Assembly: GCF_014334335.1 (NCBI RefSeq)
Contig: NZ_JACSEU010000001.1
Location: forward strand, 1,860,001 to 1,924,000
DNA from: Treponema sp. Marseille-Q3903
GTDB taxonomy: Bacteria > Spirochaetota > Spirochaetia > Treponematales > Treponemataceae
Direction: 5' to 3'
DNA length: 64,000 bases
The notes under the pieces were generated by a model, which was not told the DNA's origin, did no database searches, and saw only the letters and a program-made list of their open reading frames with translations. Shown piece after piece: positions 1 through 64,000 of this stretch. Made by a program: the position numbers and the translations under genes. The first letter of the stretch is position 1, and each line of letters opens with the position of its first letter.

Positions 1-1822
1 GTACAAAATCTTCGTTTATAACAAAACTGTTGTCTGTCAAATCTGTTGTGCTAAAAAACATCGAAGAGCAGTTGTAACCGTTCGCTGCAATCTGTCTAGT
101 TTCATAAGGATATCTTCTGATAAATTCTCCATTTACAGAAAAATTACCACGGACGTTGTATTTTTTTAAGGCAGATAAGATTTTTGGAAGTCCATCAGCG
201 TTATCATACAGGTCGAACACGAGCGCAACTTTCCCAGGACCGGCAGTTTTCCTTGTACTTTCTTTGAAAAAAGGAATTGTCACTGCACGCTTGCTCAAAT
301 AACGCGTATACAATGCGTTTTCATATTTTTTATTTTCTGTAGCGCCAATGAACACGCGGTATTTGCCATTCTGTTTTTTTTGCTGAAATGCGCCGCTTGT
401 ATTTTCAGCTGACCACGTCCCTGATTCAGTATTATACTTATAGAATTTTTTGTTTCCTGCATCTGCCAAAATTGAATAATCCAAATCATTCCAATAACCT
501 GTCTCTGCAGAAGAAATAGTAATTATCTCTGCACTGTCAGTGACGATGTTCCATCGGCGGATAGTTTTTTCACCACCTACATAAAGCAAAGTATCATCTA
601 CCCAAAGAGCAGATGTAACTTTTTCACCGGAAAGTTCAGCGATGCGTTTCCATGTATTTATATCATAAACATAAACTTTTTCGCCTGCAAAAAGCGCGAT
701 TTTTGTATTGTTTGGTGAGATAAAAGGTTTGCCTGAATCTGTGATTTCAAGGACATGCTGCGGAGCTGAACCGATTTTAAAAACGGAAGCTTTTTCAGCA
801 CTTCCATCATAGGGAAGTTTTTCTTGCCACAAAATCGGGCTGCCGGAGTTATCCCAGAAAACATAAGAAGCGGCGAGCGACGCAGAAGATTCTATATATG
901 GACGCGAATAGACAACATCCATGTAATCGTATGAAGCGTTCTGCACAGCAAGGTAAGTGAACAACCGCCCGTTTTGAGTGATTACAACTCTGCTGACATC
1001 ATGATTTGAAGAAACTTTATCTGTCTGGCTGTTGAACTGAAACGGAAGTCTTCCCATCGGAGTTCCGCGCCCTATGATTCCTGAATAAAGTCCAAGCGTA
1101 TACAATTCTTTTGCATTTATCTTATACAAAATATAATCATCTACGTAAGCAAGATATTTAGCGCTTGCCCAGTAAAGAGAATTTATTGTGCCGCGTCCGA
1201 TTTTTCTGTATTTTTCATCGATTTCAACACCGCGAAGAACAGCATCCGGATTGCAAAAATAAACAGTATTATCTTTTTCGTAAACTAAAATATTGCTATT
1301 CGGCGACCATTTTAAGGGGAGATTTTCGTATGTGTTCAAAACATTTTCTGCAATTATTTTGCGACGGCTTTTATCGGAATTTTCAAGTACAAGATTTCCT
1401 GAATACAGAGAAGTTTTATCGATATAGCAAAGATACTTTCCGTCGGGGCTTATGGAATAAGGGACAACCGAAAGCGTATTTTCAGGAAGCTCTGAAAAAG
1501 TTTCGATCCAGTTTAATATTCCTTTACGAGATTCATATCTTGCGATTCCATATCGGTTTCTAATCTGAAGGGTGTCTCCTCCATTTAAAAGTTCCATCTG
1601 TTCGGGATAGCACGTTATCACTTGTGGAGTTTTTTCGGGCTGCCCATCTTTCAGCTTTGCAAAAAAAAGCGATTTATATTGATTTGTGCCTGCCGCATCG
1701 TTTTTTACTGTAAAAATGACTTCATCGTTTAAGTTCAAATCCGGATTTTCAAAAGAAATTAAGGCATTTGCAGAAAAAACGAGCAAACTCGAAACTAAAA
1801 TAAATGCTGATATTTTTTTCAT
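1..1822 (-). CDS. Exported beta-propeller protein with degenerate polysaccharide deacetylase domain (C-terminus cut by window edge)
   Basis: The frame is open from the ATG at 1822 to the window edge (about 607 residues), so the 3' end lies outside. It begins with a signal peptide (MKKISAFILVSSLLVFSANA). The middle has repeated beta-propeller-like strands with motifs such as SPDGKYLCYID and WSPNSNILVYE. The last 65 or so residues look like the start of a NodB deacetylase fold (VALVFDLYDNADGLPKIL, then NFSVNGEFI). The usual TFDDG aspartates read FDLYDN and the expected GHEIGNH histidine region reads NGYNCSS, so the metal site seems lost and catalysis is doubtful. It ends the cluster of envelope genes running from 6823. 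Its start overlaps the next gene upstream by 4 bp, suggesting coupled translation. Confidence 0.75.
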   Translation of the reverse strand, partial: MKKISAFILVSSLLVFSANALISFENPDLNLNDEVIFTVKNDAAGTNQYKSLFFAKLKDGQPEKTPQVITCYPEQMELLNGGDTLQIRNRYGIARYESRKGILNWIETFSELPENTLSVVPYSISPDGKYLCYIDKTSLYSGNLVLENSDKSRRKIIAENVLNTYENLPLKWSPNSNILVYEKDNTVYFCNPDAVLRGVEIDEKYRKIGRGTINSLYWASAKYLAYVDDYILYKINAKELYTLGLYSGIIGRGTPMGRLPFQFNSQTDKVSSNHDVSRVVITQNGRLFTYLAVQNASYDYMDVVYSRPYIESSASLAASYVFWDNSGSPILWQEKLPYDGSAEKASVFKIGSAPQHVLEITDSGKPFISPNNTKIALFAGEKVYVYDINTWKRIAELSGEKVTSALWVDDTLLYVGGEKTIRRWNIVTDSAEIITISSAETGYWNDLDYSILADAGNKKFYKYNTESGTWSAENTSGAFQQKKQNGKYRVFIGATENKKYENALYTRYLSKRAVTIPFFKESTRKTAGPGKVALVFDLYDNADGLPKILSALKKYNVRGNFSVNGEFIRRYPYETRQIAANGYNCSSMFFSTTDLTDNSFVINEDFV

Positions 1823-2058
1823 CTATGCATCTCCACGCTTAAAACAAGTACAGAAAGTTCTTCTTCAAGGTTATCGAGCTGTTCTGACATTTGTTTTATT
1901 TGATTTGATTGTCTTTCGACAATCTTTGACTTATATTCCGCATATCTGAGCTGTTCAGCATGCTGCTTTTCTTCTTCAATACAAGAATATCCACACCAAG
2001 GGCAGTAATGAAACTCACTGTTTATCAATTTTCCGCATCCGCCGCAAATACTCATCAT
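1819..2058 (-). CDS. Small zinc-ribbon coiled-coil protein
   Basis: This 79-residue protein has two CxxC knuckles (CGGC near residue 5 and CPWC near residue 19) that form a double-zinc-ribbon-like N-terminus. A charged heptad-rich helix follows (about residues 27-75) and is probably a coiled coil. There is no signal peptide, so it should be cytoplasmic. It lies 7 bp after the LysM-M23 gene and overlaps the deacetylase-like gene by 4 bp (ATGA), so it belongs to the envelope operon. Function is unknown; such small ribbons often serve as protein-binding adaptors. Confidence 0.7.
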   Translation of the reverse strand: MMSICGGCGKLINSEFHYCPWCGYSCIEEEKQHAEQLRYAEYKSKIVERQSNQIKQMSEQLDNLEEELSVLVLSVEMHR

Positions 2059-2065
2059 ATTTTCC

Positions 2066-3289
2066 TTATTTCAAAACTGTCATAGGATTTATAAGTTGAC
2101 CTTTTTTATAAACAGTAAAATGAAGATGAGGGCCTGTTGAATAACCGGTTGAACCTACAAGACCTATCCTAGTTCCCTGACTGACCCACTGCCCTTTCAC
2201 AGCGATGATTTTTGACAAGTGAGCGTACAATGTCTGATACCCGTTTCCATGGTCGATGATGACGTAATTTCCATATACGCGGCTCACTCCCGTCGTTATA
2301 ACTTTTCCGCTCATCGCTGCAAGAACAGGAGTGCCAGACGGACACGCCATATCGACTCCTGTATGAAAAGATCTTACATTTGCAATCGGATCTATACGCC
2401 AGCCATAAGGAGAAGTCCATCGGAACTTTGATGCGACAGGAAGTTTAAAAATATCACCCATCGCATTTTTCAGTGCGCTCTGATCCATTCCAACGCCCGG
2501 CAAAAATAACTGCTGACCTTTTACAAGAATTTCAGATGAAATTTCATTAACATCGAGAAGGTCGCTTAATTTTATTTTGTACCTTGAAGCGATCGAATTC
2601 AGTGAATCTCCATTTTTTACAGTGTAGATGATTCCATCGATTGAAGGAATCTTCAACCGTTGTCCGGCAGCCAGTTGACGCACGTTTACAATATCGTTTA
2701 CAGAAATCAAAGTTGAAATATTTGTAAGCCCGAATTTTATCGCAATGCCGCCGATTGTGTCGCCTCTGAGAACTTTATAATTTTGATAAGAGACAGGCTG
2801 AGTAAATTTTTGTGCGGCAGAAGTGATATCGGAGTCGTTTATTTTTCCTGATTCATCGTAATCAACAATTCCTTCAAGTGCAAAAGATGACATAAGTTTA
2901 TTCAGGTTTTCGATATCGAGAGAATCGCCACTTTCAAGAGTCAGAGGCCCTGTATAATTTTTCTGATTGCTAACAAACAAAAAACCGCCTGTAAAAAACA
3001 AAAAGGTAGCGGCTGCTGCAATCAAAGAAAACAATATCGATTTTGAGTTAGAAAAAATAAATTCCTCTGCAGCTGAAACAGCCGAACCTACAGCTTTCAG
3101 ACAATTTTTTAGAGAAAAAGGACGTTTTATTTTCTGTGCCTTGAAAATTTTTAATTCGGTTGAGTAGTCAGGCGATACAATCGACACAGATTTTGTACGT
3201 TCTCTTTTTGGAATACGCTCAAAAACCGGCAAACTAAATCCGACCTTTCTGCCCGGAGCATTGCCTTGCACATAACTTATTATTTCCAT
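2066..3289 (-). CDS. LysM-M23 peptidoglycan hydrolase, membrane-anchored
   Basis: The 407-residue protein has a cytoplasmic N-terminus, one membrane segment (about residues 84-108), two LysM modules (YKVLRGDTIGGIA at about 170 and YTVKNGDSLNSIA at about 220) and a C-terminal M23 domain. All M23 zinc and catalytic motifs are intact: HTGVD, the YAHL histidine and HLHF. It should be a periplasmic metallo-endopeptidase that cuts peptidoglycan cross-links, or an NlpD/EnvC-type activator. Its operon partners are a PBP and a DUF115 protein, fitting a role in wall growth or division. It should not be confused with the island M23 tips, which use a different H-x(9-10)-D spacing. Confidence 0.9.
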   Translation of the reverse strand: MEIISYVQGNAPGRKVGFSLPVFERIPKRERTKSVSIVSPDYSTELKIFKAQKIKRPFSLKNCLKAVGSAVSAAEEFIFSNSKSILFSLIAAAATFLFFTGGFLFVSNQKNYTGPLTLESGDSLDIENLNKLMSSFALEGIVDYDESGKINDSDITSAAQKFTQPVSYQNYKVLRGDTIGGIAIKFGLTNISTLISVNDIVNVRQLAAGQRLKIPSIDGIIYTVKNGDSLNSIASRYKIKLSDLLDVNEISSEILVKGQQLFLPGVGMDQSALKNAMGDIFKLPVASKFRWTSPYGWRIDPIANVRSFHTGVDMACPSGTPVLAAMSGKVITTGVSRVYGNYVIIDHGNGYQTLYAHLSKIIAVKGQWVSQGTRIGLVGSTGYSTGPHLHFTVYKKGQLINPMTVLK

Positions 3290-3321
3290 GCTTAAAATAT
3301 CGGAAATATTTTAATCGCTGT

Positions 3322-4935
3322 TTAGAAATATTCTCTCAAAAAGGGAAACAAACTCAAAAAATCAGATGAAGGAAAATTGTTTTTCATTCGCACAAGTTCT
3401 TCACGCTCGGCGGTGCTCAACACAGATCGAATTTCAAAAACTTTTTCCATAAAATTTTCTTTTTGAACAGTGATTTCAGGGTAAGCTAGCAGCTCACTGA
3501 GTTGTGCGCTTTGAATGCCGGTTATTTTTAAACTTTGAGTACAAAGCGTATAAGTTTTTGTTTTCGGACAGGATGCAAGCCTCGATTCAAACCACCACGC
3601 AAACATTTTCATTCTGCTGTCTGTCAAAACGCTGTTATTTTCGTAATCAAAGCCGTATATTCCGTTTGCATTAAAAATCGACTCCGCCGTATATTTGTCG
3701 GCAGCTGTAATTCTGTCAGAAACTGTGTGATAAGTTTGTTCGGCAGAGCTTCCTTTTATGTGAGTCTGATTTCCGGGAAACGCAAAATCAAGCCCCGCGA
3801 TAAAAACTTTTTCAGCACCGCAAAAATTAGCAAAATTCCATGCAGAAGATGATACAGAACCGCCAGCTCCAAGGTCTCCTTGCAGGAGATTGAAGTGATT
3901 TTCAAAATACTGTCCAACAGGAAACTGAGAAGAACACAAAAGGATTTTTCCGCAGTCAAAACGAAACACTGAAGGATATGCAGAAATTTCAGTAATCAGG
4001 ACGCTTTTTGGAGAATGAAGAGCTGAGATGTGACGATATGCCCAAAATTGCGGGTCGGTAAGTATTATAAAATCAGGCTGGACACCTTCTCTTAAAAGCA
4101 CGTGCAACGAAGTTTCCACTGTTATAATTATGCAGCGTTTTTTTATCTCCTTAAGATGCGGAGCAACATGCTCAAGAGTCGGACCGGCTCCTGCAATAAA
4201 AAAAGGAAGCGAATTGCCATAGTAGCTTTTATCTTCAATTATTTTTGAAATTCCGGAAATTGCGCCGCACTCTGCAATCCGATTGAGATTTTCGAGGCTG
4301 TTTCGACACCATCTTTTTCCAAACTTTTTAAGTGTCGCAGCATTTATTTCGTTTTTGCGCTGATTTCGCTTTATGATTTTTTTTACAGTATCAAAATAAC
4401 TCGCCGCATGAGCCTGAAACGCCGGAATATCAAAAAAATATGAATCGGAAACGCCAGACTTTTCTATGTTTATAGTTTTGTTATCTTCAATAAGATGTAA
4501 AACAGATTCTGCCGGCGCACCGACAGCAATCACAAGATTTTGCAGTTTAAACACAGGTGACCAGTCAAGAAGTTTTAAAGCGGCAAAAAAACGAGCTGTG
4601 TCCGGTTCTATTAAAACAAGTTTCCGGTTTTTTGCAGATTTAGCCCACGCTACTACATGATAGCCGAGCCCGAACCCATAAAAAACCGTACATGACTTTT
4701 CAAAAGCGTCAGGAATACATGCAGCCAAAACAGCTTCCCGTTCAGGATTGTACGCACTGTGCAGATGAAGTCCTGAAGATATCTCTGTAGCAGTCAGCTG
4801 ACCGTTTCTTGCAGTTGTAATATTCCAGAAAGCGGCGGGCTGTATATCATTTTCGTTTATCTGACCGAGCATTTTTGAAAGTTCCGGGAACTTTTTTTGA
4901 AACAGCGAATAATTTTTATTCCAGATTGAGTTCAA
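3322..4935 (-). CDS. Maf/DUF115 (MptE-like) motility accessory protein
   Basis: This 537-residue soluble protein matches the 6-hydroxymethylpterin pyrophosphokinase MptE-like / DUF115 family. Recognisable pieces are FYGFGLGYHV near residue 90, FFIAGAGPTLEHV near 247 (Rossmann-like glycine turn) and VQPDFIILTDPQFW near 285. In flagellated bacteria relatives (Maf proteins) help modify flagellin with nonulosonic acids, and spirochaetes carry several copies. It starts 20 bp inside the upstream PBP gene. Its exact substrate cannot be read from sequence. Confidence 0.75.
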   Translation of the reverse strand: MNSIWNKNYSLFQKKFPELSKMLGQINENDIQPAAFWNITTARNGQLTATEISSGLHLHSAYNPEREAVLAACIPDAFEKSCTVFYGFGLGYHVVAWAKSAKNRKLVLIEPDTARFFAALKLLDWSPVFKLQNLVIAVGAPAESVLHLIEDNKTINIEKSGVSDSYFFDIPAFQAHAASYFDTVKKIIKRNQRKNEINAATLKKFGKRWCRNSLENLNRIAECGAISGISKIIEDKSYYGNSLPFFIAGAGPTLEHVAPHLKEIKKRCIIITVETSLHVLLREGVQPDFIILTDPQFWAYRHISALHSPKSVLITEISAYPSVFRFDCGKILLCSSQFPVGQYFENHFNLLQGDLGAGGSVSSSAWNFANFCGAEKVFIAGLDFAFPGNQTHIKGSSAEQTYHTVSDRITAADKYTAESIFNANGIYGFDYENNSVLTDSRMKMFAWWFESRLASCPKTKTYTLCTQSLKITGIQSAQLSELLAYPEITVQKENFMEKVFEIRSVLSTAEREELVRMKNNFPSSDFLSLFPFLREYF

Positions 4936-6823
4936 TTACCATATTCTCCGTAAGAGGCGTCCCGGGCTTTGGATTTTGACTTGTAACCCAGCCGCTGCCA
5001 TTTATGTTCAACTTTATATCTGAACGGTCTATGAGAGGAAGCAATTCTTTTTTTGATTTCCCTAAAAAGTTCGGAACAGTTTTTCCTATTTTTATAGCTT
5101 TTGAAGAATTGATAGTAATCTTCCCATCGTGCTCAAGAGAAGCGGCATCTCCACGGCTCATTCCAAGATGGTCGATTATTACAGAAGCTGCTTCACCGAT
5201 AACAGGAGCAACGATTCTGCCTCCATAAGTTTCCCCTTTCGCTTTTTCAACAACAATATACAAAACTATCTGAGGGTCATCGACAGGAAAAATTGCAATA
5301 CAGCTAGAAAGAAAATCAGTATCGCTGTACCCGCCGTGCTCTTTATCAGCCATCTGAGCAGTTCCTGTTTTGACCCCTATATCTACATCGCGAAGATTTG
5401 CACGAGAACCTGTTCCACTTTTTGCAGTTGTTTCCATGCAGCTCAAAACATATCGTGCGGTATCCTTTGAAAAAACTCTGCTTCTATATTGCGGTTGATG
5501 GTCATAAAAAACAGAACCGTCTTTGTTTGTAATTTTTTTGATAAATGTAAGCTGAACAGGAACACCTCCGTTTCCGATTGCTGTAGACGCTTCTACCATT
5601 TGGAGAGCCGAAACGCTTATCTCCTGCCCGATTGCGATAGTAGGTTTTGAGCGCGCAGACCATGTGCTGCCTGAAGGATCTTTTACAATGCCTGTTGTCT
5701 CTCCGGGAAGTTCGACGCCGGTTTTGCTTCCAAAACCAAGCTGACGGATCCTTGCAATAAATCGATATTCATCGATTCTGTCACTTATCTGCCCGATAGT
5801 GTCATTGCATGAAAAACGAAGTCCATCTTTTGCAGTACAATAACCGTGATGTCCAAGGCATTTTATACGAACAGTTTCGCTGCCGGGAATGCGATGTTCA
5901 TACATCCCGTTGCAATAAAAACGGTCATTTTGGGAAATTCCGTGCTCATCGTAAACAATGCCAACCGTAAAAATCTTAAACACGGAACCCGGTTCGTAAG
6001 CAGTCATCGCAGGCAAATCTATCTTTGCATTCGCCGGCGCAATTCCATATTCATTTAAATCTGCCGACGGAAGGCTTATATATGAAAGAATCTCTCCTGT
6101 CCGACAATCGGCGGCGACAAGCATCATGCATTCAGCCTGAGTTTTTTCCATAGTATCCTGAGCGATCTGTTCAAGTTTGTACTGAAGAGTTGCATCTATT
6201 GTGAGATAGACGTTCCGACCTTGAGGATGTTCTTGAGACGCTTCATTTCTGTCAATCTTATCAATCTCCGGCTGAAGTATAGACTGTTGAGAAAATTCAA
6301 TTCCGGCGAGTCCTTTTCCATCATCTCCCATATAACCGATGAGCTGCGAAGCGAGTTTGTGATTCGGATAATTTCTTCCGGGAATCTTTTCATAACTTAC
6401 AAAATTATAACCTTTTGAATCTGTCATTTTTTTTATAGATTCATAATAAGTCTGTTCAACTTTTTTCTTAAGATAAACAAAAGAGCGCGACGAGTTCAGC
6501 AATTTTATGACATCGCCTTCTTCCATATCGAGAAGAGGAGCGATATCTTTGGCAAACTGAAGCTTTAATTTTTCATTGTCTCGAATATTTTTTATTGAAA
6601 CGCCGATGTGGTAAAAATTTGTCTGAACAGCGAGCGGAAATCCTGAGCGGTCGACAATTGAACCGCGCTCAACTGTAGGTTTATTTTGCGAAACAGGTGC
6701 GACAGGCTGAACGGCAAGTTTTCCGTAAACAACAAAAAGCGCTATTAAAGCGATTCCACAGCAAGCGAAAAAAAATATTATGCGTTTTTGTCTGAAAAAA
6801 TTATTCAATTTAATCAATTCCAC
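4916..6823 (-). CDS. Penicillin-binding protein, FtsI/PBP2-like transpeptidase with PASTA domain
   Basis: This 635-residue class B PBP has an N-terminal membrane anchor (about residues 14-34) and a dimerisation domain starting at VERGSIVDRSG. The transpeptidase domain has the catalytic SVFK (Ser280, Lys283), SCN (338-340) and KTGT (485-488) motifs. A single C-terminal PASTA repeat starts near residue 575. It cross-links septal peptidoglycan in the periplasm. It heads the minus-strand envelope cluster. ftsI is the likely identity but the divisome partners are not in view, so no symbol is assigned. Confidence 0.88.
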   Translation of the reverse strand: MELIKLNNFFRQKRIIFFFACCGIALIALFVVYGKLAVQPVAPVSQNKPTVERGSIVDRSGFPLAVQTNFYHIGVSIKNIRDNEKLKLQFAKDIAPLLDMEEGDVIKLLNSSRSFVYLKKKVEQTYYESIKKMTDSKGYNFVSYEKIPGRNYPNHKLASQLIGYMGDDGKGLAGIEFSQQSILQPEIDKIDRNEASQEHPQGRNVYLTIDATLQYKLEQIAQDTMEKTQAECMMLVAADCRTGEILSYISLPSADLNEYGIAPANAKIDLPAMTAYEPGSVFKIFTVGIVYDEHGISQNDRFYCNGMYEHRIPGSETVRIKCLGHHGYCTAKDGLRFSCNDTIGQISDRIDEYRFIARIRQLGFGSKTGVELPGETTGIVKDPSGSTWSARSKPTIAIGQEISVSALQMVEASTAIGNGGVPVQLTFIKKITNKDGSVFYDHQPQYRSRVFSKDTARYVLSCMETTAKSGTGSRANLRDVDIGVKTGTAQMADKEHGGYSDTDFLSSCIAIFPVDDPQIVLYIVVEKAKGETYGGRIVAPVIGEAASVIIDHLGMSRGDAASLEHDGKITINSSKAIKIGKTVPNFLGKSKKELLPLIDRSDIKLNINGSGWVTSQNPKPGTPLTENMVIELNLE

Positions 6824-6900
6824 CCATTACAAATATACAGTCAAATCGCTAAAATATCTACTATCAGAGATTTTAAGAGATGTTCTTGCTGGAGGCAGAT

Positions 6901-7770
6901 ATGCACATAGGTTATCACGAATCTACATCTAACGGATTTTTGGCGCTCGGGGAAGAAGCTGTCAGCGTCGGCGGCGATACATTTGCTTTTTTTACAAGAA
7001 ATCCGCGCGGCGGAAAGGCAAAAGAAATAGAAAAAGATGACGCTGATAAACTCGTCGCATTCATGAAAAAACACAATTTTGCTCCTCCTGTTGCACATGC
7101 CCCGTACACAATGAATCCGTGTTCTGCCGATGAAGGTCTGCGTCAATATGCTTACGAAATGATGGTAGATGATTTTGCACGGCTCGAATATACACCTGGC
7201 AGTTTGTACAATTTTCATCCCGGTTCACACACAGGACAAGGCTCTGATGTCGGAATCGATTTGACATCTTCAATGATTGCAAATGTATTCAATACAGTTA
7301 TCGGTAGGTCCGGAACCGAAAAAAAAGCTTGTTCTACGACACTTTTGATTGAAACGATGGCAGGCAAAGGTTCTGAAATCGGGCGCACATTTGAGGAAGT
7401 AAAACAGCTAATAGAGCTGACAGAAGAAAAATATGGAGAATCGCTTGCCGATAAGCTTGGCGTTTGCATGGACACGTGCCATATTTGGGACGGCGGCTAC
7501 GACATCGTTCACAATTTAGACGATGTCATCGCAAAGTTCGATAAAGTTATCGGGTTAGGACGCCTTCACGCAATCCATCTAAATGATAGCATGAACGATT
7601 TAGGCTCACATAAAGACAGACACGAAAAAATCGGTAAAGGTTATATAGGGCTTGAAGCGCTTGTGAGAGTTACAAAGCATCCGGCTCTAAAAGATTTGCC
7701 GTTTATCCTAGAAACGCCGAATCAACACGAAGGATACAAAGCCGAAATTGAGCTTTTGAAAAACAGTTAA
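6901..7770 (+). CDS. nfo: Endonuclease IV (AP endonuclease)
   Basis: The TIM-barrel AP endonuclease has its trinuclear zinc ligands visible: LLIETMAGKG, GVCMDTCHIWDGGYD, HLNDSMNDLGSHKDRHEKIG and FILETPN. It cleaves the backbone 5' to abasic sites in base excision repair. An upstream in-frame ATG exists at 6880, but GGAGG at 6892-6896 sits 4-5 bp before the ATG at 6901, and MHIGYHES matches the usual family start, so 6901 is chosen. It is transcribed divergently from the PBP cluster and ends at a hairpin terminator. Confidence 0.9.
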   Translation: MHIGYHESTSNGFLALGEEAVSVGGDTFAFFTRNPRGGKAKEIEKDDADKLVAFMKKHNFAPPVAHAPYTMNPCSADEGLRQYAYEMMVDDFARLEYTPGSLYNFHPGSHTGQGSDVGIDLTSSMIANVFNTVIGRSGTEKKACSTTLLIETMAGKGSEIGRTFEEVKQLIELTEEKYGESLADKLGVCMDTCHIWDGGYDIVHNLDDVIAKFDKVIGLGRLHAIHLNDSMNDLGSHKDRHEKIGKGYIGLEALVRVTKHPALKDLPFILETPNQHEGYKAEIELLKNS

Positions 7771-7778
7771 AATTAAAC

Positions 7779-7836
7779 GCCCGAAAATTAAAGTTTCATA
7801 CAAGAATTGTACGCTCCAACTTTCGGGCATTTTTAT
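7779..7836 (+). terminator. Rho-independent-type terminator after nfo
   Basis: GCCCGAAA (7779-7786) is inverted at TTTCGGGC (7821-7828) and followed by ATTTTTATTT. The long loop holds AAAGTT/AACTTT, which can extend the stem. It lies between the convergent nfo and fabZ genes and could serve both strands. Confidence 0.6.
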
Positions 7837-7881
7837 TTACACAAAAAATAAACGCAAAAAATCAAATTGCAGCAAAACAAA

Positions 7882-8313
7882 TTATTTTGCAGAACCTACA
7901 AGGCACATCCACTCTGCTTCGGCACACAATGAATCGCCAACGTACAGCTTGCCGCATTGTTTTATCATCTTTGGACTGTTCCGCAAAAACTCAATTTCCA
8001 TTCGAGCTTTATCGCCAGGACGAACTTGATTTCTGAACTTTACTTTGTCCATAGTCGCAAAGAAAAACAATCCGTCAGAGGGAACAATGTTCAGATAGCG
8101 GAGAGCCGCTCCACCAGCCTGAGCCATCGTTTCACAGAGAATTACTCCGGGAACAACAGGATATTCCGGGAAGTGCCCTTTAAAGAAAAATTCATTTTCC
8201 GTAAAAGTATGCTCGCAGACACAGCCTTTTTCGTCAGCGGAGATTATTTCATCTACGAATAAAAAAGGCTCGCGGTGCGGCAGCAGTGATTTTATATCAG
8301 TTGTAAGTCCCAT
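7882..8313 (-). CDS. fabZ: 3-hydroxyacyl-ACP dehydratase FabZ
   Basis: The 143-residue hot-dog-fold dehydratase has the catalytic histidine in GHFPEYPVVPGV and the catalytic glutamate in LCETMAQAGG. It removes water from 3-hydroxyacyl-ACP in fatty acid elongation. It is the last gene of the fabD-fabF-fabZ set, 2 bp after fabF. One alternative is a thioesterase-like paralogue, but context favours FabZ. Confidence 0.9.
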   Translation of the reverse strand: MGLTTDIKSLLPHREPFLFVDEIISADEKGCVCEHTFTENEFFFKGHFPEYPVVPGVILCETMAQAGGAALRYLNIVPSDGLFFFATMDKVKFRNQVRPGDKARMEIEFLRNSPKMIKQCGKLYVGDSLCAEAEWMCLVGSAK

Positions 8314-8315
8314 GA

Positions 8316-9572
8316 TTAGTCCTTAACCTTTTTAACGATGATTGCACCGTTGTGACCGCCAAATCCGAATGTTGCAGACATTGCAGCATCTATATTCATC
8401 TCAATACCTTTATTTGGAACGTAGTCTAGGTCACAGCCGCCTTCTACATCCTGTTCATCGAGGTTTTTTGTGCATGGAACAAAACTGTCTTCTATTGCTT
8501 TAACACAAATCATAGCTTCGATGGCACCTGTAGCACCAAGACAATGTCCGTGCATAGATTTTGTAGAAGAAATCTTGAGTTTGCGTGCGTTTTCTTCCCC
8601 AAATGCGATTTTAATCATGTGAGTTTCAGATGAGTCGTTTTTGTGCGTAGATGTTCCGTGAGCATTGTAATACTGAATCTCAGATGGATTCATTCCCGCA
8701 TCTTTCATAGCACGTATCATACATTTTGAACCGCAAATTCCGTCCGGGTTTGGAGCTGTGAGGTGGAAACCGTCACAAGAAGCACCATAACCTGCAACTT
8801 CAGCGTAAATCTTTGCGCCGCGAGCTTTAGCGTGTTCATATTCTTCGAACATCATGATACAAGATCCTTCTCCCATCACAAAACCATTGCGGTTCTTATC
8901 AAACGGGCGGGAAGCTTTTGTCGGATCGTCATCAAAGCCTGTTGAAAGTGCGTGCAATACCTCAAAAGCAACAATACCAAATTGACAGATTGTAGCTTCT
9001 GCGCCACCTGTCAAACAGCAGTCGAGGCGTCCAGAGCGAACCATATCGAATGCATCTCCCATGGCATCTGTACCGGAAGCGCAAGCAGTAGCGACAGACT
9101 GAACAGGTCCGTGGCAGCCAAAGTTTATAGCGATGTTTCCACCAACTTCGTTTGGAATAAGCTGTGGAATAGCCATAGGATTTGTTTTTACAAATCCCAT
9201 TTTCTGTAGAGAAAGCACAGAAGATTCCGTAATTTCAAGACCGCCGATTCCAACACCAAGTATTATTCCGGTTTCGTCGAGAACTTCTGAATTTCCGAGC
9301 AATCCTGCATCTTCGAGGCACATCTTTGCAGCAGCAACGCCAAACTGAGTAAAGCGAGCCATTTTCCTTGCGTCTTTAGAATCCATATAAAGAGATGGAT
9401 CAAAGTTCTTTACTTCAGCAGCGTAGTGAACTTTGTTGATTGAAGAATCAAACTGTGTGATTGGGGCAATTCCACTTTTTGCAGCTTTAATTCCTGCCCA
9501 TGTATCTTCTACAGTATTTCCAAGAGGAGTAACCGCTCCCATTCCAGTGATAACAACACGTCTGTTTGCCAT
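8316..9572 (-). CDS. fabF: Beta-ketoacyl-ACP synthase II
   Basis: The 418-residue condensing enzyme starts VVITGMGAVTPLGNTVEDTW, typical of KAS II. The catalytic Cys sits in VATACASGTDAMGD and the two histidines in HGTSTHKND and KSMHGHCLGATGAIE. It elongates acyl-ACP with malonyl-ACP in the cytoplasm. It is 41 bp downstream of fabD and almost touches fabZ. Confidence 0.95.
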   Translation of the reverse strand: MANRRVVITGMGAVTPLGNTVEDTWAGIKAAKSGIAPITQFDSSINKVHYAAEVKNFDPSLYMDSKDARKMARFTQFGVAAAKMCLEDAGLLGNSEVLDETGIILGVGIGGLEITESSVLSLQKMGFVKTNPMAIPQLIPNEVGGNIAINFGCHGPVQSVATACASGTDAMGDAFDMVRSGRLDCCLTGGAEATICQFGIVAFEVLHALSTGFDDDPTKASRPFDKNRNGFVMGEGSCIMMFEEYEHAKARGAKIYAEVAGYGASCDGFHLTAPNPDGICGSKCMIRAMKDAGMNPSEIQYYNAHGTSTHKNDSSETHMIKIAFGEENARKLKISSTKSMHGHCLGATGAIEAMICVKAIEDSFVPCTKNLDEQDVEGGCDLDYVPNKGIEMNIDAAMSATFGFGGHNGAIIVKKVKD

Positions 9573-9613
9573 AATTAAGTTTCCTTCTCTAATTTAATTT
9601 TACAGGATTTATC

Positions 9614-10567
9614 CTAGTAATTTGCAAGTGTTTCAGCAGAGTTTACAGAAACACATTTTATTTCTTCGCCATATCCTGATTTTGCCCAAAGACCGGACAA
9701 AACAGAACCAACTCCCGGCTCAATCAATTCCCATTCATTGTCTTTATCGTCAGCTATCAAATCGTTTAGGACTTTTTCTTCATCTGTCCAGCGAACAGGA
9801 TTTGTGAGATGGAGAACAGCATTTTTCTTGATTTCGGCAGCATCTTTTGCCTGTTTTCCTGTGACGTTGCTAAAAAGTATTTTATCTGGATTGTTGAAAG
9901 TAAAGTCGGCAAGTGCTTTTTCAAAATTGTCAGCAGCTTCCTGCATAAGCGGAGAATGGAACGGTCCCGCAACTGCAAGACGAAGAGCACGGCGAGCACC
10001 AGCTTCTTTAGCTTTTGCTTCCAATTCCGTAAGAGCGTCAGCTGTGCCTGAAACTACAGTCTGAACCGGCGAGTTTAAGTTAGCTGGATAAGCATCTTTT
10101 ATATCTTTTGTAATGGCTGTGACCTGCTCTGGAGAAAGCCCTATGACAGCAGTCATTCCGGGTGCGTGACCTTCATTCTCTTTTGCAATTTTTTCACAAG
10201 TTGCCTGCATAATCTGACCGCGCTTACGAACAACTTTGATCACATCTTCAAAACTAAGAACACCGGCTGCATAAAGTGCAGGAAATTCGCCAAGGCTGAA
10301 TCCCATCACTGCAGACGGTTTAATCCCTTTTGATTCAAGAACTTTTATTACAGCCAAAGATGCAGTTGTAATCGCTAACTGACTGTTATCGCTGCGGCTC
10401 AAAACAGCAGCATCGCTTTCCCAGAGAAGTTCAGCCATATTTACGCCAGTGATTTTTGAAACTTCATCTACAACTTTGCGCGCTTCAGGGTAAGCGTCAC
10501 AAATATCTTTAATCATTCCGGGAACCTGAGCACCCTGCCCCGGAAATAAAAATGCATATTTTTTCAT
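9614..10567 (-). CDS. fabD: Malonyl-CoA:ACP transacylase
   Basis: The protein is 317 residues from the ATG at 10567 (MKKYAFLFPGQGAQVPGM). An upstream extension to 10669 is open but has no family similarity and is rejected as the start. The active serine is in GFSLGEFPALYAAG (usually GHSxG, here Phe replaces His) and the catalytic His in AGPFHSPLM. It loads malonyl groups on ACP for fabF. It is the first gene of the fab operon. Confidence 0.92.
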   Translation of the reverse strand: MKKYAFLFPGQGAQVPGMIKDICDAYPEARKVVDEVSKITGVNMAELLWESDAAVLSRSDNSQLAITTASLAVIKVLESKGIKPSAVMGFSLGEFPALYAAGVLSFEDVIKVVRKRGQIMQATCEKIAKENEGHAPGMTAVIGLSPEQVTAITKDIKDAYPANLNSPVQTVVSGTADALTELEAKAKEAGARRALRLAVAGPFHSPLMQEAADNFEKALADFTFNNPDKILFSNVTGKQAKDAAEIKKNAVLHLTNPVRWTDEEKVLNDLIADDKDNEWELIEPGVGSVLSGLWAKSGYGEEIKCVSVNSAETLANY

Positions 10568-10735
10568 AATCAACACCAACCTTAATATTAAAAATATCTT
10601 TATTACAAAATGACAAATTTCATCTATTCTGTCAAGTACAGAAAAATATCCGTAAGATTCGATTTTCAAGTCAGGTACAGCAAAAAAGTAAAAATATATA
10701 ACCTATCATTTTAATAGATAAAACTCTGAATTTAA

Positions 10736-10764
10736 TTGTAAACATTCTTTTTTTTTAGTATATT
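10736..10764 (+). promoter_or_regulatory. Sigma-70-type promoter of the suf operon, apparently leaderless
   Basis: TTGTAA (10736-10741), a 17-bp spacer and TATATT (10759-10764) form a good promoter. The -10 box ends only 6 bp before the sufC ATG at 10771 and no Shine-Dalgarno is visible, so the message would start at or very near the start codon. Confidence 0.55.
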
Positions 10765-10770
10765 TTAACC

Positions 10771-11508
10771 ATGCTTTTAGAAACTAAAAAACTCAGTGCA
10801 GGTCTTGAAGATGGCACACAGATTCTCAGCGACCTCGATATTCGGATTGGAAATGACGAAATTCATGTTTTAATGGGACCAAACGGAGCGGGAAAATCTT
10901 CGCTCGGAAACACATTGATGGGAAACCCAATTTATCATGTAACTAGCGGAAATATCTTTTTTAAAAATCAAGATATCACTGATTTGAGTACAGATAAACG
11001 CGCAAAACTCGGAATGTTTATGTCTTTCCAAAATCCTCTCGAAGTTCCGGGAATTTCCCTCGAAACGTTTATCCGTTCCGCAATTCAACAGAGGACAGGA
11101 GAGCATGTAAAACTCTTTCAGTTTCAAAAAGAACTAAAAGCTTGCATGGAACTACTAAATATTGACTTTGATTATGCAAAGCGCGATTTAAATGTAGGTT
11201 TTTCCGGCGGAGAAAGAAAAAAAAGCGAAATATTGCAGCTGCTCATGCTAAAACCTGATTTTGCAATTCTAGATGAAACTGATTCGGGGCTCGACGTTGA
11301 TGCGGTTCACGTAGTTTCAAAAGGTATTGAAGAATATCAGAAAACTGTAGGCGGTTCTCTTTTGATTATCACTCACAATGCTAAAATTCTTGAATCTTTG
11401 AAGGTCAATCATACGCATGTCATTGTCAAAGGACACATTGTTCACTCAGACGACGGTTCATTGGTAGAAGAGATCAACAAAAATGGATTTGAGAAATATA
11501 TTAAATAA
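10771..11508 (+). CDS. sufC: Fe-S assembly ATPase SufC
   Basis: The 245-residue ABC-type ATPase has Walker A GPNGAGKSSLGNT, signature FSGGERKKSEILQ and Walker B FAILDETDSGLD. It powers the SufBCD scaffold that builds Fe-S clusters in the cytoplasm. It is first in sufC-B-D-S-U, the order found in Gram-positive and many anaerobic bacteria, and has no membrane partner. Confidence 0.95.
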   Translation: MLLETKKLSAGLEDGTQILSDLDIRIGNDEIHVLMGPNGAGKSSLGNTLMGNPIYHVTSGNIFFKNQDITDLSTDKRAKLGMFMSFQNPLEVPGISLETFIRSAIQQRTGEHVKLFQFQKELKACMELLNIDFDYAKRDLNVGFSGGERKKSEILQLLMLKPDFAILDETDSGLDVDAVHVVSKGIEEYQKTVGGSLLIITHNAKILESLKVNHTHVIVKGHIVHSDDGSLVEEINKNGFEKYIK

Positions 11509-11556
11509 GCCGGATTTCATACTGCGGAATTTATGATATTTATTGAGGAATAGCTG

Positions 11557-12972
11557 ATGGCAGAAGAAAAAACAATTGTAGCTGATATAAACAACGATTT
11601 TTATGATTTCCGTTACGAAGAAGATGAAGAGAATTTTTACAGGATTGAAAGTGGGCTAAATCCAGAAATTGTTAAAAGAATCAGCGATGAAAAAGAAGAT
11701 CCTCAGTGGATGCGGGAATTTAGGCTAAACTCGCTTCAAATATACAATCAGCTGCATGTTCCAAACTGGGGTCCATCTATTGAAGGACTCGATATTGCAA
11801 ACATTTCAACTTATGTCCGCCCAAAAACTAAAATGAGCGGCAGTTGGGAAGATGTTCCACAAGATATCAAAGACTCATTTGAAAAACTCGGAATTCCTGA
11901 GGCAGAGCGAAAATCTCTTGCAGGCGTCGGTGCACAGTATGATTCGGAACTTGTCTATCACAATGTTCAGGAAGAAGTCGCAAAGCAGGGCGTCGTTTAC
12001 ATGGGCTTTGAAGAGGCATTGAAAAGCAAAGAATGGGGCTCAATGGTTCAGGAATATTTTATGACTTTGATAACTCCAAAAGACCACAAGTTTGCAGCCC
12101 TTCACGGCGCCGTATGGTCAGGAGGCTCTTTCGTTTATGTCCCAAAAGGTGTGCATTTGAGCTTTCCTCTTCAGTCTTATTTCCGTTTAAATGCAAAGGG
12201 AGCAGGTCAGTTTGAGCACACGTTGATAATTGTAGACGAAGGCGCTGACCTTCACTTTATTGAAGGCTGTTCCGCTCCAAAATATAACGAAGCAAATTTA
12301 CATGCAGGAGCTGTAGAGCTTTTTGTAAAGAAAAATGCCCATCTGAGATATTCTACAATCGAAAACTGGTCAAAAAATATGTACAACCTCAACACAAAAC
12401 GCGCAAAAGTTGAGGAAGGCGGTGCTGTCGAATGGATTTCAGGCTCATTCGGCTCGCACATATCTTATCTTTACCCCGAAAGCGACCTAGTAGGGCGAAA
12501 TGCGCGTTCGGAATTCACAGGAATTACATTTGCAGGCGGCGGACAGTGTTTGGACACGGGCGCAAAAATGGTTCACCTTGCTCCCGATACGACAAGCTTG
12601 ATCACAACTAAATCGATTTCAAAAGGTGGCGGAGAAAGTTTTTATCGGTCTGCCGTCTACATCGGAAAAGAAGCAACAGGAAGCAAAGCGAGCGTTTCAT
12701 GCCAGTCGTTGATGCTTGACAGCGAAAGCCGTTCAGACACAATCCCTGCAATGGAGATTTTGAACGACGACTGCGATGTCGGACATGAAGCCAAAATCGG
12801 AAGAATAAGCAGCGAAGCGATTTTTTATCTGATGAGTCGCGGTATCCCGGAAGATGAGGCGAGGAGTATGATTGTAAGCGGGTTCGCAAATCCTGTCAGC
12901 AAAGAGCTTCCGCTCGAATATGCAGTTGAGATGAATAATCTTATTCGTCTAGAGATGAAAGGCACAATGTAA
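11557..12972 (+). CDS. sufB: Fe-S scaffold protein SufB
   Basis: The 471-residue protein matches SufB end to end: WMREFRLNSLQIYNQL near residue 51, then the beta-helix core and the C-terminal HEAKIGRISSEAIFYLMSRG block. It is the scaffold on which clusters assemble with SufC and SufD. It starts 48 bp after sufC and the ATG is preceded by TTGAGGAATAG. Confidence 0.95.
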   Translation: MAEEKTIVADINNDFYDFRYEEDEENFYRIESGLNPEIVKRISDEKEDPQWMREFRLNSLQIYNQLHVPNWGPSIEGLDIANISTYVRPKTKMSGSWEDVPQDIKDSFEKLGIPEAERKSLAGVGAQYDSELVYHNVQEEVAKQGVVYMGFEEALKSKEWGSMVQEYFMTLITPKDHKFAALHGAVWSGGSFVYVPKGVHLSFPLQSYFRLNAKGAGQFEHTLIIVDEGADLHFIEGCSAPKYNEANLHAGAVELFVKKNAHLRYSTIENWSKNMYNLNTKRAKVEEGGAVEWISGSFGSHISYLYPESDLVGRNARSEFTGITFAGGGQCLDTGAKMVHLAPDTTSLITTKSISKGGGESFYRSAVYIGKEATGSKASVSCQSLMLDSESRSDTIPAMEILNDDCDVGHEAKIGRISSEAIFYLMSRGIPEDEARSMIVSGFANPVSKELPLEYAVEMNNLIRLEMKGTM

Positions 12973-12982
12973 GAGAACGACG

Positions 12983-14143
12983 ATGAAAGAAACATTTAAA
13001 ATAAACAAAATCCCTTCTATCACGTGGAACTGGCTAAAGATAAATCATGACGAAGTGACTATCGACACAAAATTCGTTCACAAAAATGCAGTTTATGACA
13101 ATTTGCCGGAGGGGTTCACGATTGGCAAAAACAATACAAAAATTGATTTTGATAATATAAACGGCGGGCTTTTCGCAAAGCACAATCTCAAAACGCCGGA
13201 TAAACGGGCTGAAAATTATGAAAAACAGAAAGAAAATCGTAAAAATAATTGCGAATCAATTTCAGAGCAAAATCATCCGCTCGCAAAAATCATAGCGCAA
13301 GCAGCTTTTGATGCACAAATAATCACCGTAAACGGAACTCCTTCTAAACCTCTAGTGCTTTACATTTCAAACGGATCCGAATCTAACGTAATTTCAAATC
13401 AATTTATTTATGTAAAAGAAAACTCGGAATGCACTGTTATATTTGTTTACGAAAATAACGAAAAACTTGCGGCCGAAAGCTCTCTTACGATTCAGACAAA
13501 AATCTACGTCGAAAAAAATGCAAAAGTTCACGTTGTAAAAGTTCAACTTTATCCTGAAAATACGCTTCTGTTAGATGACACAGGCTATGTCGCAATGGAA
13601 AATTCTGATGTAAAATTTACACAGATTGAGCTCGGAGGCGGACATTCTTCTTCGGGGCTCTACGTAAGTCTGCAAGGCTATAAATCTTCCTTTACATCTG
13701 ATGTCGCTTATATATGCAAAAATAGACAGATTCTCGACATGAACCACATCGTCATTCATAAAAACAAAAAAACTAAATGTAAAATGAATGTAAACGGCTC
13801 ATTAAAAGATGAAGCTTCTAAAACGTACCGTGGAACAATTGAATTAAAAAAAGGCTGCGCAGGTTCAGTCGGCTACGAAATGGAAGAAACGCTGCTGCTC
13901 TCTCCAAAGACCGCAAATAAATCAATTCCGGTCATCCTTTGCGATGAGGAAGATGTTGAAGGTGAACACGGTTCAACAATCGGTCGCCTTTCATCCGATA
14001 TTCTTTTCTATATGCAGACACGCGGAATAAGTGCAAAAGAAGCAGAAAAAATAATGTCAGTTGCAAAAGTTCAAGCAGTGGCAGATAAAATTCCGGATGA
14101 AAATATAAAACAAAAGATTTTAAACTTTATCGAAAACAAATAA
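12983..14143 (+). CDS. sufD: Fe-S assembly protein SufD
   Basis: The 386-residue paralogue of SufB has a diverged N-terminus but the same C-terminal signature (GEHGSTIGRLSSDILFYMQTRG). It partners SufB in the SufBC2D complex. It lies 10 bp after sufB in the same transcript. The N-terminal half is lysine/asparagine rich and less conserved, as is usual for SufD. Confidence 0.9.
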   Translation: MKETFKINKIPSITWNWLKINHDEVTIDTKFVHKNAVYDNLPEGFTIGKNNTKIDFDNINGGLFAKHNLKTPDKRAENYEKQKENRKNNCESISEQNHPLAKIIAQAAFDAQIITVNGTPSKPLVLYISNGSESNVISNQFIYVKENSECTVIFVYENNEKLAAESSLTIQTKIYVEKNAKVHVVKVQLYPENTLLLDDTGYVAMENSDVKFTQIELGGGHSSSGLYVSLQGYKSSFTSDVAYICKNRQILDMNHIVIHKNKKTKCKMNVNGSLKDEASKTYRGTIELKKGCAGSVGYEMEETLLLSPKTANKSIPVILCDEEDVEGEHGSTIGRLSSDILFYMQTRGISAKEAEKIMSVAKVQAVADKIPDENIKQKILNFIENK

Positions 14144-14178
14144 TCTTAATTTTGTCTTACAACCGGGAAGGAATGTTA

Positions 14179-15426
14179 ATGATGGTAAACAAGTATAGAA
14201 AAGATTTTCCTTTTTTTAAGGCGATAGATGAACATATTTCAAAAGAAAACAACGGACTAATCTATTTTGACACAGCCGCAACAGCACAGCGTCCATATCT
14301 CGTGCTAGATTCAATGAGCCATTTTTACGCAACTGCGAATGCAAATCCGCTGCGTGGACTCTACAGCCTTTCAGAAAGGGCAACAAACGCTTATGAAGAT
14401 GCAAGGGCAACAGTTGCAAAATTTATAAATGCAAAACGTCTTGAAGAGATAATTTTTACTCGCAACACGACCGAAAGTTTAAACCTTGTGGCATACAGTT
14501 GGGGTCTTTATCATCTTAAATCCGGTGATGAAGTTTGCATTTCAATCATGGAACATCATTCAAACATCCTTCCGTGGCAGATAATTTGCCGCCAGACAGG
14601 AGCTAAACTTGTTTTTATGGAGTGCGATAAAAAAACAGGTGTAATAAGTGAAGACGAGTACAGAGCTAAAATCACAGGCAAAACAAAAATCGTAAGCATA
14701 GTTCACGTAAGCAATGTGCTTGGAATAACAAATCCTGTAAAGAAAATCGGAGAAGTTGCACATAAAGTCGGTGCAGTTTTCATCGTTGACGGAGCACAAT
14801 CTACACCTCACATAAAAGTCGATGTTCAAGATATCGGAGCTGATTTTTTAGCTATGAGCGGTCATAAACTCTGTGGGCCAATGGGAATCGGTGCGCTTTA
14901 CGGACGTTATGATTTACTGGAAGAAATGCCTCCATTTATGACAGGCGGAGAGATGATTGAATACGTCACACGAGATTCTGCGACTTGGGCTGAAGTTCCT
15001 CATAAATTTGAAGCCGGAACGGTAAGCGCCGGAGATGCAGTTGGAATGGCTGCCGCAGTCCGTTATCTGCAATCAGTCGGATTGGACAATATTGAAAAGC
15101 GAGATAAAGAACTTACAGAGCGTCTGATGGACGGGCTGAAAAAAATCCCGCATTTAAACTTTGTAGGAAGCGATGATCCACACAAACGAAGCGGAATCGT
15201 GACTTTTACAGTTGACGGAGTCCATCCTCACGACATCGCTACACTTTTGAGCGATGAACACATTGCAATCCGAGCAGGACACCATTGCGCTCAACCGCTG
15301 CAACAGTATCTTGGGATAAATGCAAGTGCACGTGCAAGCCTGTATTTCTACAACACAGAAGAAGAAGTCGACATTTTCATAGATAAGATATCACAGGTGC
15401 GCAAATGGAGCGGTTATAAAGACTGA
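14179..15426 (+). CDS. sufS: Cysteine desulfurase SufS
   Basis: This PLP enzyme takes sulfur from cysteine for the SUF scaffold. The PLP lysine is in MSGHKLCGPMGIGALYG and the persulfide cysteine in AGHHCAQPLQQ, the group II (SufS) pattern. The frame is open from a TTG at 14152, but GGGAAGGA at 14165-14172 points to the ATG at 14179 or 14182, so 14179 is used. It follows sufD closely. Confidence 0.92.
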   Translation: MMVNKYRKDFPFFKAIDEHISKENNGLIYFDTAATAQRPYLVLDSMSHFYATANANPLRGLYSLSERATNAYEDARATVAKFINAKRLEEIIFTRNTTESLNLVAYSWGLYHLKSGDEVCISIMEHHSNILPWQIICRQTGAKLVFMECDKKTGVISEDEYRAKITGKTKIVSIVHVSNVLGITNPVKKIGEVAHKVGAVFIVDGAQSTPHIKVDVQDIGADFLAMSGHKLCGPMGIGALYGRYDLLEEMPPFMTGGEMIEYVTRDSATWAEVPHKFEAGTVSAGDAVGMAAAVRYLQSVGLDNIEKRDKELTERLMDGLKKIPHLNFVGSDDPHKRSGIVTFTVDGVHPHDIATLLSDEHIAIRAGHHCAQPLQQYLGINASARASLYFYNTEEEVDIFIDKISQVRKWSGYKD

Positions 15427-15549
15427 TTTGCAGTTTCAAGTTGTGTTAAGATTGACACCCTCTTTAAACAACATGAGTATGCTGACTGATTTGCTGATTT
15501 GTTGGCCATCATTCTGATTGTCTGCATCCGCTGATTACTCACGCTGATT
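15423..15549. repeat. Cluster of CTGATT motifs between sufS and sufU
   Basis: Six copies of CTGATT lie at 15423, 15486, 15494, 15514, 15531 and 15544 in the 200-bp gap that splits sufS from sufU. The spacing is irregular, so this is not a tandem array. I see no gene in the gap. It may be a decayed repeat or a protein-binding region. Confidence 0.3.
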
Positions 15550-15642
15550 GACGCAGACAAAAAATAAACTATAATTAAATACGATTTATAAATTTCTACG
15601 ATGGCTGCGTAACTTATAAAACGAACAATGCAAGGAAATATG

Positions 15643-16074
15643 ATGGACACTAAAGAACTATACAGAGAAATATTAAACGAGCATAACATCAATCCGACCC
15701 ACAAAAAGGAACTCGATTCTCCAACTTTTTGCCTCGAAGGCGTAAATCCTAGCTGCGGAGATCAAATCACACTCCAGATGACACTCGGCTCAGACGGAAA
15801 AATCAAAGATGCGAGTTTTACAGGAAGCGGCTGTGCAATAAGTCAGGCATCTGTAGATATGATGGCAGACCTTGTTATCGGCAAAACTAAGGAAGAAGCT
15901 CTCGCACTCGCTGATATTTTTGACAGAATGATAAAAGGTTCCGTCACAGAAACAGAACTAGAACAGCTAGACGAAGCTGCCGCACTGCAAGATGTTTCCC
16001 ACATGCCAGCTCGCGTAAAATGCGCAATGCTCGGTTGGCGAACGATGAAAGAAATGCTATTGAAACAAAAATAG
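15643..16074 (+). CDS. sufU: SUF sulfur-transfer protein SufU
   Basis: This IscU-like protein has the three zinc/sulfur cysteines in NPSCGD, GSGCAIS and RVKCAML, plus the SufU-specific insertion between the second and third. It accepts sulfur from SufS. AAGGA at 15632-15636 favours the ATG at 15643 (MDTKELYREI) over 15628 or 15640. It is detached from sufS by about 200 bp, so it may have its own promoter. Confidence 0.9.
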   Translation: MDTKELYREILNEHNINPTHKKELDSPTFCLEGVNPSCGDQITLQMTLGSDGKIKDASFTGSGCAISQASVDMMADLVIGKTKEEALALADIFDRMIKGSVTETELEQLDEAAALQDVSHMPARVKCAMLGWRTMKEMLLKQK

Positions 16075-16088
16075 ATTTATGCTATATT
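16060..16088 (+). promoter_or_regulatory. Promoter of tRNA-Arg, inside the end of sufU
   Basis: TTGAAA (16060-16065), a 17-bp spacer and TATATT (16083-16088) lie 12 bp before the mature tRNA 5' end. The -35 box is within the last sufU codons. Confidence 0.6.
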
Positions 16089-16099
16089 GTTATCCACTT

Positions 16100-16173
16100 G
16101 GTGCTTTAGCTCAGCTGGATAGAGCAGCTGCCTTCTAAGCAGCAGGTCGACAGTTCGATTCTGCCAAGCATCA
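16100..16173 (+). tRNA. tRNA-Arg (anticodon UCU)
   Basis: A 74-nt cloverleaf can be folded: acceptor GGTGCTT/AAGCATC, D arm GCTC..GAGC, anticodon stem GCTGC/GCAGC with loop CTTCTAA (anticodon TCT at 16134-16136) and the TTCGATT T-loop. One A-C mismatch sits in the T stem. CCA is not encoded. It reads AGA codons, which are common in the AT-rich island. The gene is the integration target of the island: its 3' half from 16130 is repeated at 55069-55112. Confidence 0.93.
16130..16173 (+). repeat. attL: 44-bp direct repeat in the 3' half of tRNA-Arg
   Basis: This stretch is identical over 44 bp to 55069-55112, with mismatches immediately outside on both sides. It runs from the anticodon stem to the discriminator base, the classic target of tyrosine integrases. 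The tRNA upstream remains intact. Confidence 0.9.
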
Positions 16174-16252
16174 TACCACATAACTTTATGTATTACAATA
16201 AATTACAACACATGACAAATGATAAAAATATGTCATTTGAAGCGGAAATTTA

Positions 16253-16275
16253 AAAGTGGTACACAAAGTGGTACA
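16253..16275. repeat. Two AAAGTGGTACA direct repeats at the left island end
   Basis: AAAGTGGTACA occurs at 16253-16263 and 16265-16275. The same 11-mer recurs near the right end at 54918 and inverted at 54937, with a near copy at 54905. Repeats at both ends of an integrated element suggest arm-type binding sites for integrase or excisionase. Confidence 0.45.
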
Positions 16276-16352
16276 TAAATTTAAATACGCCCACCGGTAA
16301 ATTGGGAAGCATTGGAGTTATAACCTGATAATAAAAATTAGGGGTTACGCCT

Positions 16353-17135
16353 ATGCAGAAATTGCCATTCTCTCTCACAGCGCGAGGCAACTCGCCATTT
16401 TACTATGTTCGTTTCCGCAACGAGCAGACAGGCGGTTTCCTTTCTTGGGTTTCCACAAAAGAAAAGAATTACAGCAGAGCGCTCCGCAAGGCATGGGACA
16501 TGTACAACGCCATGCAGTCGGGGCGCGAGCTTGAGAAACTCTCATTCTATGACACAATCAGAAAATCAGACTACACAAAAGAGGATGTAGAGAAATTCCT
16601 TGAGGATTTCCAGCGAAAAGGGTTTGTCACAAGCTTTGTAATGAAAGACGAGGGTTTTCTGAACACCCCGGCGCTTCAGTGGCTTGTTGATTTCTGGAAT
16701 CCTGAAAAGTCCGTATACCTGCGCGAAAAGCAACGCAAGGGACAAAGCGTCCATAAAAAGCACACCGAAAATTCCGCTGCCTTTATTACAAACCACTGGG
16801 CAGAAATCATCGGGGAAAAGACACTGGGAGAGATCAACCGCAAGGTAATACAAGAGCAGTTTGACCGGCTGGACGGCATGCAGCTCAACGGAAACACAAA
16901 AAACCATGTTCTGAGAGCGGTGCTTACTCCGCTCAAATGGGCGTTCAACAATGAGCTTCTTCCCCGTGATGTCTCAAAAGGCTGGGTTATGTATAAAGCA
17001 CAGTACAAGAAGCGTGCGATTTTAACAATGGAAATGGCTAGAAGTGTTTTCACACAGACTGTTTATTGTATCAACAGCAAGTTCTGTATCAGCATGATTA
17101 GACATCCTGAACGCCAGAATCTCTTTGTTGAATAA
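16353..17135 (+). pseudogene. Truncated phage tyrosine integrase (N-terminal part)
   Basis: About 230 genuine residues remain: an N-terminal DNA-binding region and the helical core-binding domain (around residues 110-220, with KKHTENSAAFITNHWAEIIG and KTLGEINRKVIQEQF). The frame then runs into IS3 DNA at about 17048, and the last 29 or so residues are IS sequence read backwards. The catalytic R-H-R-Y half of this 400-residue class is missing. It faces away from the tRNA, as island integrases usually do, so it was probably the enzyme that inserted the element. Confidence 0.85.
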
Positions 17136-17369
17136 ATCCATTACTGCGCTAAGGAATAACCATCCATTTTTTATTTTGAAGTATGAGATATCTGTCACAA
17201 GCTTCTGCAACGGTTTATCTGCAGAAAACTCCCTGTTAAGGATATTCTTAGGCAGATTGGCATCATTCTCCTTCAAAGTCTGATAATATCCCTTAGGAAA
17301 CCGTCTTACACGGTTCTCTACATGAATCCCATACAGATTTGATACCCTCAAAATCCTTTTGTGATTCAT
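17022..17369 (-). pseudogene. IS3-family transposase OrfB fragment (frameshifted, 3'-truncated)
   Basis: The visible frame holds the start of the DDE integrase core (LVTDISYFKIKNGWLFLSAVMDLFNKEILAF, shown here for its first Asp, so only the D of DDE). Upstream, from about 17610 to 17415, another frame encodes the HTH_21 part (IKELHKKGYKISVLCKITG), so a frameshift near 17415 separates the two. Downstream residues after DTINSLC come from the junction with the integrase. No active enzyme can be made. Confidence 0.8.
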
Positions 17370-17935
17370 TTTTATGCCAAACTGGAGTTTCAGGTAATGA
17401 GCTTTTACCTTAGCTCAGCGTAGCGTAATTGTTTTTCAGGCAGCATTTTTATTATCTCTAGTGTTTCAAGGTCTTTGTCATTTTTCCTTGTGTTATCTTT
17501 CTGATAATAAAATGTTGCTCGGCTTATGCCTGTAATCTTACAAAGAACGCTTATTTTGTATCCTTTTTTATGTAATTCTTTGATTGTTTCGATTGCTGTT
17601 TTTTTTTACTTTCTGGAAACCTTATTGCTTCGAGTTTCTTTGCATAAGCTTTCCAGTATTCAGCTTCTGTTTTGTAGTATTCAATATCCTTCTGTTCATC
17701 ATCGATGATTATCTCGTTTCTGGTTTCCACAGGCAATCCTCTGCCGGTTCTTTGTTGCAAAACCCAATACCTTACGGTATCTCGCTGCAGTCCATATTTG
17801 GCTGCTAGAGTTCTGTAACCGACAACTCCTGCCTTGTATTCTGCCAAAACCTTTACTCTCAAGTCAATTGGATAAGGAATTGTAACTCCCATTTTCTAAC
17901 CTCCAAAAAGTGTCTAATTTTTTGGGGTCAGTTCA
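17049..17935 (-). mobile_element. IS3-family insertion sequence remnant
   Basis: It contains an intact-looking orfA (17551-17892) and a broken orfB. The transposase-proximal end is clear: TGAACTGACCCC... on the minus strand, at 17911-17935, a typical IS3/IS150-type terminal repeat ending TG/CA. The other end is missing where the IS joins the integrase at about 17049. It inserted exactly at the edge of the duplicated block beginning at 17936. Confidence 0.8.
17551..17892 (-). CDS. IS3-family transposase OrfA (HTH protein)
   Basis: The 113-residue OrfA has an N-terminal helix-turn-helix (YRTLAAKYGLQRDTVRYWV, about residues 26-44) and a C-terminal leucine-zipper-like helix. In IS3 elements it recognises the IS ends, and OrfAB arises by -1 frameshifting on an A-rich slip site. 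Such an A run is present near 17600. With OrfB destroyed it can at most act as a repressor. Confidence 0.8.
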   Translation of the reverse strand: MGVTIPYPIDLRVKVLAEYKAGVVGYRTLAAKYGLQRDTVRYWVLQQRTGRGLPVETRNEIIIDDEQKDIEYYKTEAEYWKAYAKKLEAIRFPESKKKQQSKQSKNYIKKDTK

Positions 17936-18043
17936 TTCGTTGCTCGCTACCCCTTCCAACGGGGGCAATGAAGTTTTCAGATGTTTGTACTATTGCAGTC
18001 CTTTTCAATTTGTCTTAGTCCGCCCCCGTAACGCCCCCATAGT

Positions 18044-18592
18044 TTACTGTAGGATTATTCCACTTTTTCCCATTGCTTTTATAAAATCTGGCAAAGGCTC
18101 AGTTTTATCATAACGCCAGTCATAAACACCTTCTTTAATAGTATTAAGGATTCTTGCTGACATTTCCTCATAACTTGGCAAATTTGGATTTGTTACCAGT
18201 ATTGAAGAAATGCAGGTGTCGTCATATTTACTGCCTTTATACACATCCTTTATTGTCATTCTGATCTTGTCTGTCTTTGCTGGCAGTTTTATAACGGTAT
18301 ATCTTACAATGTCATCAAGTTCGTACTCCTGTGCGAATTTTGGATTTTCACTTTCTATTAGTACAGTTTTTACCCTGCTGTTCTTTTCATACAAATCCAT
18401 GCGTGTAAAGTCTACAAAGCCGTTCAGTATCTGCATTTCATCAGACTTCCACTTGAACTCCATATCCAGATATTCGCCTATGCCATAACCCTTTACACCT
18501 TCTACCCATGGAGGGGTTATTGAGTCGTAAAGAGTTTTATCATAGTCATCTGTATCCATATAATAAATTTTTTCAAGAATATTATTCGCCAA
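18044..18592 (-). pseudogene. C-terminal half of interrupted tip-partner (putative immunity) gene, copy 2
   Basis: It encodes 182 residues from a TTG, but the frame is open back to the TAA at 18719-18721 and joins the gene at 18719-19141 without any shift. The domain (PPWVEGVKGYGIGEYLDMEF, NSRVKTVLIES, YDDTCISSILV) is a discoidin-like beta-sandwich of the kind annotated as NADase-type glycan-binding. Compared with the intact 367-residue relative at 19641-20744 it lacks only the stop-free link. Nearly identical to 28734-29282. Confidence 0.75.
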
Positions 18593-18718
18593 ATACTCTA
18601 CAAAACCGTTCCTAGTATTTTCCGATAAAGAAGATGACGCTTTGATTGATTTTATACCAGCATCATAAATTGCAACTCTGTGAGTCTCTCTACATGATTC
18701 TATATAGGTTTTATCGGA

Positions 18719-19141
18719 TTATTTTTTGTATTCTTTCCACATTTTATAATCAAAACTTTTCCTATCATCAATATCACGAAACATTTCGTTTGGCATATCT
18801 ACTCCATATTTTGGTCTAACAATAATGGGAATTATTATACCTTTTCCTTCTATGTAGTATTCATCTATATTAGATTCTTTTTTCCTCGAAAGAGAATTTT
18901 TTACAAAGTAACCTTGAACTTCTTTTTCCACATCATACGAATACTGAAGAAGAAGCCCCTCTTTTTCAAAAACTTCCCTTTTACCAGCTGTAATAATAGC
19001 AAATTGTTTTTCACTTAAATAATATAAAATCAGTCCTTTATCATAAATATTTGTAAAATAAGTTATATCTATATTAATTTTTTCAGAAAATAGCATTGCC
19101 TCCATAAAAAAAACACTAAAAATTAAGATAATTTTCTTCAT
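18719..19141 (-). pseudogene. N-terminal half of interrupted tip-partner (putative immunity) gene, copy 2
   Basis: It has 140 residues with a signal peptide (MKKIILIFSVFFMEAMLFSE) and a GKGIIIPIIVRP strand pair shared with the 367-residue relative. It ends at an in-frame ochre codon after KMWKEYKK; the next codons continue the homology (SDKTYIESC). Its ATG overlaps the stop of the preceding toxin tip by 4 bp. Identical in organisation to 29409-29831. It may still give an exported N-terminal fragment. Confidence 0.75.
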
Positions 19142-19644
19142 GGTCTCAACTTTCCTTTTAAATGAATATTAAACTGGTAACCATTGTAAATACGAAGTTC
19201 TCTATATCGTTCTAGTTGCTTATTAAAGTAGTACGCACCTGTGCCAATACTTTGTTTACTATTCCAATTTCCAACATTTTTATCACTCATAGGTCCAAAG
19301 CAGTTTTCAGACCCAGCATTTTGACTCATAGAATGATATAAAGTAGATTTTGCTCCAGGTCTATCTTTGCCTGTCATATCAAGAGTACGCCCTTCCATAG
19401 TTACAGCACCATTAAACACTCCAACTTGGTCTACTCCATATGCATTTTTTCTCCATGGGTTGGAATTAACTAAATACATCTTAAAATATTCAGAAACAAT
19501 GGTCTGTCTAGGATTATTTATATTATCAATACTGGTAAATGCATTTTCAAAATTTTCATTTGCTATGTATGTACCTGTAAAAACATCTTTCATCCAAAAT
19601 TTGACATCAGTGTTATCACGGTCTTCATAAATAATCTTAGTCAT
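19138..19644 (-). CDS. Orphan toxin tip, His/Cys (L,D-transpeptidase-like) type
   Basis: This 168-residue stand-alone copy of the C-terminal tip of the giant protein starts at MTKIIYEDRDN. Residues from NPRQTIVSEYF onward equal the tip of the 2,944-residue protein. The probable active motif is H-x(10)-C in LYHSMSQNAGSENCFGPMS, like the HG...GCI motif of YkuD/DUF5675 folds; this is inference. The ATG overlaps the stop of the upstream partner gene (ATGA) and its own stop overlaps the next partner gene, so unlike the other orphans it could be translated by coupling. Confidence 0.6.
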   Translation of the reverse strand: MTKIIYEDRDNTDVKFWMKDVFTGTYIANENFENAFTSIDNINNPRQTIVSEYFKMYLVNSNPWRKNAYGVDQVGVFNGAVTMEGRTLDMTGKDRPGAKSTLYHSMSQNAGSENCFGPMSDKNVGNWNSKQSIGTGAYYFNKQLERYRELRIYNGYQFNIHLKGKLRP

Positions 19645-20744
19645 TTTTCCGAAACATCCCTTATAAACCTTTGCAATGCCATTGCTTCATAGTGTGATGA
19701 TTTATCATAGCCGTCAATTAAGGCATTTAAAATATTTTCTTTCATTTCTTCGTAGTTTGGAACATTTGGATTTGTTACAAGAATCGAAGAAAGACATGTA
19801 TCCCTATATTTTGTGCCTGGGTATACATCTTTAATAGTCATACGGATTTTATCTGTTTTTTGTGGAAGATTTATTACCGTGTATTTTACAAGGTCTTCAA
19901 GTTGATATTCTTCCAAAAACTTCGGGCTTTCGCTTTCGATAAGTACGGTTTTTACTCTGCTGTTCTTTTCATACAAATCCATCCGGGTAAAGTCTACAAA
20001 TCCATTTAAAATCTGCAGTTCATCTGATAGCCACTTGAATTCAATATCAAGATATTCTCCGATTCCATAGTCATCCTTGCCTTCTACCCAGGGAGGAGTG
20101 ATTGAATCATATTGGATAAAATCATAATCTTGCCCTGGCCGGTAATAAATCTTTTCTAATATATTATTTGCCGAATAGGTTACTCTTCCTTTTCTTGTAT
20201 TTTCAGACATACACGAACTAGCAAAAATATTTTTTATACCAGAATCATATATTTTCACACAATTCATTTGCAATTCCATATCGATTGCATCATATTGTTC
20301 AATTTCCTTAAACTGCTTCCATTTTTTTAAACTAAAAGATGCTATATCATTTGCATTCTCCCACATCTCATAAGGAATCCATATTGGAACAATATCCTCA
20401 GGTGTAACTATAATTTCCATAATTACACCTTTTCCAGGTACATAATATCTATATTTTTTTTTCCCATGATTCAAATAAGAATATTTATCTCTCAAAAAAT
20501 GGTCATGAGTTTCTAAATGTATGCTTACACATTCTCTTTCAATTCTTAATCCTGAAAGTATTTCCGAATCTTTTTTATGACCCTTTAATATACCATATTG
20601 ATTATTTGTTAAAATTCTTACAGTCAACCATTCTGAGTCAGAGTAATTTATAAAGTCACTTGTATCTAAGTAAAAATTCTCCGAATAAGTTTTTAATAAT
20701 ACAAGAAGAAAAAATAGACTTAGGATAAATATCTTTCTAATCAT
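19641..20744 (-). CDS. Exported discoidin-like partner (putative immunity) of the 549-residue orphan tip
   Basis: This intact 367-residue member has a signal peptide (about residues 1-21), a unique N-terminal region and a C-terminal discoidin-like / NADase-type glycan-binding domain from about residue 200 (PPWVEGKDDYGIGEYLDIEF, NSRVKTVLIES, YRDTCLSSILV). It overlaps the stop of the upstream tip gene by 4 bp. It is the template that shows the other two copies are interrupted. Strict pairing with one tip class and export to the periplasm suggest immunity; a lectin-like accessory role is the alternative. Confidence 0.6.
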   Translation of the reverse strand: MIRKIFILSLFFLLVLLKTYSENFYLDTSDFINYSDSEWLTVRILTNNQYGILKGHKKDSEILSGLRIERECVSIHLETHDHFLRDKYSYLNHGKKKYRYYVPGKGVIMEIIVTPEDIVPIWIPYEMWENANDIASFSLKKWKQFKEIEQYDAIDMELQMNCVKIYDSGIKNIFASSCMSENTRKGRVTYSANNILEKIYYRPGQDYDFIQYDSITPPWVEGKDDYGIGEYLDIEFKWLSDELQILNGFVDFTRMDLYEKNSRVKTVLIESESPKFLEEYQLEDLVKYTVINLPQKTDKIRMTIKDVYPGTKYRDTCLSSILVTNPNVPNYEEMKENILNALIDGYDKSSHYEAMALQRFIRDVSEK

Positions 20745-22390
20745 TTTAATCTCCCCTTTAAATGTACATTAAACTGATAACCATTATAAATTCCAAGTTT
20801 CTTATATAGATCTAATTGTGTTTGAAAATAATAGGCACCTGTTCCCTTATTTTCTTTTTTAGAATAACCTCCCATCTGAAAATCACTCATTGTACCAAAG
20901 CATCCTTCCATTGTTCCGAATTGATCTGTTGGATGATACAAAAATCGTTTGAAATCAGTACCGTCAAAACCTTGTATATCAATTGTATTACCTGCAGCCG
21001 TTTGTGCATTAGAAAAAAGACCTACTGTATCTACTCCATATTTTCTCGAATCATAATCAATTAACCTCATATTGAAATACTCAGAAACAATTGAATTCTT
21101 ATGGTTCACATTATCAATACTGGTAAATGCATTGTCAAATGTCTGTCGGGCAATATCCTTCCCTGTAAACACATCTTTCATCCAAAATGTAGCCGATGTA
21201 TTATCACGGTCTTCATAAGCAACATTTTTTCTATCTTTATATCCGCCTTTTCCGTCATCATACACACTGAATGCATTATCTTCTCGGGTAAAATCCAGTC
21301 CCGCCGTAAAGAATACATACTTTCCTGTATCCACTTCCCTATAGACTCCAAGACTGTCATTTTGTTCCAAACCAGGAATGGTTAGATTTCCACCACTCCA
21401 TTTTGATGTTGATGAATCCCAGTTGGCGCCATTTTTTGTCAATAAATACTCAGTTATCAATTTTTCTTTATTGTTTTCAAATATTGACTTATATTCAGAA
21501 GAAGGAATTTTATCAATATCAAGTCCTGTCACACTTTTAATTACTTCATCGGGTATTTGTCCCAAACTGTCTATTGTTCCACCTAACATTTTTTGAACAT
21601 TTTCAATACCAATGGCATTTAATAATGCAAGGGATTTGGAACCCGTAAAATCAGATCCTTCAATTTTTTCTGGTATATAGTCACCTTTTTCATCGACGAT
21701 TTCTCTTGAAAAATAATAATTTCCATCATCTTCAATAGAGCCGTCAAGCTTAAATAACCAATAATCCGCAGAATAATCATAATTATCACCTACATATTTT
21801 CCGAATGCGCCCCAGTCACCGGTTGCGAGCGCATAGTCAAAGGCCGTCATGTCGTTTTTCAGGTTTATGTCTGTATTTATAAAACCGGTCATCATGTCCT
21901 TGTACATGCTGTCGCCCTGCATTCGTTTTGCAAGGGCTGTGTGTCCCAGAACAGCTTCCTCAGTCTCGTTGAACTGACTCTGAGCATCTCCTACAACTCC
22001 ATCCCTATATGATTCATGTCCTAGTGTTATTCCCATTGCAAGCTTCTCTTCTCGTGTCATGTTTTCTTTGTAGCTGTTCAGGTATACCGTTCGCCTTCCG
22101 TTTTCTGCTACGGTCTGCGCCTTGCAGTCTCCATTGCCGCGCTTTAGTTCCGTTCTGTCTTTTAGTATATCTTCCAGCTGGGCAAGCTGTTTTTCATCTC
22201 CAAAGCCGTACTGGGTACGGTGCGCTGTTGCCGCATTGGCTATATTGCTCCGGTTTGCGGCTCGCATTATCTGCAGATTCTTGTTCAATGTCTTTATGCC
22301 CTGCAGTGACGAGGTTACTGTTCCAAAACTCAGGTCTGTGCCGCCTGTATACTTCTTATAGATATTTTCAATCAATATATATTTGAACAA
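20741..22390 (-). CDS. Orphan C-terminal cassette, His/Cys tip variant
   Basis: 549 residues, starting at a TTG and homologous from GGTDLSFG to the giant protein from about residue 2385 on. It keeps the pre-tip region with LGHESYRDGVVG and ETEEAVLGHTALAKRM, then a tip sharing only scattered identity with the giant tip over the last 110 or so residues (FLYHPTDQFGTMEGCFGTM). No signal peptide, hydrophobic region or coiled coil is present and no promoter is seen. It looks like a silent cassette that could replace the expressed tip by recombination. Confidence 0.7.
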   Translation of the reverse strand: MFKYILIENIYKKYTGGTDLSFGTVTSSLQGIKTLNKNLQIMRAANRSNIANAATAHRTQYGFGDEKQLAQLEDILKDRTELKRGNGDCKAQTVAENGRRTVYLNSYKENMTREEKLAMGITLGHESYRDGVVGDAQSQFNETEEAVLGHTALAKRMQGDSMYKDMMTGFINTDINLKNDMTAFDYALATGDWGAFGKYVGDNYDYSADYWLFKLDGSIEDDGNYYFSREIVDEKGDYIPEKIEGSDFTGSKSLALLNAIGIENVQKMLGGTIDSLGQIPDEVIKSVTGLDIDKIPSSEYKSIFENNKEKLITEYLLTKNGANWDSSTSKWSGGNLTIPGLEQNDSLGVYREVDTGKYVFFTAGLDFTREDNAFSVYDDGKGGYKDRKNVAYEDRDNTSATFWMKDVFTGKDIARQTFDNAFTSIDNVNHKNSIVSEYFNMRLIDYDSRKYGVDTVGLFSNAQTAAGNTIDIQGFDGTDFKRFLYHPTDQFGTMEGCFGTMSDFQMGGYSKKENKGTGAYYFQTQLDLYKKLGIYNGYQFNVHLKGRLK

Positions 22391-22396
22391 ATTAAC

Positions 22397-23094
22397 CTAT
22401 TCCTCATAGATAAGATTATTTTCCATAACAGTCCAATTTTCCGACAAAGACAAAAAGGGAATATAACCTTCTTTATCTTCGTACTCCACTTTTAGCCAAA
22501 TATCATTTTTTGACTTTTCCGTACAACATACATCGATTATATTGAAAATATTCTCTGGAATTAATTCCATTATTATTTCAGAATCCAAAGATTTTGATTT
22601 TCTTAAAAATGTTTTTTCTTTTACAAAAAAATTTGACTCAAATTTATTTACAGACCCTATTGTATCTTCTGCTATAAAAATTGGATCAATACCATAGACT
22701 TCTACAATCCAAGATGCTGTATTTGATATTTTTTCTTTATCTATTCTTGCTTTATATTTAAGAAACATTCTTTTTTCTTCAGCAGAAGTTTCTTCCGCCC
22801 CTATCCAAATCTCTATAAAATCTATCTCTATAAAATTATCTTCAAAATTAATATTATCAAAATTTAAATAATATCCAGCTGAACTAAAACCTAAAGTAAT
22901 TTTATTTGGATATTCAAACAATAATTCTCCGACTAAAAAATCTTCATCACCCTAAGACAGATATATAGAGAGTCATAAGATATGTTATACTTATCAAAAA
23001 AACAAGTTTGCAGATTTGGATTTTTTTTTACAACTTGAGCGTAAAAATAAGATGCAAACAAAAACATAGAAACAAAAAAAATATTTTTTTTCAT
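22397..23094 (-). pseudogene. Exported SH3-domain partner (putative immunity) of the 836-residue M23 cassette, frameshifted
   Basis: The ATG at 23094 opens a signal peptide (MKKNIFFVSMFLFASYFYAQ) and about 50 residues ending at a stop after LRVMKIF. Shifting one base near 22955 continues with GDEDFLVGELLFEYPN and runs 174 further residues to 22397. The C-terminal part has a bacterial SH3-like fold (FLRKSKSLDSEIIMELIP ... WLKVEYEDKEGYIPF). It begins 2 bp after the M23 cassette stop. The pair at 25832-26542 has the same architecture, so the frameshift is secondary or an error. Confidence 0.65.
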
Positions 23095-23096
23095 TA

Positions 23097-25607
23097 TTAT
23101 CTCCTATTATGCCAATACTGATAATTTTTTCTGTACTCCCAATGCAAATGAGAATTCGTAGAATTACCTGTGTTACCAACATTTCCAATCTGAGTACCGG
23201 CTGGAATATAAGTTCTCCATAAATTACTTGAAGTTGTATAATTTGAAAGATTTTTCAGTTTTGCAGTTGCAATAGAATTTTCTTGCAAATGACCATAATA
23301 AGTAGTATTTCTATTACCAAAAAGTCTTACTTCATATCCTGTGTTTTTATTCAATGGCAAATTTTTATTTACAGAATTTGAGTATAAATAACTATCAATA
23401 TTCGTATAAACTATATCACCTTGTTTTCCATACGTAGCTAAATCAATTGCAAAGCCACGAGGATTTCCCCAACCATGATTAGCATACGTCCCATTTTTAT
23501 AATGATAAGTTGATTTTGTGGAAATTCCTATTGTTTCACTATCAATAGGATTTAAAATTCCTCCAGAACCGAAAGCATTATAAATATAGTTGTCATCACA
23601 AAATGCATTTGTATTAATTATTCTTTCAATTTCTCTAAAAGCACTTTTAGAATCTGAAGAATTATACTGTTTATTTAATTTATCATTAAAATAATTAATC
23701 ATATAACTATCATATTTCTTTGCATAATCATAAAATTCGAACAATAAATTAAGCTGCAATAGCTGATCATTAGTAATTAATCCATTTTCAAATGCATAGT
23801 CTGATTTGTACATAGATACAGCAGTCTCCATACTACCGCCAAAATCAGACCAGACTCTATCAGCATAGTTAACCTGAAAATCATATGCAGCCTTAAACGA
23901 ATCCGATGTTTTTATACTAGAGTTTTCTGGCTTTCCAATCCATGCTTTCTTGTCTGCATCCCAAACATAATCGTTATGCAATTTTGAACTGGCTTCCTCT
24001 ACAGAAATACCAAGCATTTTCGCCAAAGAATCTGTATATCCCCCACTGCCTTCATAATGTTTTAATAGAAGACCGTTTTCATCGTACAAATCTTTAGAGC
24101 CATCAAAAACTATATTTCCATCACTTAATACCCGCCAATAATCCGCAGAATAATCATAATTATTTCCCACATATTTTCCAAATGCGCCCCAGTCACCGGT
24201 TGCGAGCGCATAGTCAAAGGCCGTCATGTCGTTTTTCAGGTTTACGTCTGTATTTATAAGACCAGTCATCATGTCCTTGTACATGCTGTCGCCCTGCATT
24301 CGTTTTGCAAGGGCTGTGTGTCCAAGCACTGCTTCCGCAGTCTCGTTGAACTGACTCTGAGCATCTCCTACAACTCCATCCCTATATGATTCATGTCCTA
24401 GTGTTATTCCCATTGCAAGCTTCTCTTCACGTGTCATGTTTTCTTTGTATTTATTTAGATAGACTGTACGCTGACCGTTTTCCATAACAGTCTGGGCATC
24501 GCCCTTTCCATCGCCTGCCTTTATCGCGGCTTTACCGTTCAATATATCATCAAGCTGCTGCATTTGTTTTTCATCGCCGAAGCCGTACTGCATACGTAAC
24601 GCTGTGGCTGCATTTTCCATATTATTTGCTTTAGCAGCTTTTTTTATCTTTGAGTTCATATTCAGATTATTAATTCCTGCAAGTGCTGTTTTCAGATTTC
24701 CCATGCTTACATCCGTTCCGCCGGTTCCTATTCTACTGGAAAAACCTTTTTTGCCTCCCAAAGTTACTTCCAACAATCCACTGCTTGCTCCTGCTCCAAA
24801 ATCAGATATATTAAGGACATTAAATGTCGCCTCTCCCGTTAATCCGTATGTAACTGCGGTACTTGCAAGACTTCCGATTGTTGAATTTAAATTTGAAATA
24901 CTTCCTATCTGGCTTGAGTTGAATCCGTCCAGTTTGCTGTGCTCAAGTCTTGTTATCTTTTTGCCGCCTTCACCAAGAACATTTTCATATCGTGCGCCGA
25001 CTACAGCCTCGCTCAGGCTATTCGTCACAAGGCTTCCTGCAGTGCTTGAGATACAGCCTTTCCAGGTGTCAAAGCTCTTCATACTGGCAGAAAATTTGTC
25101 CCAATCTCCTCCACTTTGTATTGCATTTACCGTTACTGTGCTGGTTACACTCGTTGCAGCACTTACTCCAGTCTTTGCTACCACTCCTCCTATCCCACTT
25201 AATCCCGAAACTGCAGCTCCTGCTCCCGCTCCCAACACACTTATCGCACTTGTTGCCGCACTCGTTGCAAGCTGCTTTCCTATCTCTTCAGGACTTTTAT
25301 ATTCTCCTGCTAAATCAAGTAAGGCAAAAAGACATTCATTTGTAAATGTTATCGCTGCTCCTATAGCTGCTACCGCCATCGCTCCCAGAACTGCTGATGA
25401 ACCTACTGTAAACGGACTTGCTACTGCTCCTACTATTGCCGCCGCCGCTGCTGCCGCTACACAGGCTACTGTACGAATGCTTGGAGGTTCAAAGCCAAGG
25501 AAATCTCCAGACCAGAGTTTCTGATCCCAGCCGGGCTTAGCAAGTTCTGAAATTCCCTTGCCTTTCTGGACTTCATTCCATGCAAAATTGAGCATTATTG
25601 AGCCCAT
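23097..25607 (-). CDS. Orphan C-terminal cassette with M23 metallopeptidase tip
   Basis: The cassette has 836 residues from MGSIMLNFAW. The first 500 or so residues nearly equal the giant protein (Ala-rich hydrophobic stretch about 40-115, then LGHESYRDG near 405). Homology in the same frame begins upstream near 25727 but has no start codon. The tip is unrelated to the giant tip and matches M23 peptidases: H-x(10)-D in HGWGNPRGFAID, YYGHL, GTQIGNVGNTGNSTNSHLHW. It should cut peptidoglycan peptides if delivered. It is followed after 2 bp by an SH3-domain partner. Confidence 0.75.
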   Translation of the reverse strand: MGSIMLNFAWNEVQKGKGISELAKPGWDQKLWSGDFLGFEPPSIRTVACVAAAAAAAIVGAVASPFTVGSSAVLGAMAVAAIGAAITFTNECLFALLDLAGEYKSPEEIGKQLATSAATSAISVLGAGAGAAVSGLSGIGGVVAKTGVSAATSVTSTVTVNAIQSGGDWDKFSASMKSFDTWKGCISSTAGSLVTNSLSEAVVGARYENVLGEGGKKITRLEHSKLDGFNSSQIGSISNLNSTIGSLASTAVTYGLTGEATFNVLNISDFGAGASSGLLEVTLGGKKGFSSRIGTGGTDVSMGNLKTALAGINNLNMNSKIKKAAKANNMENAATALRMQYGFGDEKQMQQLDDILNGKAAIKAGDGKGDAQTVMENGQRTVYLNKYKENMTREEKLAMGITLGHESYRDGVVGDAQSQFNETAEAVLGHTALAKRMQGDSMYKDMMTGLINTDVNLKNDMTAFDYALATGDWGAFGKYVGNNYDYSADYWRVLSDGNIVFDGSKDLYDENGLLLKHYEGSGGYTDSLAKMLGISVEEASSKLHNDYVWDADKKAWIGKPENSSIKTSDSFKAAYDFQVNYADRVWSDFGGSMETAVSMYKSDYAFENGLITNDQLLQLNLLFEFYDYAKKYDSYMINYFNDKLNKQYNSSDSKSAFREIERIINTNAFCDDNYIYNAFGSGGILNPIDSETIGISTKSTYHYKNGTYANHGWGNPRGFAIDLATYGKQGDIVYTNIDSYLYSNSVNKNLPLNKNTGYEVRLFGNRNTTYYGHLQENSIATAKLKNLSNYTTSSNLWRTYIPAGTQIGNVGNTGNSTNSHLHWEYRKNYQYWHNRR

Positions 25608-25831
25608 TTGGCCGGAACCGTCAAACTCTGTATTGTCGCTGAGTGAATCTGACGGATCTACATCTTTTATTAAAGTACCGCCTTCTCCAACCCAGATATC
25701 AAACTCGCCTTTTTGTCTATCGTTTTCTTCCCATTGTGCAAAACACCTTTCTTATCTTATCAGCTGTTTACACTTTGAACCAGTCTCCTTTTGTGTTCTA
25801 TTTTACAGGCGCATTATACCCGAAAAAAATG

Positions 25832-26542
25832 TTAATTTTCGATACTTTCCAGGATTTTTTCTTTATCTGAATACCCGAGATTTTCATCTTCAAAGAAAAT
25901 TCTTACATAGTATCCGTAAATCCAGCCATATTGATTTTCACTAATTTTTACTTTATACCATGGATTTTTTTCACCATCGATTTTTTCATCAAAGGTTTTC
26001 CTTTGCTCGTATAAAGTTACTTCGTCTCTCTTCTTCAGCGTACCAATTTTCTTTCCCTCCAAAGATGGTTCATCACGGACATTTAAATCATCGATTATAA
26101 TTGCTTGACACGTTATCGGATAGGTTTGTGAGGTATCAATTGAAACTCTTGTAAAATGATTCCAAGAATTCTTAGCCTTCATTAAATCTTCAACAGAAAC
26201 ATTTACTTTTAATCGTTCTGGAAATGACCACCTAAAATAACTTCTATTCTCATCAAAAAAATTCTGAGCGAAACATCTTGTATAATAGATTTCTAGATAA
26301 TCACCTTTAATAAGATAATCAGGATTAATAATTATTGAAAATGTTCCATTTCCAGAACTTGACACATGACCTTTGTCAAAATGAATTACACCTGCTAAAT
26401 TATCTGATTTTTCATTAAATCTTAATCCAATTGTTATAGTTTCATTTAGCAGAAAATCTTGGATATTCACTCCATTTGCAATTACTTTCCCATTAAAAAA
26501 AATACAAACAATAAGAAAAATCAAAATATTATTTTTTTTCAT
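25832..26542 (-). CDS. Exported SH3-domain partner (putative immunity) of the 703-residue M23 cassette
   Basis: 236 residues, with a signal peptide (about 1-23), a middle beta-rich region and a clear SH3b domain near residues 145-215 (LNVRDEPSLEGKKIGTLKKR, then WYKVKISENQYGWIYGYYV). It starts 3 bp after the M23 cassette stop. SH3b domains bind peptidoglycan peptides, so a periplasmic protein of this type could shield the wall from, or bind, the paired M23 enzyme. Immunity is inferred from pairing and location. Confidence 0.65.
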   Translation of the reverse strand: MKKNNILIFLIVCIFFNGKVIANGVNIQDFLLNETITIGLRFNEKSDNLAGVIHFDKGHVSSSGNGTFSIIINPDYLIKGDYLEIYYTRCFAQNFFDENRSYFRWSFPERLKVNVSVEDLMKAKNSWNHFTRVSIDTSQTYPITCQAIIIDDLNVRDEPSLEGKKIGTLKKRDEVTLYEQRKTFDEKIDGEKNPWYKVKISENQYGWIYGYYVRIFFEDENLGYSDKEKILESIEN

Positions 26543-26545
26543 ACT

Positions 26546-28657
26546 CTACCTCAATCTTGTATTTTGAAAATGTAGATGAATATTAGTAGTTAGTGTTCCG
26601 GAATTACCAACATTGCCAATCTGATAATTACTTGGAACAGGGAAACTCCATATCCCTGCATTACGCCCGTACGAATTCAAACTATTAATTGTGTTATATG
26701 CGTTTGAACTTCCTAACAGATGTTTATAATCGGTCTTCAAATTATTTGTATAAAGTGAAATATAATTACCACCTCCATTTGTATAACCATACGAATTATC
26801 GATTAAAAATGAACTGTTAAAAACTGAAACAACAGGATGATTATTGGAATTTGTACCTAAATCAACTGCAGTTCCATTTATTGAAGTAGAATGCATAGCC
26901 CCTTCTGGTATTCCCAAATATTCAAGACCTGCTTCATAAAAAGCTTTTGTTGTTATATATGAATATCCCACAACAGGACTTATTGTTCCATCTTTAAGAT
27001 ACTCATAGAGAATATTATTATTACTTTGCCAGCCAGTCTGATTATATATGTTTTCATAAATTTCTTTGGTAATATTATTACTACCCACATTTCCAAATTT
27101 TTGTATAGAATCATCATAAGCTTCGGCAAAAATATAAAGACCACTCATCATTGTTGAAATTATTTGAGAAGAAGCCAGTGTTTCTCCCATTAAACTATTA
27201 AAATGATAATCTTGTAATGCTGAAACCATATTTCCATTATATTTATCCAATACTTTATCCGCATAATTCACCTGAAAATCATAACTTGCCTTAAATTTTT
27301 CTGATGTTTGAATTTCGTTTTTATCTGTCACTTTCCGACCATTTGCACCTACAAAATAACCGGCTTGTCCGTTTTCACCTTTTACAAAATGATCATATCC
27401 TGCGTTTACAATCAATGAATTGGCTGCTTCCTGCGTTATTCCAAGATGTTCTGCCAAAGCTTCTGTATAACTTGTTTTATCTGTATGATGTAATAAACTT
27501 CCATTTTCATCAAAAAGATCAAACTGTCCGTCCCAGCCAATATTTCCATTTTCCAAGACCTTCCAATAATCAGCCGAATAATCATAATTATCCAATACAT
27601 AGTCTCCAAAGGCTTTTATATCCCCTGTCTTCTTGAAATCTTCAAAGTAAGACAAATCTTTCTGTAAATCTGTAGTAAATAGTGATTTATCTGCGATAAT
27701 GCCTTTCATTATTTTCTCATAATTTTTATCTTTTTGAACTTTATCTGCCATCACTGTGTGTCCAAAAACCGCTCCTACAGTTTCATTTATCTGTTCACTC
27801 TGTGTTCCTACAACTCCATCCCTATATGATTCATGTCCTAGTGTTATTCCCATTGCAAGCTTCTCTTCACGTGTCATGTTTTCTTTATATTTATTTAGAT
27901 AGACTGTACGCTGACCATTTTCCATAACAGTTTGTGCATCGCCCTTTCCATCGCCTGCCTTTATCGCGGCTTTACCGTTCAATATATCATCAAGCTGCTG
28001 CATTTGCTTTTCATCTCCAAAACCGTACTGCATGCGTAACGCTGTGGCTGCATTTTCCATATTATTTGCTTTAGCAGCTTTTTTTATCTTTGAGTTCATA
28101 TTCAGATTATTAATTCCTGCAAGTGCTGTTTTCAGATTTCCCATGCTTACATCCGTTCCGCCGGTTCCTATTCTACTGGAAAAACCTTTTTTGCCTCCCA
28201 AAGCTACTTCCAACAATCCACTGCTTGCACCTGCTCCAAAATCAGATATATTAAGGACATTAAACGTCGCCTCTCCCGTTAATCCGTATGTAACTGCGGT
28301 ACTTGCAAGACTCCCTATAGTTGAATTGAAGCTTGAGATACTTCCTATCTGGCTTGAGTTGAAGCCGTCCAGTTTGCTGTGCTCAAGTCTTGTTATCTTT
28401 TTGCCGCCTTCACCAAGAACATTTTCATACCGTGCGCCGACTACAGCCTCGTTCAGGCTATTCGTTACAAGGCTTCCTGCAGTACTAGAGATACAGCCTT
28501 TCCAAGTGTCAAAGCTCTTCATGCTGGCAGAAAATGAATCCCAATCTCCTCCACTTTGTATTGCATTTACCAATCCATAATGCAAGTTGAAGAAAGAGGG
28601 GAAAAGCCTTCCCCTCGCTCGCACTTCGTTGCTCGCTACCCCTTCCAACGGGGGCAA
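26546..28657 (-). CDS. Orphan C-terminal cassette with a second M23 metallopeptidase tip
   Basis: The frame is open for 703 residues, but homology to the giant protein begins only at VNAIQSGGDWD (about residue 31, near 28570). The first 30 residues are translated from the GC-rich spacer and are probably not real. It keeps LGHESYRDGVVG, here followed by a diverged segment (NETVGAVFGHTVMADKV). The tip has H-x(9)-D in HSTSINGTAVD, YKHLLG and IGNVGNSGTLTTNIHLHF, so it is an M23 peptidase different from that at 23097. Its SH3 partner follows after 3 bp. Confidence 0.7.
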   Translation of the reverse strand: MPPLEGVASNEVRARGRLFPSFFNLHYGLVNAIQSGGDWDSFSASMKSFDTWKGCISSTAGSLVTNSLNEAVVGARYENVLGEGGKKITRLEHSKLDGFNSSQIGSISSFNSTIGSLASTAVTYGLTGEATFNVLNISDFGAGASSGLLEVALGGKKGFSSRIGTGGTDVSMGNLKTALAGINNLNMNSKIKKAAKANNMENAATALRMQYGFGDEKQMQQLDDILNGKAAIKAGDGKGDAQTVMENGQRTVYLNKYKENMTREEKLAMGITLGHESYRDGVVGTQSEQINETVGAVFGHTVMADKVQKDKNYEKIMKGIIADKSLFTTDLQKDLSYFEDFKKTGDIKAFGDYVLDNYDYSADYWKVLENGNIGWDGQFDLFDENGSLLHHTDKTSYTEALAEHLGITQEAANSLIVNAGYDHFVKGENGQAGYFVGANGRKVTDKNEIQTSEKFKASYDFQVNYADKVLDKYNGNMVSALQDYHFNSLMGETLASSQIISTMMSGLYIFAEAYDDSIQKFGNVGSNNITKEIYENIYNQTGWQSNNNILYEYLKDGTISPVVGYSYITTKAFYEAGLEYLGIPEGAMHSTSINGTAVDLGTNSNNHPVVSVFNSSFLIDNSYGYTNGGGNYISLYTNNLKTDYKHLLGSSNAYNTINSLNSYGRNAGIWSFPVPSNYQIGNVGNSGTLTTNIHLHFQNTRLR

Positions 28658-28733
28658 TGAAGTTTTCAGATGTTTGTACTATTGCAGTCCTTTTCAATTT
28701 GTCTTAGTCCGCCCCCGTAACGCCCCCCATAGT
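28582..28733. repeat. GC-rich spacer with 8-bp hairpin between cassettes
   Basis: This block is strikingly rich in C on the plus strand against AT-rich surroundings. A perfect stem GAGGGGAA (28596-28603) / TTCCCCTC (28609-28616) with a 5-nt loop is followed on the minus strand by TTTCTT and could attenuate transcription of the orphan cassettes downstream. The part from 28625 recurs at 17936-18043, and IS3 inserted at that point. Each copy follows an interrupted discoidin-like partner gene, so it marks the end of that cassette. Confidence 0.55.
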
Positions 28734-29282
28734 TTACTGTAGGATTATTCCACTTTTTCCCATTGCTTTTATAAAATCTGGCAAAGGCTCAGTTTTATCA
28801 TAACGCCAGTCATAAACACCTTCTTTAATAGTATTAAGGATTCTTGCTGACATTTCCTCATAACTTGGCAAATTTGGATTTGTTACCAGTATTGAAGAAA
28901 TGCAGGTGTCGTCATATTTACTGCCTTTATACACATCCTTTATTGTCATTCTGATCTTGTCTGTCTTTGCTGGCAGTTTTATAACGGTATATCTTACAAT
29001 GTCATCAAGTTCGTACTCCTGTGCGAATTTTGGATTTTCACTTTCTATTAGTACAGTTTTTACCCTGCTGTTCTTTTCATACAAATCCATGCGTGTAAAG
29101 TCTACAAATCCGTTCAGTATCTGCATTTCATCAGACTTCCACTTGAACTCCATATCCAGATATTCGCCTATGCCATAACCCTTTACACCTTCTACCCAGG
29201 GAGGGGTTATTGAGTCGTAAAGAGTTTTATCATAGTCATCTGTATCCATATAATAAATTTTTTCAAGAATATTATTCGCCAA
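28734..29282 (-). pseudogene. C-terminal half of the interrupted partner (putative immunity) gene of the giant protein
   Basis: 182 residues from a TTG; the discoidin-like / NADase-type glycan-binding domain is whole (WVEGVKGYGIGEYLD, NSRVKTVLIES, YDDTCISSILV). The frame is continuous with the upstream half through a TAA at 29409-29411. Suppression or readthrough of one ochre codon would restore a protein of about 365 residues like that at 19641. Confidence 0.75.
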
Positions 29283-29408
29283 ATACTCTACAAAACCGTT
29301 CCTAGTATTTTCCGATAAAGAAGATGACGCTTTGATTGATTTTATACCAGCATCATAAATTGCAACTCTGTGAGTCTCTCTACATGATTCTATATAGGTT
29401 TTATCGGA

Positions 29409-29831
29409 TTATTTTTTGTATTCTTTCCACATTTTATAATCAAAACTTTTCCTATCATCAATATCACGAAACATTTCGTTTGGCATATCTACTCCATATT
29501 TTGGTCTAACAATAATGGGAATTATTATACCTTTTCCTTCTATGTAGTATTCATCTATATTAGATTCTTTTTTCCTCGAAAGAGAATTTTTTACAAAGTA
29601 ACCTTGAACTTCTTTTTCCACATCATACGAATACTGAAGAAGAAGCCCCTCTTTTTCAAAAACTTCCCTTTTACCAGCTGTAATAATAGCAAATTGTTTT
29701 TCACTTAAATAATATAAAATCAGTCCTTTATCATAAATATTTGTAAAATAAGTTATATCTATATTAATTTTTTCAGAAAATAGCATTGCCTCCATAAAAA
29801 AAACACTAAAAATTAAGATAATTTTCTTCAT
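29409..29831 (-). pseudogene. N-terminal half of the interrupted partner (putative immunity) gene of the giant protein
   Basis: 140 residues with a signal peptide; it starts inside the stop codon of the giant gene (ATGA, 4-bp overlap), so it is translationally coupled to the toxin-like protein. It ends in KMWKEYKK and ochre. If the giant protein is a functional toxin, the cell would have to survive with this truncated partner or make the full product by readthrough. Confidence 0.75.
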
Positions 29832-32800
29832 GGTCTCAACTTTCCTTTTAAATGAATATTAAACTGGTAACCATTGTAAATACGAAGTTCTCTATATCGT
29901 TCTAGTTGCTTATTAAAGTAGTACGCACCTGTGCCAATACTTTGTTTACTATTCCAATTTCCAACATTTTTATCACTCATAGGTCCAAAGCAGTTTTCAG
30001 ACCCAGCATTTTGACTCATAGAATGATATAAAGTAGATTTTGCTCCAGGTCTATCTTTGCCTGTCATATCAAGAGTACGCCCTTCCATAGTTACAGCACC
30101 ATTAAACACTCCAACTTGGTCTACTCCATATGCATTTTTTCTCCATGGGTTGGAATTAACTAAATACATCTTAAAATATTCAGAAACAATGGTCTGTCTA
30201 GGATTATTTGTATTATCAATACTGGTAAATGCATTGTCAAATGTCTGTCGGGCAATATCCTTCCCTGTAAACACATCTTTCATCAAAAATGTAGCCGATT
30301 TATTATCACGGTCTTCAAAAGCAACTTTTTTTTTATCTTTATACCCGCCTTTCCCGTCATCATACACACTAAATGCATTATCTTCGCGGATAAAACCCAG
30401 TCCCGCCGTAAAGAATACATACTTTCCTGTATCCACTTCCCTATAAACTCCAAGACTGTCATTTTGTTCCAAACCAGGAATGGTTAGATTTCCACCACTC
30501 CATTTTGATGTTGATGAATCCCAGTTGGCGCCATTTTTTGTCAATAAATACTCAGCTATCAATTTTTCTTTATTGTTTTCAAATATTGACTTATGTTCAG
30601 AAGAAGGAATTTTATCAATATCAAGTCCTGTCACACTTTTAATTACTTCATCGGGTATTTGTCCCAAACTGTCTATTGTTCCACCTAACATTTTTTGAAC
30701 ATTTTCAATACCAATGGCATTTAATAATGCAAGGGATTTGGAACCCGTAAAATCAGATCCTTCAATTTTTTCTGGTATATAGTCACCTTTTTCATCGACG
30801 ATTTCTCTTGAAAAATAATAATTTCCATCATCTTCAATAGAGCCGTCAAGCTTAAATAACCAATAATCCGCAGAATAATCATAATTATCACCTACATATT
30901 TTCCAAATGCGCCCCAGTCACCGGTTGCGAGCGCATAGTCAAAGGCCGTCATGTCGTTTTTCAGGTTTACGTCTGTATTTATAAGACCAGTCATCATGTC
31001 CTTGTACATGCTGTCGCCCTGCATTCGTTTTGCAAGGGCTGTGTGTCCCAGAACAGCTTCCGCAGTCTCGTTGAACTGACTCTGAGCATCTCCTACAACT
31101 CCATCCCTATATGCCTCGTGTCCTAGTGTTATTCCCATTGCAAGCTTCTCTTCACGTGTCATGTTTTCTTTATATTTATTTAGATAAACTGTACGCTGAC
31201 CATTTTCCATAACAGTTTGTGCATCTCCATTACCGGTACCGGCTTTCAAACCTGATTTTCCATTGAGAATATCATCCAGTTGTTTCAACTGCTTCTCATC
31301 TCCAAAACCGTACTGCATACGTAACGCTGTGGCTGCATTTTCCATATTATTATTGGCTGCTGCTTTCTTAATCTTTTCGTTCATCTTAAGGTTATTGATT
31401 CCTGCCAGTGCAGTCATTAAACTACCTCTGCTTACATCTGCTCCGCCGGTTCCTATTCTACTGGAAAAACCTTTTTTGCCTCCCAAAGTTACTTCCAACA
31501 ATCCACTGCTTGCTCCTGCTCCAAAATCAGATATATTAAGGACATTAAATGTCGCCTCTCCCGTTAATCCGTATGTAACTGCGGTACTTGCAAGACTTCC
31601 GATTGTTGAATTTAAATTTGAAATACTTCCTATCTGGCTTGAGTTGAATCCGTCCAGTTTGCTGTGCTCAAGTCTTGTTATCTTTTTGCCGCCTTCACCA
31701 AGAACATTTTCATATCGTGCGCCGACTACAGCCTCGCTCAGGCTATTCGTCACAAGGCTTCCTGCAGTGCTTGAGATACAGCCTTTCCAGGTGTCAAAGC
31801 TCTTCATACTGGCAGAAAATTTGTCCCAATCTCCTCCACTTTGTATTGCATTTACCGTTACTGTGCTGGTTACACTCGTTGCAGCACTTACTCCAGTCTT
31901 TGCTACCACTCCTCCTATCCCACTTAATCCCGAAACTGCAGCTCCTGCTCCCGCTCCCAACACACTTATCGCACTTGTTGCCGCACTCGTTGCAAGCTGC
32001 TTTCCTATCTCTTCAGGACTTTTATATTCTCCTGCTAAATCAAGTAAGGCAAAAAGACATTCATTTGTAAATGTTATCGCTGCTCCTATAGCTGCTACCG
32101 CCATCGCTCCCAGAACTGCTGATGAACCTACTGTAAACGGACTTGCTACTGCTCCTACTATTGCCGCCGCCGCTGCTGCCGCTACACAGGCTACTGTACG
32201 AATGCTTGGAGGTTCAAAGCCAAGGAAATCTCCAGACCAGAGTTTCTGATCCCAGCCGGGCTTAGCAAGTTCTGAAATTCCCTTGCCTTTCTGGACTTCA
32301 TTCCATGCAAAATTGAGCATTATTGAGCCCATTTGGCCGGAACCGTCAAACTCTGTATTGTCGCTGAGTGAATCTGACGGATCTACATCTTTTATTAAAG
32401 TACCGCCTTCTCCAACCCAGATATCAAACTCGCCTTTTTGTCTATTGTCTCCTTCACCTTTTCCAAAAATCTGGATACGCCACTGTTCAAGATCACTTTC
32501 ATCTTGAGCCATTGCCAATGCAAGCGATGCGCCTTCAAGGTTTCCTAATAAAGCAGTACTGATTGACACCTCTGGAATTGCAGTTTTAAACCACTGGAAA
32601 CTGTTTACACGCTGAGTCTCGTGTTTTGTTCCCATCAAACTTGAGTCAACTGTTACAGTTCGTGAACTTCCATTTTTAGTCCACTGATATCCGGCACCTA
32701 AAACAAGCTCTTTTACATAATCTTCATAATATTTATTATAATTATCTACCATTTTGTAGCTCTGTTCAATATTAGCTTCAATGTTTTCTACAGCATGTGC

Positions 32801-35800
32801 AGCTGCAAGTTTGGAAGCTGTCGCTTCCATCTTTGATGTTATTTCTGCAGAAATATTTTGAGAAACCAAGAGTCCGGCAATCGAATCTGCGGCATCACTT
32901 GTATTCATAGCGGAAAGGCCATGTATCTTGTCAAGTCTTGTTCCTACCTCTGCCATATGGCTTTCAAGGTTTGCAAGGTTTGTACTGCCAAGAAGCTCAC
33001 TTACATAATAATCTGTATCAAATGAGACTCCATTCATTTTTTCAAGTGTAATATTTCTTGCCTTTTCCAATGACTTACTTGCCAACTCTGCAGTCTTTTC
33101 CTCTGTAAATGATGTCTGATTAGCGGCTTCGACATACATTGTTGTAATCCATTCCTGTTTATCATTCAGAAAGTCATCATAGTTGTTCTGCCACTCTTCT
33201 GTATTTTTCTGATATGCTTTTAAGAAATCTCTCTTCCATGTATTATACACTGCATTTAATTTTTCTTCTGCCTTACACCATTCAACTCTTGATGCATCTC
33301 TTATATCATATATTTGATTTAAGACATTGTTATTTTGTGTTACAAAAGAATTCTTACCATAATTAAGTTCATTTTTATATTCTTCTAGTTTAGCATTCTT
33401 TCTATTTTCAAGAACATCAGAATAATTTACATACCAGTTGTTCAGCATTTCTGATATATATATTTCTGCCGCTCTATTTTCATTTGTAAAGATTTTTGAG
33501 TTGCCATTTACATAAGATTCAAACAAAGTAGACAATGATTCAGTACGCCTACTTGAATTAAATGTATTAGCGCCCCAGGTCTTGTCTGCCAATGTTTTCA
33601 GATAATCTCTGTCTGCTGTAACTGTCAATGAATTAAATAATTGCTCATAGGCTTCTGAAGCTGCATTTCGTTCTGTAACGGTAAGTGTGAGGTCAGAAGC
33701 TTTTATTGCAAGTTCTCTCAATTTTTCTTTACTTTCTTTTGAAATCGCAATTCCTTTATTTACTTCTGCTTCATAAAGTTTTGAATAATTATACTGACTG
33801 CTGAACAATGTATTCTGCTCATTTTCCAGCAACGTTTTTGCCTGAGCTGCCTCGCTCTGGAATGCAACTACAGCAGCTTTCATTGCCTCAACTACATTTT
33901 TATACTCTGCATCATCATTTATCTTGCCAAGAATAGTATCTATATCAACCTTAGCTTTTACATCATCTGAAAGAATAGCACGAATTGTCTTCTTCAGCTG
34001 GCTGCCTTTCACATTTTCGTCTGTTGGAGTATCTGAACCAGTTGAAATCTTGTAGAAATTCTTTTTAGCGTTATTCATTGTTTCTTTTGAAGAAGTTATA
34101 CCATTTACGCTGTTTTCAAATTCTTTGTAGTGGCTATCATAAATTGACGAAACTCCAGTTTTTGCATTTTTCATTGTATCAGATGCTTCTTCTGCCCATC
34201 GTCCTTCTGCATCAAGTCCTCTGAATAATCCCCACAAAAACCATTTTGAGAACCAGTGATCAGCTTTTATACCATCAAGCCAACTTTCTACTCTTCCATA
34301 TGCATATTCTTTTACTGTATTTGTTTCGAGTTTCTCAATATTTGATGAATATTTTCCAGAAATATTTCTGAAAAGAATACATTTTGCAATATCTGTTGAA
34401 CTTACAGAATTGTAACAAGTGCTTAAATATGACACTACAGCATTCTTAAATGTTTCGCCTACATTATTGCCATGCTGTTTGCTATATCCATTTACATAAA
34501 AATCGGCCAGATTCACACCATCAGCTAATACTGCAAAAACATCTTCATTAGAATCATTCTCAACGAACCCCTTATTAGAGACTACGAAATATTCGTAATA
34601 AACTGCAGCCGCAATTACCTGCTTAAAATATGATGGATTATCCTTCATACTATTAAACCACTGCTCTGCTTCTATTTCACAAGCAGTCTTTGGAATTGTT
34701 CCAAGGGTAACAGTTTTTCCGTTTGAATTTTCGTATTTCTTATTATAAAAACAGTCTGAAGCTTTTGTTTCTGCATTTCTATTAAGTTCATAAGAAACAC
34801 TGATATTATTCTTACTGTCTACTGTAACTACAGTTTTTACACCTTTAGCACAACTATTATCCTTTGCAGAACCTATCAAAGACATCCTTGCATTCTCTAC
34901 ATTCTGTTCTGCGCGCTGCAATTGAGCATACGCTTCCTGTGCTTTTTCTGCAACTTCATAACTTATTACATAAGCTTCATAATAAAGCTTGTCTTTATCC
35001 TTGAAGTCTTTGATTAAAGCAGTGTCCGATTCTTCGGTCTTCTTTGTTTTAACCTCATTGAGAATATCTAATGAAAGTTTCGCTCTATTGTAAGAATACT
35101 GTACACTGCTTAATTTTTCTTTAGGTGTAATGTAGTCAGAGCCGGCTGTGTCTCCGATGTTTTCAAGATAGATACTCTCAGCCCAGTCATAAACTGCCTC
35201 TGCGGCTCTTAGTTTTTTTCGTGCTTCTAATACATCTCTATAAAATCCATTTACTTTTTCTATCTGATTATTATAGGCATTGCCCACATTTTTCAGGTTA
35301 GTAACTGCAGTCTCATAACCTTTCCGCATTGCTTGATATTCAAATTCTTTTGATGCGATTTCATCTATCTTCTGCTGAGCTTGCTGCTTTATCTGGTTTT
35401 TAGAAAGAGTATATTTTGAGTAAATCTCTGCGTATTCGCTAAGTGAGGATTCTAGTTTTGCAAGAGTCTCTAAATTCTGGTTATATGATGTATAGTCAAT
35501 TGTTTTATTCTTCGCATTTTCAATTGCTGTTAATTCTGAACTAAAGAATTTTCTCTCATTTGCAACTTTTGCGTCAAGTTCTGCCTGATGGGTAGTCTTC
35601 CAGTTATTTACTGTCTGCGCATATTTTGTTTTTTCATCATCACTTAAATGCTCAGATGCGCAGAACTGTGTATTCTTAATTTTCTCATACCAGTTGTCAA
35701 TCTCACTTGAATGGCTTACAGTGTATTTTAAGAAAACCAAAGTCCAGTAAGTTTTGGTATAGTCATCAGCTTCATCTTCCGAAAGCGTTTGTACATCAGT

Positions 35801-38662
35801 TCCATTTATTATTGTTGTAAGGTTTTCAATTTTTGATTTTACTTCTGCATCGTTATAACTGCTACTTATTCTATATCTGAAAGCTTCGCTATATAAATAT
35901 GCATTAATATACTTTGTAAGCGCGGATTCTGCTGTTTTTGTTGTTTTTATTTCTTCATTTGTCTTTTTATACAAATCACATATATAATCTATTACTTCAG
36001 TATAGCCAGACTCGGCTTTTTTCGTATTATTATTCAATTCAGATGCAATTTCACTTCTAGTTTGTTCATAAATGTTTTTTCTATATGCACAATTATTCAG
36101 ACGGCCTTCTTCATCCAGCCCATCATTTTTAGATATTAATTTTGCTCTTAAATCTTTTGAGTTCTTTCTATCAGCTACAAGAAGATTATAAGAATACTGT
36201 AATTCCGCATCTTCAAAAATATAATTTTTTGAAAGTAATAGTTTTAATTTCTCATCATCATTTAATATAGTTACAGTATTTTCTGAATCTGCTAAAGCAT
36301 TTTCTATTGTTTCAATTAATTCTTTATTACTGTCTTCTTTTATTTTTAGAATGCTAATTACATCTTGTACATAAGAATTAAAATCATTGCTGTATGATAT
36401 TGTAGAATAAGTATTCTTGGCGTTTCCCTGAGCTGCACTTACTTTTATTTCTTCACAATTTTTAAGATAGTCAAAATCTGCTTTCAGAATATTTACATAA
36501 TGCTCAACACAATAAGCCTTATATTCAATTGAATATTCACTCTTTGAAAGAATCGTATCAAGCTCAGAAGCTTTATTTCTGATATCTGTAACAACGTTAT
36601 CATTTTGTCCATAAGTAGCGCCAAGTTCAGCCAATAACACATTAATGGTCATGTAATAGCCATTTGTTTCAGTTGTGATTGCATCTCTAACAGCCGAAAG
36701 ATAACTAATTATTGTATTTTCAGAATTAATATAATCAGCCTGCTTTGATATTAAATCATCATATTCCTGTAGAACACTATTTGAATATCCTACAAAACTC
36801 ATTTCCTTTTCAGCGTCCCTCAACTGTTCTAGGACTTTTTCGTAATCATCGATAGATTTTTTTATCTGCTGTGTTACTGTCTTTATATTTACACCCTGGT
36901 CGATTGCCTGTAATGCCTCATATTCCTTTGTCAGTTTTTCTATTTCGCTTCGTTTTGCACTAAGCTGTTCATTTATTGTATTTAACTCTGCAGCCCTTTC
37001 CGAAATGGTATTATTTAAACCGCCTAGTTTTCCACTCTCTGTAGTATATGTGTTGAAAGCATCTTCGTATGCTTTTTCTGCCTGCTCTTTATCTGTTTTT
37101 GTTTTTGCCGCGGTGTCTCTACTTGCATCTGTTGTTTTTGCGTACTGTTCAACTTTCTGATTTACATACAATTCTTCTTCCCAGTATTGTACTAATTTTT
37201 CTGCTTCGCTTATTTCTATTTCAAGTTCTGACTTGAATAAAACTTTATCTCTATCACCTGTAAAATTATAAATATCTTTCAGTGTATTTTTTATCTGTTT
37301 CTTGTAATAAACTATCTGATCTATCCACTCTGCGCAGGTCTTCAAGGCTTTCAGCCTCTTTACTAATTCATCACTGCCCTGAATTGTTTCTGCTAATTTT
37401 ATTAATGTATCAAGATTACTTAAATCGGAATTTAAAGGATTATTTGGTTCATTAAAACTATTTTTATTATCGTTTATTAATTTATTTAATGAATATTCTG
37501 TAGGATTGGTAAAAAAACTAAATATTGTGTTGTTCTTTGGCATCCAGCTATTCACTATAGCTGCTAGGTCATTTTTTAACTGCTTTGATTTTTCTTCGGT
37601 AAATGTTTCTACATTAAAATCGTAGGATATTCCATTTACTCTGGTTATGTTATCCTCTGTCTTCCAATATGAATATAGCCCATTATAATTTGTACTCCAT
37701 ACTCCATACCAACTCTCAATTCCTTCTTTTGCCATAACTAAAGCAGATCGTAAACTGTTATATAAAGTTATCTGGCTTTCAGCAATTTGCAGCATTCTTG
37801 TTTTTTCACTGGCAAGTGCTGCGTTATATGAATTATACATTTTAATTATTGTATTTTCATAATCGATATTTTTCTGTTCAATTTCTTTTTGAGTTTTCTT
37901 TATTCTTTCATTTATGCCCTCTTCCCATTCTATTCTCTTTTGTCTCAATTCCGCATATGCTTCCGCCCACTTCTGTTCGCTTTCCTGGAATGTTATAGAG
38001 GCCTCTTTTTCCCATTCTTGACGACTTTTTAAAAATTCAGTTTCCGCATCTTCCCAAACTGCTAGGCCTTTATTAAATACTGTTTTAAAATTCTCAAGCA
38101 AATCTGAAACTTCCACATCATCAACACTTTCTCTTTTCAAAGATTTTTCAAGACTTGTAAAAAGAGTTTCCATTGCGGCATCAGAGACTGTTAATGCGTC
38201 ATCTGCAAGTTCTTTTGCAATTACTTTAGCAGCATCTGCTGATTTTTCTGCTTTAATCGATTCTTTGTCTTCTAGGAATCTAGCAACAAGATTACTTCCT
38301 TCGCTTCTTGAGAGCTGAATGCTTTCTGTTCTTAAAGCAGTACGGTTGTTTATTGCTACATTGTTATAAACATTTTCAACGTCTGCACTGTAAATTCCTT
38401 TTTCAAGGAGGCGCTGTTTAATTTCTGGTAACTGATTTAAGTTTTCTGTATCAAGTTTTTTGAGGTAGCTGTTTATTATATTCTCAGACTCTTCATACCA
38501 TGATATCTGAAGTTGGCTTGACTCATTCAAAGAATACCCTCTGGTATCAAATTCTGCCCTAGATTCTTTTAACTTGTTTGCCAACTCATTATTTACTTTT
38601 GCAGACGAGGCTCTATTTACTTTATCACAAAGCCACTTAACATAACTTTTGTTCTTTTCCAT
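29828..38662 (-). CDS. Giant coiled-coil polymorphic-toxin-like protein (2,944 residues visible, about 3,047 with displaced N-terminus)
   Basis: Residues 1-2050 or so are almost all helical and coiled coil, with tryptophan-glutamate motifs recurring about every 10-15 residues (for example SRQEWEKEASITF, QKWAEAYAELRQKRIEWEEG, TEEWQNNYDDFLNDKQEW). From about 2150 a 70-residue Ala/Gly-rich hydrophobic region follows. A beta-rich part and a conserved pre-tip block come next, with LGHEAYRDGVVG near 2516 and ETAEAVLGHTALAKRM behind it. The variable tip is the last 140 residues (H-x(10)-C in LYHSMSQNAGSENCFG). The ATG at 38662 has no Shine-Dalgarno, and the frame stays open upstream through a signal peptide. 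From memory, unchecked, it recalls the very large leptospiral TIGR04388 proteins. It follows the RND genes by about 42 bp. Confidence 0.75.
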   Translation of the reverse strand: MEKNKSYVKWLCDKVNRASSAKVNNELANKLKESRAEFDTRGYSLNESSQLQISWYEESENIINSYLKKLDTENLNQLPEIKQRLLEKGIYSADVENVYNNVAINNRTALRTESIQLSRSEGSNLVARFLEDKESIKAEKSADAAKVIAKELADDALTVSDAAMETLFTSLEKSLKRESVDDVEVSDLLENFKTVFNKGLAVWEDAETEFLKSRQEWEKEASITFQESEQKWAEAYAELRQKRIEWEEGINERIKKTQKEIEQKNIDYENTIIKMYNSYNAALASEKTRMLQIAESQITLYNSLRSALVMAKEGIESWYGVWSTNYNGLYSYWKTEDNITRVNGISYDFNVETFTEEKSKQLKNDLAAIVNSWMPKNNTIFSFFTNPTEYSLNKLINDNKNSFNEPNNPLNSDLSNLDTLIKLAETIQGSDELVKRLKALKTCAEWIDQIVYYKKQIKNTLKDIYNFTGDRDKVLFKSELEIEISEAEKLVQYWEEELYVNQKVEQYAKTTDASRDTAAKTKTDKEQAEKAYEDAFNTYTTESGKLGGLNNTISERAAELNTINEQLSAKRSEIEKLTKEYEALQAIDQGVNIKTVTQQIKKSIDDYEKVLEQLRDAEKEMSFVGYSNSVLQEYDDLISKQADYINSENTIISYLSAVRDAITTETNGYYMTINVLLAELGATYGQNDNVVTDIRNKASELDTILSKSEYSIEYKAYCVEHYVNILKADFDYLKNCEEIKVSAAQGNAKNTYSTISYSNDFNSYVQDVISILKIKEDSNKELIETIENALADSENTVTILNDDEKLKLLLSKNYIFEDAELQYSYNLLVADRKNSKDLRAKLISKNDGLDEEGRLNNCAYRKNIYEQTRSEIASELNNNTKKAESGYTEVIDYICDLYKKTNEEIKTTKTAESALTKYINAYLYSEAFRYRISSSYNDAEVKSKIENLTTIINGTDVQTLSEDEADDYTKTYWTLVFLKYTVSHSSEIDNWYEKIKNTQFCASEHLSDDEKTKYAQTVNNWKTTHQAELDAKVANERKFFSSELTAIENAKNKTIDYTSYNQNLETLAKLESSLSEYAEIYSKYTLSKNQIKQQAQQKIDEIASKEFEYQAMRKGYETAVTNLKNVGNAYNNQIEKVNGFYRDVLEARKKLRAAEAVYDWAESIYLENIGDTAGSDYITPKEKLSSVQYSYNRAKLSLDILNEVKTKKTEESDTALIKDFKDKDKLYYEAYVISYEVAEKAQEAYAQLQRAEQNVENARMSLIGSAKDNSCAKGVKTVVTVDSKNNISVSYELNRNAETKASDCFYNKKYENSNGKTVTLGTIPKTACEIEAEQWFNSMKDNPSYFKQVIAAAVYYEYFVVSNKGFVENDSNEDVFAVLADGVNLADFYVNGYSKQHGNNVGETFKNAVVSYLSTCYNSVSSTDIAKCILFRNISGKYSSNIEKLETNTVKEYAYGRVESWLDGIKADHWFSKWFLWGLFRGLDAEGRWAEEASDTMKNAKTGVSSIYDSHYKEFENSVNGITSSKETMNNAKKNFYKISTGSDTPTDENVKGSQLKKTIRAILSDDVKAKVDIDTILGKINDDAEYKNVVEAMKAAVVAFQSEAAQAKTLLENEQNTLFSSQYNYSKLYEAEVNKGIAISKESKEKLRELAIKASDLTLTVTERNAASEAYEQLFNSLTVTADRDYLKTLADKTWGANTFNSSRRTESLSTLFESYVNGNSKIFTNENRAAEIYISEMLNNWYVNYSDVLENRKNAKLEEYKNELNYGKNSFVTQNNNVLNQIYDIRDASRVEWCKAEEKLNAVYNTWKRDFLKAYQKNTEEWQNNYDDFLNDKQEWITTMYVEAANQTSFTEEKTAELASKSLEKARNITLEKMNGVSFDTDYYVSELLGSTNLANLESHMAEVGTRLDKIHGLSAMNTSDAADSIAGLLVSQNISAEITSKMEATASKLAAAHAVENIEANIEQSYKMVDNYNKYYEDYVKELVLGAGYQWTKNGSSRTVTVDSSLMGTKHETQRVNSFQWFKTAIPEVSISTALLGNLEGASLALAMAQDESDLEQWRIQIFGKGEGDNRQKGEFDIWVGEGGTLIKDVDPSDSLSDNTEFDGSGQMGSIMLNFAWNEVQKGKGISELAKPGWDQKLWSGDFLGFEPPSIRTVACVAAAAAAAIVGAVASPFTVGSSAVLGAMAVAAIGAAITFTNECLFALLDLAGEYKSPEEIGKQLATSAATSAISVLGAGAGAAVSGLSGIGGVVAKTGVSAATSVTSTVTVNAIQSGGDWDKFSASMKSFDTWKGCISSTAGSLVTNSLSEAVVGARYENVLGEGGKKITRLEHSKLDGFNSSQIGSISNLNSTIGSLASTAVTYGLTGEATFNVLNISDFGAGASSGLLEVTLGGKKGFSSRIGTGGADVSRGSLMTALAGINNLKMNEKIKKAAANNNMENAATALRMQYGFGDEKQLKQLDDILNGKSGLKAGTGNGDAQTVMENGQRTVYLNKYKENMTREEKLAMGITLGHEAYRDGVVGDAQSQFNETAEAVLGHTALAKRMQGDSMYKDMMTGLINTDVNLKNDMTAFDYALATGDWGAFGKYVGDNYDYSADYWLFKLDGSIEDDGNYYFSREIVDEKGDYIPEKIEGSDFTGSKSLALLNAIGIENVQKMLGGTIDSLGQIPDEVIKSVTGLDIDKIPSSEHKSIFENNKEKLIAEYLLTKNGANWDSSTSKWSGGNLTIPGLEQNDSLGVYREVDTGKYVFFTAGLGFIREDNAFSVYDDGKGGYKDKKKVAFEDRDNKSATFLMKDVFTGKDIARQTFDNAFTSIDNTNNPRQTIVSEYFKMYLVNSNPWRKNAYGVDQVGVFNGAVTMEGRTLDMTGKDRPGAKSTLYHSMSQNAGSENCFGPMSDKNVGNWNSKQSIGTGAYYFNKQLERYRELRIYNGYQFNIHLKGKLRP

Positions 38663-38973
38663 TTCAAGATATAACTGGGCTTCATTTTTCTGCTTAAGGT
38701 ATTCTTCATAGTCGTTTTCTTTTAAATATGTATTTTCACTTTCCCAATAAAGCAGGGCCTCATGTAAACCTGTCTCCGCCTTTTTCTCCCAATCAGATTC
38801 TTCATATTCTAATTCCGCCTTGTCAAGGTAATAATCTAACCGATTTTTACTTTCATCAAATGCGTGTGTAATTGCTTGGGCTGGTAATAGACCGGTTAGA
38901 TATACCAGTACTAAAATTACTGATATGAATCTGTAAAATCTTTCACGAATTCTATTTCGTAATTTTTTTTCAC
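38663..38973 (-). other. Displaced N-terminus of the giant gene: GTG start, A8 tract and signal peptide
   Basis: In frame with the giant protein, 103 or so upstream codons encode KKLRNRIRERFYRFISVILV, then LVYLTGLLPAQA (signal peptide) and more W/E-rich helix. A GTG at 38971-38973 preceded by GGGGTTAGT is the natural start, but the A-tract behind it (38962/3-38970) has 8 A and 9 are needed to enter the frame. With 8 the GTG frame stops after about 18 codons. Phase variation, transcriptional slippage or a sequence error would explain it. Confidence 0.6.
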
Positions 38974-39015
38974 ACTAACCCCACTTTATTAAAATACTGA
39001 TTTATATTGAAGGAA

Positions 39016-40125
39016 TTATAATCCCTTATTGTTTTTTTTGTCAAATTCAAAAATCGGATATAAGAAAATACTATTAATAAAAGAGTTTAAAATTCCAAAT
39101 ATCATAAAAAATGCTATAGCTTTAGAAAAGCTATCTTTTCCTAAAATATATAATGGAATTGAACTTATAATTGTTGTTAGCGAAGTAACAATTATACTCT
39201 TTATCTTATTACGTACCTTAAACAAAACATTTTTAAAATGCTTCTGATATATATATTGCATTGTTAATACTATTCCAGATAAAATAATTATTCCTATAAT
39301 ACCTCCAAGCTCCAAGGGGCTTCTAAATATCATTTTTATTGCAAGAGGAAGAACTATAGAAACAGGAATAATTGAAATTATCTTTATTGCTTTTATAAAA
39401 TTTTCTGTCAGAAATACCATCAAAATATAAACAGCGATAATACTTAGTAAAAGAATAGTAAACATTAACTTATAGTTTCCTGACAATTTGTTTATTTCAT
39501 AACTAAAAGAAAAACCATAACCTTTATCAAGATTTAATATATTTAATAATTGCTCTATCTGCTCTCTTGCCCTATCTGTACTTAATCCAGATGTTTCAAC
39601 TGTAAAATATGCTGCTCTGCGTCCATTTTTTCTATATATTTTGCTAACACCAGAAGTTTTTGTAATTTCACCAAGAGACTTCACGTTTACACTTCCGTTT
39701 GAAACTGGAACAAATAAATTTTTTATACGTTCAATTTCAAGATGCTTTACATTTTTACCAACTACCCTTATATCATATTCTTTTCCATCTTGAATCCATT
39801 TATCAGCTACTGGTCCAAACAATAACCATCTAAGTGTTCCAGATAAACTTTGAATTGTGAGTTGATTTTTTGCCAACACAGTTTTATCCGGAGTAAATTC
39901 ATAATAACTCTCATCCTTCTTAAAATTTAATACAACTTTTCCAATATTTTTTTCACTTAATATTTTTGCAGCTTGTTTTGCATATTCCCGACATTTTAAA
40001 CTATCATCTCCAAAACATGATATTTCAAACGTATTGTGTTTCTTTTGAAACTTCTGTTTCACTTCTGGTACATAATAGTAACCTTCTGTAATATAAGTAT
40101 TTAGTGAATCCAAAAATAATAACAC
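39016..40125 (-). pseudogene. RND permease 2, C-terminal half (split by frameshift)
   Basis: 369 residues beginning at a GTG, with the second porter domain and then four or five membrane segments (LMFTILLLSIIAVYILMVFL, ELGGIIGIIILSGIVL, KAIAFFMIFGILNSF). The frame is open further up to about 40316 with 64 more residues (VTDSNVVYCSIDYEPDV...) that continue the upstream half. It is therefore the rest of the gene at 40317-41879. Only 42 bp separate its end from the giant gene start region. Confidence 0.75.
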
Positions 40126-40316
40126 ATCATCTCTTTTATATTTATCATAATATCCAATTTCTAATTCTACACTCCCTTTTTTGGCTTCTGTTCGAACAAA
40201 TTTAATGTAATTACTGTTTTTAATTTGTGTAATAAGAAGTTCAATATCCTTGTCTATATATTTATTTGCTACATCAGGTTCATAATCAATTGAACAATAT
40301 ACAACGTTCGAATCAG

Positions 40317-41879
40317 TTACAATGATAAACTTTTACCAGAAAAAATAAAAATAACAATAGGTGTTATAGCAAAAGTAAATATAAAACTTTCAATATTTTC
40401 TTTATTAACAGCACCTAATACAATTCTATATGTAATCCGGATATATTTTCTTTCAATATAATTTTTAATAAATTTTTGTTTTTTATATTTTTCATTCGAA
40501 TAAATAAATGCAGGGAAAAATACAATAACAAGTATCAAGGAAATTGATACCATATAAATAATTGCTAAGGCTATATTCTTCACCCCGGAAACAATATTAT
40601 CTAAAAATATAAGAGGAATTAGAACAATAATAGAGGTTAACGAAGCTGATATAATCGAAGGAATAAGAGCAGATAAATTTTTCAAAAACATTTCTTTTGA
40701 AGAACTCTTTTCGCATATTTCAGAAATTACTAAAGCTGGATCAACTATTAAACCCAATGCAATACACAAACCTGATATAGTATATTGATTTACAGATAAA
40801 GATGTAATTTTTAATAATCCTATTGTCCATATAATACTTACTGGCAATAATAATAAAATAAGAAATGTAGTACGTTTTCTTGTAAAAAATAAAGGCAGAA
40901 TTAAAACAATGCAAATGAAACTTTCCAGTAAAGATATTAGGACATCTTTTATCAAATTCTGCTGAATTTCACCATTATCATATAAGATATTATATTGATA
41001 TCCTGTAAATTCATATTGTTCCAAAATCTTTTTACATTCTTTTGAAATATAAATGCTATTACCATCTGATGCTGATTTTATAGATATTGAAACACAATCA
41101 GTTCCATTTAATCTAACAATCTCATCTTCTGTTTTTGCTTTAAAATCTATATCTGCTAAATATCCTAAAGTTGTATATCCATCAGCAACTTTCACAGGTA
41201 ATTGCTTTATTTCATCCAAAGTTTTTATTTTTGTATTAAATGATATTTGATCCTCACTATTTCCATATCTAATTTTTGTACCTGAATATATGCTATTTCC
41301 ATCTTGTATTATTGTTGCAAAACCTGATGGATTTTGTAAAGCTGCTGCAGATTTTTCCGGATCAAATTCAACCAGAATCTCTTTCTGAGAACCACCAGTA
41401 ATTAATACCTCAGATACACCTTTTACAGCTTCTAGTTTTTTCTTTAGATTTAATTCTATCCAATCTCTTAATGAATCTTTCTGTGTATCTGCTGGAAAAG
41501 CAATACAAATTATACTTTTTGAATTTGAATCAGAAGAATAAATTCTTGGTTTTTGGACATCTGAAGGAAGATTATTATATAAATTATCCACTATGTTTCT
41601 TATTGCTAAATAAATATTTTTTACATTTTCTTTTTTTGAACAATATAATGTTGTAGTAGATTTGCTATATTGAATATCAGATTTATATTCCAATATGCCG
41701 TTTATTAAAATTAACTTTTCTTCTAATGGTATTGTAATTAACTTCTCCATCTTTGAAGCATCAATTCCAAAATAATTAAATTCAATGCTATAAATATTAT
41801 ATTTAGATTCTTTTGTTTCACCAATTTCAATTCTAGCCCCAGTGCATAGTATGATCGAAATAATGAGGAAAATAAACAA
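40317..41879 (-). pseudogene. RND permease 2, N-terminal half (frameshifted at both ends)
   Basis: 520 residues covering the first porter domain and the first block of membrane helices (SALIPSIISASLTSIIVLIPL; helix 4 motif GLIVDPALVISEI). It stops after FSGKSLSL, where a one-base shift reconnects to the C-terminal half. Its true start is probably the ATG at 41911, which overlaps the stop of RND permease 1 (ATGA). MNRLYNSLYLRC then needs another shift near 41880 to enter this frame. The full gene would encode about 965 residues. Confidence 0.75.
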
Positions 41880-41907
41880 CGCAAATACAGTGAATTATAT
41901 AATCTAT

Positions 41908-44856
41908 TCATTTTTTTTTTAATCTTTTAGAAAACTTAAATAAAATAGGTGGTATACAATATAGAACAACAAAATATGACAATATAAGTCCACCAATTAT
42001 TGCTATTGCCATTGAACTTTGTGAATTTTTATGTAATGGATCAATTGAAAATGGAATAATTGCACAAATTGTTGTTAAGGTTGTAATTGTAATTGGTTGT
42101 AATTTTTTCTTACAACAAACAACGGCATCTTCATAAACCAAAATATTAGTCTGTATTATTGATTCATACAAAATAATAGCGTTATTAACTGTAGTTCCAA
42201 AAAGAACAATTAATGCAATTATACTATTAATATTTATGCTTTGATTAGTTATTAAAAGTAATAAAAACGCCCCTGAAAAAGCTGGTGGAATAGCAAGCAG
42301 CATAAACACAGGTATTATAAAAGACTCAAACTGAGCACCCATTACACAGTACAACAAAAATAAAACAAGAATAATTAAAAAGACAGCATTTTTTAATAAT
42401 TCATTAAACTGTATTCTTCCTAATGAAATTACATTGTTATCATTCAATAATTGAGTTGACAAATTCTGAATTATTTTAGCTTCATTCCTATTATACCTAT
42501 AAAATATTTTTTCATTTTCTGTATATTGTACTTTACCAACAGCATCGATTGGAACATTAGTATTTCCTATCATCAATTTAGTTTCTGATAATTGTGAAAT
42601 ATTTGAAATAACATCCTTATTGTATTTTATTATTATTGGTATTTCGCGACCATTTGAATAAAAATCATTTGCAGTCACACCTTCAAGAGTATCATATATT
42701 ATCTTTGCTGTCTGAACAGAAGAAATATTAAAACGGGCACAAGCAGTTCTATCTGGTTCATATTCAAGTTCTTTTACAATACTGTTAGGAATATACTGCA
42801 CTCCATTATAATCAGAACTGCTTACGATTGCTTTTAACGCATCTTCATTGTCAGCGAAGAGAATTTCTTCATCATTATTAATCATTAAAACTTCTTCAAG
42901 GATACTCATATCAGATTCTATTTTATAGTTTAATCCAGTATTCTCAAAAATTTGATTTAGTTTTCTTTTAGTATTTTTTGTATTATGAGTTTTAATCTGA
43001 ATCAACAATCTTTCTTTTCGAGTTCCTGGATTTGACAATTCTGTATATGAATCATTTTCTATACCACCAATTGAACAATAATATTCAACATTTTCATCAC
43101 CTTGTAACAAAGAACAAATATACTCAGAATTTTTGCTTATATACGAAAGTGAAACATTTTCATCAAATAGTATGTCCACAGATATATTATCATTATAAGT
43201 TCTAGGAAGTACTTCCTTTGGTAAAAGTTTTAAACAAATAACTCCAACCATCGAACAAGACAAAATAACAACTGGTATAAACCAACGTTTATGAGACTTA
43301 TTCAATAAAGATTTTTCAAAACGATTTTCTATTTTTGAGAAATTTAAGAATTTACTCTTAAACTTATCTTTAGCTAAAAGAATTGTTAATAATGCAGGTA
43401 TTAAAGATAACGACAAAGCACATGAATAAACTACAGATGAAATAACAGAAATAGATAAATCACTAAATAGCTGCCCAGTTATCTCAGACAAGAAGAAAAA
43501 AGGAATAAAAACAACAACAGTTGTAATAGTAGATGATATTGCTGATCCAGAAACCTGCTGCGTACTTGAATAAATTAATGCTTTTATATCCGGATATTTT
43601 ATTTTATTAACACGATATTCAGAGATTATATTTTCAATGCAAACAATAGAAGGGTCTATAACCATACCTATTCCAATAGCAATTCCTGAAAGAGCCATAA
43701 GATTTATTGATTTTCCGCAAATTGTTAGTGTCAAAACAGAGAACAAAATACTAAGCGGCATTATGCTTGAAACAATTAAAGAAAGGCTAACGTTATGAAA
43801 AAAAATTAATATTATAATAATTGTAATAACAATTCCAACTATAACAGAAGCAAATAGTTGTTTTAGAGATTCTTTTAGTTGGTCAGATTTATCAATCAAA
43901 AAATAAAATTCATAATTATCTCCGTACATATTTTCCAATTCTCTAACTTCAGAATGAATTGCTCTTGATAAAATTGAAGGACTTACGTCACTTTTTTTAT
44001 AGACACTTATAGCAATTGCATCATTACCGTTGTAATTGAAGAAAGTCTTTCTTTCTTGATTAGAATACTCAACTGTACAAATATCACGAATTAACAAAAT
44101 CCCATTCTCGGTATAACCGATTGGAGTTTCTTCTATTTCTGAAATATTTTTGTATAAACCATTTGTTTTAAAAAGAAACTGCTTATTTCCTTCATCTAAA
44201 TTTCCTGCAGGATATTCGTAATTTGAACTGCTTATTATTTCCGCAATAGACTGTAAACTTACCCCCATTGCTTCAATTTTTGTTTTATTCGGAATAACTC
44301 TTATTTCAGACTTATCACCACCTGCTATCGTAATTGAGGAAACTCCTGAAATTCGTTGTAATCTTGGTTTAATATCATTTTCGACAAGATATCTGGAATA
44401 TTCCAAATCATTATCTTTAGAAATGATAGCCAGCATGATAGTTTCTTTTGAATAAGGATTAAAAATTCTTACAGAAGGTTTAGTACATCCATTGGGTAAA
44501 ATTTCATAACTTTGGTCGATTAGCTCTCGACATTCTATCATCGCAAGATTTATATCTGTTTTCCACTGTAATTCAATTTTCAATAACGATAATCCATCTC
44601 GAGTAACCGATGAAACAGTTTTTATTCCTTTTAATGAAGCTAAAGAATCTTCAAGAGGGATTGTAACAAGTTTCTTCATTTCATCAGCAGGGATTCCATC
44701 AAAATCAGCATTAATCAATAAATATCTATCATTCATCTTAGGAAGAAAATCTACTTGAATAACATTTAAAGATACTAAACCTCCAATAATTAGTGCTAAA
44801 TATACCATGAGAATTGATATAGGATGTCTTACTGAAAAAGATATTAGATTTTTCAT
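41908..44856 (-). CDS. RND-type efflux/export permease 1
   Basis: 982 residues, the full length for the AcrB/HAE-1 class. Topology: a first helix at about 13-35, a large periplasmic porter loop, a block of helices at about 335-510, a second porter loop at about 545-830 and the last helix block. Helix 4 reads GIAIGIGMVIDPSIVCIENI, keeping one of the two usual aspartates. With the adaptor and TolC-like protein it should form a tripartite complex driven by the proton (or sodium) gradient. It starts directly after the adaptor stop. Small-molecule efflux is the family default; export of an island protein is inference. Confidence 0.85.
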   Translation of the reverse strand: MKNLISFSVRHPISILMVYLALIIGGLVSLNVIQVDFLPKMNDRYLLINADFDGIPADEMKKLVTIPLEDSLASLKGIKTVSSVTRDGLSLLKIELQWKTDINLAMIECRELIDQSYEILPNGCTKPSVRIFNPYSKETIMLAIISKDNDLEYSRYLVENDIKPRLQRISGVSSITIAGGDKSEIRVIPNKTKIEAMGVSLQSIAEIISSSNYEYPAGNLDEGNKQFLFKTNGLYKNISEIEETPIGYTENGILLIRDICTVEYSNQERKTFFNYNGNDAIAISVYKKSDVSPSILSRAIHSEVRELENMYGDNYEFYFLIDKSDQLKESLKQLFASVIVGIVITIIIILIFFHNVSLSLIVSSIMPLSILFSVLTLTICGKSINLMALSGIAIGIGMVIDPSIVCIENIISEYRVNKIKYPDIKALIYSSTQQVSGSAISSTITTVVVFIPFFFLSEITGQLFSDLSISVISSVVYSCALSLSLIPALLTILLAKDKFKSKFLNFSKIENRFEKSLLNKSHKRWFIPVVILSCSMVGVICLKLLPKEVLPRTYNDNISVDILFDENVSLSYISKNSEYICSLLQGDENVEYYCSIGGIENDSYTELSNPGTRKERLLIQIKTHNTKNTKRKLNQIFENTGLNYKIESDMSILEEVLMINNDEEILFADNEDALKAIVSSSDYNGVQYIPNSIVKELEYEPDRTACARFNISSVQTAKIIYDTLEGVTANDFYSNGREIPIIIKYNKDVISNISQLSETKLMIGNTNVPIDAVGKVQYTENEKIFYRYNRNEAKIIQNLSTQLLNDNNVISLGRIQFNELLKNAVFLIILVLFLLYCVMGAQFESFIIPVFMLLAIPPAFSGAFLLLLITNQSININSIIALIVLFGTTVNNAIILYESIIQTNILVYEDAVVCCKKKLQPITITTLTTICAIIPFSIDPLHKNSQSSMAIAIIGGLILSYFVVLYCIPPILFKFSKRLKKK

Positions 44857-46203
44857 TTATTTAACAATTTCTACAAGTTGCCCTTCTCTAATAAATGGAG
44901 ATGGATTATTAATGACTACGTCATTTTTTGATAAACCTTCAGAAACCCAAACATATCCATTTTTCTGTTCTTTAATTATAACGGTCTTGATGACTGCATA
45001 ATTTTTATTAACACAAATAACTTTTGCTGTATCATCTGCTCCCTGAATAATTGCAGTATTCCGGATACATGGTAATACTTCAGGATTTGATTTTTGAATT
45101 TTACATTTTAAAAACATACCTGGTTTAATTACATTTTTAGGATTATCGATTGAAGCCTTAACTGAAAAATTACCACTTTGAGAATCGGCAATTGGACTTA
45201 TTTCAGAAATAGTAGATTTTATGTTTTTGTTTAATGAAGGTATTTCAATGTCTACTTGTGTTCCTATAGAAAAATTAACAATGTCTTTTTCCTGAATATA
45301 CATAACGGCATCAACAGAAGATGTATCAATTAATGTAAGTACTTTCTCATTTTCTTTGATATATTCTCCATTTTCATAATATTTTTGTCCGACAATTCCA
45401 GCAACATGTGATTTTATTACCAATTCATCAATTAACAAATTTACAGATCTTAACTGCTGCCTTGCAGAATCTAACTGTGCTTTTGCGGCATTTACCTGAG
45501 CCTTTGAAGTACGAGTATTTAAGTCAATTATTTGCTGATGAAAAACTTCTGGATTTTCTGAAGGTAGAATTCCATTTGAAATCAAATCTTCTTTTCTGTA
45601 TCTTAAATAACTTATTTCTTGTTCCTTTTTTAAGATTTTTAGTTCAGTTTCAAGGGAACTTAATTGCAGCTCCATTTGTTCAATATTATAATCTGTAACA
45701 CCACCAATCTCATGTAATGATTTTTGATCCTCGAAGTTTTTCTTTTGAGCCTCATATTCAAGTTCTTTTTGCTTTATTGTTAACTCTGCTTTTTCCATTG
45801 ACAGAAGCTTGCTTTCAACTGCTAATACAGATTCCTGATATTGTGCCGCTGTTAAATCATAAGATGCAGTTGCAGATTCTATACTACTTAGACATTGATC
45901 TTTTTGGATTTCCAATTGCAAATTTCTTAACCTTGCAACTACAGTCCCAGCTTTTATGTATTGTCCTTCTTTTACCGGTAAAGCACTTATTGTTCCTGCA
46001 ACAAGCGAAGTTATATCATTTTTTAACTTATATGAAATTGTTCCAAAACTATTTAATTCATTATCTAATTGTTTATTTTCAACTGTAATTGTTTTTACTG
46101 CGAGTCTATTTTTTTCAACCTTTTCTACTTTTTTTTCACATGAAGTAAAACATAATGATAAGAAAATAACAATTAAAAAAAATATTATTTTATGTTTAAG
46201 CAT
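44857..46203 (-). CDS. Periplasmic adaptor (membrane fusion protein), lipoprotein
   Basis: 448 residues with a lipobox (CFTSC, lipidated Cys near 22). The split biotinyl-lipoyl hairpin is visible (SLVAGTISALPVKEGQYIKAG early, HVAGIVGQKYYENGEYIKEN late) around a long coiled-coil hairpin at about 100-245. Beta-barrel and membrane-proximal domains follow. It links the RND pump to the outer membrane channel. It overlaps the TolC-like gene by 19 bp and abuts RND 1. Confidence 0.85.
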   Translation of the reverse strand: MLKHKIIFFLIVIFLSLCFTSCEKKVEKVEKNRLAVKTITVENKQLDNELNSFGTISYKLKNDITSLVAGTISALPVKEGQYIKAGTVVARLRNLQLEIQKDQCLSSIESATASYDLTAAQYQESVLAVESKLLSMEKAELTIKQKELEYEAQKKNFEDQKSLHEIGGVTDYNIEQMELQLSSLETELKILKKEQEISYLRYRKEDLISNGILPSENPEVFHQQIIDLNTRTSKAQVNAAKAQLDSARQQLRSVNLLIDELVIKSHVAGIVGQKYYENGEYIKENEKVLTLIDTSSVDAVMYIQEKDIVNFSIGTQVDIEIPSLNKNIKSTISEISPIADSQSGNFSVKASIDNPKNVIKPGMFLKCKIQKSNPEVLPCIRNTAIIQGADDTAKVICVNKNYAVIKTVIIKEQKNGYVWVSEGLSKNDVVINNPSPFIREGQLVEIVK

Positions 46204-47567
46204 TGTTTTAATCCCCCAAATGGTAAATCTAATGCAATCTCTAAAGTCCTTGTCAATTCATGAAAAGATGTAATTGATTCTAAAAGAGAGATTTTCTGTT
46301 CGGCTAATTCTTCTAACTGTTTAAGATAATCAATTCTTTTTAGCGTTCCTTTTTCAACCTGTTTTTCACTTATAATTAATCTTTTATTTTGTAAATCTAC
46401 TGTTTCTTTTATTCTTTCGATATTGTCTATACTATCATCATAAGAAGCTATTTGCTGAAACAAGTTTTCATACATGGAGTTCACAGAATCTTTTATTGAT
46501 TGTTTTTTTTGTTTAAGTTCAATATTCTGCATATCTATTGCTGCTTTATAATTTAATTGAGGGACTATATTTGAAGAAACTGCATTAGTGGAACCTGTCA
46601 GTTGACCTTTATTGTTAAAGCCAAAATCGGTAGAAATTGAGGCTGGTAAAAATGGATTATTTGGAAAACTAAAAACTAGTTTTGCAGAATAGGAAGGATT
46701 ATTTAGCGGATAATTTCCTCCAGAAAAAGATATACCACCCTGAAAAGAAATATCAGGAATGAGCAATAACTTATTCTGTTTATTTTGCAATTGAGAATAA
46801 TACAAAGAAGTTTCCTGCCTACGTAATTCAAGACTTCGAGATTTTAATAGTTGCCATAAAGATGTTGAATATGGTTCAAGATAAAAATATTCATCTAAAT
46901 CTAATATGTTTTCTTTTAATAGAATAGCAGCCTCTGGTTCAAGGCCTAGTATTACCTTAAAAACCCTATATTGAGTTCGTAAATTTCGCTCTAAAATTTT
47001 TACGGAATCTTGTATTTTTCTATATGAAATAAGATATTCTAAATAATCATTTTCAAGAGCTAACCCCAAAGCAACTTCTCGTTCAATTATTTCTAATTGT
47101 TTTTTCGTGTTCTGTTCCAAATCTTTCTTAACTTCGAGAGTTTTTTCTAATAACAAACATGAATAATATTGGCTAATGACACTTGATTTAAAGTTTGCTG
47201 TTTCAATATCAACAGAATACAAATCACTTGATTTCTCGGCCTGATTCATTTTGTATGAAATATATTTCTTTCCAGCATCAAATACTGTCATTTGCATATT
47301 CATACTAAGAGTTTTGTTTCTACTGTCAGCACCGCCAAATCTTATATTATCAGCTTCCGTCCATGAAATATCAAATTTTGGCAAAAAATCTTGAATTGAT
47401 AAATTTGCCACTTCAAGAGATGATACAGCATTTTGTTTTCGCAATGTATAATTGACAGAATTAATCACTGCAAAAATACTTGCATCTTCTGCACTTTCAA
47501 AAACAATTTGAGCAAATAAATGAGAAAAATATAAAAAAGAAATTATAATAATAACTATTCTTTTCAT
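46185..47567 (-). CDS. TolC-like outer membrane efflux protein
   Basis: 460 residues with a signal peptide ending at FAQ (about 20) and two OEP-type repeats made of long helices alternating with short strands. The position between lipoproteins and the adaptor, with ATGA overlap to the former, makes it the exit duct of the tripartite system. The N-terminus starts directly with VFESAEDASIFAVINSVNYT, typical for this family. Confidence 0.8.
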   Translation of the reverse strand: MKRIVIIIISFLYFSHLFAQIVFESAEDASIFAVINSVNYTLRKQNAVSSLEVANLSIQDFLPKFDISWTEADNIRFGGADSRNKTLSMNMQMTVFDAGKKYISYKMNQAEKSSDLYSVDIETANFKSSVISQYYSCLLLEKTLEVKKDLEQNTKKQLEIIEREVALGLALENDYLEYLISYRKIQDSVKILERNLRTQYRVFKVILGLEPEAAILLKENILDLDEYFYLEPYSTSLWQLLKSRSLELRRQETSLYYSQLQNKQNKLLLIPDISFQGGISFSGGNYPLNNPSYSAKLVFSFPNNPFLPASISTDFGFNNKGQLTGSTNAVSSNIVPQLNYKAAIDMQNIELKQKKQSIKDSVNSMYENLFQQIASYDDSIDNIERIKETVDLQNKRLIISEKQVEKGTLKRIDYLKQLEELAEQKISLLESITSFHELTRTLEIALDLPFGGLKQCLNIK

Positions 47568-48052
47568 TTTATTTTTATATTTTCACACTTCTTTAAAAAT
47601 GAACGAATTCTTTTATTCATATGTTCAATTAATTTATAATCAATTGTGCTTGATTCAATTGTGTCTGAACAATCCAAGGAATAAGAGCTATTAAATACTA
47701 CTCTTTCACTTTCATCGATTAATGAATAAACAAAATAAATTGAGTTTTGCTGTCTGATACCTTTGTAATAAGATCGCTGTTTTATTTCCAAATTAAGATG
47801 CAAAGTGGAGTCATAATCTTTATTAATTAAATCAGATAACAAGGTTGTTGAGATATCCTGTATCTGTGAGATTAAATCACTATCACTTATTGTATCCTTT
47901 TTTACCTCAATAGAATTTAAACATATTGAATATTCAGTACTTACTTGTGGAAGAATATAATATTCTTTCTCTTTTGGAATATTAAATACGGAAACACAAC
48001 TGGTTAATGAAAGACATAAAAATAATAACGAATATAATATAAACTTTTTCAT
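47564..48052 (-). CDS. Small lipoprotein of the export operon
   Basis: 162 residues with a lipobox (LSLTSC, Cys about 19) and an alpha/beta remainder resembling periplasmic assembly lipoproteins. No family is recognised. It overlaps the start of the TolC-like gene by 4 bp and follows the Ig-like lipoprotein gene by 10 bp, so it is likely to help channel assembly or sit with it in the outer membrane. Confidence 0.65.
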   Translation of the reverse strand: MKKFILYSLLFLCLSLTSCVSVFNIPKEKEYYILPQVSTEYSICLNSIEVKKDTISDSDLISQIQDISTTLLSDLINKDYDSTLHLNLEIKQRSYYKGIRQQNSIYFVYSLIDESERVVFNSSYSLDCSDTIESSTIDYKLIEHMNKRIRSFLKKCENIKIK

Positions 48053-48062
48053 ATAAAAACTC

Positions 48063-49574
48063 CTATTTATTTAATATAAAATCATATTTTCTATCTAATT
48101 GATTTTTCAATGTATCCTGTATTTCAGTTTCTAATATAAAGTGGACTAACCCAGAATTACTTGAATTAGTAACCTCAAACACAACATAAAAAATATCAAC
48201 TTTACCTGCCGTGCCACTAAAATCAACATTAAATAAATTTATTACATTTGAAGGAAGCGTATCCATTTTTTCAATTGTTTTTATTACAATTTGACAACAA
48301 TTATTTGTAGTCGATACAGAAAGACCATCTCTTAAAGAATAAACATCAATTCCATTTGATTGATTTGAAGTATAAAAAAGAAGATATGCTTCTGATTTTC
48401 TAGCATTCCCTACGGTGTAATCATTTGAGAAAGAAATATTTGAATAATTTTTTTCTTCACTTAAATAAGCATAATCTATAGTTTCATATAATGTAGAATT
48501 TTTCCAATCAGAAGTTTGAATAATACCTTCAAGAAATTTTGGAGGCATATTCAATTCATTATCTGTTGTAAACGTGTATACCTGAACATACTGATATCGT
48601 TGACCATAAATATCTGGCATTCCATTTAAGAATGTTAAATCATATTTTGCATTCCATTGTGCATTTGTAATATTAAAAATAACATACTTTCCATTTATTT
48701 CATCTTTTAGAATTTTGTAATCTACAATCGGAGTAAAATAAAAATAAGCAGATACTGCAGATAAATCCATTTTATGTTCAAAGTCAATTCTTATAGAACA
48801 ATTTGCTGGAATGTTATGCTCATTTGCGTTTGGATTAAGTTCTGTAATAAGCAAATCATCAGTATCATAAATAGAAACTTTATAGTCAGGAAGAATATCT
48901 TTTCTATTATAAAAAAACATATATTTTTTTTCTTCCAACATTGTATTTCTTGCTAGATCTGATAATTCTGTATTAATTGTAATTACATAATCAGTATTTA
49001 ACGTCAATGGCTTTTGAGGAATTATTTTTACCTGCGAATTGTTATCATTAAATTCAAGAAAAAATTCTATACTTGGTGAAATATCTAATGCATTTATAAA
49101 TGATTCTTGTAAAATTGGTTCTGAAAAAGTGATATCAATATAATTTAACTCTGTATCTATATATTGCTGATTAGTTGGAACAATTGAAATTACATGAGGT
49201 CGTTCATGTTCATCTCTAGTTGAAAATGAAAAATGATAATCTTGCATAAGACTATTTCCATTTCTATCTTCACAAGCAGTTGATATAATCAAATCATAAT
49301 CATAATTTTTTTGAATTCCATTAGAAGGAAAAAAAACTATTTGACTGTCCAAGCATTGAAAATAACCTATTACAGTTGCACTATCTTCCAGCAAAGTTAT
49401 AGATTTTTGAACAGAATCTTCATCTACATCTGTTGTAAAAGTTATTGTTATTTTGGCATCATCATAAATAACATCGCTAACATTTAATTTTTGAAAAAGA
49501 GCATCTGAACACGAAACTAAAAAAATGACAAATGAAAATAATATACTTATGAAGATATTTTTATATGGATACAT
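48063..49574 (-). CDS. Ig-like (Big_5/SbsA-type) lipoprotein
   Basis: 503 residues, with a lipobox (VIFLVSC, Cys about 22) and three or four Big_5-like domains. The repeated signature is easy to see: ITITFTTDVDEDSV, YIDITFSEPILQESF, IRIDFEHKMDLSAV, each followed about 70 residues on by LTLNTDYVITINTELSDLA-type strands. Such folds occur in surface and secreted proteins. It starts inside the end of the preceding Ig-like gene. A surface anchor or docking role is inferred. Confidence 0.75.
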   Translation of the reverse strand: MYPYKNIFISILFSFVIFLVSCSDALFQKLNVSDVIYDDAKITITFTTDVDEDSVQKSITLLEDSATVIGYFQCLDSQIVFFPSNGIQKNYDYDLIISTACEDRNGNSLMQDYHFSFSTRDEHERPHVISIVPTNQQYIDTELNYIDITFSEPILQESFINALDISPSIEFFLEFNDNNSQVKIIPQKPLTLNTDYVITINTELSDLARNTMLEEKKYMFFYNRKDILPDYKVSIYDTDDLLITELNPNANEHNIPANCSIRIDFEHKMDLSAVSAYFYFTPIVDYKILKDEINGKYVIFNITNAQWNAKYDLTFLNGMPDIYGQRYQYVQVYTFTTDNELNMPPKFLEGIIQTSDWKNSTLYETIDYAYLSEEKNYSNISFSNDYTVGNARKSEAYLLFYTSNQSNGIDVYSLRDGLSVSTTNNCCQIVIKTIEKMDTLPSNVINLFNVDFSGTAGKVDIFYVVFEVTNSSNSGLVHFILETEIQDTLKNQLDRKYDFILNK

Positions 49575-50260
49575 ATACTATCCTCCATATAGCGTCCATT
49601 TCCAGTTGATATACCAGATTTTCCACCATTAAATTTTAAATCGTAATAACTTTTGTTTTCACTTGTACTTTTAGTTATATTTCCCCAATTTAATGTTAAA
49701 ACAGTATTAGAAGAATCCCATTTTGATGAAAGCAATATAGGAGATGCTGATGTCATTGGAAACTGCAAATTTAATGATATATTATTCACAACAGCATATC
49801 TTGAGTTTATATCAATTGGATTTGAAAATGTAATTACAGCAGCCAAGATTTCATTTGCATTTACAGTTGTAGTTGAGGCTTCTAATTCATCAGGAATAGA
49901 TGAATAATCAATACCACCAATATTTAAAGACACAATCTCTAAATATGAATCTCCTGAATAAAATTCTTTTTTTATTTCTTGGTATAATGAATTTCCTATT
50001 GAATCTTTTACAGAAGATGAAATTGTGATCAAATACTTTGTTTCAATTTCATAATTAGATAATGGGACAAAAAGAAATCTTTTTCTATCTGATGTAGCTT
50101 GATAAAAATATCCATTAATATTTGGTGAAATTGAAATCCCAGATTTTAATGTAGAAAAATCCATCGATTTTGAAAATATAAATCCAATACACTCTCTTTT
50201 TGAAATATTTCTATCTATGTCTGTATTCTCAAACCCATATCGTGGGATCAGATGTATCAC
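49547..50260 (-). pseudogene. Ig-like lipoprotein, C-terminal half (split by frameshift)
   Basis: 237 residues starting within Big_5 homology (RECIGFIFSKSMDFSTLKSG, then YEIETKYLITISSSVKD), so a genuine start is missing. The upstream gene at 50229-50969 ends with VSDTSDPT at the same point; one base shift near 50245 joins them into about 470 residues, similar to the 503-residue neighbour. Confidence 0.75.
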
Positions 50261-50969
50261 TTACAGGACAAATTTTTAATAAATCAGGATTTTCGATATC
50301 ATTTTGTATTTTAAAGAAGCCATTTGTTATCCCTGACAATCCCCAATTATCAATTGATATTAAATTACTAATTTCCCATTTATAAATTGTATTAATTTTC
50401 CAGCCTGAAACAGGAGTTATTGTTATAGTTTTCTGATCAGAGCTAATTGAATATGATATTTTTTCTGAAGGGGAAATTTTAAAGGCTTTGTTAAAATTTA
50501 CATACGATACTTCATGATTAAATGAAAAAGAGATACTATCAGACACCAATAATGCAGTATCATCAACAGGTTTGCTTATTAATGTAAAAGAATCATTATT
50601 ATTCCCATAAACAAAAGAACATTTATAATCAACAGAAAACAGAGAACCATTATATTTAAGTACAGAACCATTTACGACTAAAATATAACATCTTCCGTTT
50701 ACCCAACCAATTTCGGGCTTTGCGTATAATGTATTCGAACCCCATTTAAATACTAGTTCCAATGGCTGATTATTATTTTGTATTTTTATACATTGTTCTG
50801 CAGAATAATGATCTACCTCACAATTAAAGGCTACTTCCACATATTCCTGACTATAAGATTCTGAATCACTGGAAGGCAAACAAGATATTTCATCATTTCC
50901 AAAATCAACAATATTACAAGAGCTTATTAATAAAGTAAGTAAGAAAATAAAAATTATCTTATTTCTCAT
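50229..50969 (-). pseudogene. Ig-like lipoprotein, N-terminal half (split by frameshift)
   Basis: 246 residues with a lipobox (LISSC, Cys about 18) and two Big_5-like domains (VEVAFNCEVDHYSAEQC, ISFSFNHEVSYVNFNKA). It overlaps the stop of the TPR lipoprotein gene by 4 bp. The frame leaves the homology at 50245. A secreted N-terminal fragment could still be made. Confidence 0.75.
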
Positions 50970-51625
50970 AATGAATCATTTCCATTTCTTATATATCTTT
51001 TTAATTCCTTAATCGTTTGAGAATCTTCCATGACAACTTCCGCTTTATCTAATTCATCCAAAGCCCGTTCTCTCATTCCCAACATAAGCCATATGTCTGC
51101 TAATTCTAAATAAATTTTTGAATTTTCACTTAATAAACTTTCAGCTTTTCTATACATTGACAACCGTTCATCAATCCTACCTAATTTCGCACATAAACTT
51201 CCATATTGATAGAAGACTCTGCAATCACCTGAATTAAATGACAATTCTTTTATTAAAGCAGTTTCAGCTTCGTCATATCTTTCTTGAGCAATAAGAACTC
51301 GAATATACCATATGCGAGCATCTGTATATTCAGGATATTTTCTGATTGACTTATGTAGTACCAAATTTGCATCTTCCAACATATCCTGAAAATAGAAAAT
51401 TTTTGCTTTTAATAAATCTGCTTGATAAAAAGAAGAATCATTTTTTTTTGCGGCATTCACAAATTCTAAAGCAGTTTCAAAGTCCTGCTTAGAATAAGCT
51501 TCCACTGCTCTTAAATAATTAAATTCAGCATCTTCTTTTTTTGTACATGAAAAAAACAAAAAAGAAACAAGAACAATAAGAAATACTTTATAAACTCTTT
51601 TTATTACTATAACTCTCTTAAACAT
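50966..51625 (-). CDS. TPR lipoprotein
   Basis: 219 residues with a lipobox (FLFFSC, Cys about 27) and about five tetratricopeptide repeats (AVEAYSKQDFETALEFVNAA, AETALIKELSFNSGDCRVFY, YLELADIWLMLGMRERALDE). TPR lipoproteins act as periplasmic or outer-membrane scaffolds, as in PilF or BamD-type systems. It sits 21 bp after the first gene and is coupled to the next. Confidence 0.75.
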   Translation of the reverse strand: MFKRVIVIKRVYKVFLIVLVSFLFFSCTKKEDAEFNYLRAVEAYSKQDFETALEFVNAAKKNDSSFYQADLLKAKIFYFQDMLEDANLVLHKSIRKYPEYTDARIWYIRVLIAQERYDEAETALIKELSFNSGDCRVFYQYGSLCAKLGRIDERLSMYRKAESLLSENSKIYLELADIWLMLGMRERALDELDKAEVVMEDSQTIKELKRYIRNGNDSL

Positions 51626-51646
51626 TTTTTACTTCTATTGTTTTAT

Positions 51647-53023
51647 TCAACTAAGAATATAATTAATTCTTTCTTTCAATCGCCCACTTGCAGTCAAACT
51701 TTTTTCATACAAAGCCTGACTAAGTGTTTTATTATCTATATTTTGTTTTATAACTTGAGTACCCTGAATTACGTAATCACAATCCGGTAAATTCAGAAGT
51801 GAATAAATATATTCCAAGGCTCTTTTATCACTATCATTAATATAAATTAAAATTAATCTTTGAACTTCCTGAGGTAATAATATTTTAGATGCATCAGAAT
51901 CATTTAAGCCACATAATTTTCCTAATATAACTCGTGAAGAATCATAGTAATCTGAATTACCGAGCATAATAATTTTTTCGAGTATCACTTTCCAATTTGA
52001 TAAATCGCCAGCCTGAACCTTTGGGAGCATAGTCCACAAATTCCAATAATAACAAGGGAAGTTCTTAAAATATTTTTCCAATGCCATATATTCATTAAAT
52101 TCTTTATTGGACCAAGCTCTATTCTTTGCAGTTTTCTTTAACTTTATATATTCAAAAGGAAAGAAATCGATTTTAGGTTCTTCTACATCTGTGCCCAAAT
52201 ACAACGACAACATGTAATCAACTGCATTTATTGATTCCTCATCTTTAGATTCAGATACTAATTTATTACGTAATTCATTTAAATTTTGTACAAAACGTTT
52301 ATCATCTGCATTCCCAAAACATGATTGATATTCATAATCCAAAAAAGCACTAAAAATTGATTCAACGAACAAATTGTTTTTTTCATATACTCCGGAAGCA
52401 AACAATCCAAGTCCAGAAAAGAACTCACCTTTTTCAAAATATAATTCAAGTAATTCCTGAGCTTTTTTATAGTTTTTTGATTCCCCTAATAAATACATAT
52501 AAGATCGGATCTCTTCACCTGTAATTAGATTAGGATATTTCTTATATGTTTCATCAAAATACTTTAAAGCTTCTTCATTTCTTTCTAGAGTTGTTAATAT
52601 TCTACCAGCTAAATATCCATATATAATTCCATATTTAGGTACAGCACATGCTTTTTCAACATATGAATACGCAGTCTCTACTTCATTATTCATTAAATAA
52701 AGAGTTGCATAACATCCATATAAGGCTGCTTCATTTTCTTTTGAAACTTGTTTTGGTGACTTTTTTGCAATTGACTCAGCTCTTACTAAATAAGGCCAAG
52801 ACTGATTATAACTTCCCACTAATATATAATAACGTGCTAAATCTAATTTAGATTCAAAAAAATCAGGATTTTCTAAATCATATAAATAAACATCCTGATA
52901 CATGCTTTCAAGATTTTTGTGAGATTGCTTAATCTGTTTATAAGACTTCATATTTTCCGAAGAACAACCTAAAAAGAGAAATGTAAATAAAAATAAAACA
53001 GAGAAACACTTTTTAATAATCAT
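51647..53023 (-). CDS. Large TPR-like lipoprotein, first gene of the export/toxin operon
   Basis: 458 residues with a lipobox (FLFLGC, Cys about 20) and TPR-like helical pairs through about residue 200 (ARYYILVGSYNQSWPYLVRA, NEEALKYFDETYKKYPN). The rest is helical and unassigned. A promoter lies immediately upstream and the following 34 kb runs in one direction, so it heads a possible very long transcript. Role in substrate docking or assembly is inferred. Confidence 0.7.
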   Translation of the reverse strand: MIIKKCFSVLFLFTFLFLGCSSENMKSYKQIKQSHKNLESMYQDVYLYDLENPDFFESKLDLARYYILVGSYNQSWPYLVRAESIAKKSPKQVSKENEAALYGCYATLYLMNNEVETAYSYVEKACAVPKYGIIYGYLAGRILTTLERNEEALKYFDETYKKYPNLITGEEIRSYMYLLGESKNYKKAQELLELYFEKGEFFSGLGLFASGVYEKNNLFVESIFSAFLDYEYQSCFGNADDKRFVQNLNELRNKLVSESKDEESINAVDYMLSLYLGTDVEEPKIDFFPFEYIKLKKTAKNRAWSNKEFNEYMALEKYFKNFPCYYWNLWTMLPKVQAGDLSNWKVILEKIIMLGNSDYYDSSRVILGKLCGLNDSDASKILLPQEVQRLILIYINDSDKRALEYIYSLLNLPDCDYVIQGTQVIKQNIDNKTLSQALYEKSLTASGRLKERINYILS

Positions 53024-53039
53024 TACTTTATTTGTAATG

Positions 53040-53068
53040 ATGTTAGTTTATAAAACAAAAGATGTCAA
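53040..53068 (-). promoter_or_regulatory. Promoter of the export/toxin operon
   Basis: On the minus strand TTGACA (53063-53068), a 17-bp spacer and TAACAT (53040-53045) lie just upstream of the ATG at 53023. The implied leader is about 10 nt with no strong Shine-Dalgarno. No other good promoter was noticed within the operon. Confidence 0.55.
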
Positions 53069-53102
53069 CAATCAAAAAATCTTTCTGTCTTTTTTAATAA
53101 TT

Positions 53103-53780
53103 CGTAAGCGATTTTGTCCAAGAAAATCGTAAGGGATTTTGTCATATACAATGGAGGCATGAATTACATGGACAAAAACAAACTGAAAGTGATGTGGCAG
53201 GTTGTAGATGGATATCAATCTGTACACTGGGCCGCTGCAAAACTTAAGAAGTCTGAAAGGATAATAAAAAGGTATGCTGCGAGGTTGAAATCAAATCCAG
53301 ATGATGATTTGATTCATAAAAACAGAGGAAAGGAACCCGTGAACAAAACCGATCATGAAAAAATCTGGCAGCTCTACATGAAAAAGTATTACGGGATGAA
53401 TATTACTTTCTTCTGCGAAAAACTTCTGAAAAATGGAAATACAAAAGTCAGTGAAGGACTTGTAAGGTTGATTTTCAAGGAACATGATGAGTTCTCTGTT
53501 CAGGTATGGCACAGGACAAAGAATGAGCTGAGAAAGAGACTTCGTGAAATGAAAAGGCTCACAAAGCAGCAGAAAGAAGTTCTCGTGCAGCTCGAAGCGG
53601 AACCTTACATCAAGACAACTCACCCGACTCAGCCAAGATCGAAATATTTCGGAGAAGAGCTTCAGATGGATGCAAGCATACATCTTTGGTTCGGAAAAAG
53701 AAAATGTGCCCTTCATACTGCCTTAGATGATGCTACCGGAATGATTGTAGGCGCTTATTTTGACTGGCAGGAGACACGAA
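53103..53780 (+). mobile_element. ISNCY-like insertion sequence fragment
   Basis: The left terminus carries two 16-bp near-identical motifs, CGTAAGCGATTTTGTC (53103-53118) and CGTAAGGGATTTTGTC (53128-53143), probable transposase binding sites. The transposase gene follows and is cut near 53780, where phage tail DNA begins; the right end of the IS is missing. It separates the cargo operon from the prophage remnant. Confidence 0.7.
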
Positions 53781-53836
53781 ATGGGTATTATCAGATTACA
53801 CGCCAATTCGGATTTTACCCTTGTTTCGGGACGTGA
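53168..53836 (+). pseudogene. Truncated ISNCY-family transposase
   Basis: An N-terminal helix-turn-helix (GYQSVHWAAAKLKKSERIIKR, shown as the first 15-35 residues) and the beginning of a DDE core (ELQMDASIHLWFG, ALDDATGMIVGAYFDWQET) are present. After ETRNG the frame enters tail-gene DNA and stops at 53836. About half of a 400-450-residue transposase is lost. GGAGG at 53153-53157 favours the start at 53168 over 53159. Confidence 0.75.
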
Positions 53837-54887
53837 GGTCCTTGTTTACTTCACAACCGGAAACAATGTAGCTGCTCCAACGCTGAATTTTGCCGGAACA
53901 GGCACGATTCCGCTTGCAGCTATGGAAGGAAAATCTGTACATCCGTTTGCGGCCGGAACCTGGCTTCATCTAAAATATGTGGATGTAACTATTTCGGATA
54001 CCCGGCATCAGAAGTGGCTGATTATGGGCTCAAACTACGCACAACAGGATCACAACGTTCCTCGTTGGATTAACGGTGTTTTAGGTAAAGATATCACAAG
54101 CTACTACAATGACGGCACTTTATGGAAGCGTCTGAATGGCACAGACGGCTTTGCCCTTTTTGAAGATATTTATGCCGGTGATTATTTTAAAATGAGTCGA
54201 GCAATTACCTCTCCTAAGCAGAGTTCACAATATGCGGTTACCGGGTCGCAATGGGTTACGAATGCCGGAATAAACTCCTTGAAATGTTGTGGTTATGAGA
54301 TCAGTATAGATTATAACCATCTTGTCATGATACCGGGCAAAGGCGAAGAGGGCTCTTTTCACTTTGGAAGAAACAGAATGTATTCTGCAAACACAATAAC
54401 CGGCGGCTATAAGGCAAGCGAGATGAACACTGATATAATCGGCGCTGTAGTATCTTTTGGAAGCATTGCAGCCGGGGCAACTGTCAATCAGCAGCTCTAC
54501 GCTGAATTTGGCTCTCACTTAAAAACAACAAGAGAATTGATTTCAAATACAGTTACAGCATCTTTATATAACCGTCTTGGCAGCGCGACAGGAGCCTCCA
54601 GCAACTGGAACTGGGAATATATGCAGGCGGTTTTTATGAGTGAGGTTGAAGTTTTCGGCGCGACAATATGGAGATCTTCCGGTTATGATACAGGAACAGC
54701 GTGCATGAGGCTCCCCCTCTTTATGTACTCGAGAAAGGCAATCAATAATCAAAGTTCGTATTATTGGCTAAAAGACGTTGCATCTGTCGCAAATTTCTGC
54801 ATTGTTAATTTGTATGGTGGAGCGTTATACAGCTACGCCAACAGCGCAGACAATTATGTTCGACCTCGCTTCGTGCCCGGAGCATAG
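53760..54887 (+). CDS. Phage tail-fibre-like protein, 5'-truncated
   Basis: 375 residues are open, of which those after about residue 8 look genuine. The N-terminal part resembles siphophage tail proteins (FTTGNNVAAPTLNFAGTGTI), and DHNVPRWINGVLG introduces a C-terminal receptor-binding region that ends in NYVRPRFVPGA, a pattern of C-type-lectin-like phage tips. The start of the gene has been replaced by the IS. It is the only structural phage gene left. No ribosome-binding site is convincing, so it is likely silent. Confidence 0.65.
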   Translation: MTGRRHEMGIIRLHANSDFTLVSGREVLVYFTTGNNVAAPTLNFAGTGTIPLAAMEGKSVHPFAAGTWLHLKYVDVTISDTRHQKWLIMGSNYAQQDHNVPRWINGVLGKDITSYYNDGTLWKRLNGTDGFALFEDIYAGDYFKMSRAITSPKQSSQYAVTGSQWVTNAGINSLKCCGYEISIDYNHLVMIPGKGEEGSFHFGRNRMYSANTITGGYKASEMNTDIIGAVVSFGSIAAGATVNQQLYAEFGSHLKTTRELISNTVTASLYNRLGSATGASSNWNWEYMQAVFMSEVEVFGATIWRSSGYDTGTACMRLPLFMYSRKAINNQSSYYWLKDVASVANFCIVNLYGGALYSYANSADNYVRPRFVPGA

Positions 54888-54917
54888 AAAGCAAATTTTA
54901 CAAAAAAGTGGTATATA

Positions 54918-54953
54918 AAAGTGGTACAAAATTTCATGTACCACTTTTTATTT
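54918..54953 (+). terminator. Hairpin terminator at the right prophage end, made of AAAGTGGTAC repeats
   Basis: AAAGTGGTAC (54918-54927) is inverted at GTACCACTTT (54938-54947) and followed by TTATTTTATT. The stem uses the same 11-mer that is repeated at the left island end, so the site may serve both termination and integrase/excisionase binding. The rest of 54888-55068 shows no gene. Confidence 0.55.
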
Positions 54954-55068
54954 TATTGTATTAAAATATACTGAAACACACTTGCAATAACTAACAATTT
55001 GTTGTAACATAAGGAAATAACAGGTTATAACATACTTGTGTGAATTGTACTGAACTATACTCTTAGGG

Positions 55069-55112
55069 GCCTTCTAAGCAGCAGGTCGACAGTTCGATTC
55101 TGCCAAGCATCA
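55069..55112 (+). repeat. attR: 44-bp copy of the tRNA-Arg 3' half
   Basis: Identical to 16130-16173. No tRNA 5' half precedes it, so it is not a gene. The original tRNA terminator follows directly, which shows that this side is the old chromosomal downstream sequence. Confidence 0.9.
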
Positions 55113-55117
55113 ATTTA

Positions 55118-55146
55118 AATCTTCGCTTAAAGCGGAGATTTTTTAT
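55118..55146 (+). terminator. Original terminator of tRNA-Arg, now 39 kb away from the gene
   Basis: AATCTTCGC pairs with GCGGAGATT (one G-T pair) around a short AT loop and is followed by TTTTTATTT. It sits 6 bp beyond the attR repeat, where the uninterrupted tRNA gene would have ended. Confidence 0.6.
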
Positions 55147-55179
55147 TTAACAAAAAAACTGTAAATCAAAATAAGTTTT

Positions 55180-55959
55180 TTAGTTATCGGCGGAATTTGA
55201 ATCTATCAAAATAGTCCCCAAAAACAACGGAGTGCTATAGATTTCTTTAAAAAGAGTATCTACGCCTACCCCGACGGCAAACATCGCAACGTACCATCTG
55301 GAGTCGGAAGATGAACCCGACATATTTACATCGAGATTTCCATCAGCTTCGTTGTCATTTGCCGGCACAACATCATTTTCTCCATTGCGGCCAAAATTAA
55401 ATGTTCTATTGGACTGATAACGAACCGGGACTACTCTTACGAGCGAATTATAAGGATTGTTTCCATCTATCAATATTTTTGAGGCAAAATCAGAACCTGA
55501 CGAATAATCTGTCAACCTGATTACAACTGTCCTGTTTCTATTTTCAGAGGGAATTAAAACTGATGAGTTTTCAAAATTTTTTATAAGTGCTTTCAGTTTT
55601 TGATATTTATACGTATGAATTAATTTATCTGAGGCATTAGAAGTTGCTGTCAGAGAATTGATATTCGATACTTCACTTTTCATCACACTCGAACTTTTAT
55701 ATATTTTGTAATATACATCAGTCCCGCTGAAAGTAAATCCGCTTACATTTTTTTCATTTGTTTGAAAAGAAAAGTATCGCTCTGCATAACCAAGACTCGT
55801 ACCGGAAGAGTTTTCATCTTCGCTCGGTTTGTTTGAACCGCTATATGGAGGGTCAATGACATAAAAAGTGTCAAGTCCGCACGAGATGTTAAACAAAATA
55901 AAACACACAACAAATGAGTAATTTATAAATTGTTTAACAGTTTTGCCTCTCTTATTCAT
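55180..55959 (-). CDS. Lipoprotein of unknown function
   Basis: 259 residues, with a lipobox (FNISCG, Cys about 27) and a Ser/Asn-rich linker, then a beta-rich domain. No family is recognised. Paralogous spirochaetal lipoproteins of this size are common and many are surface-exposed or periplasmic. It ends the minus-strand flank that starts at recA, directly beside the island. Confidence 0.7.
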   Translation of the reverse strand: MNKRGKTVKQFINYSFVVCFILFNISCGLDTFYVIDPPYSGSNKPSEDENSSGTSLGYAERYFSFQTNEKNVSGFTFSGTDVYYKIYKSSSVMKSEVSNINSLTATSNASDKLIHTYKYQKLKALIKNFENSSVLIPSENRNRTVVIRLTDYSSGSDFASKILIDGNNPYNSLVRVVPVRYQSNRTFNFGRNGENDVVPANDNEADGNLDVNMSGSSSDSRWYVAMFAVGVGVDTLFKEIYSTPLFLGTILIDSNSADN

Positions 55960-55994
55960 AAAGTTTATAAGCTTTAGCAGTTCTGACAGTCAGA

Positions 55995-56669
55995 CTACTC
56001 GACCTTTCCTTGAACTTTAAGCGCAATAATTCTTGACTTTGCAAGTTTTGCCCATGAATCATCAGGATTGCTGTCATTAATTTCTGTGAAAACTGAAACT
56101 GCTTCTGCATATTTTCCCTGAGCTTCAAGAACGCGTCCGTAACTGAACTTTGCATGATTTTTTATAACAAACGACTTATTATCAGCTGCAATTTTATAAT
56201 TTTCCGCAGCAGCATCAATGTTGTTCAATTGTTCATAACAAACTCCAATATTAAAATAAGCGATTGGAGCAATGTATGATTTTTTTGCCTTTTTTGCAGC
56301 GGCTTTCCAAAAATCAGCCGATTCCTGATACTTTTTCTGTTGGAAAGCAATTTCTGCGCAAATCATGTTTGCACGAGCACCTGCAATTCCATTTTTTTTT
56401 GTAAAAGGAGCAAGCTGTTCAATAGCGGTATTGCTTCTTGCTTCGAGCTCAGACTCTTCCAGAGAACCGCTTTTATCTGTGAGTGTAAAAGTAATTTCAT
56501 CAATCCTGCTCAGATTTTTATTTTTTAAACTATTGTAAATTGCATAAGTGGTAATGTATCCTGCCAATGCACATGCAACAACAATTAAACAAACGATAAA
56601 TTTTACTTTATTTTTTTCAATCAAGTTGCCAATTTTCTGGCTTGTTGCCAATTCTTCTCTTTCTGCCAT
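55995..56669 (-). CDS. TPR membrane protein (YfgM/BamD-like repeats)
   Basis: 224 residues; a cytoplasmic N-terminus, one membrane helix (about 24-48) and a periplasmic TPR region (ICAEIAFQQKKYQESADFWK, IAYFNIGVCYEQLNNIDAAA, GRVLEAQGKYAEAVSVFTEI). Architecture matches YfgM-type proteins that assist periplasmic chaperones. It follows the regulator gene by about 38 bp. Confidence 0.75.
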   Translation of the reverse strand: MAEREELATSQKIGNLIEKNKVKFIVCLIVVACALAGYITTYAIYNSLKNKNLSRIDEITFTLTDKSGSLEESELEARSNTAIEQLAPFTKKNGIAGARANMICAEIAFQQKKYQESADFWKAAAKKAKKSYIAPIAYFNIGVCYEQLNNIDAAAENYKIAADNKSFVIKNHAKFSYGRVLEAQGKYAEAVSVFTEINDSNPDDSWAKLAKSRIIALKVQGKVE

Positions 56670-56707
56670 TTTTATATCCTCAAACTCAATTTTTCGTTAT
56701 TTTATAG

Positions 56708-57619
56708 TTAATTCTTACGAATTTCTAATTCATTGATCAATTTAATCACATAAGTACGTTGAATTTCAAGCACGCGCGCTGCCCTTGTCTGATTCCAGTT
56801 ATTTTCTTCAAGAATCTTTGTGACATATTCTTTTTTAAACATATCGACAGCTGTCTTAAGAGATTTGTCGTTTCCAAAGTCTGCTATATTTTCAACAACT
56901 CTGTTCACGACAGAATCTTCATTTATGAAGCCTAAATCAGCCTCATCAATCACAGGAGGTTTCCCAACTATAAATGCCCTTTGAATTGAATTAATCAATT
57001 CGTCAACATTTCCCTTCCAAAAGTGTTCGAGCATTGAAGTTTTTGCAGCCTCAGAAAAACGGACAAATTTCAAACCCGATTTCTTGCTAAAACTTGTCAG
57101 ATAACTTTCTGCAATCGGTATAATGTCTTCTTTATGAAGTCTCAGAGGCAAAACGTTGATAACGACAGTATTCAACCTAGATAAAAGCTCAGGCAAAAAC
57201 TTTCCATTCGCAACTTTTTCCTCTAAGGAACATTCGGTGGAACAGATAATTTTCAAGTCAAGCTCTTTGGCAGCTGTTTTTTTTATCATTTCAATAAACG
57301 ATTTTTGCAGCTCCAGAATCATATCTTCGACATGACAAACAAAAAGAGTAATTCGCTGGTCAAAAGCAATCAATCGGCTTACATCATCAAATACAACTTG
57401 AATCTGCTCTTTGTCAAAGGATTTACAATTGATTTCAAAAAAATGATCAATCTTCGCCGAATTTGAATAATGAATATGACGAGCGACAAGACGTTTCCCA
57501 GAACCTCTCTCTCCGACAATCAAAACAGATGCATTGTTCGCAGAAAGAGTCTGGACCAAAGTCTTAATTTCCTTGATAAAACTGCTAGAGCCAACCAAAG
57601 GAGTAATGTTTTTGTTCAT
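56708..57619 (-). CDS. AAA+/Fis-type regulator lacking the sigma-54 contact loop
   Basis: 303 residues. Walker A is GERGSGKR (about 37-44), a sensor/arginine-finger-like ELLSRLN follows near 163, and the C-terminus is a Fis-type HTH (NWNQTRAARVLEIQRTYVIKL). This is the layout of sigma-54 activators, but the GAFTGA loop is absent and the region between Walker A and B is short (FFEINCKSFDKEQIQVVFDD). It probably binds DNA without activating sigma-54 RNA polymerase. It lies 18 bp after rpsA. Confidence 0.8.
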   Translation of the reverse strand: MNKNITPLVGSSSFIKEIKTLVQTLSANNASVLIVGERGSGKRLVARHIHYSNSAKIDHFFEINCKSFDKEQIQVVFDDVSRLIAFDQRITLFVCHVEDMILELQKSFIEMIKKTAAKELDLKIICSTECSLEEKVANGKFLPELLSRLNTVVINVLPLRLHKEDIIPIAESYLTSFSKKSGLKFVRFSEAAKTSMLEHFWKGNVDELINSIQRAFIVGKPPVIDEADLGFINEDSVVNRVVENIADFGNDKSLKTAVDMFKKEYVTKILEENNWNQTRAARVLEIQRTYVIKLINELEIRKN

Positions 57620-57637
57620 TCCACCAAAACAATCAAT

Positions 57638-59350
57638 TTAGTTATTTTTTTGTGATTTAATCATATCACCAAGTGTATATGCTCCGTCATCATTATCGCT
57701 GGCAGTCATATACTGTGAGATTTCATCACGTTGCTGCTTTCTCTTGTATTCACGCACAGAAAATGCAACTTGTTCTTTGTCAACTTTTACGTCTACAACA
57801 AACACATTGATTTTGTCACCAACTTTATACTTTGCAACAGCTTCTTCAAATGGAACATCTTTATCATCGCTGAGGTTAGCTTTGTTTACAAGGCCTTCAA
57901 TTCCGTTCGGAGCTTTCACAAAAATACCGAAATCTGTGATCGAAGTGATTTCACCTTCAAGTGTAGAACCCGGTTTGTATTCTTCTGCGAATGCTTTCCA
58001 AGGATTGTCAGTGAGCTGTTTGATACCAACTTTAATTCTGTGAGCTTCAGGGTCACATTCGATGACAACAACATCAATTTCAGAATCAACTGTGAGTTCG
58101 CTTCCCGGATGTTTAATTTTCTTTGTCCAAGAAATATCGTCAGCGTGAAGGAAAGCATCGATTCCGTCCTGAAGAGCGACAAAAGCACCTATGTTAGTGA
58201 TTTTTACAATTTTACCTTTTAATTTTGTTCCTACAGGATATTTTTCAATTATAGTATCCCAAGGATTTTCTGTAGCCTGTTTGAAACCAAGAGAAACGCG
58301 ACCGGCCTGAATGTCATATCCAAGTATCATCGCTACAACTTCGTCTCCAACATTTACCATGTCGCTAGGCTTGTTGATTTTCTTTGTCCATGAAAATTCA
58401 GAGATGTGAACAAGACCTTCGATTCCTTCTTCAAGTTCAACGAAAGCACCGAACTCAGTGAGCTTTGTAACTTTACCTTTCACGATGTCGTTGACATGGT
58501 ACTTTTCTTCAAAATGAATCCAAGGATCTTCTGAAAAATGTTTGAGAGAAAGATTTATTCTCTTTTCTGCCGGATCAAGGCGGATAACTTTGAGCTCAAT
58601 TTCCTGACCTTTTTTTACAAAGTCTTTAGGACGAGCAACATGACCCCAGCTCATATCATTGATATGAAGAAGTCCGTCAAATCCACCCAAATCTATAAAC
58701 GCACCGAAACTTGTAAAACTTTTTACAGTACCTTTTACTGTGTCACCAATCTGCACCGAATTGAAGAATGCGTCGCGTTTTGCATCGATTTCTTCTTCGA
58801 GATACTTGCGGCGGTTTACTACAGGATTAAGTTTTTTGTCTGAATAAAGACGTTCAATATAAAATTTTGATTTTAAACCGAGTAATGATTCAGGTTTTTC
58901 GATTTTTTCCGAATCTGCTTGGCTGATCGGCAAAAACGCAGTGCGGTCGATTCCAAGATCAACTTCGTATCCGCTTTTAACTACTTTAGAAATCGTTCCA
59001 TCAACAGGAGTCTTATCCTTAAATGCTGCTTGGATTTCTTTCAAATAGCGTTTTGAATCAGCTTTTTTCTTTGACAATACAGGACCGTTAGCGTTGTATC
59101 CTGATAACAAAGCCTGAACCTTATCCCCTTCCTTCGGCATTTCGCCTGCGAACTCCTCAACGGGAATCAAACCCTCTGACTTATCTCCAATATCAACATA
59201 AACGTAGTCATAAGTAACCTGAATTACTGTTCCTTCTACCAACTGACCAGCTTGTGGTGCATTAAATTCTTTCAGAGACTCCTCTAATTGTGTCTGAAAG
59301 TCTCCCTTGGAGTTCTGGGATTCTTTCTTTTCCACTTCCATTTCTTCCAT
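57638..59350 (-). CDS. rpsA: 30S ribosomal protein S1
   Basis: 570 residues with six S1 (OB-fold) domains. The last four carry the clearest signature (VKGTVKSFTSFGAFIDL, VKGKVTKLTEFGAFVEL, LKGKIVKITNIGAFVAL, LEGEITSITDFGIFVKA). It binds mRNA and helps it onto the 30S subunit. It is 15 bp downstream of cmk, the classic cmk-rpsA pairing. Confidence 0.93.
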   Translation of the reverse strand: MEEMEVEKKESQNSKGDFQTQLEESLKEFNAPQAGQLVEGTVIQVTYDYVYVDIGDKSEGLIPVEEFAGEMPKEGDKVQALLSGYNANGPVLSKKKADSKRYLKEIQAAFKDKTPVDGTISKVVKSGYEVDLGIDRTAFLPISQADSEKIEKPESLLGLKSKFYIERLYSDKKLNPVVNRRKYLEEEIDAKRDAFFNSVQIGDTVKGTVKSFTSFGAFIDLGGFDGLLHINDMSWGHVARPKDFVKKGQEIELKVIRLDPAEKRINLSLKHFSEDPWIHFEEKYHVNDIVKGKVTKLTEFGAFVELEEGIEGLVHISEFSWTKKINKPSDMVNVGDEVVAMILGYDIQAGRVSLGFKQATENPWDTIIEKYPVGTKLKGKIVKITNIGAFVALQDGIDAFLHADDISWTKKIKHPGSELTVDSEIDVVVIECDPEAHRIKVGIKQLTDNPWKAFAEEYKPGSTLEGEITSITDFGIFVKAPNGIEGLVNKANLSDDKDVPFEEAVAKYKVGDKINVFVVDVKVDKEQVAFSVREYKRKQQRDEISQYMTASDNDDGAYTLGDMIKSQKNN

Positions 59351-59365
59351 TGTAAAACCTTTAAA

Positions 59366-59998
59366 TTACGAAATTTGTTTTAATATTATCTCACAAACAT
59401 TGTCTATCGTCAAGTTAGATGTGTCTATATAGGTTGCATCTGGGGCAATCTTCAAAGCCCCCTCCTTTTTGTTTTTATCCATTTCGTCACGCTCTATGAT
59501 CGATTTTTTGATTTGGTCAAGAGTTAAATCACTGACTCCTTGGTCAAATCTCCTTTTTGCTCGAACTTCCGCTGAAGCATCAAGATAAAATTTGTATTGT
59601 GCATCTGGAAAAACGACTGTAGTCATATCGCGCCCTTCACATACAACGCTCAAAGATTTTGTTATCTCACGCATCAAATCGTTCACATAGTGGCGGATTG
59701 GGACAATAGCGCTGAGCTGAGATGTATTCAAAGTTACACGATCATCATGAAGATGAGAAGTTACATCTTTTCCATTTAAAATAAAATGGCTTTCTTTTGT
59801 ATATTCAATCTTTTGTTTTTTGCAAAATTCAATAGTTTTTTCTTCATCTTTGATATCTATCCCTGAATCTAAAGCGGCAAGCGTGAGCGTACGATAAAAT
59901 CCGCCGCTGTTCAAAAAGGTGATGTTTAATTTTTCGGCAATCATCGAAGCGATTGTACTTTTTCCGGTTCCAGCAGGACCATCGATAGCAATAATCAT
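59366..59998 (-). CDS. cmk: Cytidylate kinase
   Basis: 210 residues, with Walker A GPAGTGKST at the N-terminus, the CMP-binding GRDMTTVVFPDA and the LID-type arginines (AEVRAKRRFDQ). It phosphorylates CMP and dCMP. The gene lies between rluB and rpsA in a conserved arrangement. Confidence 0.92.
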   Translation of the reverse strand: MIIAIDGPAGTGKSTIASMIAEKLNITFLNSGGFYRTLTLAALDSGIDIKDEEKTIEFCKKQKIEYTKESHFILNGKDVTSHLHDDRVTLNTSQLSAIVPIRHYVNDLMREITKSLSVVCEGRDMTTVVFPDAQYKFYLDASAEVRAKRRFDQGVSDLTLDQIKKSIIERDEMDKNKKEGALKIAPDATYIDTSNLTIDNVCEIILKQIS

Positions 59999-60051
59999 AT
60001 TTTCTTCCTCGTTGTAAGTTTTTTTTAAGGGCGACTAAAAAAATCAGCCAC

Positions 60052-60816
60052 TTAAGATAATTCATTCAATAAATTTTCAACTTCCTTTGTTGTCAAATCA
60101 CGGCTGTCACCGGGCTTCAAATCGTCGAGTTTTATGCAGCCGATGCGAACACGTACAAGCGATTTTGTGCCGATATTCTGACTTTCTAAAACTGTGCGGA
60201 TTTCTCGGTTTTTGCCTTCTATAAGCACTATTTTTATTTTGCGCGGCTTTAAGATTTTACATGATTTACATTTGTAAAAGACATTATCTATGCGGATTCC
60301 TTTTTCAAACATCTGAGGAAAAGTGTTTGGAACTTCCTGACTCGTCTCTACTATATATTCTTTTTCGAGCTGACTCGACGGATGTGAAAGTTTTGCAGCA
60401 AAGTCACCATCGTTTGTAAATATAATCATACCTTTGCTGTACATATCAAGGCGACCGACATTATACAAACGTTCAGAATATTTTTCTTTAAGTAAATCTG
60501 CGGCAACTGCCCTTCCTTTTTCATCAGATGAAGAACAAACAAATCCTGCAGGTTTATTCAATAAGACATATCGTTTTTTTGATTCGAGTTTTATTTTTTT
60601 TCCATCTACAGTGATTTCGTCTTCGTCTGTGACTTTTGTGCCGAGCTCTGTGATGACTTTTCCATTTACGGCAACGCGTCCGTCTAAAATAATCTGTTCA
60701 GAAGCGCGCCGACTGGCAACACCACAATGCGCAATATACGCTTGAAGCCTGATTTTTTCTTTTTCTGCATTCCGGTTAGCGGGCAAGTTCAAAACGCTCC
60801 TGTTCGTCTTCGTCAA
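60052..60816 (-). CDS. rluB: 23S rRNA pseudouridine synthase, RluB-type
   Basis: 254 residues, with an N-terminal S4 domain (AYIAHCGVASRRASEQII) and the catalytic aspartate in NVGRLDMYSKGM. This is the RsuA/RluB/E/F class; the gene position beside scpB and cmk favours RluB. The ATG is 41 bp inside scpB. Later starts near RLQAYIAHCG are possible because the first 25 residues are outside the family domain. Confidence 0.85.
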   Translation of the reverse strand: MTKTNRSVLNLPANRNAEKEKIRLQAYIAHCGVASRRASEQIILDGRVAVNGKVITELGTKVTDEDEITVDGKKIKLESKKRYVLLNKPAGFVCSSSDEKGRAVAADLLKEKYSERLYNVGRLDMYSKGMIIFTNDGDFAAKLSHPSSQLEKEYIVETSQEVPNTFPQMFEKGIRIDNVFYKCKSCKILKPRKIKIVLIEGKNREIRTVLESQNIGTKSLVRVRIGCIKLDDLKPGDSRDLTTKEVENLLNELS

Positions 60817-61315
60817 GTTTAGGCAATTCTGCGATTGAATTCAAGCGGAATAATTTAAGGAATTCTTTTGAAGTTCCGAACAAAGTCGGTCGACCAGGCG
60901 CTTCTTTCTTTCCAACTTCTTTTATGAGATTTCTTTCAATAAGCAATCGAATCATATTGTCAACTCCAACTCCGCGAATCTGCTCAATTTCTGCACGTGT
61001 AATCGGTTGAGAGTATGCGATTATAGCGAGAGTTTCCATCGCAGATTTTGAAAGACGACCTTCACGTTTGGAGCCGTAATATTCTTTTAACACGTCCCAG
61101 TATTCTTTTTTTGGTGTAAGACACCAGCCGCCTGTAATCATTGTGAGTTCTACACCTGAATCTTGAGCTGAATATCTTTCTTCAAGTTTTTCAAGGCATT
61201 TGGTTACGACTTCTTCTGAAAGTTGAGCTTTGTTTGAGATGACTTTTACGCTCAGAGGTTCGCTCTCCAAAAATAAAATGCATTCGATTAGCGCCGATTC
61301 TTTATTAAATTCCAT
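60776..61315 (-). CDS. scpB: Segregation and condensation protein B
   Basis: 179 residues with tandem winged helices and the family end signature GRPTLFGTSKEFLKLF plus IAYSQPITRAEIEQIRGV. It forms the SMC-ScpAB condensin with the next gene product. It follows scpA by 7 bp. Confidence 0.92.
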   Translation of the reverse strand: MEFNKESALIECILFLESEPLSVKVISNKAQLSEEVVTKCLEKLEERYSAQDSGVELTMITGGWCLTPKKEYWDVLKEYYGSKREGRLSKSAMETLAIIAYSQPITRAEIEQIRGVGVDNMIRLLIERNLIKEVGKKEAPGRPTLFGTSKEFLKLFRLNSIAELPKLDEDEQERFELAR

Positions 61316-61322
61316 AACATTC

Positions 61323-62147
61323 CTAATTTGACGTCAGTTCATCTTCGCTTGGCAAATAACCCAAGTTATCTTCTCTTACACATATTTTTATATCACCAAA
61401 AAGCTTATTTTGAAAGATGGTAATCATCTTAAATTTTACAGCTTCAAGGATTGCCATAAACGCACAGATAACGTCCATTTCGTTTCCGGTCCGTGTAATC
61501 AAATCTGTAAAAAGGCATTCTTTTTTTTCTTCCAGGAGTTCATTCATCAAAGTGATTTTTTCGTTGACAGAAATTTCCTCGTACATATTGAGGATTTTTT
61601 CATTCGAATACTGGTTCATGATTGACTTGAACGTATCTTGCATTTGCTGCAATAAATCCCAAGTGTCAATCTCTTCCCAGATATTTTCATTTTCATCAAA
61701 TGGAAGCACTCTCTGAATTTTTTTGCGTTCAAAGTTCCATTCAGATTCATCTTCTTGCTCTTCCATAAGCAAAGAAAGTTTTTTGAATTTCTGATATTCG
61801 ATCAACTTATCTACTAATTCCTGACGAGGGTCTTCTTCATCTTCATCATCATAAGCAACTTCAACAGGAAGCAGCATGCGGCTTTTTATGTATATAAGTT
61901 TTGCAGCCCAACTGTAGAATTCTGAAAGGTCTCCGAGATCTGTTTTTACTGCATAATCAAGGTATTCAAGATACTGTTCCGTAATCTGAGCAATAGGAAT
62001 ATCATAAATATTTACTTTACTTTCACGGATTAAAGACCACAACAAGTCGAGTGGTCCCTCAAATTCTCCGGCTTTGTAAGCATGTTTTGCAAATGTTTCG
62101 GTTTTAGTTTTTTTAGCTGTTGCAACTGTAAAGTCGTTCTGTTCCAT
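61323..62147 (-). CDS. scpA: Segregation and condensation protein A (kleisin)
   Basis: 274 residues; EFEGPLDLLWSLIRESKVNIYDIPI is the kleisin start (domain from about residue 28), and the C-terminal winged helix ends in ILEAVKFKMITIFQNKLFGDI. It bridges the SMC heads. The first 25 residues are extra, so the start may be later. It overlaps folK by 35 bp. Confidence 0.9.
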   Translation of the reverse strand: MEQNDFTVATAKKTKTETFAKHAYKAGEFEGPLDLLWSLIRESKVNIYDIPIAQITEQYLEYLDYAVKTDLGDLSEFYSWAAKLIYIKSRMLLPVEVAYDDEDEEDPRQELVDKLIEYQKFKKLSLLMEEQEDESEWNFERKKIQRVLPFDENENIWEEIDTWDLLQQMQDTFKSIMNQYSNEKILNMYEEISVNEKITLMNELLEEKKECLFTDLITRTGNEMDVICAFMAILEAVKFKMITIFQNKLFGDIKICVREDNLGYLPSEDELTSN

Positions 62148-62679
62148 TTTCTACCGCCTTCGGGAATTCAGATATTTTTTGAATTCCATAACCCTTGCCG
62201 TTTTCCTTTAATTTGGCAAGGTATTTTATATATCGTTCTCTGATAATTTCATCGGCAGAATCTGTAAAAATCTCAAGTGCCGGAATTAAAACAAATTCTC
62301 TTTCGTGCATCCTTGCATGTGGGATTTGTAATTCATGAGTATTGATTTCTTCGTCACCGAACAGCTCAATATCTATATCTAATGAACGAGGTCCGAATCT
62401 GAGTTCTTTTGAACGGTCACGCCCATATTTTTCTTCAATTTTATTTATTGTTTTTAAAAAAGAAAAAGCGTCTACATCGTCTTCAACGTAGCCAACGGCA
62501 GCAGAATTATAAAAATCATCTTGATCTTCAACATACATCGCTTTTGTTTTGTATACATAAGAAAACCGAACATCTTTCATAATTTTGCGGAGCTCAATTC
62601 CAGCAAGGAAAAGCAGCTCCGCAGGAGAAAAACCGTTGTATGTTTTGTTAGATCCAAGTCCCAATAGAACGCGTTTCAC
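62113..62679 (-). CDS. folK: 2-amino-4-hydroxy-6-hydroxymethyldihydropteridine pyrophosphokinase
   Basis: 188 residues with the HPPK N-terminal LLGLGSNKTYNG, the signature RFGPRSLDIDIELFG and the HARMHEREFVLIPALEI region. It makes the pyrophosphate intermediate of folate synthesis. It lies between recA and scpA, 12 bp after recA. Confidence 0.92.
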   Translation of the reverse strand: MKRVLLGLGSNKTYNGFSPAELLFLAGIELRKIMKDVRFSYVYKTKAMYVEDQDDFYNSAAVGYVEDDVDAFSFLKTINKIEEKYGRDRSKELRFGPRSLDIDIELFGDEEINTHELQIPHARMHEREFVLIPALEIFTDSADEIIRERYIKYLAKLKENGKGYGIQKISEFPKAVENGTERLYSCNS

Positions 62680-62691
62680 TTACAAACACCG

Positions 62692-63798
62692 CTACATATC
62701 AAGTTTTGGCTGAGCGCCGTTTTCTTCAGCAGCAGTTTTTGCTTTCTTTTTTTGGTCTTTACTTTCGATTACCTGATCCGGAAAAACAAGAGCTCGAACT
62801 TTGGCTTCAACTTCAGCAGAAACTTTTGGATTAGTCTCAATAAAGTTGACAGCATTTTCTTTACCTTGTCCAATTTTTTCTTCGCCCATTGTATACCATG
62901 CACCGCGTTTGTCGATAATTCCGTGCTTTACAGCAGAATCGAGCAAACTTGCAGCCCATGAAATTCCTTTTCCAAAATAAATATCGATTTCACACTTTCT
63001 AAACGGAGGCGCAACCTTGTTTTTTACAATCTTAACTCTTACACGGTTTCCAACAGCATCGTCGTCACCTTTTCCTTCAATAGTCTCTATTCGCCTAATT
63101 TCAAGCCGAACAGAAGAATAAAACTTCAATGCCTGTCCACCAGTCGTAGTCTCAGGGTTACCGAACATAACGCCAATTTTCATACGAATCTGATTGATGA
63201 AAATCACTATACAATTCGATTTCCCAATAATCGCAGTTAACTTTCTCAAAGCTTGGCTCATCAAACGCGCCTGCATACCCATAACAGCGTCGCCCATTTC
63301 ACCCTCGATTTCCTTTTCAGGAGTCAAGGCTGCAACGGAATCGACAACAACAACGTCGACAGCACCGCTTCTCACCAAGTTTTCTGTAATCTCAAGAGCC
63401 TGCTCTCCCGTATCCGGCTGGGAAACCCACAATTCATCAATGTTGACACCAAGGTTTTTAGCATAAACAGGATCAAGAGCGTGTTCCGCATCAACAAAAG
63501 CAGCAACTCCACCGAGCTTTTGAGCTTCAGCAATAGCGTGCAAAGCAAGAGTCGTCTTCCCCGAACTTTCAGGACCATACATTTCAATAACCCGCCCGCG
63601 CGGATAACCGCCGATTCCAAGAGCTTCATCAAGCAAGATAGAACCCGAAGGTATAACTTCAATTCCCGAAACGTTGGCTTTATCGCCAAGCTTCATGATA
63701 GCACCCTGACCGAACTGTTTTTCAATCTGAAGACGTGCAGCCTCCAGCGCTTTCATTTTCTCCGCAGTATCCATTGGAGCTGAACTAACATTTGACAT
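62692..63798 (-). CDS. recA: Recombinase A
   Basis: 368 residues with Walker [10 protein letters not shown], Walker [11 protein letters not shown], the L1/L2 loops ([22 protein letters not shown]) and the C-terminal lysine/acid tail. It catalyses homologous strand exchange, which the island cassettes would need for tip switching. A strong Shine-Dalgarno GGGAGGAAGG precedes the ATG. Confidence 0.97.
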
Positions 63799-64000
63799 AC
63801 TGCCACCTTCCTCCCAAATATAATATGGTCATCTATTTATGATTTTTGACAAAAATTTACAAATTTTTATAAGAAAAATGGAAAACTTTCAAAATCAATT
63901 TCGACACATTCTACATAATTATAAAAAAATAAGGAACACATAAAAAGGAAACGTATTATAAAATTTGAAACATAATCTTTACATTTCAATTATATTTTGC
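63799..64000 (-). promoter_or_regulatory. Upstream region of recA
   Basis: Very AT-rich, no gene visible. One possible promoter on the minus strand is TTGTAA, 17 bp, TAAATA, about 35 bp before the ATG; other AT boxes fit as well. I see no clear LexA/SOS palindrome. Confidence 0.3.

What the first reader, a model, noticed from the sequence alone, without database searches (positions are those of the whole stretch)
18044..38973. Polymorphic-toxin-like array: one giant protein followed by four orphan C-terminal cassettes, each with its own exported partner
Seen: after the giant gene, the minus strand holds cassettes at 28570-26546, 25607-23097, 22390-20741 and 19644-19138. They repeat its C-terminal region (hydrophobic stretch, LGHE-YRDG block) but end in other tips. 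Every tip gene is followed at an overlap of 4 bp or a gap of no more than 4 bp by a gene for a signal-peptide protein. Orphans lack signal peptides, coiled coil and promoters. Known: orphan toxin/immunity modules of this layout occur in CDI, Rhs and MafB loci and allow tip replacement by recombination. Inference: a spirochaetal toxin system of a new architecture.
Basis: partly seen in the sequence, partly recalled or inferred. Interest (0 to 1): 0.95.

Follow-up and report, generated by a model that had tools for sequence, protein, structure and literature searches.

The report
Spirochaete cell-wall toxin with spare tips
Many spirochaetes carry a giant secreted protein whose end piece, often a putative cell-wall-cutting enzyme, can be swapped with spare cassettes that each come with their own exported partner protein, alongside a pump-like export operon; it looks like a bacterial weapon system that has not been described.

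Summary
A giant gene (2944 aa from its first ATG) is followed by four orphan C-terminal cassettes, each with a gene, or the remains of one, for an exported partner. It belongs to a family found in 45 of 245 family genomes and 50 of 373 phylum genomes. Relatives with 78-99% identical backbones have unrelated tips, and the window giant's 3' end is a patchwork of its own orphans at 96-100% identity. Tips that can be named are peptidoglycan peptidases: M23, VanY/M15, NlpC/P60. Tip family goes with partner family (0 of 10,000 shuffles). Best reading: a polymorphic toxin-immunity system aimed at the cell wall, perhaps with its own RND-type exporter. Toxicity, immunity and export are untested; several genes of the window copy are broken.

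The parts
29828..38974 (-). Giant backbone protein G: signal-peptide-like start, about 2,050 aa with 0.5% proline (presumably a helical stalk), hydrophobic region and LGHE-YRDG core (about 32329-30779), tip (30778-29828)
   Evidence: no in-frame ATG/GTG/TTG before the signal-peptide stretch, first ATG at 38662
30779..32329 (-). Conserved pre-tip core shared by giant and orphans (A1/A4)
   Evidence: alignments; no Pfam/NCBIfam family; only PDB match E 0.85 to a designed protein fusion
29409..29831 (-). iG, partner of the giant, N-terminal part with signal peptide
   Evidence: same frame as dG, separated by an in-frame stop
28734..29282 (-). dG, C-terminal part of the same partner: NADase-type glycan-binding (F5/8C-like) domain
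   Evidence: PF25302 E 9e-23 and NF047619 E 5.6e-28 for the identical copy d4
26546..28657 (-). Orphan cassette O1, M23-like tip
   Evidence: M23 metal ligands aligned with 9 other tips; no Pfam hit on its own
25832..26542 (-). i1, partner of O1: signal peptide and SH3_3 domain
   Evidence: PF08239 E 3e-10
23097..25607 (-). Orphan cassette O2, Peptidase_M23 tip
   Evidence: PF01551 E 2.8e-8
22397..23094 (-). i2, partner of O2 (SH3_3-like body 22921-22397, below the Pfam cut-off; signal-peptide ORF from 23094 in another frame: broken)
20741..22390 (-). Orphan cassette O3, H...GC-type tip as in the giant
19641..20744 (-). i3, unbroken two-domain partner of O3 (signal peptide + glycan-binding domain)
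   Evidence: PF25302 E 1.4e-15
19138..19644 (-). Orphan cassette O4: tip end only, the same as the giant's tip end
18719..19141 (-). i4, identical in protein to iG
18044..18592 (-). d4, identical in protein to dG
39016..41879 (-). RND2, second RND permease, broken into two ORFs (41879-40317, 40125-39016)
   Evidence: ACR_tran in both pieces; frame change near 40317
41908..44856 (-). RND1, first RND permease
   Evidence: ACR_tran E 6e-148; relay residues
44857..46203 (-). Membrane-fusion protein (HlyD/CusB type)
46185..47567 (-). TolC-type outer-membrane factor
   Evidence: OEP E 9e-19
47564..48052 (-). Small presumed lipoprotein Lip5
   Evidence: similar genes in the operon of some relatives; no Pfam hit
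48063..49574 (-). Ig3, Big_5 Ig-like presumed lipoprotein (marker used for the operon)
49547..50969 (-). Ig1+Ig2 (50969-50229, 50260-49547): two ORFs where relatives have one Ig-like protein of about 430-530 aa
50966..53023 (-). TPR proteins, presumed lipoproteins: TPR2 (51625-50966) and TPR1 (53023-51647)
16099..16174 (+). tRNA-Arg(TCT); 44 of its last bases (16130-16173) recur at 55069-55112: attachment-site-like direct repeats
55069..55112 (+). Second copy of the 44-bp tRNA end: far boundary of the probable island

Best explanation
A spirochaetal polymorphic toxin-immunity system directed at the cell wall. SHOWN: a conserved giant backbone with a signal-peptide-like start carries an exchangeable C-terminal tip; tips come with a following gene that is mostly for an exported partner; spare cassettes lie downstream and have recombined with the giant gene; a conserved RND/MFP/TolC/lipoprotein operon accompanies most long giants. 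INFERRED: Sec takes the giant over the inner membrane and the RND-MFP-TolC machine with its Ig-like and TPR proteins brings it to or through the outer membrane. The long helical part reaches a neighbouring cell, the hydrophobic core helps the tip through its outer membrane, and the tip cuts or rearranges peptidoglycan in the periplasm. The exported partner blocks the matching tip in the producer and its kin. Spare cassettes keep immunity to other tips and allow re-tipping by recombination in the conserved core. The confidence given is for the toxin-immunity reading; the RND export step alone I put at about 0.45.
For: Backbone 78-96% identical with tip 18-28% (L046/L047); 83-99% with tip 15-34% (L049/L050). 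Window giant 3' end: 100% to O2 from 32400 to about 31500, 96-100% to O3 from 31100 to about 30400, 98-100% to O4/i4/d4 from 30200 to about 28625. Outside a partnerless clade of six, 35 of 39 giants and 29 of 39 shorter genes have an exported-type gene starting within 130 bp; of genes so placed 64 of 67 score as signal-peptide or lipoprotein (64 of 68 with that clade) by a crude rule, against 173 of 415 other ORFs. Tip-partner concordance 175 against a shuffled mean of 38.5, 0 of 10,000; glycan-binding partner after 13 of 16 tips of the giant's type and 1 of 57 others; genome G433, not in those counts, 3 of 3 against 0 of 4 (tip types by eye). Tips: M23 for O2; 5 of 30 tips scanned reach a Pfam cut-off, all in peptidoglycan-peptidase families. 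Exporter marker Ig3 in 30 of 32 genomes with a core frame of at least 1500 aa (frames read), 8 of 200 without the core; Fisher p 5e-27 for 30/32 against 11/213, not corrected for relatedness. Identity matrices of 15 genomes: giant N-terminus with Ig3 0.94 and RND1 0.95, tip with them 0.11 and 0.16. N-terminal hydrophobic stretch in 42 of 45 giants.
Against: No toxicity, protection or export was measured. The tip of the window's own giant has no accepted Pfam or PDB match, and comparison with three YkuD proteins gave 0.8% probability, though it aligned the same H and GC. 32 of 85 tips are unclassified and 25 of 30 scanned tips reach no Pfam cut-off. In the window copy RND2, Ig1/Ig2, iG (and i4), i2 and the start of G are damaged, so it may be inactive or mis-assembled. 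Six giants with a conserved Cys-type tip have no partner; 4 of 39 other giants and 10 of 39 shorter genes, O2 among them, lack a qualifying one. The operon is not next to the giant in 7 of 18 family-level cases and 9 of 22 named ones. It occurs without a giant in G030 and G045. Orphan arrays without marker hit: G167, G145, G378, G440. At phylum range the Ig profile also hits many genomes without the core (172 of 373 have a hit). Giant N-terminus and tip matrices still correlate at 0.29. RND pumps are not known to export proteins of this size (recalled).
Confidence: 0.72

Rival explanations
1. Toxin-immunity system as above, but the RND operon only travels with it, for example as a pump for small molecules; the giant leaves by another route. 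(This shares the toxin reading with the best explanation.)
For: RND pumps normally move small molecules (recalled). The operon is unlinked from the giant in 7 of 18 family-level cases, occurs without it in G030 and G045, and the giant has a strong promoter-like site of its own at 39044-39015, though such sites are no commoner than in shuffles.
Against: All seven unlinked giants have the Ig3 marker elsewhere and the operon was read in six of them. 30 of 32 long giants have the marker and 192 of 200 core-free genomes lack it. G225 has two giants and two operons. The second relay Asp is kept in 0 of 27 RND1 and 0 of 39 RND2 rows, three RND2 rows being repeats of one contig, and the TM10 Lys is Asn in the 27 and 38 that align.
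Confidence: 0.3
2. Not a toxin: the giant is a surface or periplasmic scaffold that remodels the cell's own peptidoglycan, with partners as regulators; tip exchange gives different wall chemistry or avoids phages or immunity.
For: Nameable tips are peptidoglycan enzymes, and partners carry SH3 or glycan-binding domains; a clade has a fixed Cys-type tip and no partner, and there the tip is the best conserved part.
Against: Unrelated enzymes in close relatives, spare cassette arrays, six in G433, and tip-matched partners are the pattern of polymorphic toxins (PMC3482391, PMC3150448, passages read).
Confidence: 0.18
3. Antigenic-variation or adhesin locus: silent cassettes re-shape a surface protein seen by a host.
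For: The mosaic expression gene built from silent copies resembles such loci; some relatives come from animal guts by their record titles.
Against: M23-type tips keep their metal ligands (10 of 10 chosen for alignment) and most tips have a partner gene, neither of which antigenic variation needs.
Confidence: 0.07

Closest known systems
CDI (CdiA/CdiB/CdiI) with orphan cdiA-CT/cdiI arrays (PMC3150448, passages read)
   Same: Giant signal-peptide protein, variable C-terminus after a conserved block, partner gene directly behind, downstream orphan modules with varying amounts of backbone.
   Different: No TPS domain or CdiB-type gene among the proteins scanned; the coupled operon is RND-MFP-TolC with Ig and TPR proteins; partners are exported; nameable tips are peptidoglycan peptidases; the boundary block is LGHE-YRDG, not VENN.
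MafB/MafA of Neisseria (PMC3482391, section 37 read)
   Same: Signal peptide, lineage-specific conserved N-terminal part, polymorphic C-terminus, neighbouring lipoprotein gene.
   Different: Unrelated backbone of about 3,000 aa and a nine-gene exporter-like operon.
Cdz of Caulobacter (PMC5380434, abstract and outline read)
   Same: Contact-dependent killing by surface-held proteins sent out through a trans-envelope exporter (TolC-type part recalled).
   Different: [quoted passage not shown] no giant backbone with exchangeable tips.
[quoted passage not shown]
   Same: Kinds of tip enzyme.
   Different: The L,D-peptidase ones are on RHS proteins; here no RHS match and another backbone. That paper also notes many immunity genes in T. 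denticola; its supplement was not read.
AcrB/MdtB-type RND pumps
   Same: Sequence family and operon partners MFP and TolC.
   Different: Second relay Asp and TM10 Lys replaced in the copies read; two paralogues plus up to five presumed lipoproteins in the operon.

Membership tests
Polymorphic toxin system | Conserved N-terminal part with unrelated C-terminal domains in close relatives | tested here: met
Polymorphic toxin system | Partner gene directly downstream of the tip, matching the tip type | tested here: met
   not met by a clade of six giants and 14 of 78 other genes
Polymorphic toxin system | Standalone cassettes that recombine with the full-length gene | tested here: met
Polymorphic toxin system | Tip is toxic and partner neutralises it | not testable with these tools
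   needs expression experiments
CDI (TPS type) | TPS domain in the giant and a CdiB-type transporter gene beside it | tested here: not met
   no such Pfam/NCBIfam match in giant, orphans and partners nor Pfam match in the ten ORFs upstream; the rest of the genome was not searched for it
Rhs / T6SS | RHS repeats or VgrG/PAAR elements | tested here: not met
   no such match in the giant, orphans and partners; genome not searched for T6SS genes
Type I secretion | ABC transporter with MFP and TolC | tested here: not met
   inner-membrane proteins of the operon are RND, no ABC protein among the ten ORFs; the giant has an N-terminal signal-peptide stretch
Canonical RND drug pump | Asp-Asp and Lys proton relay (residue roles recalled from AcrB) | tested here: not met
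Peptidase M23 (tips of O1, O2) | H...D and HxH metal ligands | tested here: met
   O2 Pfam hit; ligands invariant in 10 aligned tips incl. O1
L,D-transpeptidase (YkuD) for the tips of G, O3, O4 | H and S-x-G-C active-site motif in the YkuD fold | tested here: inconclusive
   H252 and C263 invariant in 13; no accepted Pfam or PDB hit; hhalign probability 0.8%; structure prediction not available

The most novel reading that the evidence does not exclude
The RND1/RND2-MFP-TolC machine with its Ig-like and TPR proteins is a dedicated protein-secretion system of a kind not described before, which places a 3,000-residue polymorphic toxin on the spirochaete surface; its altered proton relay reflects this job, and the toxin's tip is rewritten from a silent cassette bank by gene conversion.
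Probability: 0.4. Interest if true: 0.95.

Novelty: new variant of a known kind. Interest (0 to 1): 0.86.

Why it matters
To my knowledge little is known of how spirochaetes attack neighbouring cells; text searches listed no paper on a treponemal system of this kind. A widespread system with cell-wall-directed tips and exported partners would give spirochaetes a contact weapon and, if the RND operon is the exporter, would add a new route of protein secretion. Named carriers with genomes (T. socranskii, T. parvum, T. zioleckii) and unnamed distant ones make it testable.

Tried and rejected
Tried without result: Pfam, NCBIfam, PADLOC, PHROGs and PDB sequence searches for the core and for the H...GC tip in the PDB; plasmid and phage collections with the core, no match; YkuD_2 (PF13645), which rang nowhere, controls included, so says nothing. 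YkuD was found in 4 of 58 order genomes; three proteins were used for comparison. Rejected: the 1228-aa ORF behind the operon in G030 as a divergent giant; no match to the giant N-terminal profile, and it reads like an AddA-type nuclease by eye. Rejected: CDI/TPS, Rhs and type I membership (see membership test). Ig hits outside the class were not used as operon evidence, except where named, because the Ig profile is not specific there. Statistics are not corrected for shared ancestry; similar pairs such as L162/L189, L178/L179 and L049/L160 count as two. 14 loci that repeat contigs of others were dropped before the counts; four tips come from one genome, G167. L099 (G149, truncated giant) was left out of the 11-of-18 count, and L056, where an export operon lies behind the giant on the other strand, was not in it. 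The signal-peptide detector is a home-made rule. Frames of at least 1500 aa were picked by hand and typed into.

Full report
WHAT IS THERE. The minus strand from 38974 to 18044 holds a giant gene and four orphan cassettes at the coordinates given. The giant's open frame is 3048 aa, 2944 aa from its first ATG. The residues before that ATG read as a signal peptide, as in relatives, but no in-frame ATG/GTG/TTG precedes them. Residues 140-2190 of the frame are 0.5% proline, fitting a long helical stalk (inference). Then come a hydrophobic region, a core with the LGHE-YRDG block, and a tip of about 316 aa. In 42 aligned cores H404, E405, R408, H429, Y483, D488 and W490 are among the invariant positions. 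No Pfam or NCBIfam family covers the core, and the only PDB match, at E 0.85, is to a designed fusion protein.

PARTNERS. iG and dG are one frame broken by a stop, and i4/d4 encode the same two pieces. i3 is the unbroken form: a signal peptide, an N-terminal part and an NADase-type glycan-binding domain. i1 has a bacterial SH3 domain, i2 one just below the Pfam cut-off; the signal-peptide part of i2 lies in another frame. One search collected 103 core-bearing ORFs from the window and relatives. Of those with a readable tip, an exported-type gene starts within 130 bp after 35 of 39 giants and 29 of 39 shorter genes, and after 0 of 6 giants of one clade with a fixed Cys-type tip. Of genes so placed, 64 of 67 score as exported (64 of 68 with that clade), against 173 of 415 other ORFs (crude rule).

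TIPS. Of 85 tips, profile searches put 19 in the class of the window giant (H...GC), 16 in M23, 10 and 8 in two Cys-type classes that I call C39a and C39b by eye, and 32 in none. The profiles were built from some of the same tips. 30 of the 85 were scanned with Pfam; five reach a cut-off (M23 twice, VanY/M15 twice, NlpC_P60 once), CHAP falls just below it once, and the rest have no accepted match. O2 has an M23 match. Ten M23-type tips chosen for alignment, O1 and O2 included, all keep the metal ligands. The H...GC class resembles L,D-transpeptidases by motif only; the profile test was negative.

PAIRING. Tips and partners were clustered apart (73 tips with a next gene). Loci sharing both clusters number 175 pairs against 38.5 expected, with no shuffle of 10,000 as high. 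Tip cluster 0 mixes M23 and Cys types, which weakens this test. The cleaner count is that a glycan-binding partner follows 13 of 16 H...GC tips and 1 of 57 others. In G433, not part of those counts, the export operon is followed by a giant and six orphan cassettes, each followed by an exported-type gene; the three H...GC-type tips have the glycan-binding partner and the four others do not (tip types by eye).

RE-TIPPING. L046 (T. socranskii subsp. paredis, the contig of L136) and L047 share 78-96% of the backbone and 18-28% of the tip; L049 and L050 share 83-99% and then 15-34%. In the clade with a fixed Cys tip, the tip is the best conserved part. In the window the giant is 100% identical to O2 from 32400 to about 31500, differs from every orphan at 31500-31200 (best 88%), matches O3 at 96-100% from 31100 to about 30400 and at 91% to 30200, and is 98-100% identical to O4, i4 and d4 from 30200 to about 28625. 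The expressed copy is thus a patchwork of its own cassettes.

THE EXPORT OPERON. Upstream of the giant, on the same strand, lie TPR1, TPR2, Ig1/Ig2, Ig3, Lip5, TolC, MFP, RND1 and RND2, over 14 kb. Similar genes, in slightly different orders, stand next to the giant, on the same strand or divergently, in 11 of 18 family-level cases with upstream sequence, the window included. In the other seven the Ig3 marker is elsewhere in the genome, and the whole operon was read in six. Among 22 further named giants with enough upstream sequence, 12 have it directly upstream, 1 divergently and 9 not within reach; 4 had too little sequence. With Ig3 as marker in the same 245 genomes, 33 have core and marker, 12 core only, 8 marker only, 192 neither (p 2e-23, uncorrected). 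Of the 12, five are weak partial matches and the rest are incomplete genomes, cut or truncated giants, or orphans only. For frames of at least 1500 aa the count is 30 of 32; the two misses are genomes of 63% and 81% completeness. Of the eight, two are weak matches in another protein, four end at a contig edge, and two (G030, G045) have no giant beside the operon. In the phylum sample all 17 other genomes of the class with frames of at least 1500 aa have an Ig-profile match (E 1e-36 or better), ten of them within 20 kb of the core; outside the class G270 and G286 do and G275 does not (read off the listings, the place list being cut). This is weaker evidence, because the same profile hits 172 of 373 genomes and reaches E 1e-50 in some without the core. 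The giant N-terminus changes in step with Ig3 and RND1 (r 0.94, 0.95); the tip hardly does (0.11, 0.16), though it keeps 0.29 with the N-terminus (15 genomes). All 27 RND1 and 39 RND2 rows (three RND2 rows repeat a contig) keep the first relay Asp and none keeps the second; the TM10 Lys position is Asn in the 27 and 38 that align there. They differ from ordinary drug pumps in this. All this is association, not proof of export.

ISLAND. 44 of the last bases of tRNA-Arg (16099-16174) recur at 55069-55112, framing 39 kb with transposase-like genes near both ends. GC is 0.25-0.31 over the export operon, mixed (0.29-0.45) over giant and cassettes, and 0.34-0.45 in the flanks. The window locus therefore probably sits on an integrated island. 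Of 30 other loci scanned for tRNAs, 27 have none; L089, L090 and L192 have some.

DISTRIBUTION. The core is found in 17 of 146 genus genomes by single sequence, and by profile in 45 of 245 family genomes and 50 of 373 phylum genomes, 29 of 161 genera; these counts include the window's genome and some weak partial matches. Named carriers include T. socranskii, T. parvum, T. zioleckii and many uncultured spirochaete assemblies.

STATE OF THE WINDOW COPY. RND2, Ig1/Ig2, iG (and its copy i4), i2 and the start of the giant are damaged. Either this strain's system is decaying or off, or the assembly has errors. Unbroken forms are common in relatives.

COMPARISON. It works like CDI and MafB (PMC3150448, passages; PMC3482391, passages and section 37), with tips of kinds already listed among polymorphic toxins (PMC3482391, passages). 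It fails the defining tests of CDI, Rhs and type I systems as far as tested. Text searches over the held open library listed no description of it; PMC3482391 does mention many immunity genes in T. denticola, and its supplement was not read. Most subscription papers and bioRxiv preprints are not in the library.

ODDS. After checking, the confidence of 0.72 is stated to cover the toxin-immunity reading only, with about 0.45 for the RND export step; no figure was changed.

Noticed in passing
16099-16174 and 55069-55112: The 3' end of tRNA-Arg is duplicated 39 kb away, framing the whole toxin and export region like attachment sites; no Pfam-recognised recombinase was found (16353-17135 looks integrase-like by eye only).
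   Followed up: partly
39044-39015 (-): A 12-of-12 sigma-70 consensus with 18-bp spacer sits just upstream of the giant, so it may be transcribed apart from the exporter operon; promoter-like sites as a whole are no more frequent than in shuffles.
   Followed up: no
L097, L098, L096, L100; window 55180-59998: Cys-tip giants without partner lie beside a lipoprotein/S1/cmk gene block like the one that borders the island in the window (by eye).
   Followed up: no
L056, L128, L125, L129: Genomes G225 and G007 carry two copies of the export operon; G225 also has two giants.
   Followed up: partly
41908-44856, 40317-41879 and relatives: RND proteins of the operon have lost the second relay Asp and, where it aligns, the TM10 Lys.
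   Followed up: yes
L193, L194, L195, L196, L197: Arrays of orphan-type cassettes with exported-type partners and no frame over 1400 aa in the fetched stretches; those of G145 (L196, L197) share a repeated start MAAESLTRS.
   Followed up: partly
L139, L182: Core-bearing contigs filed under Lachnospiraceae and Bacteroidales assemblies, possibly binning errors.
   Followed up: no
L097:8831-18799: A 3323-aa ORF near a Cys-tip giant, not examined.
   Followed up: no
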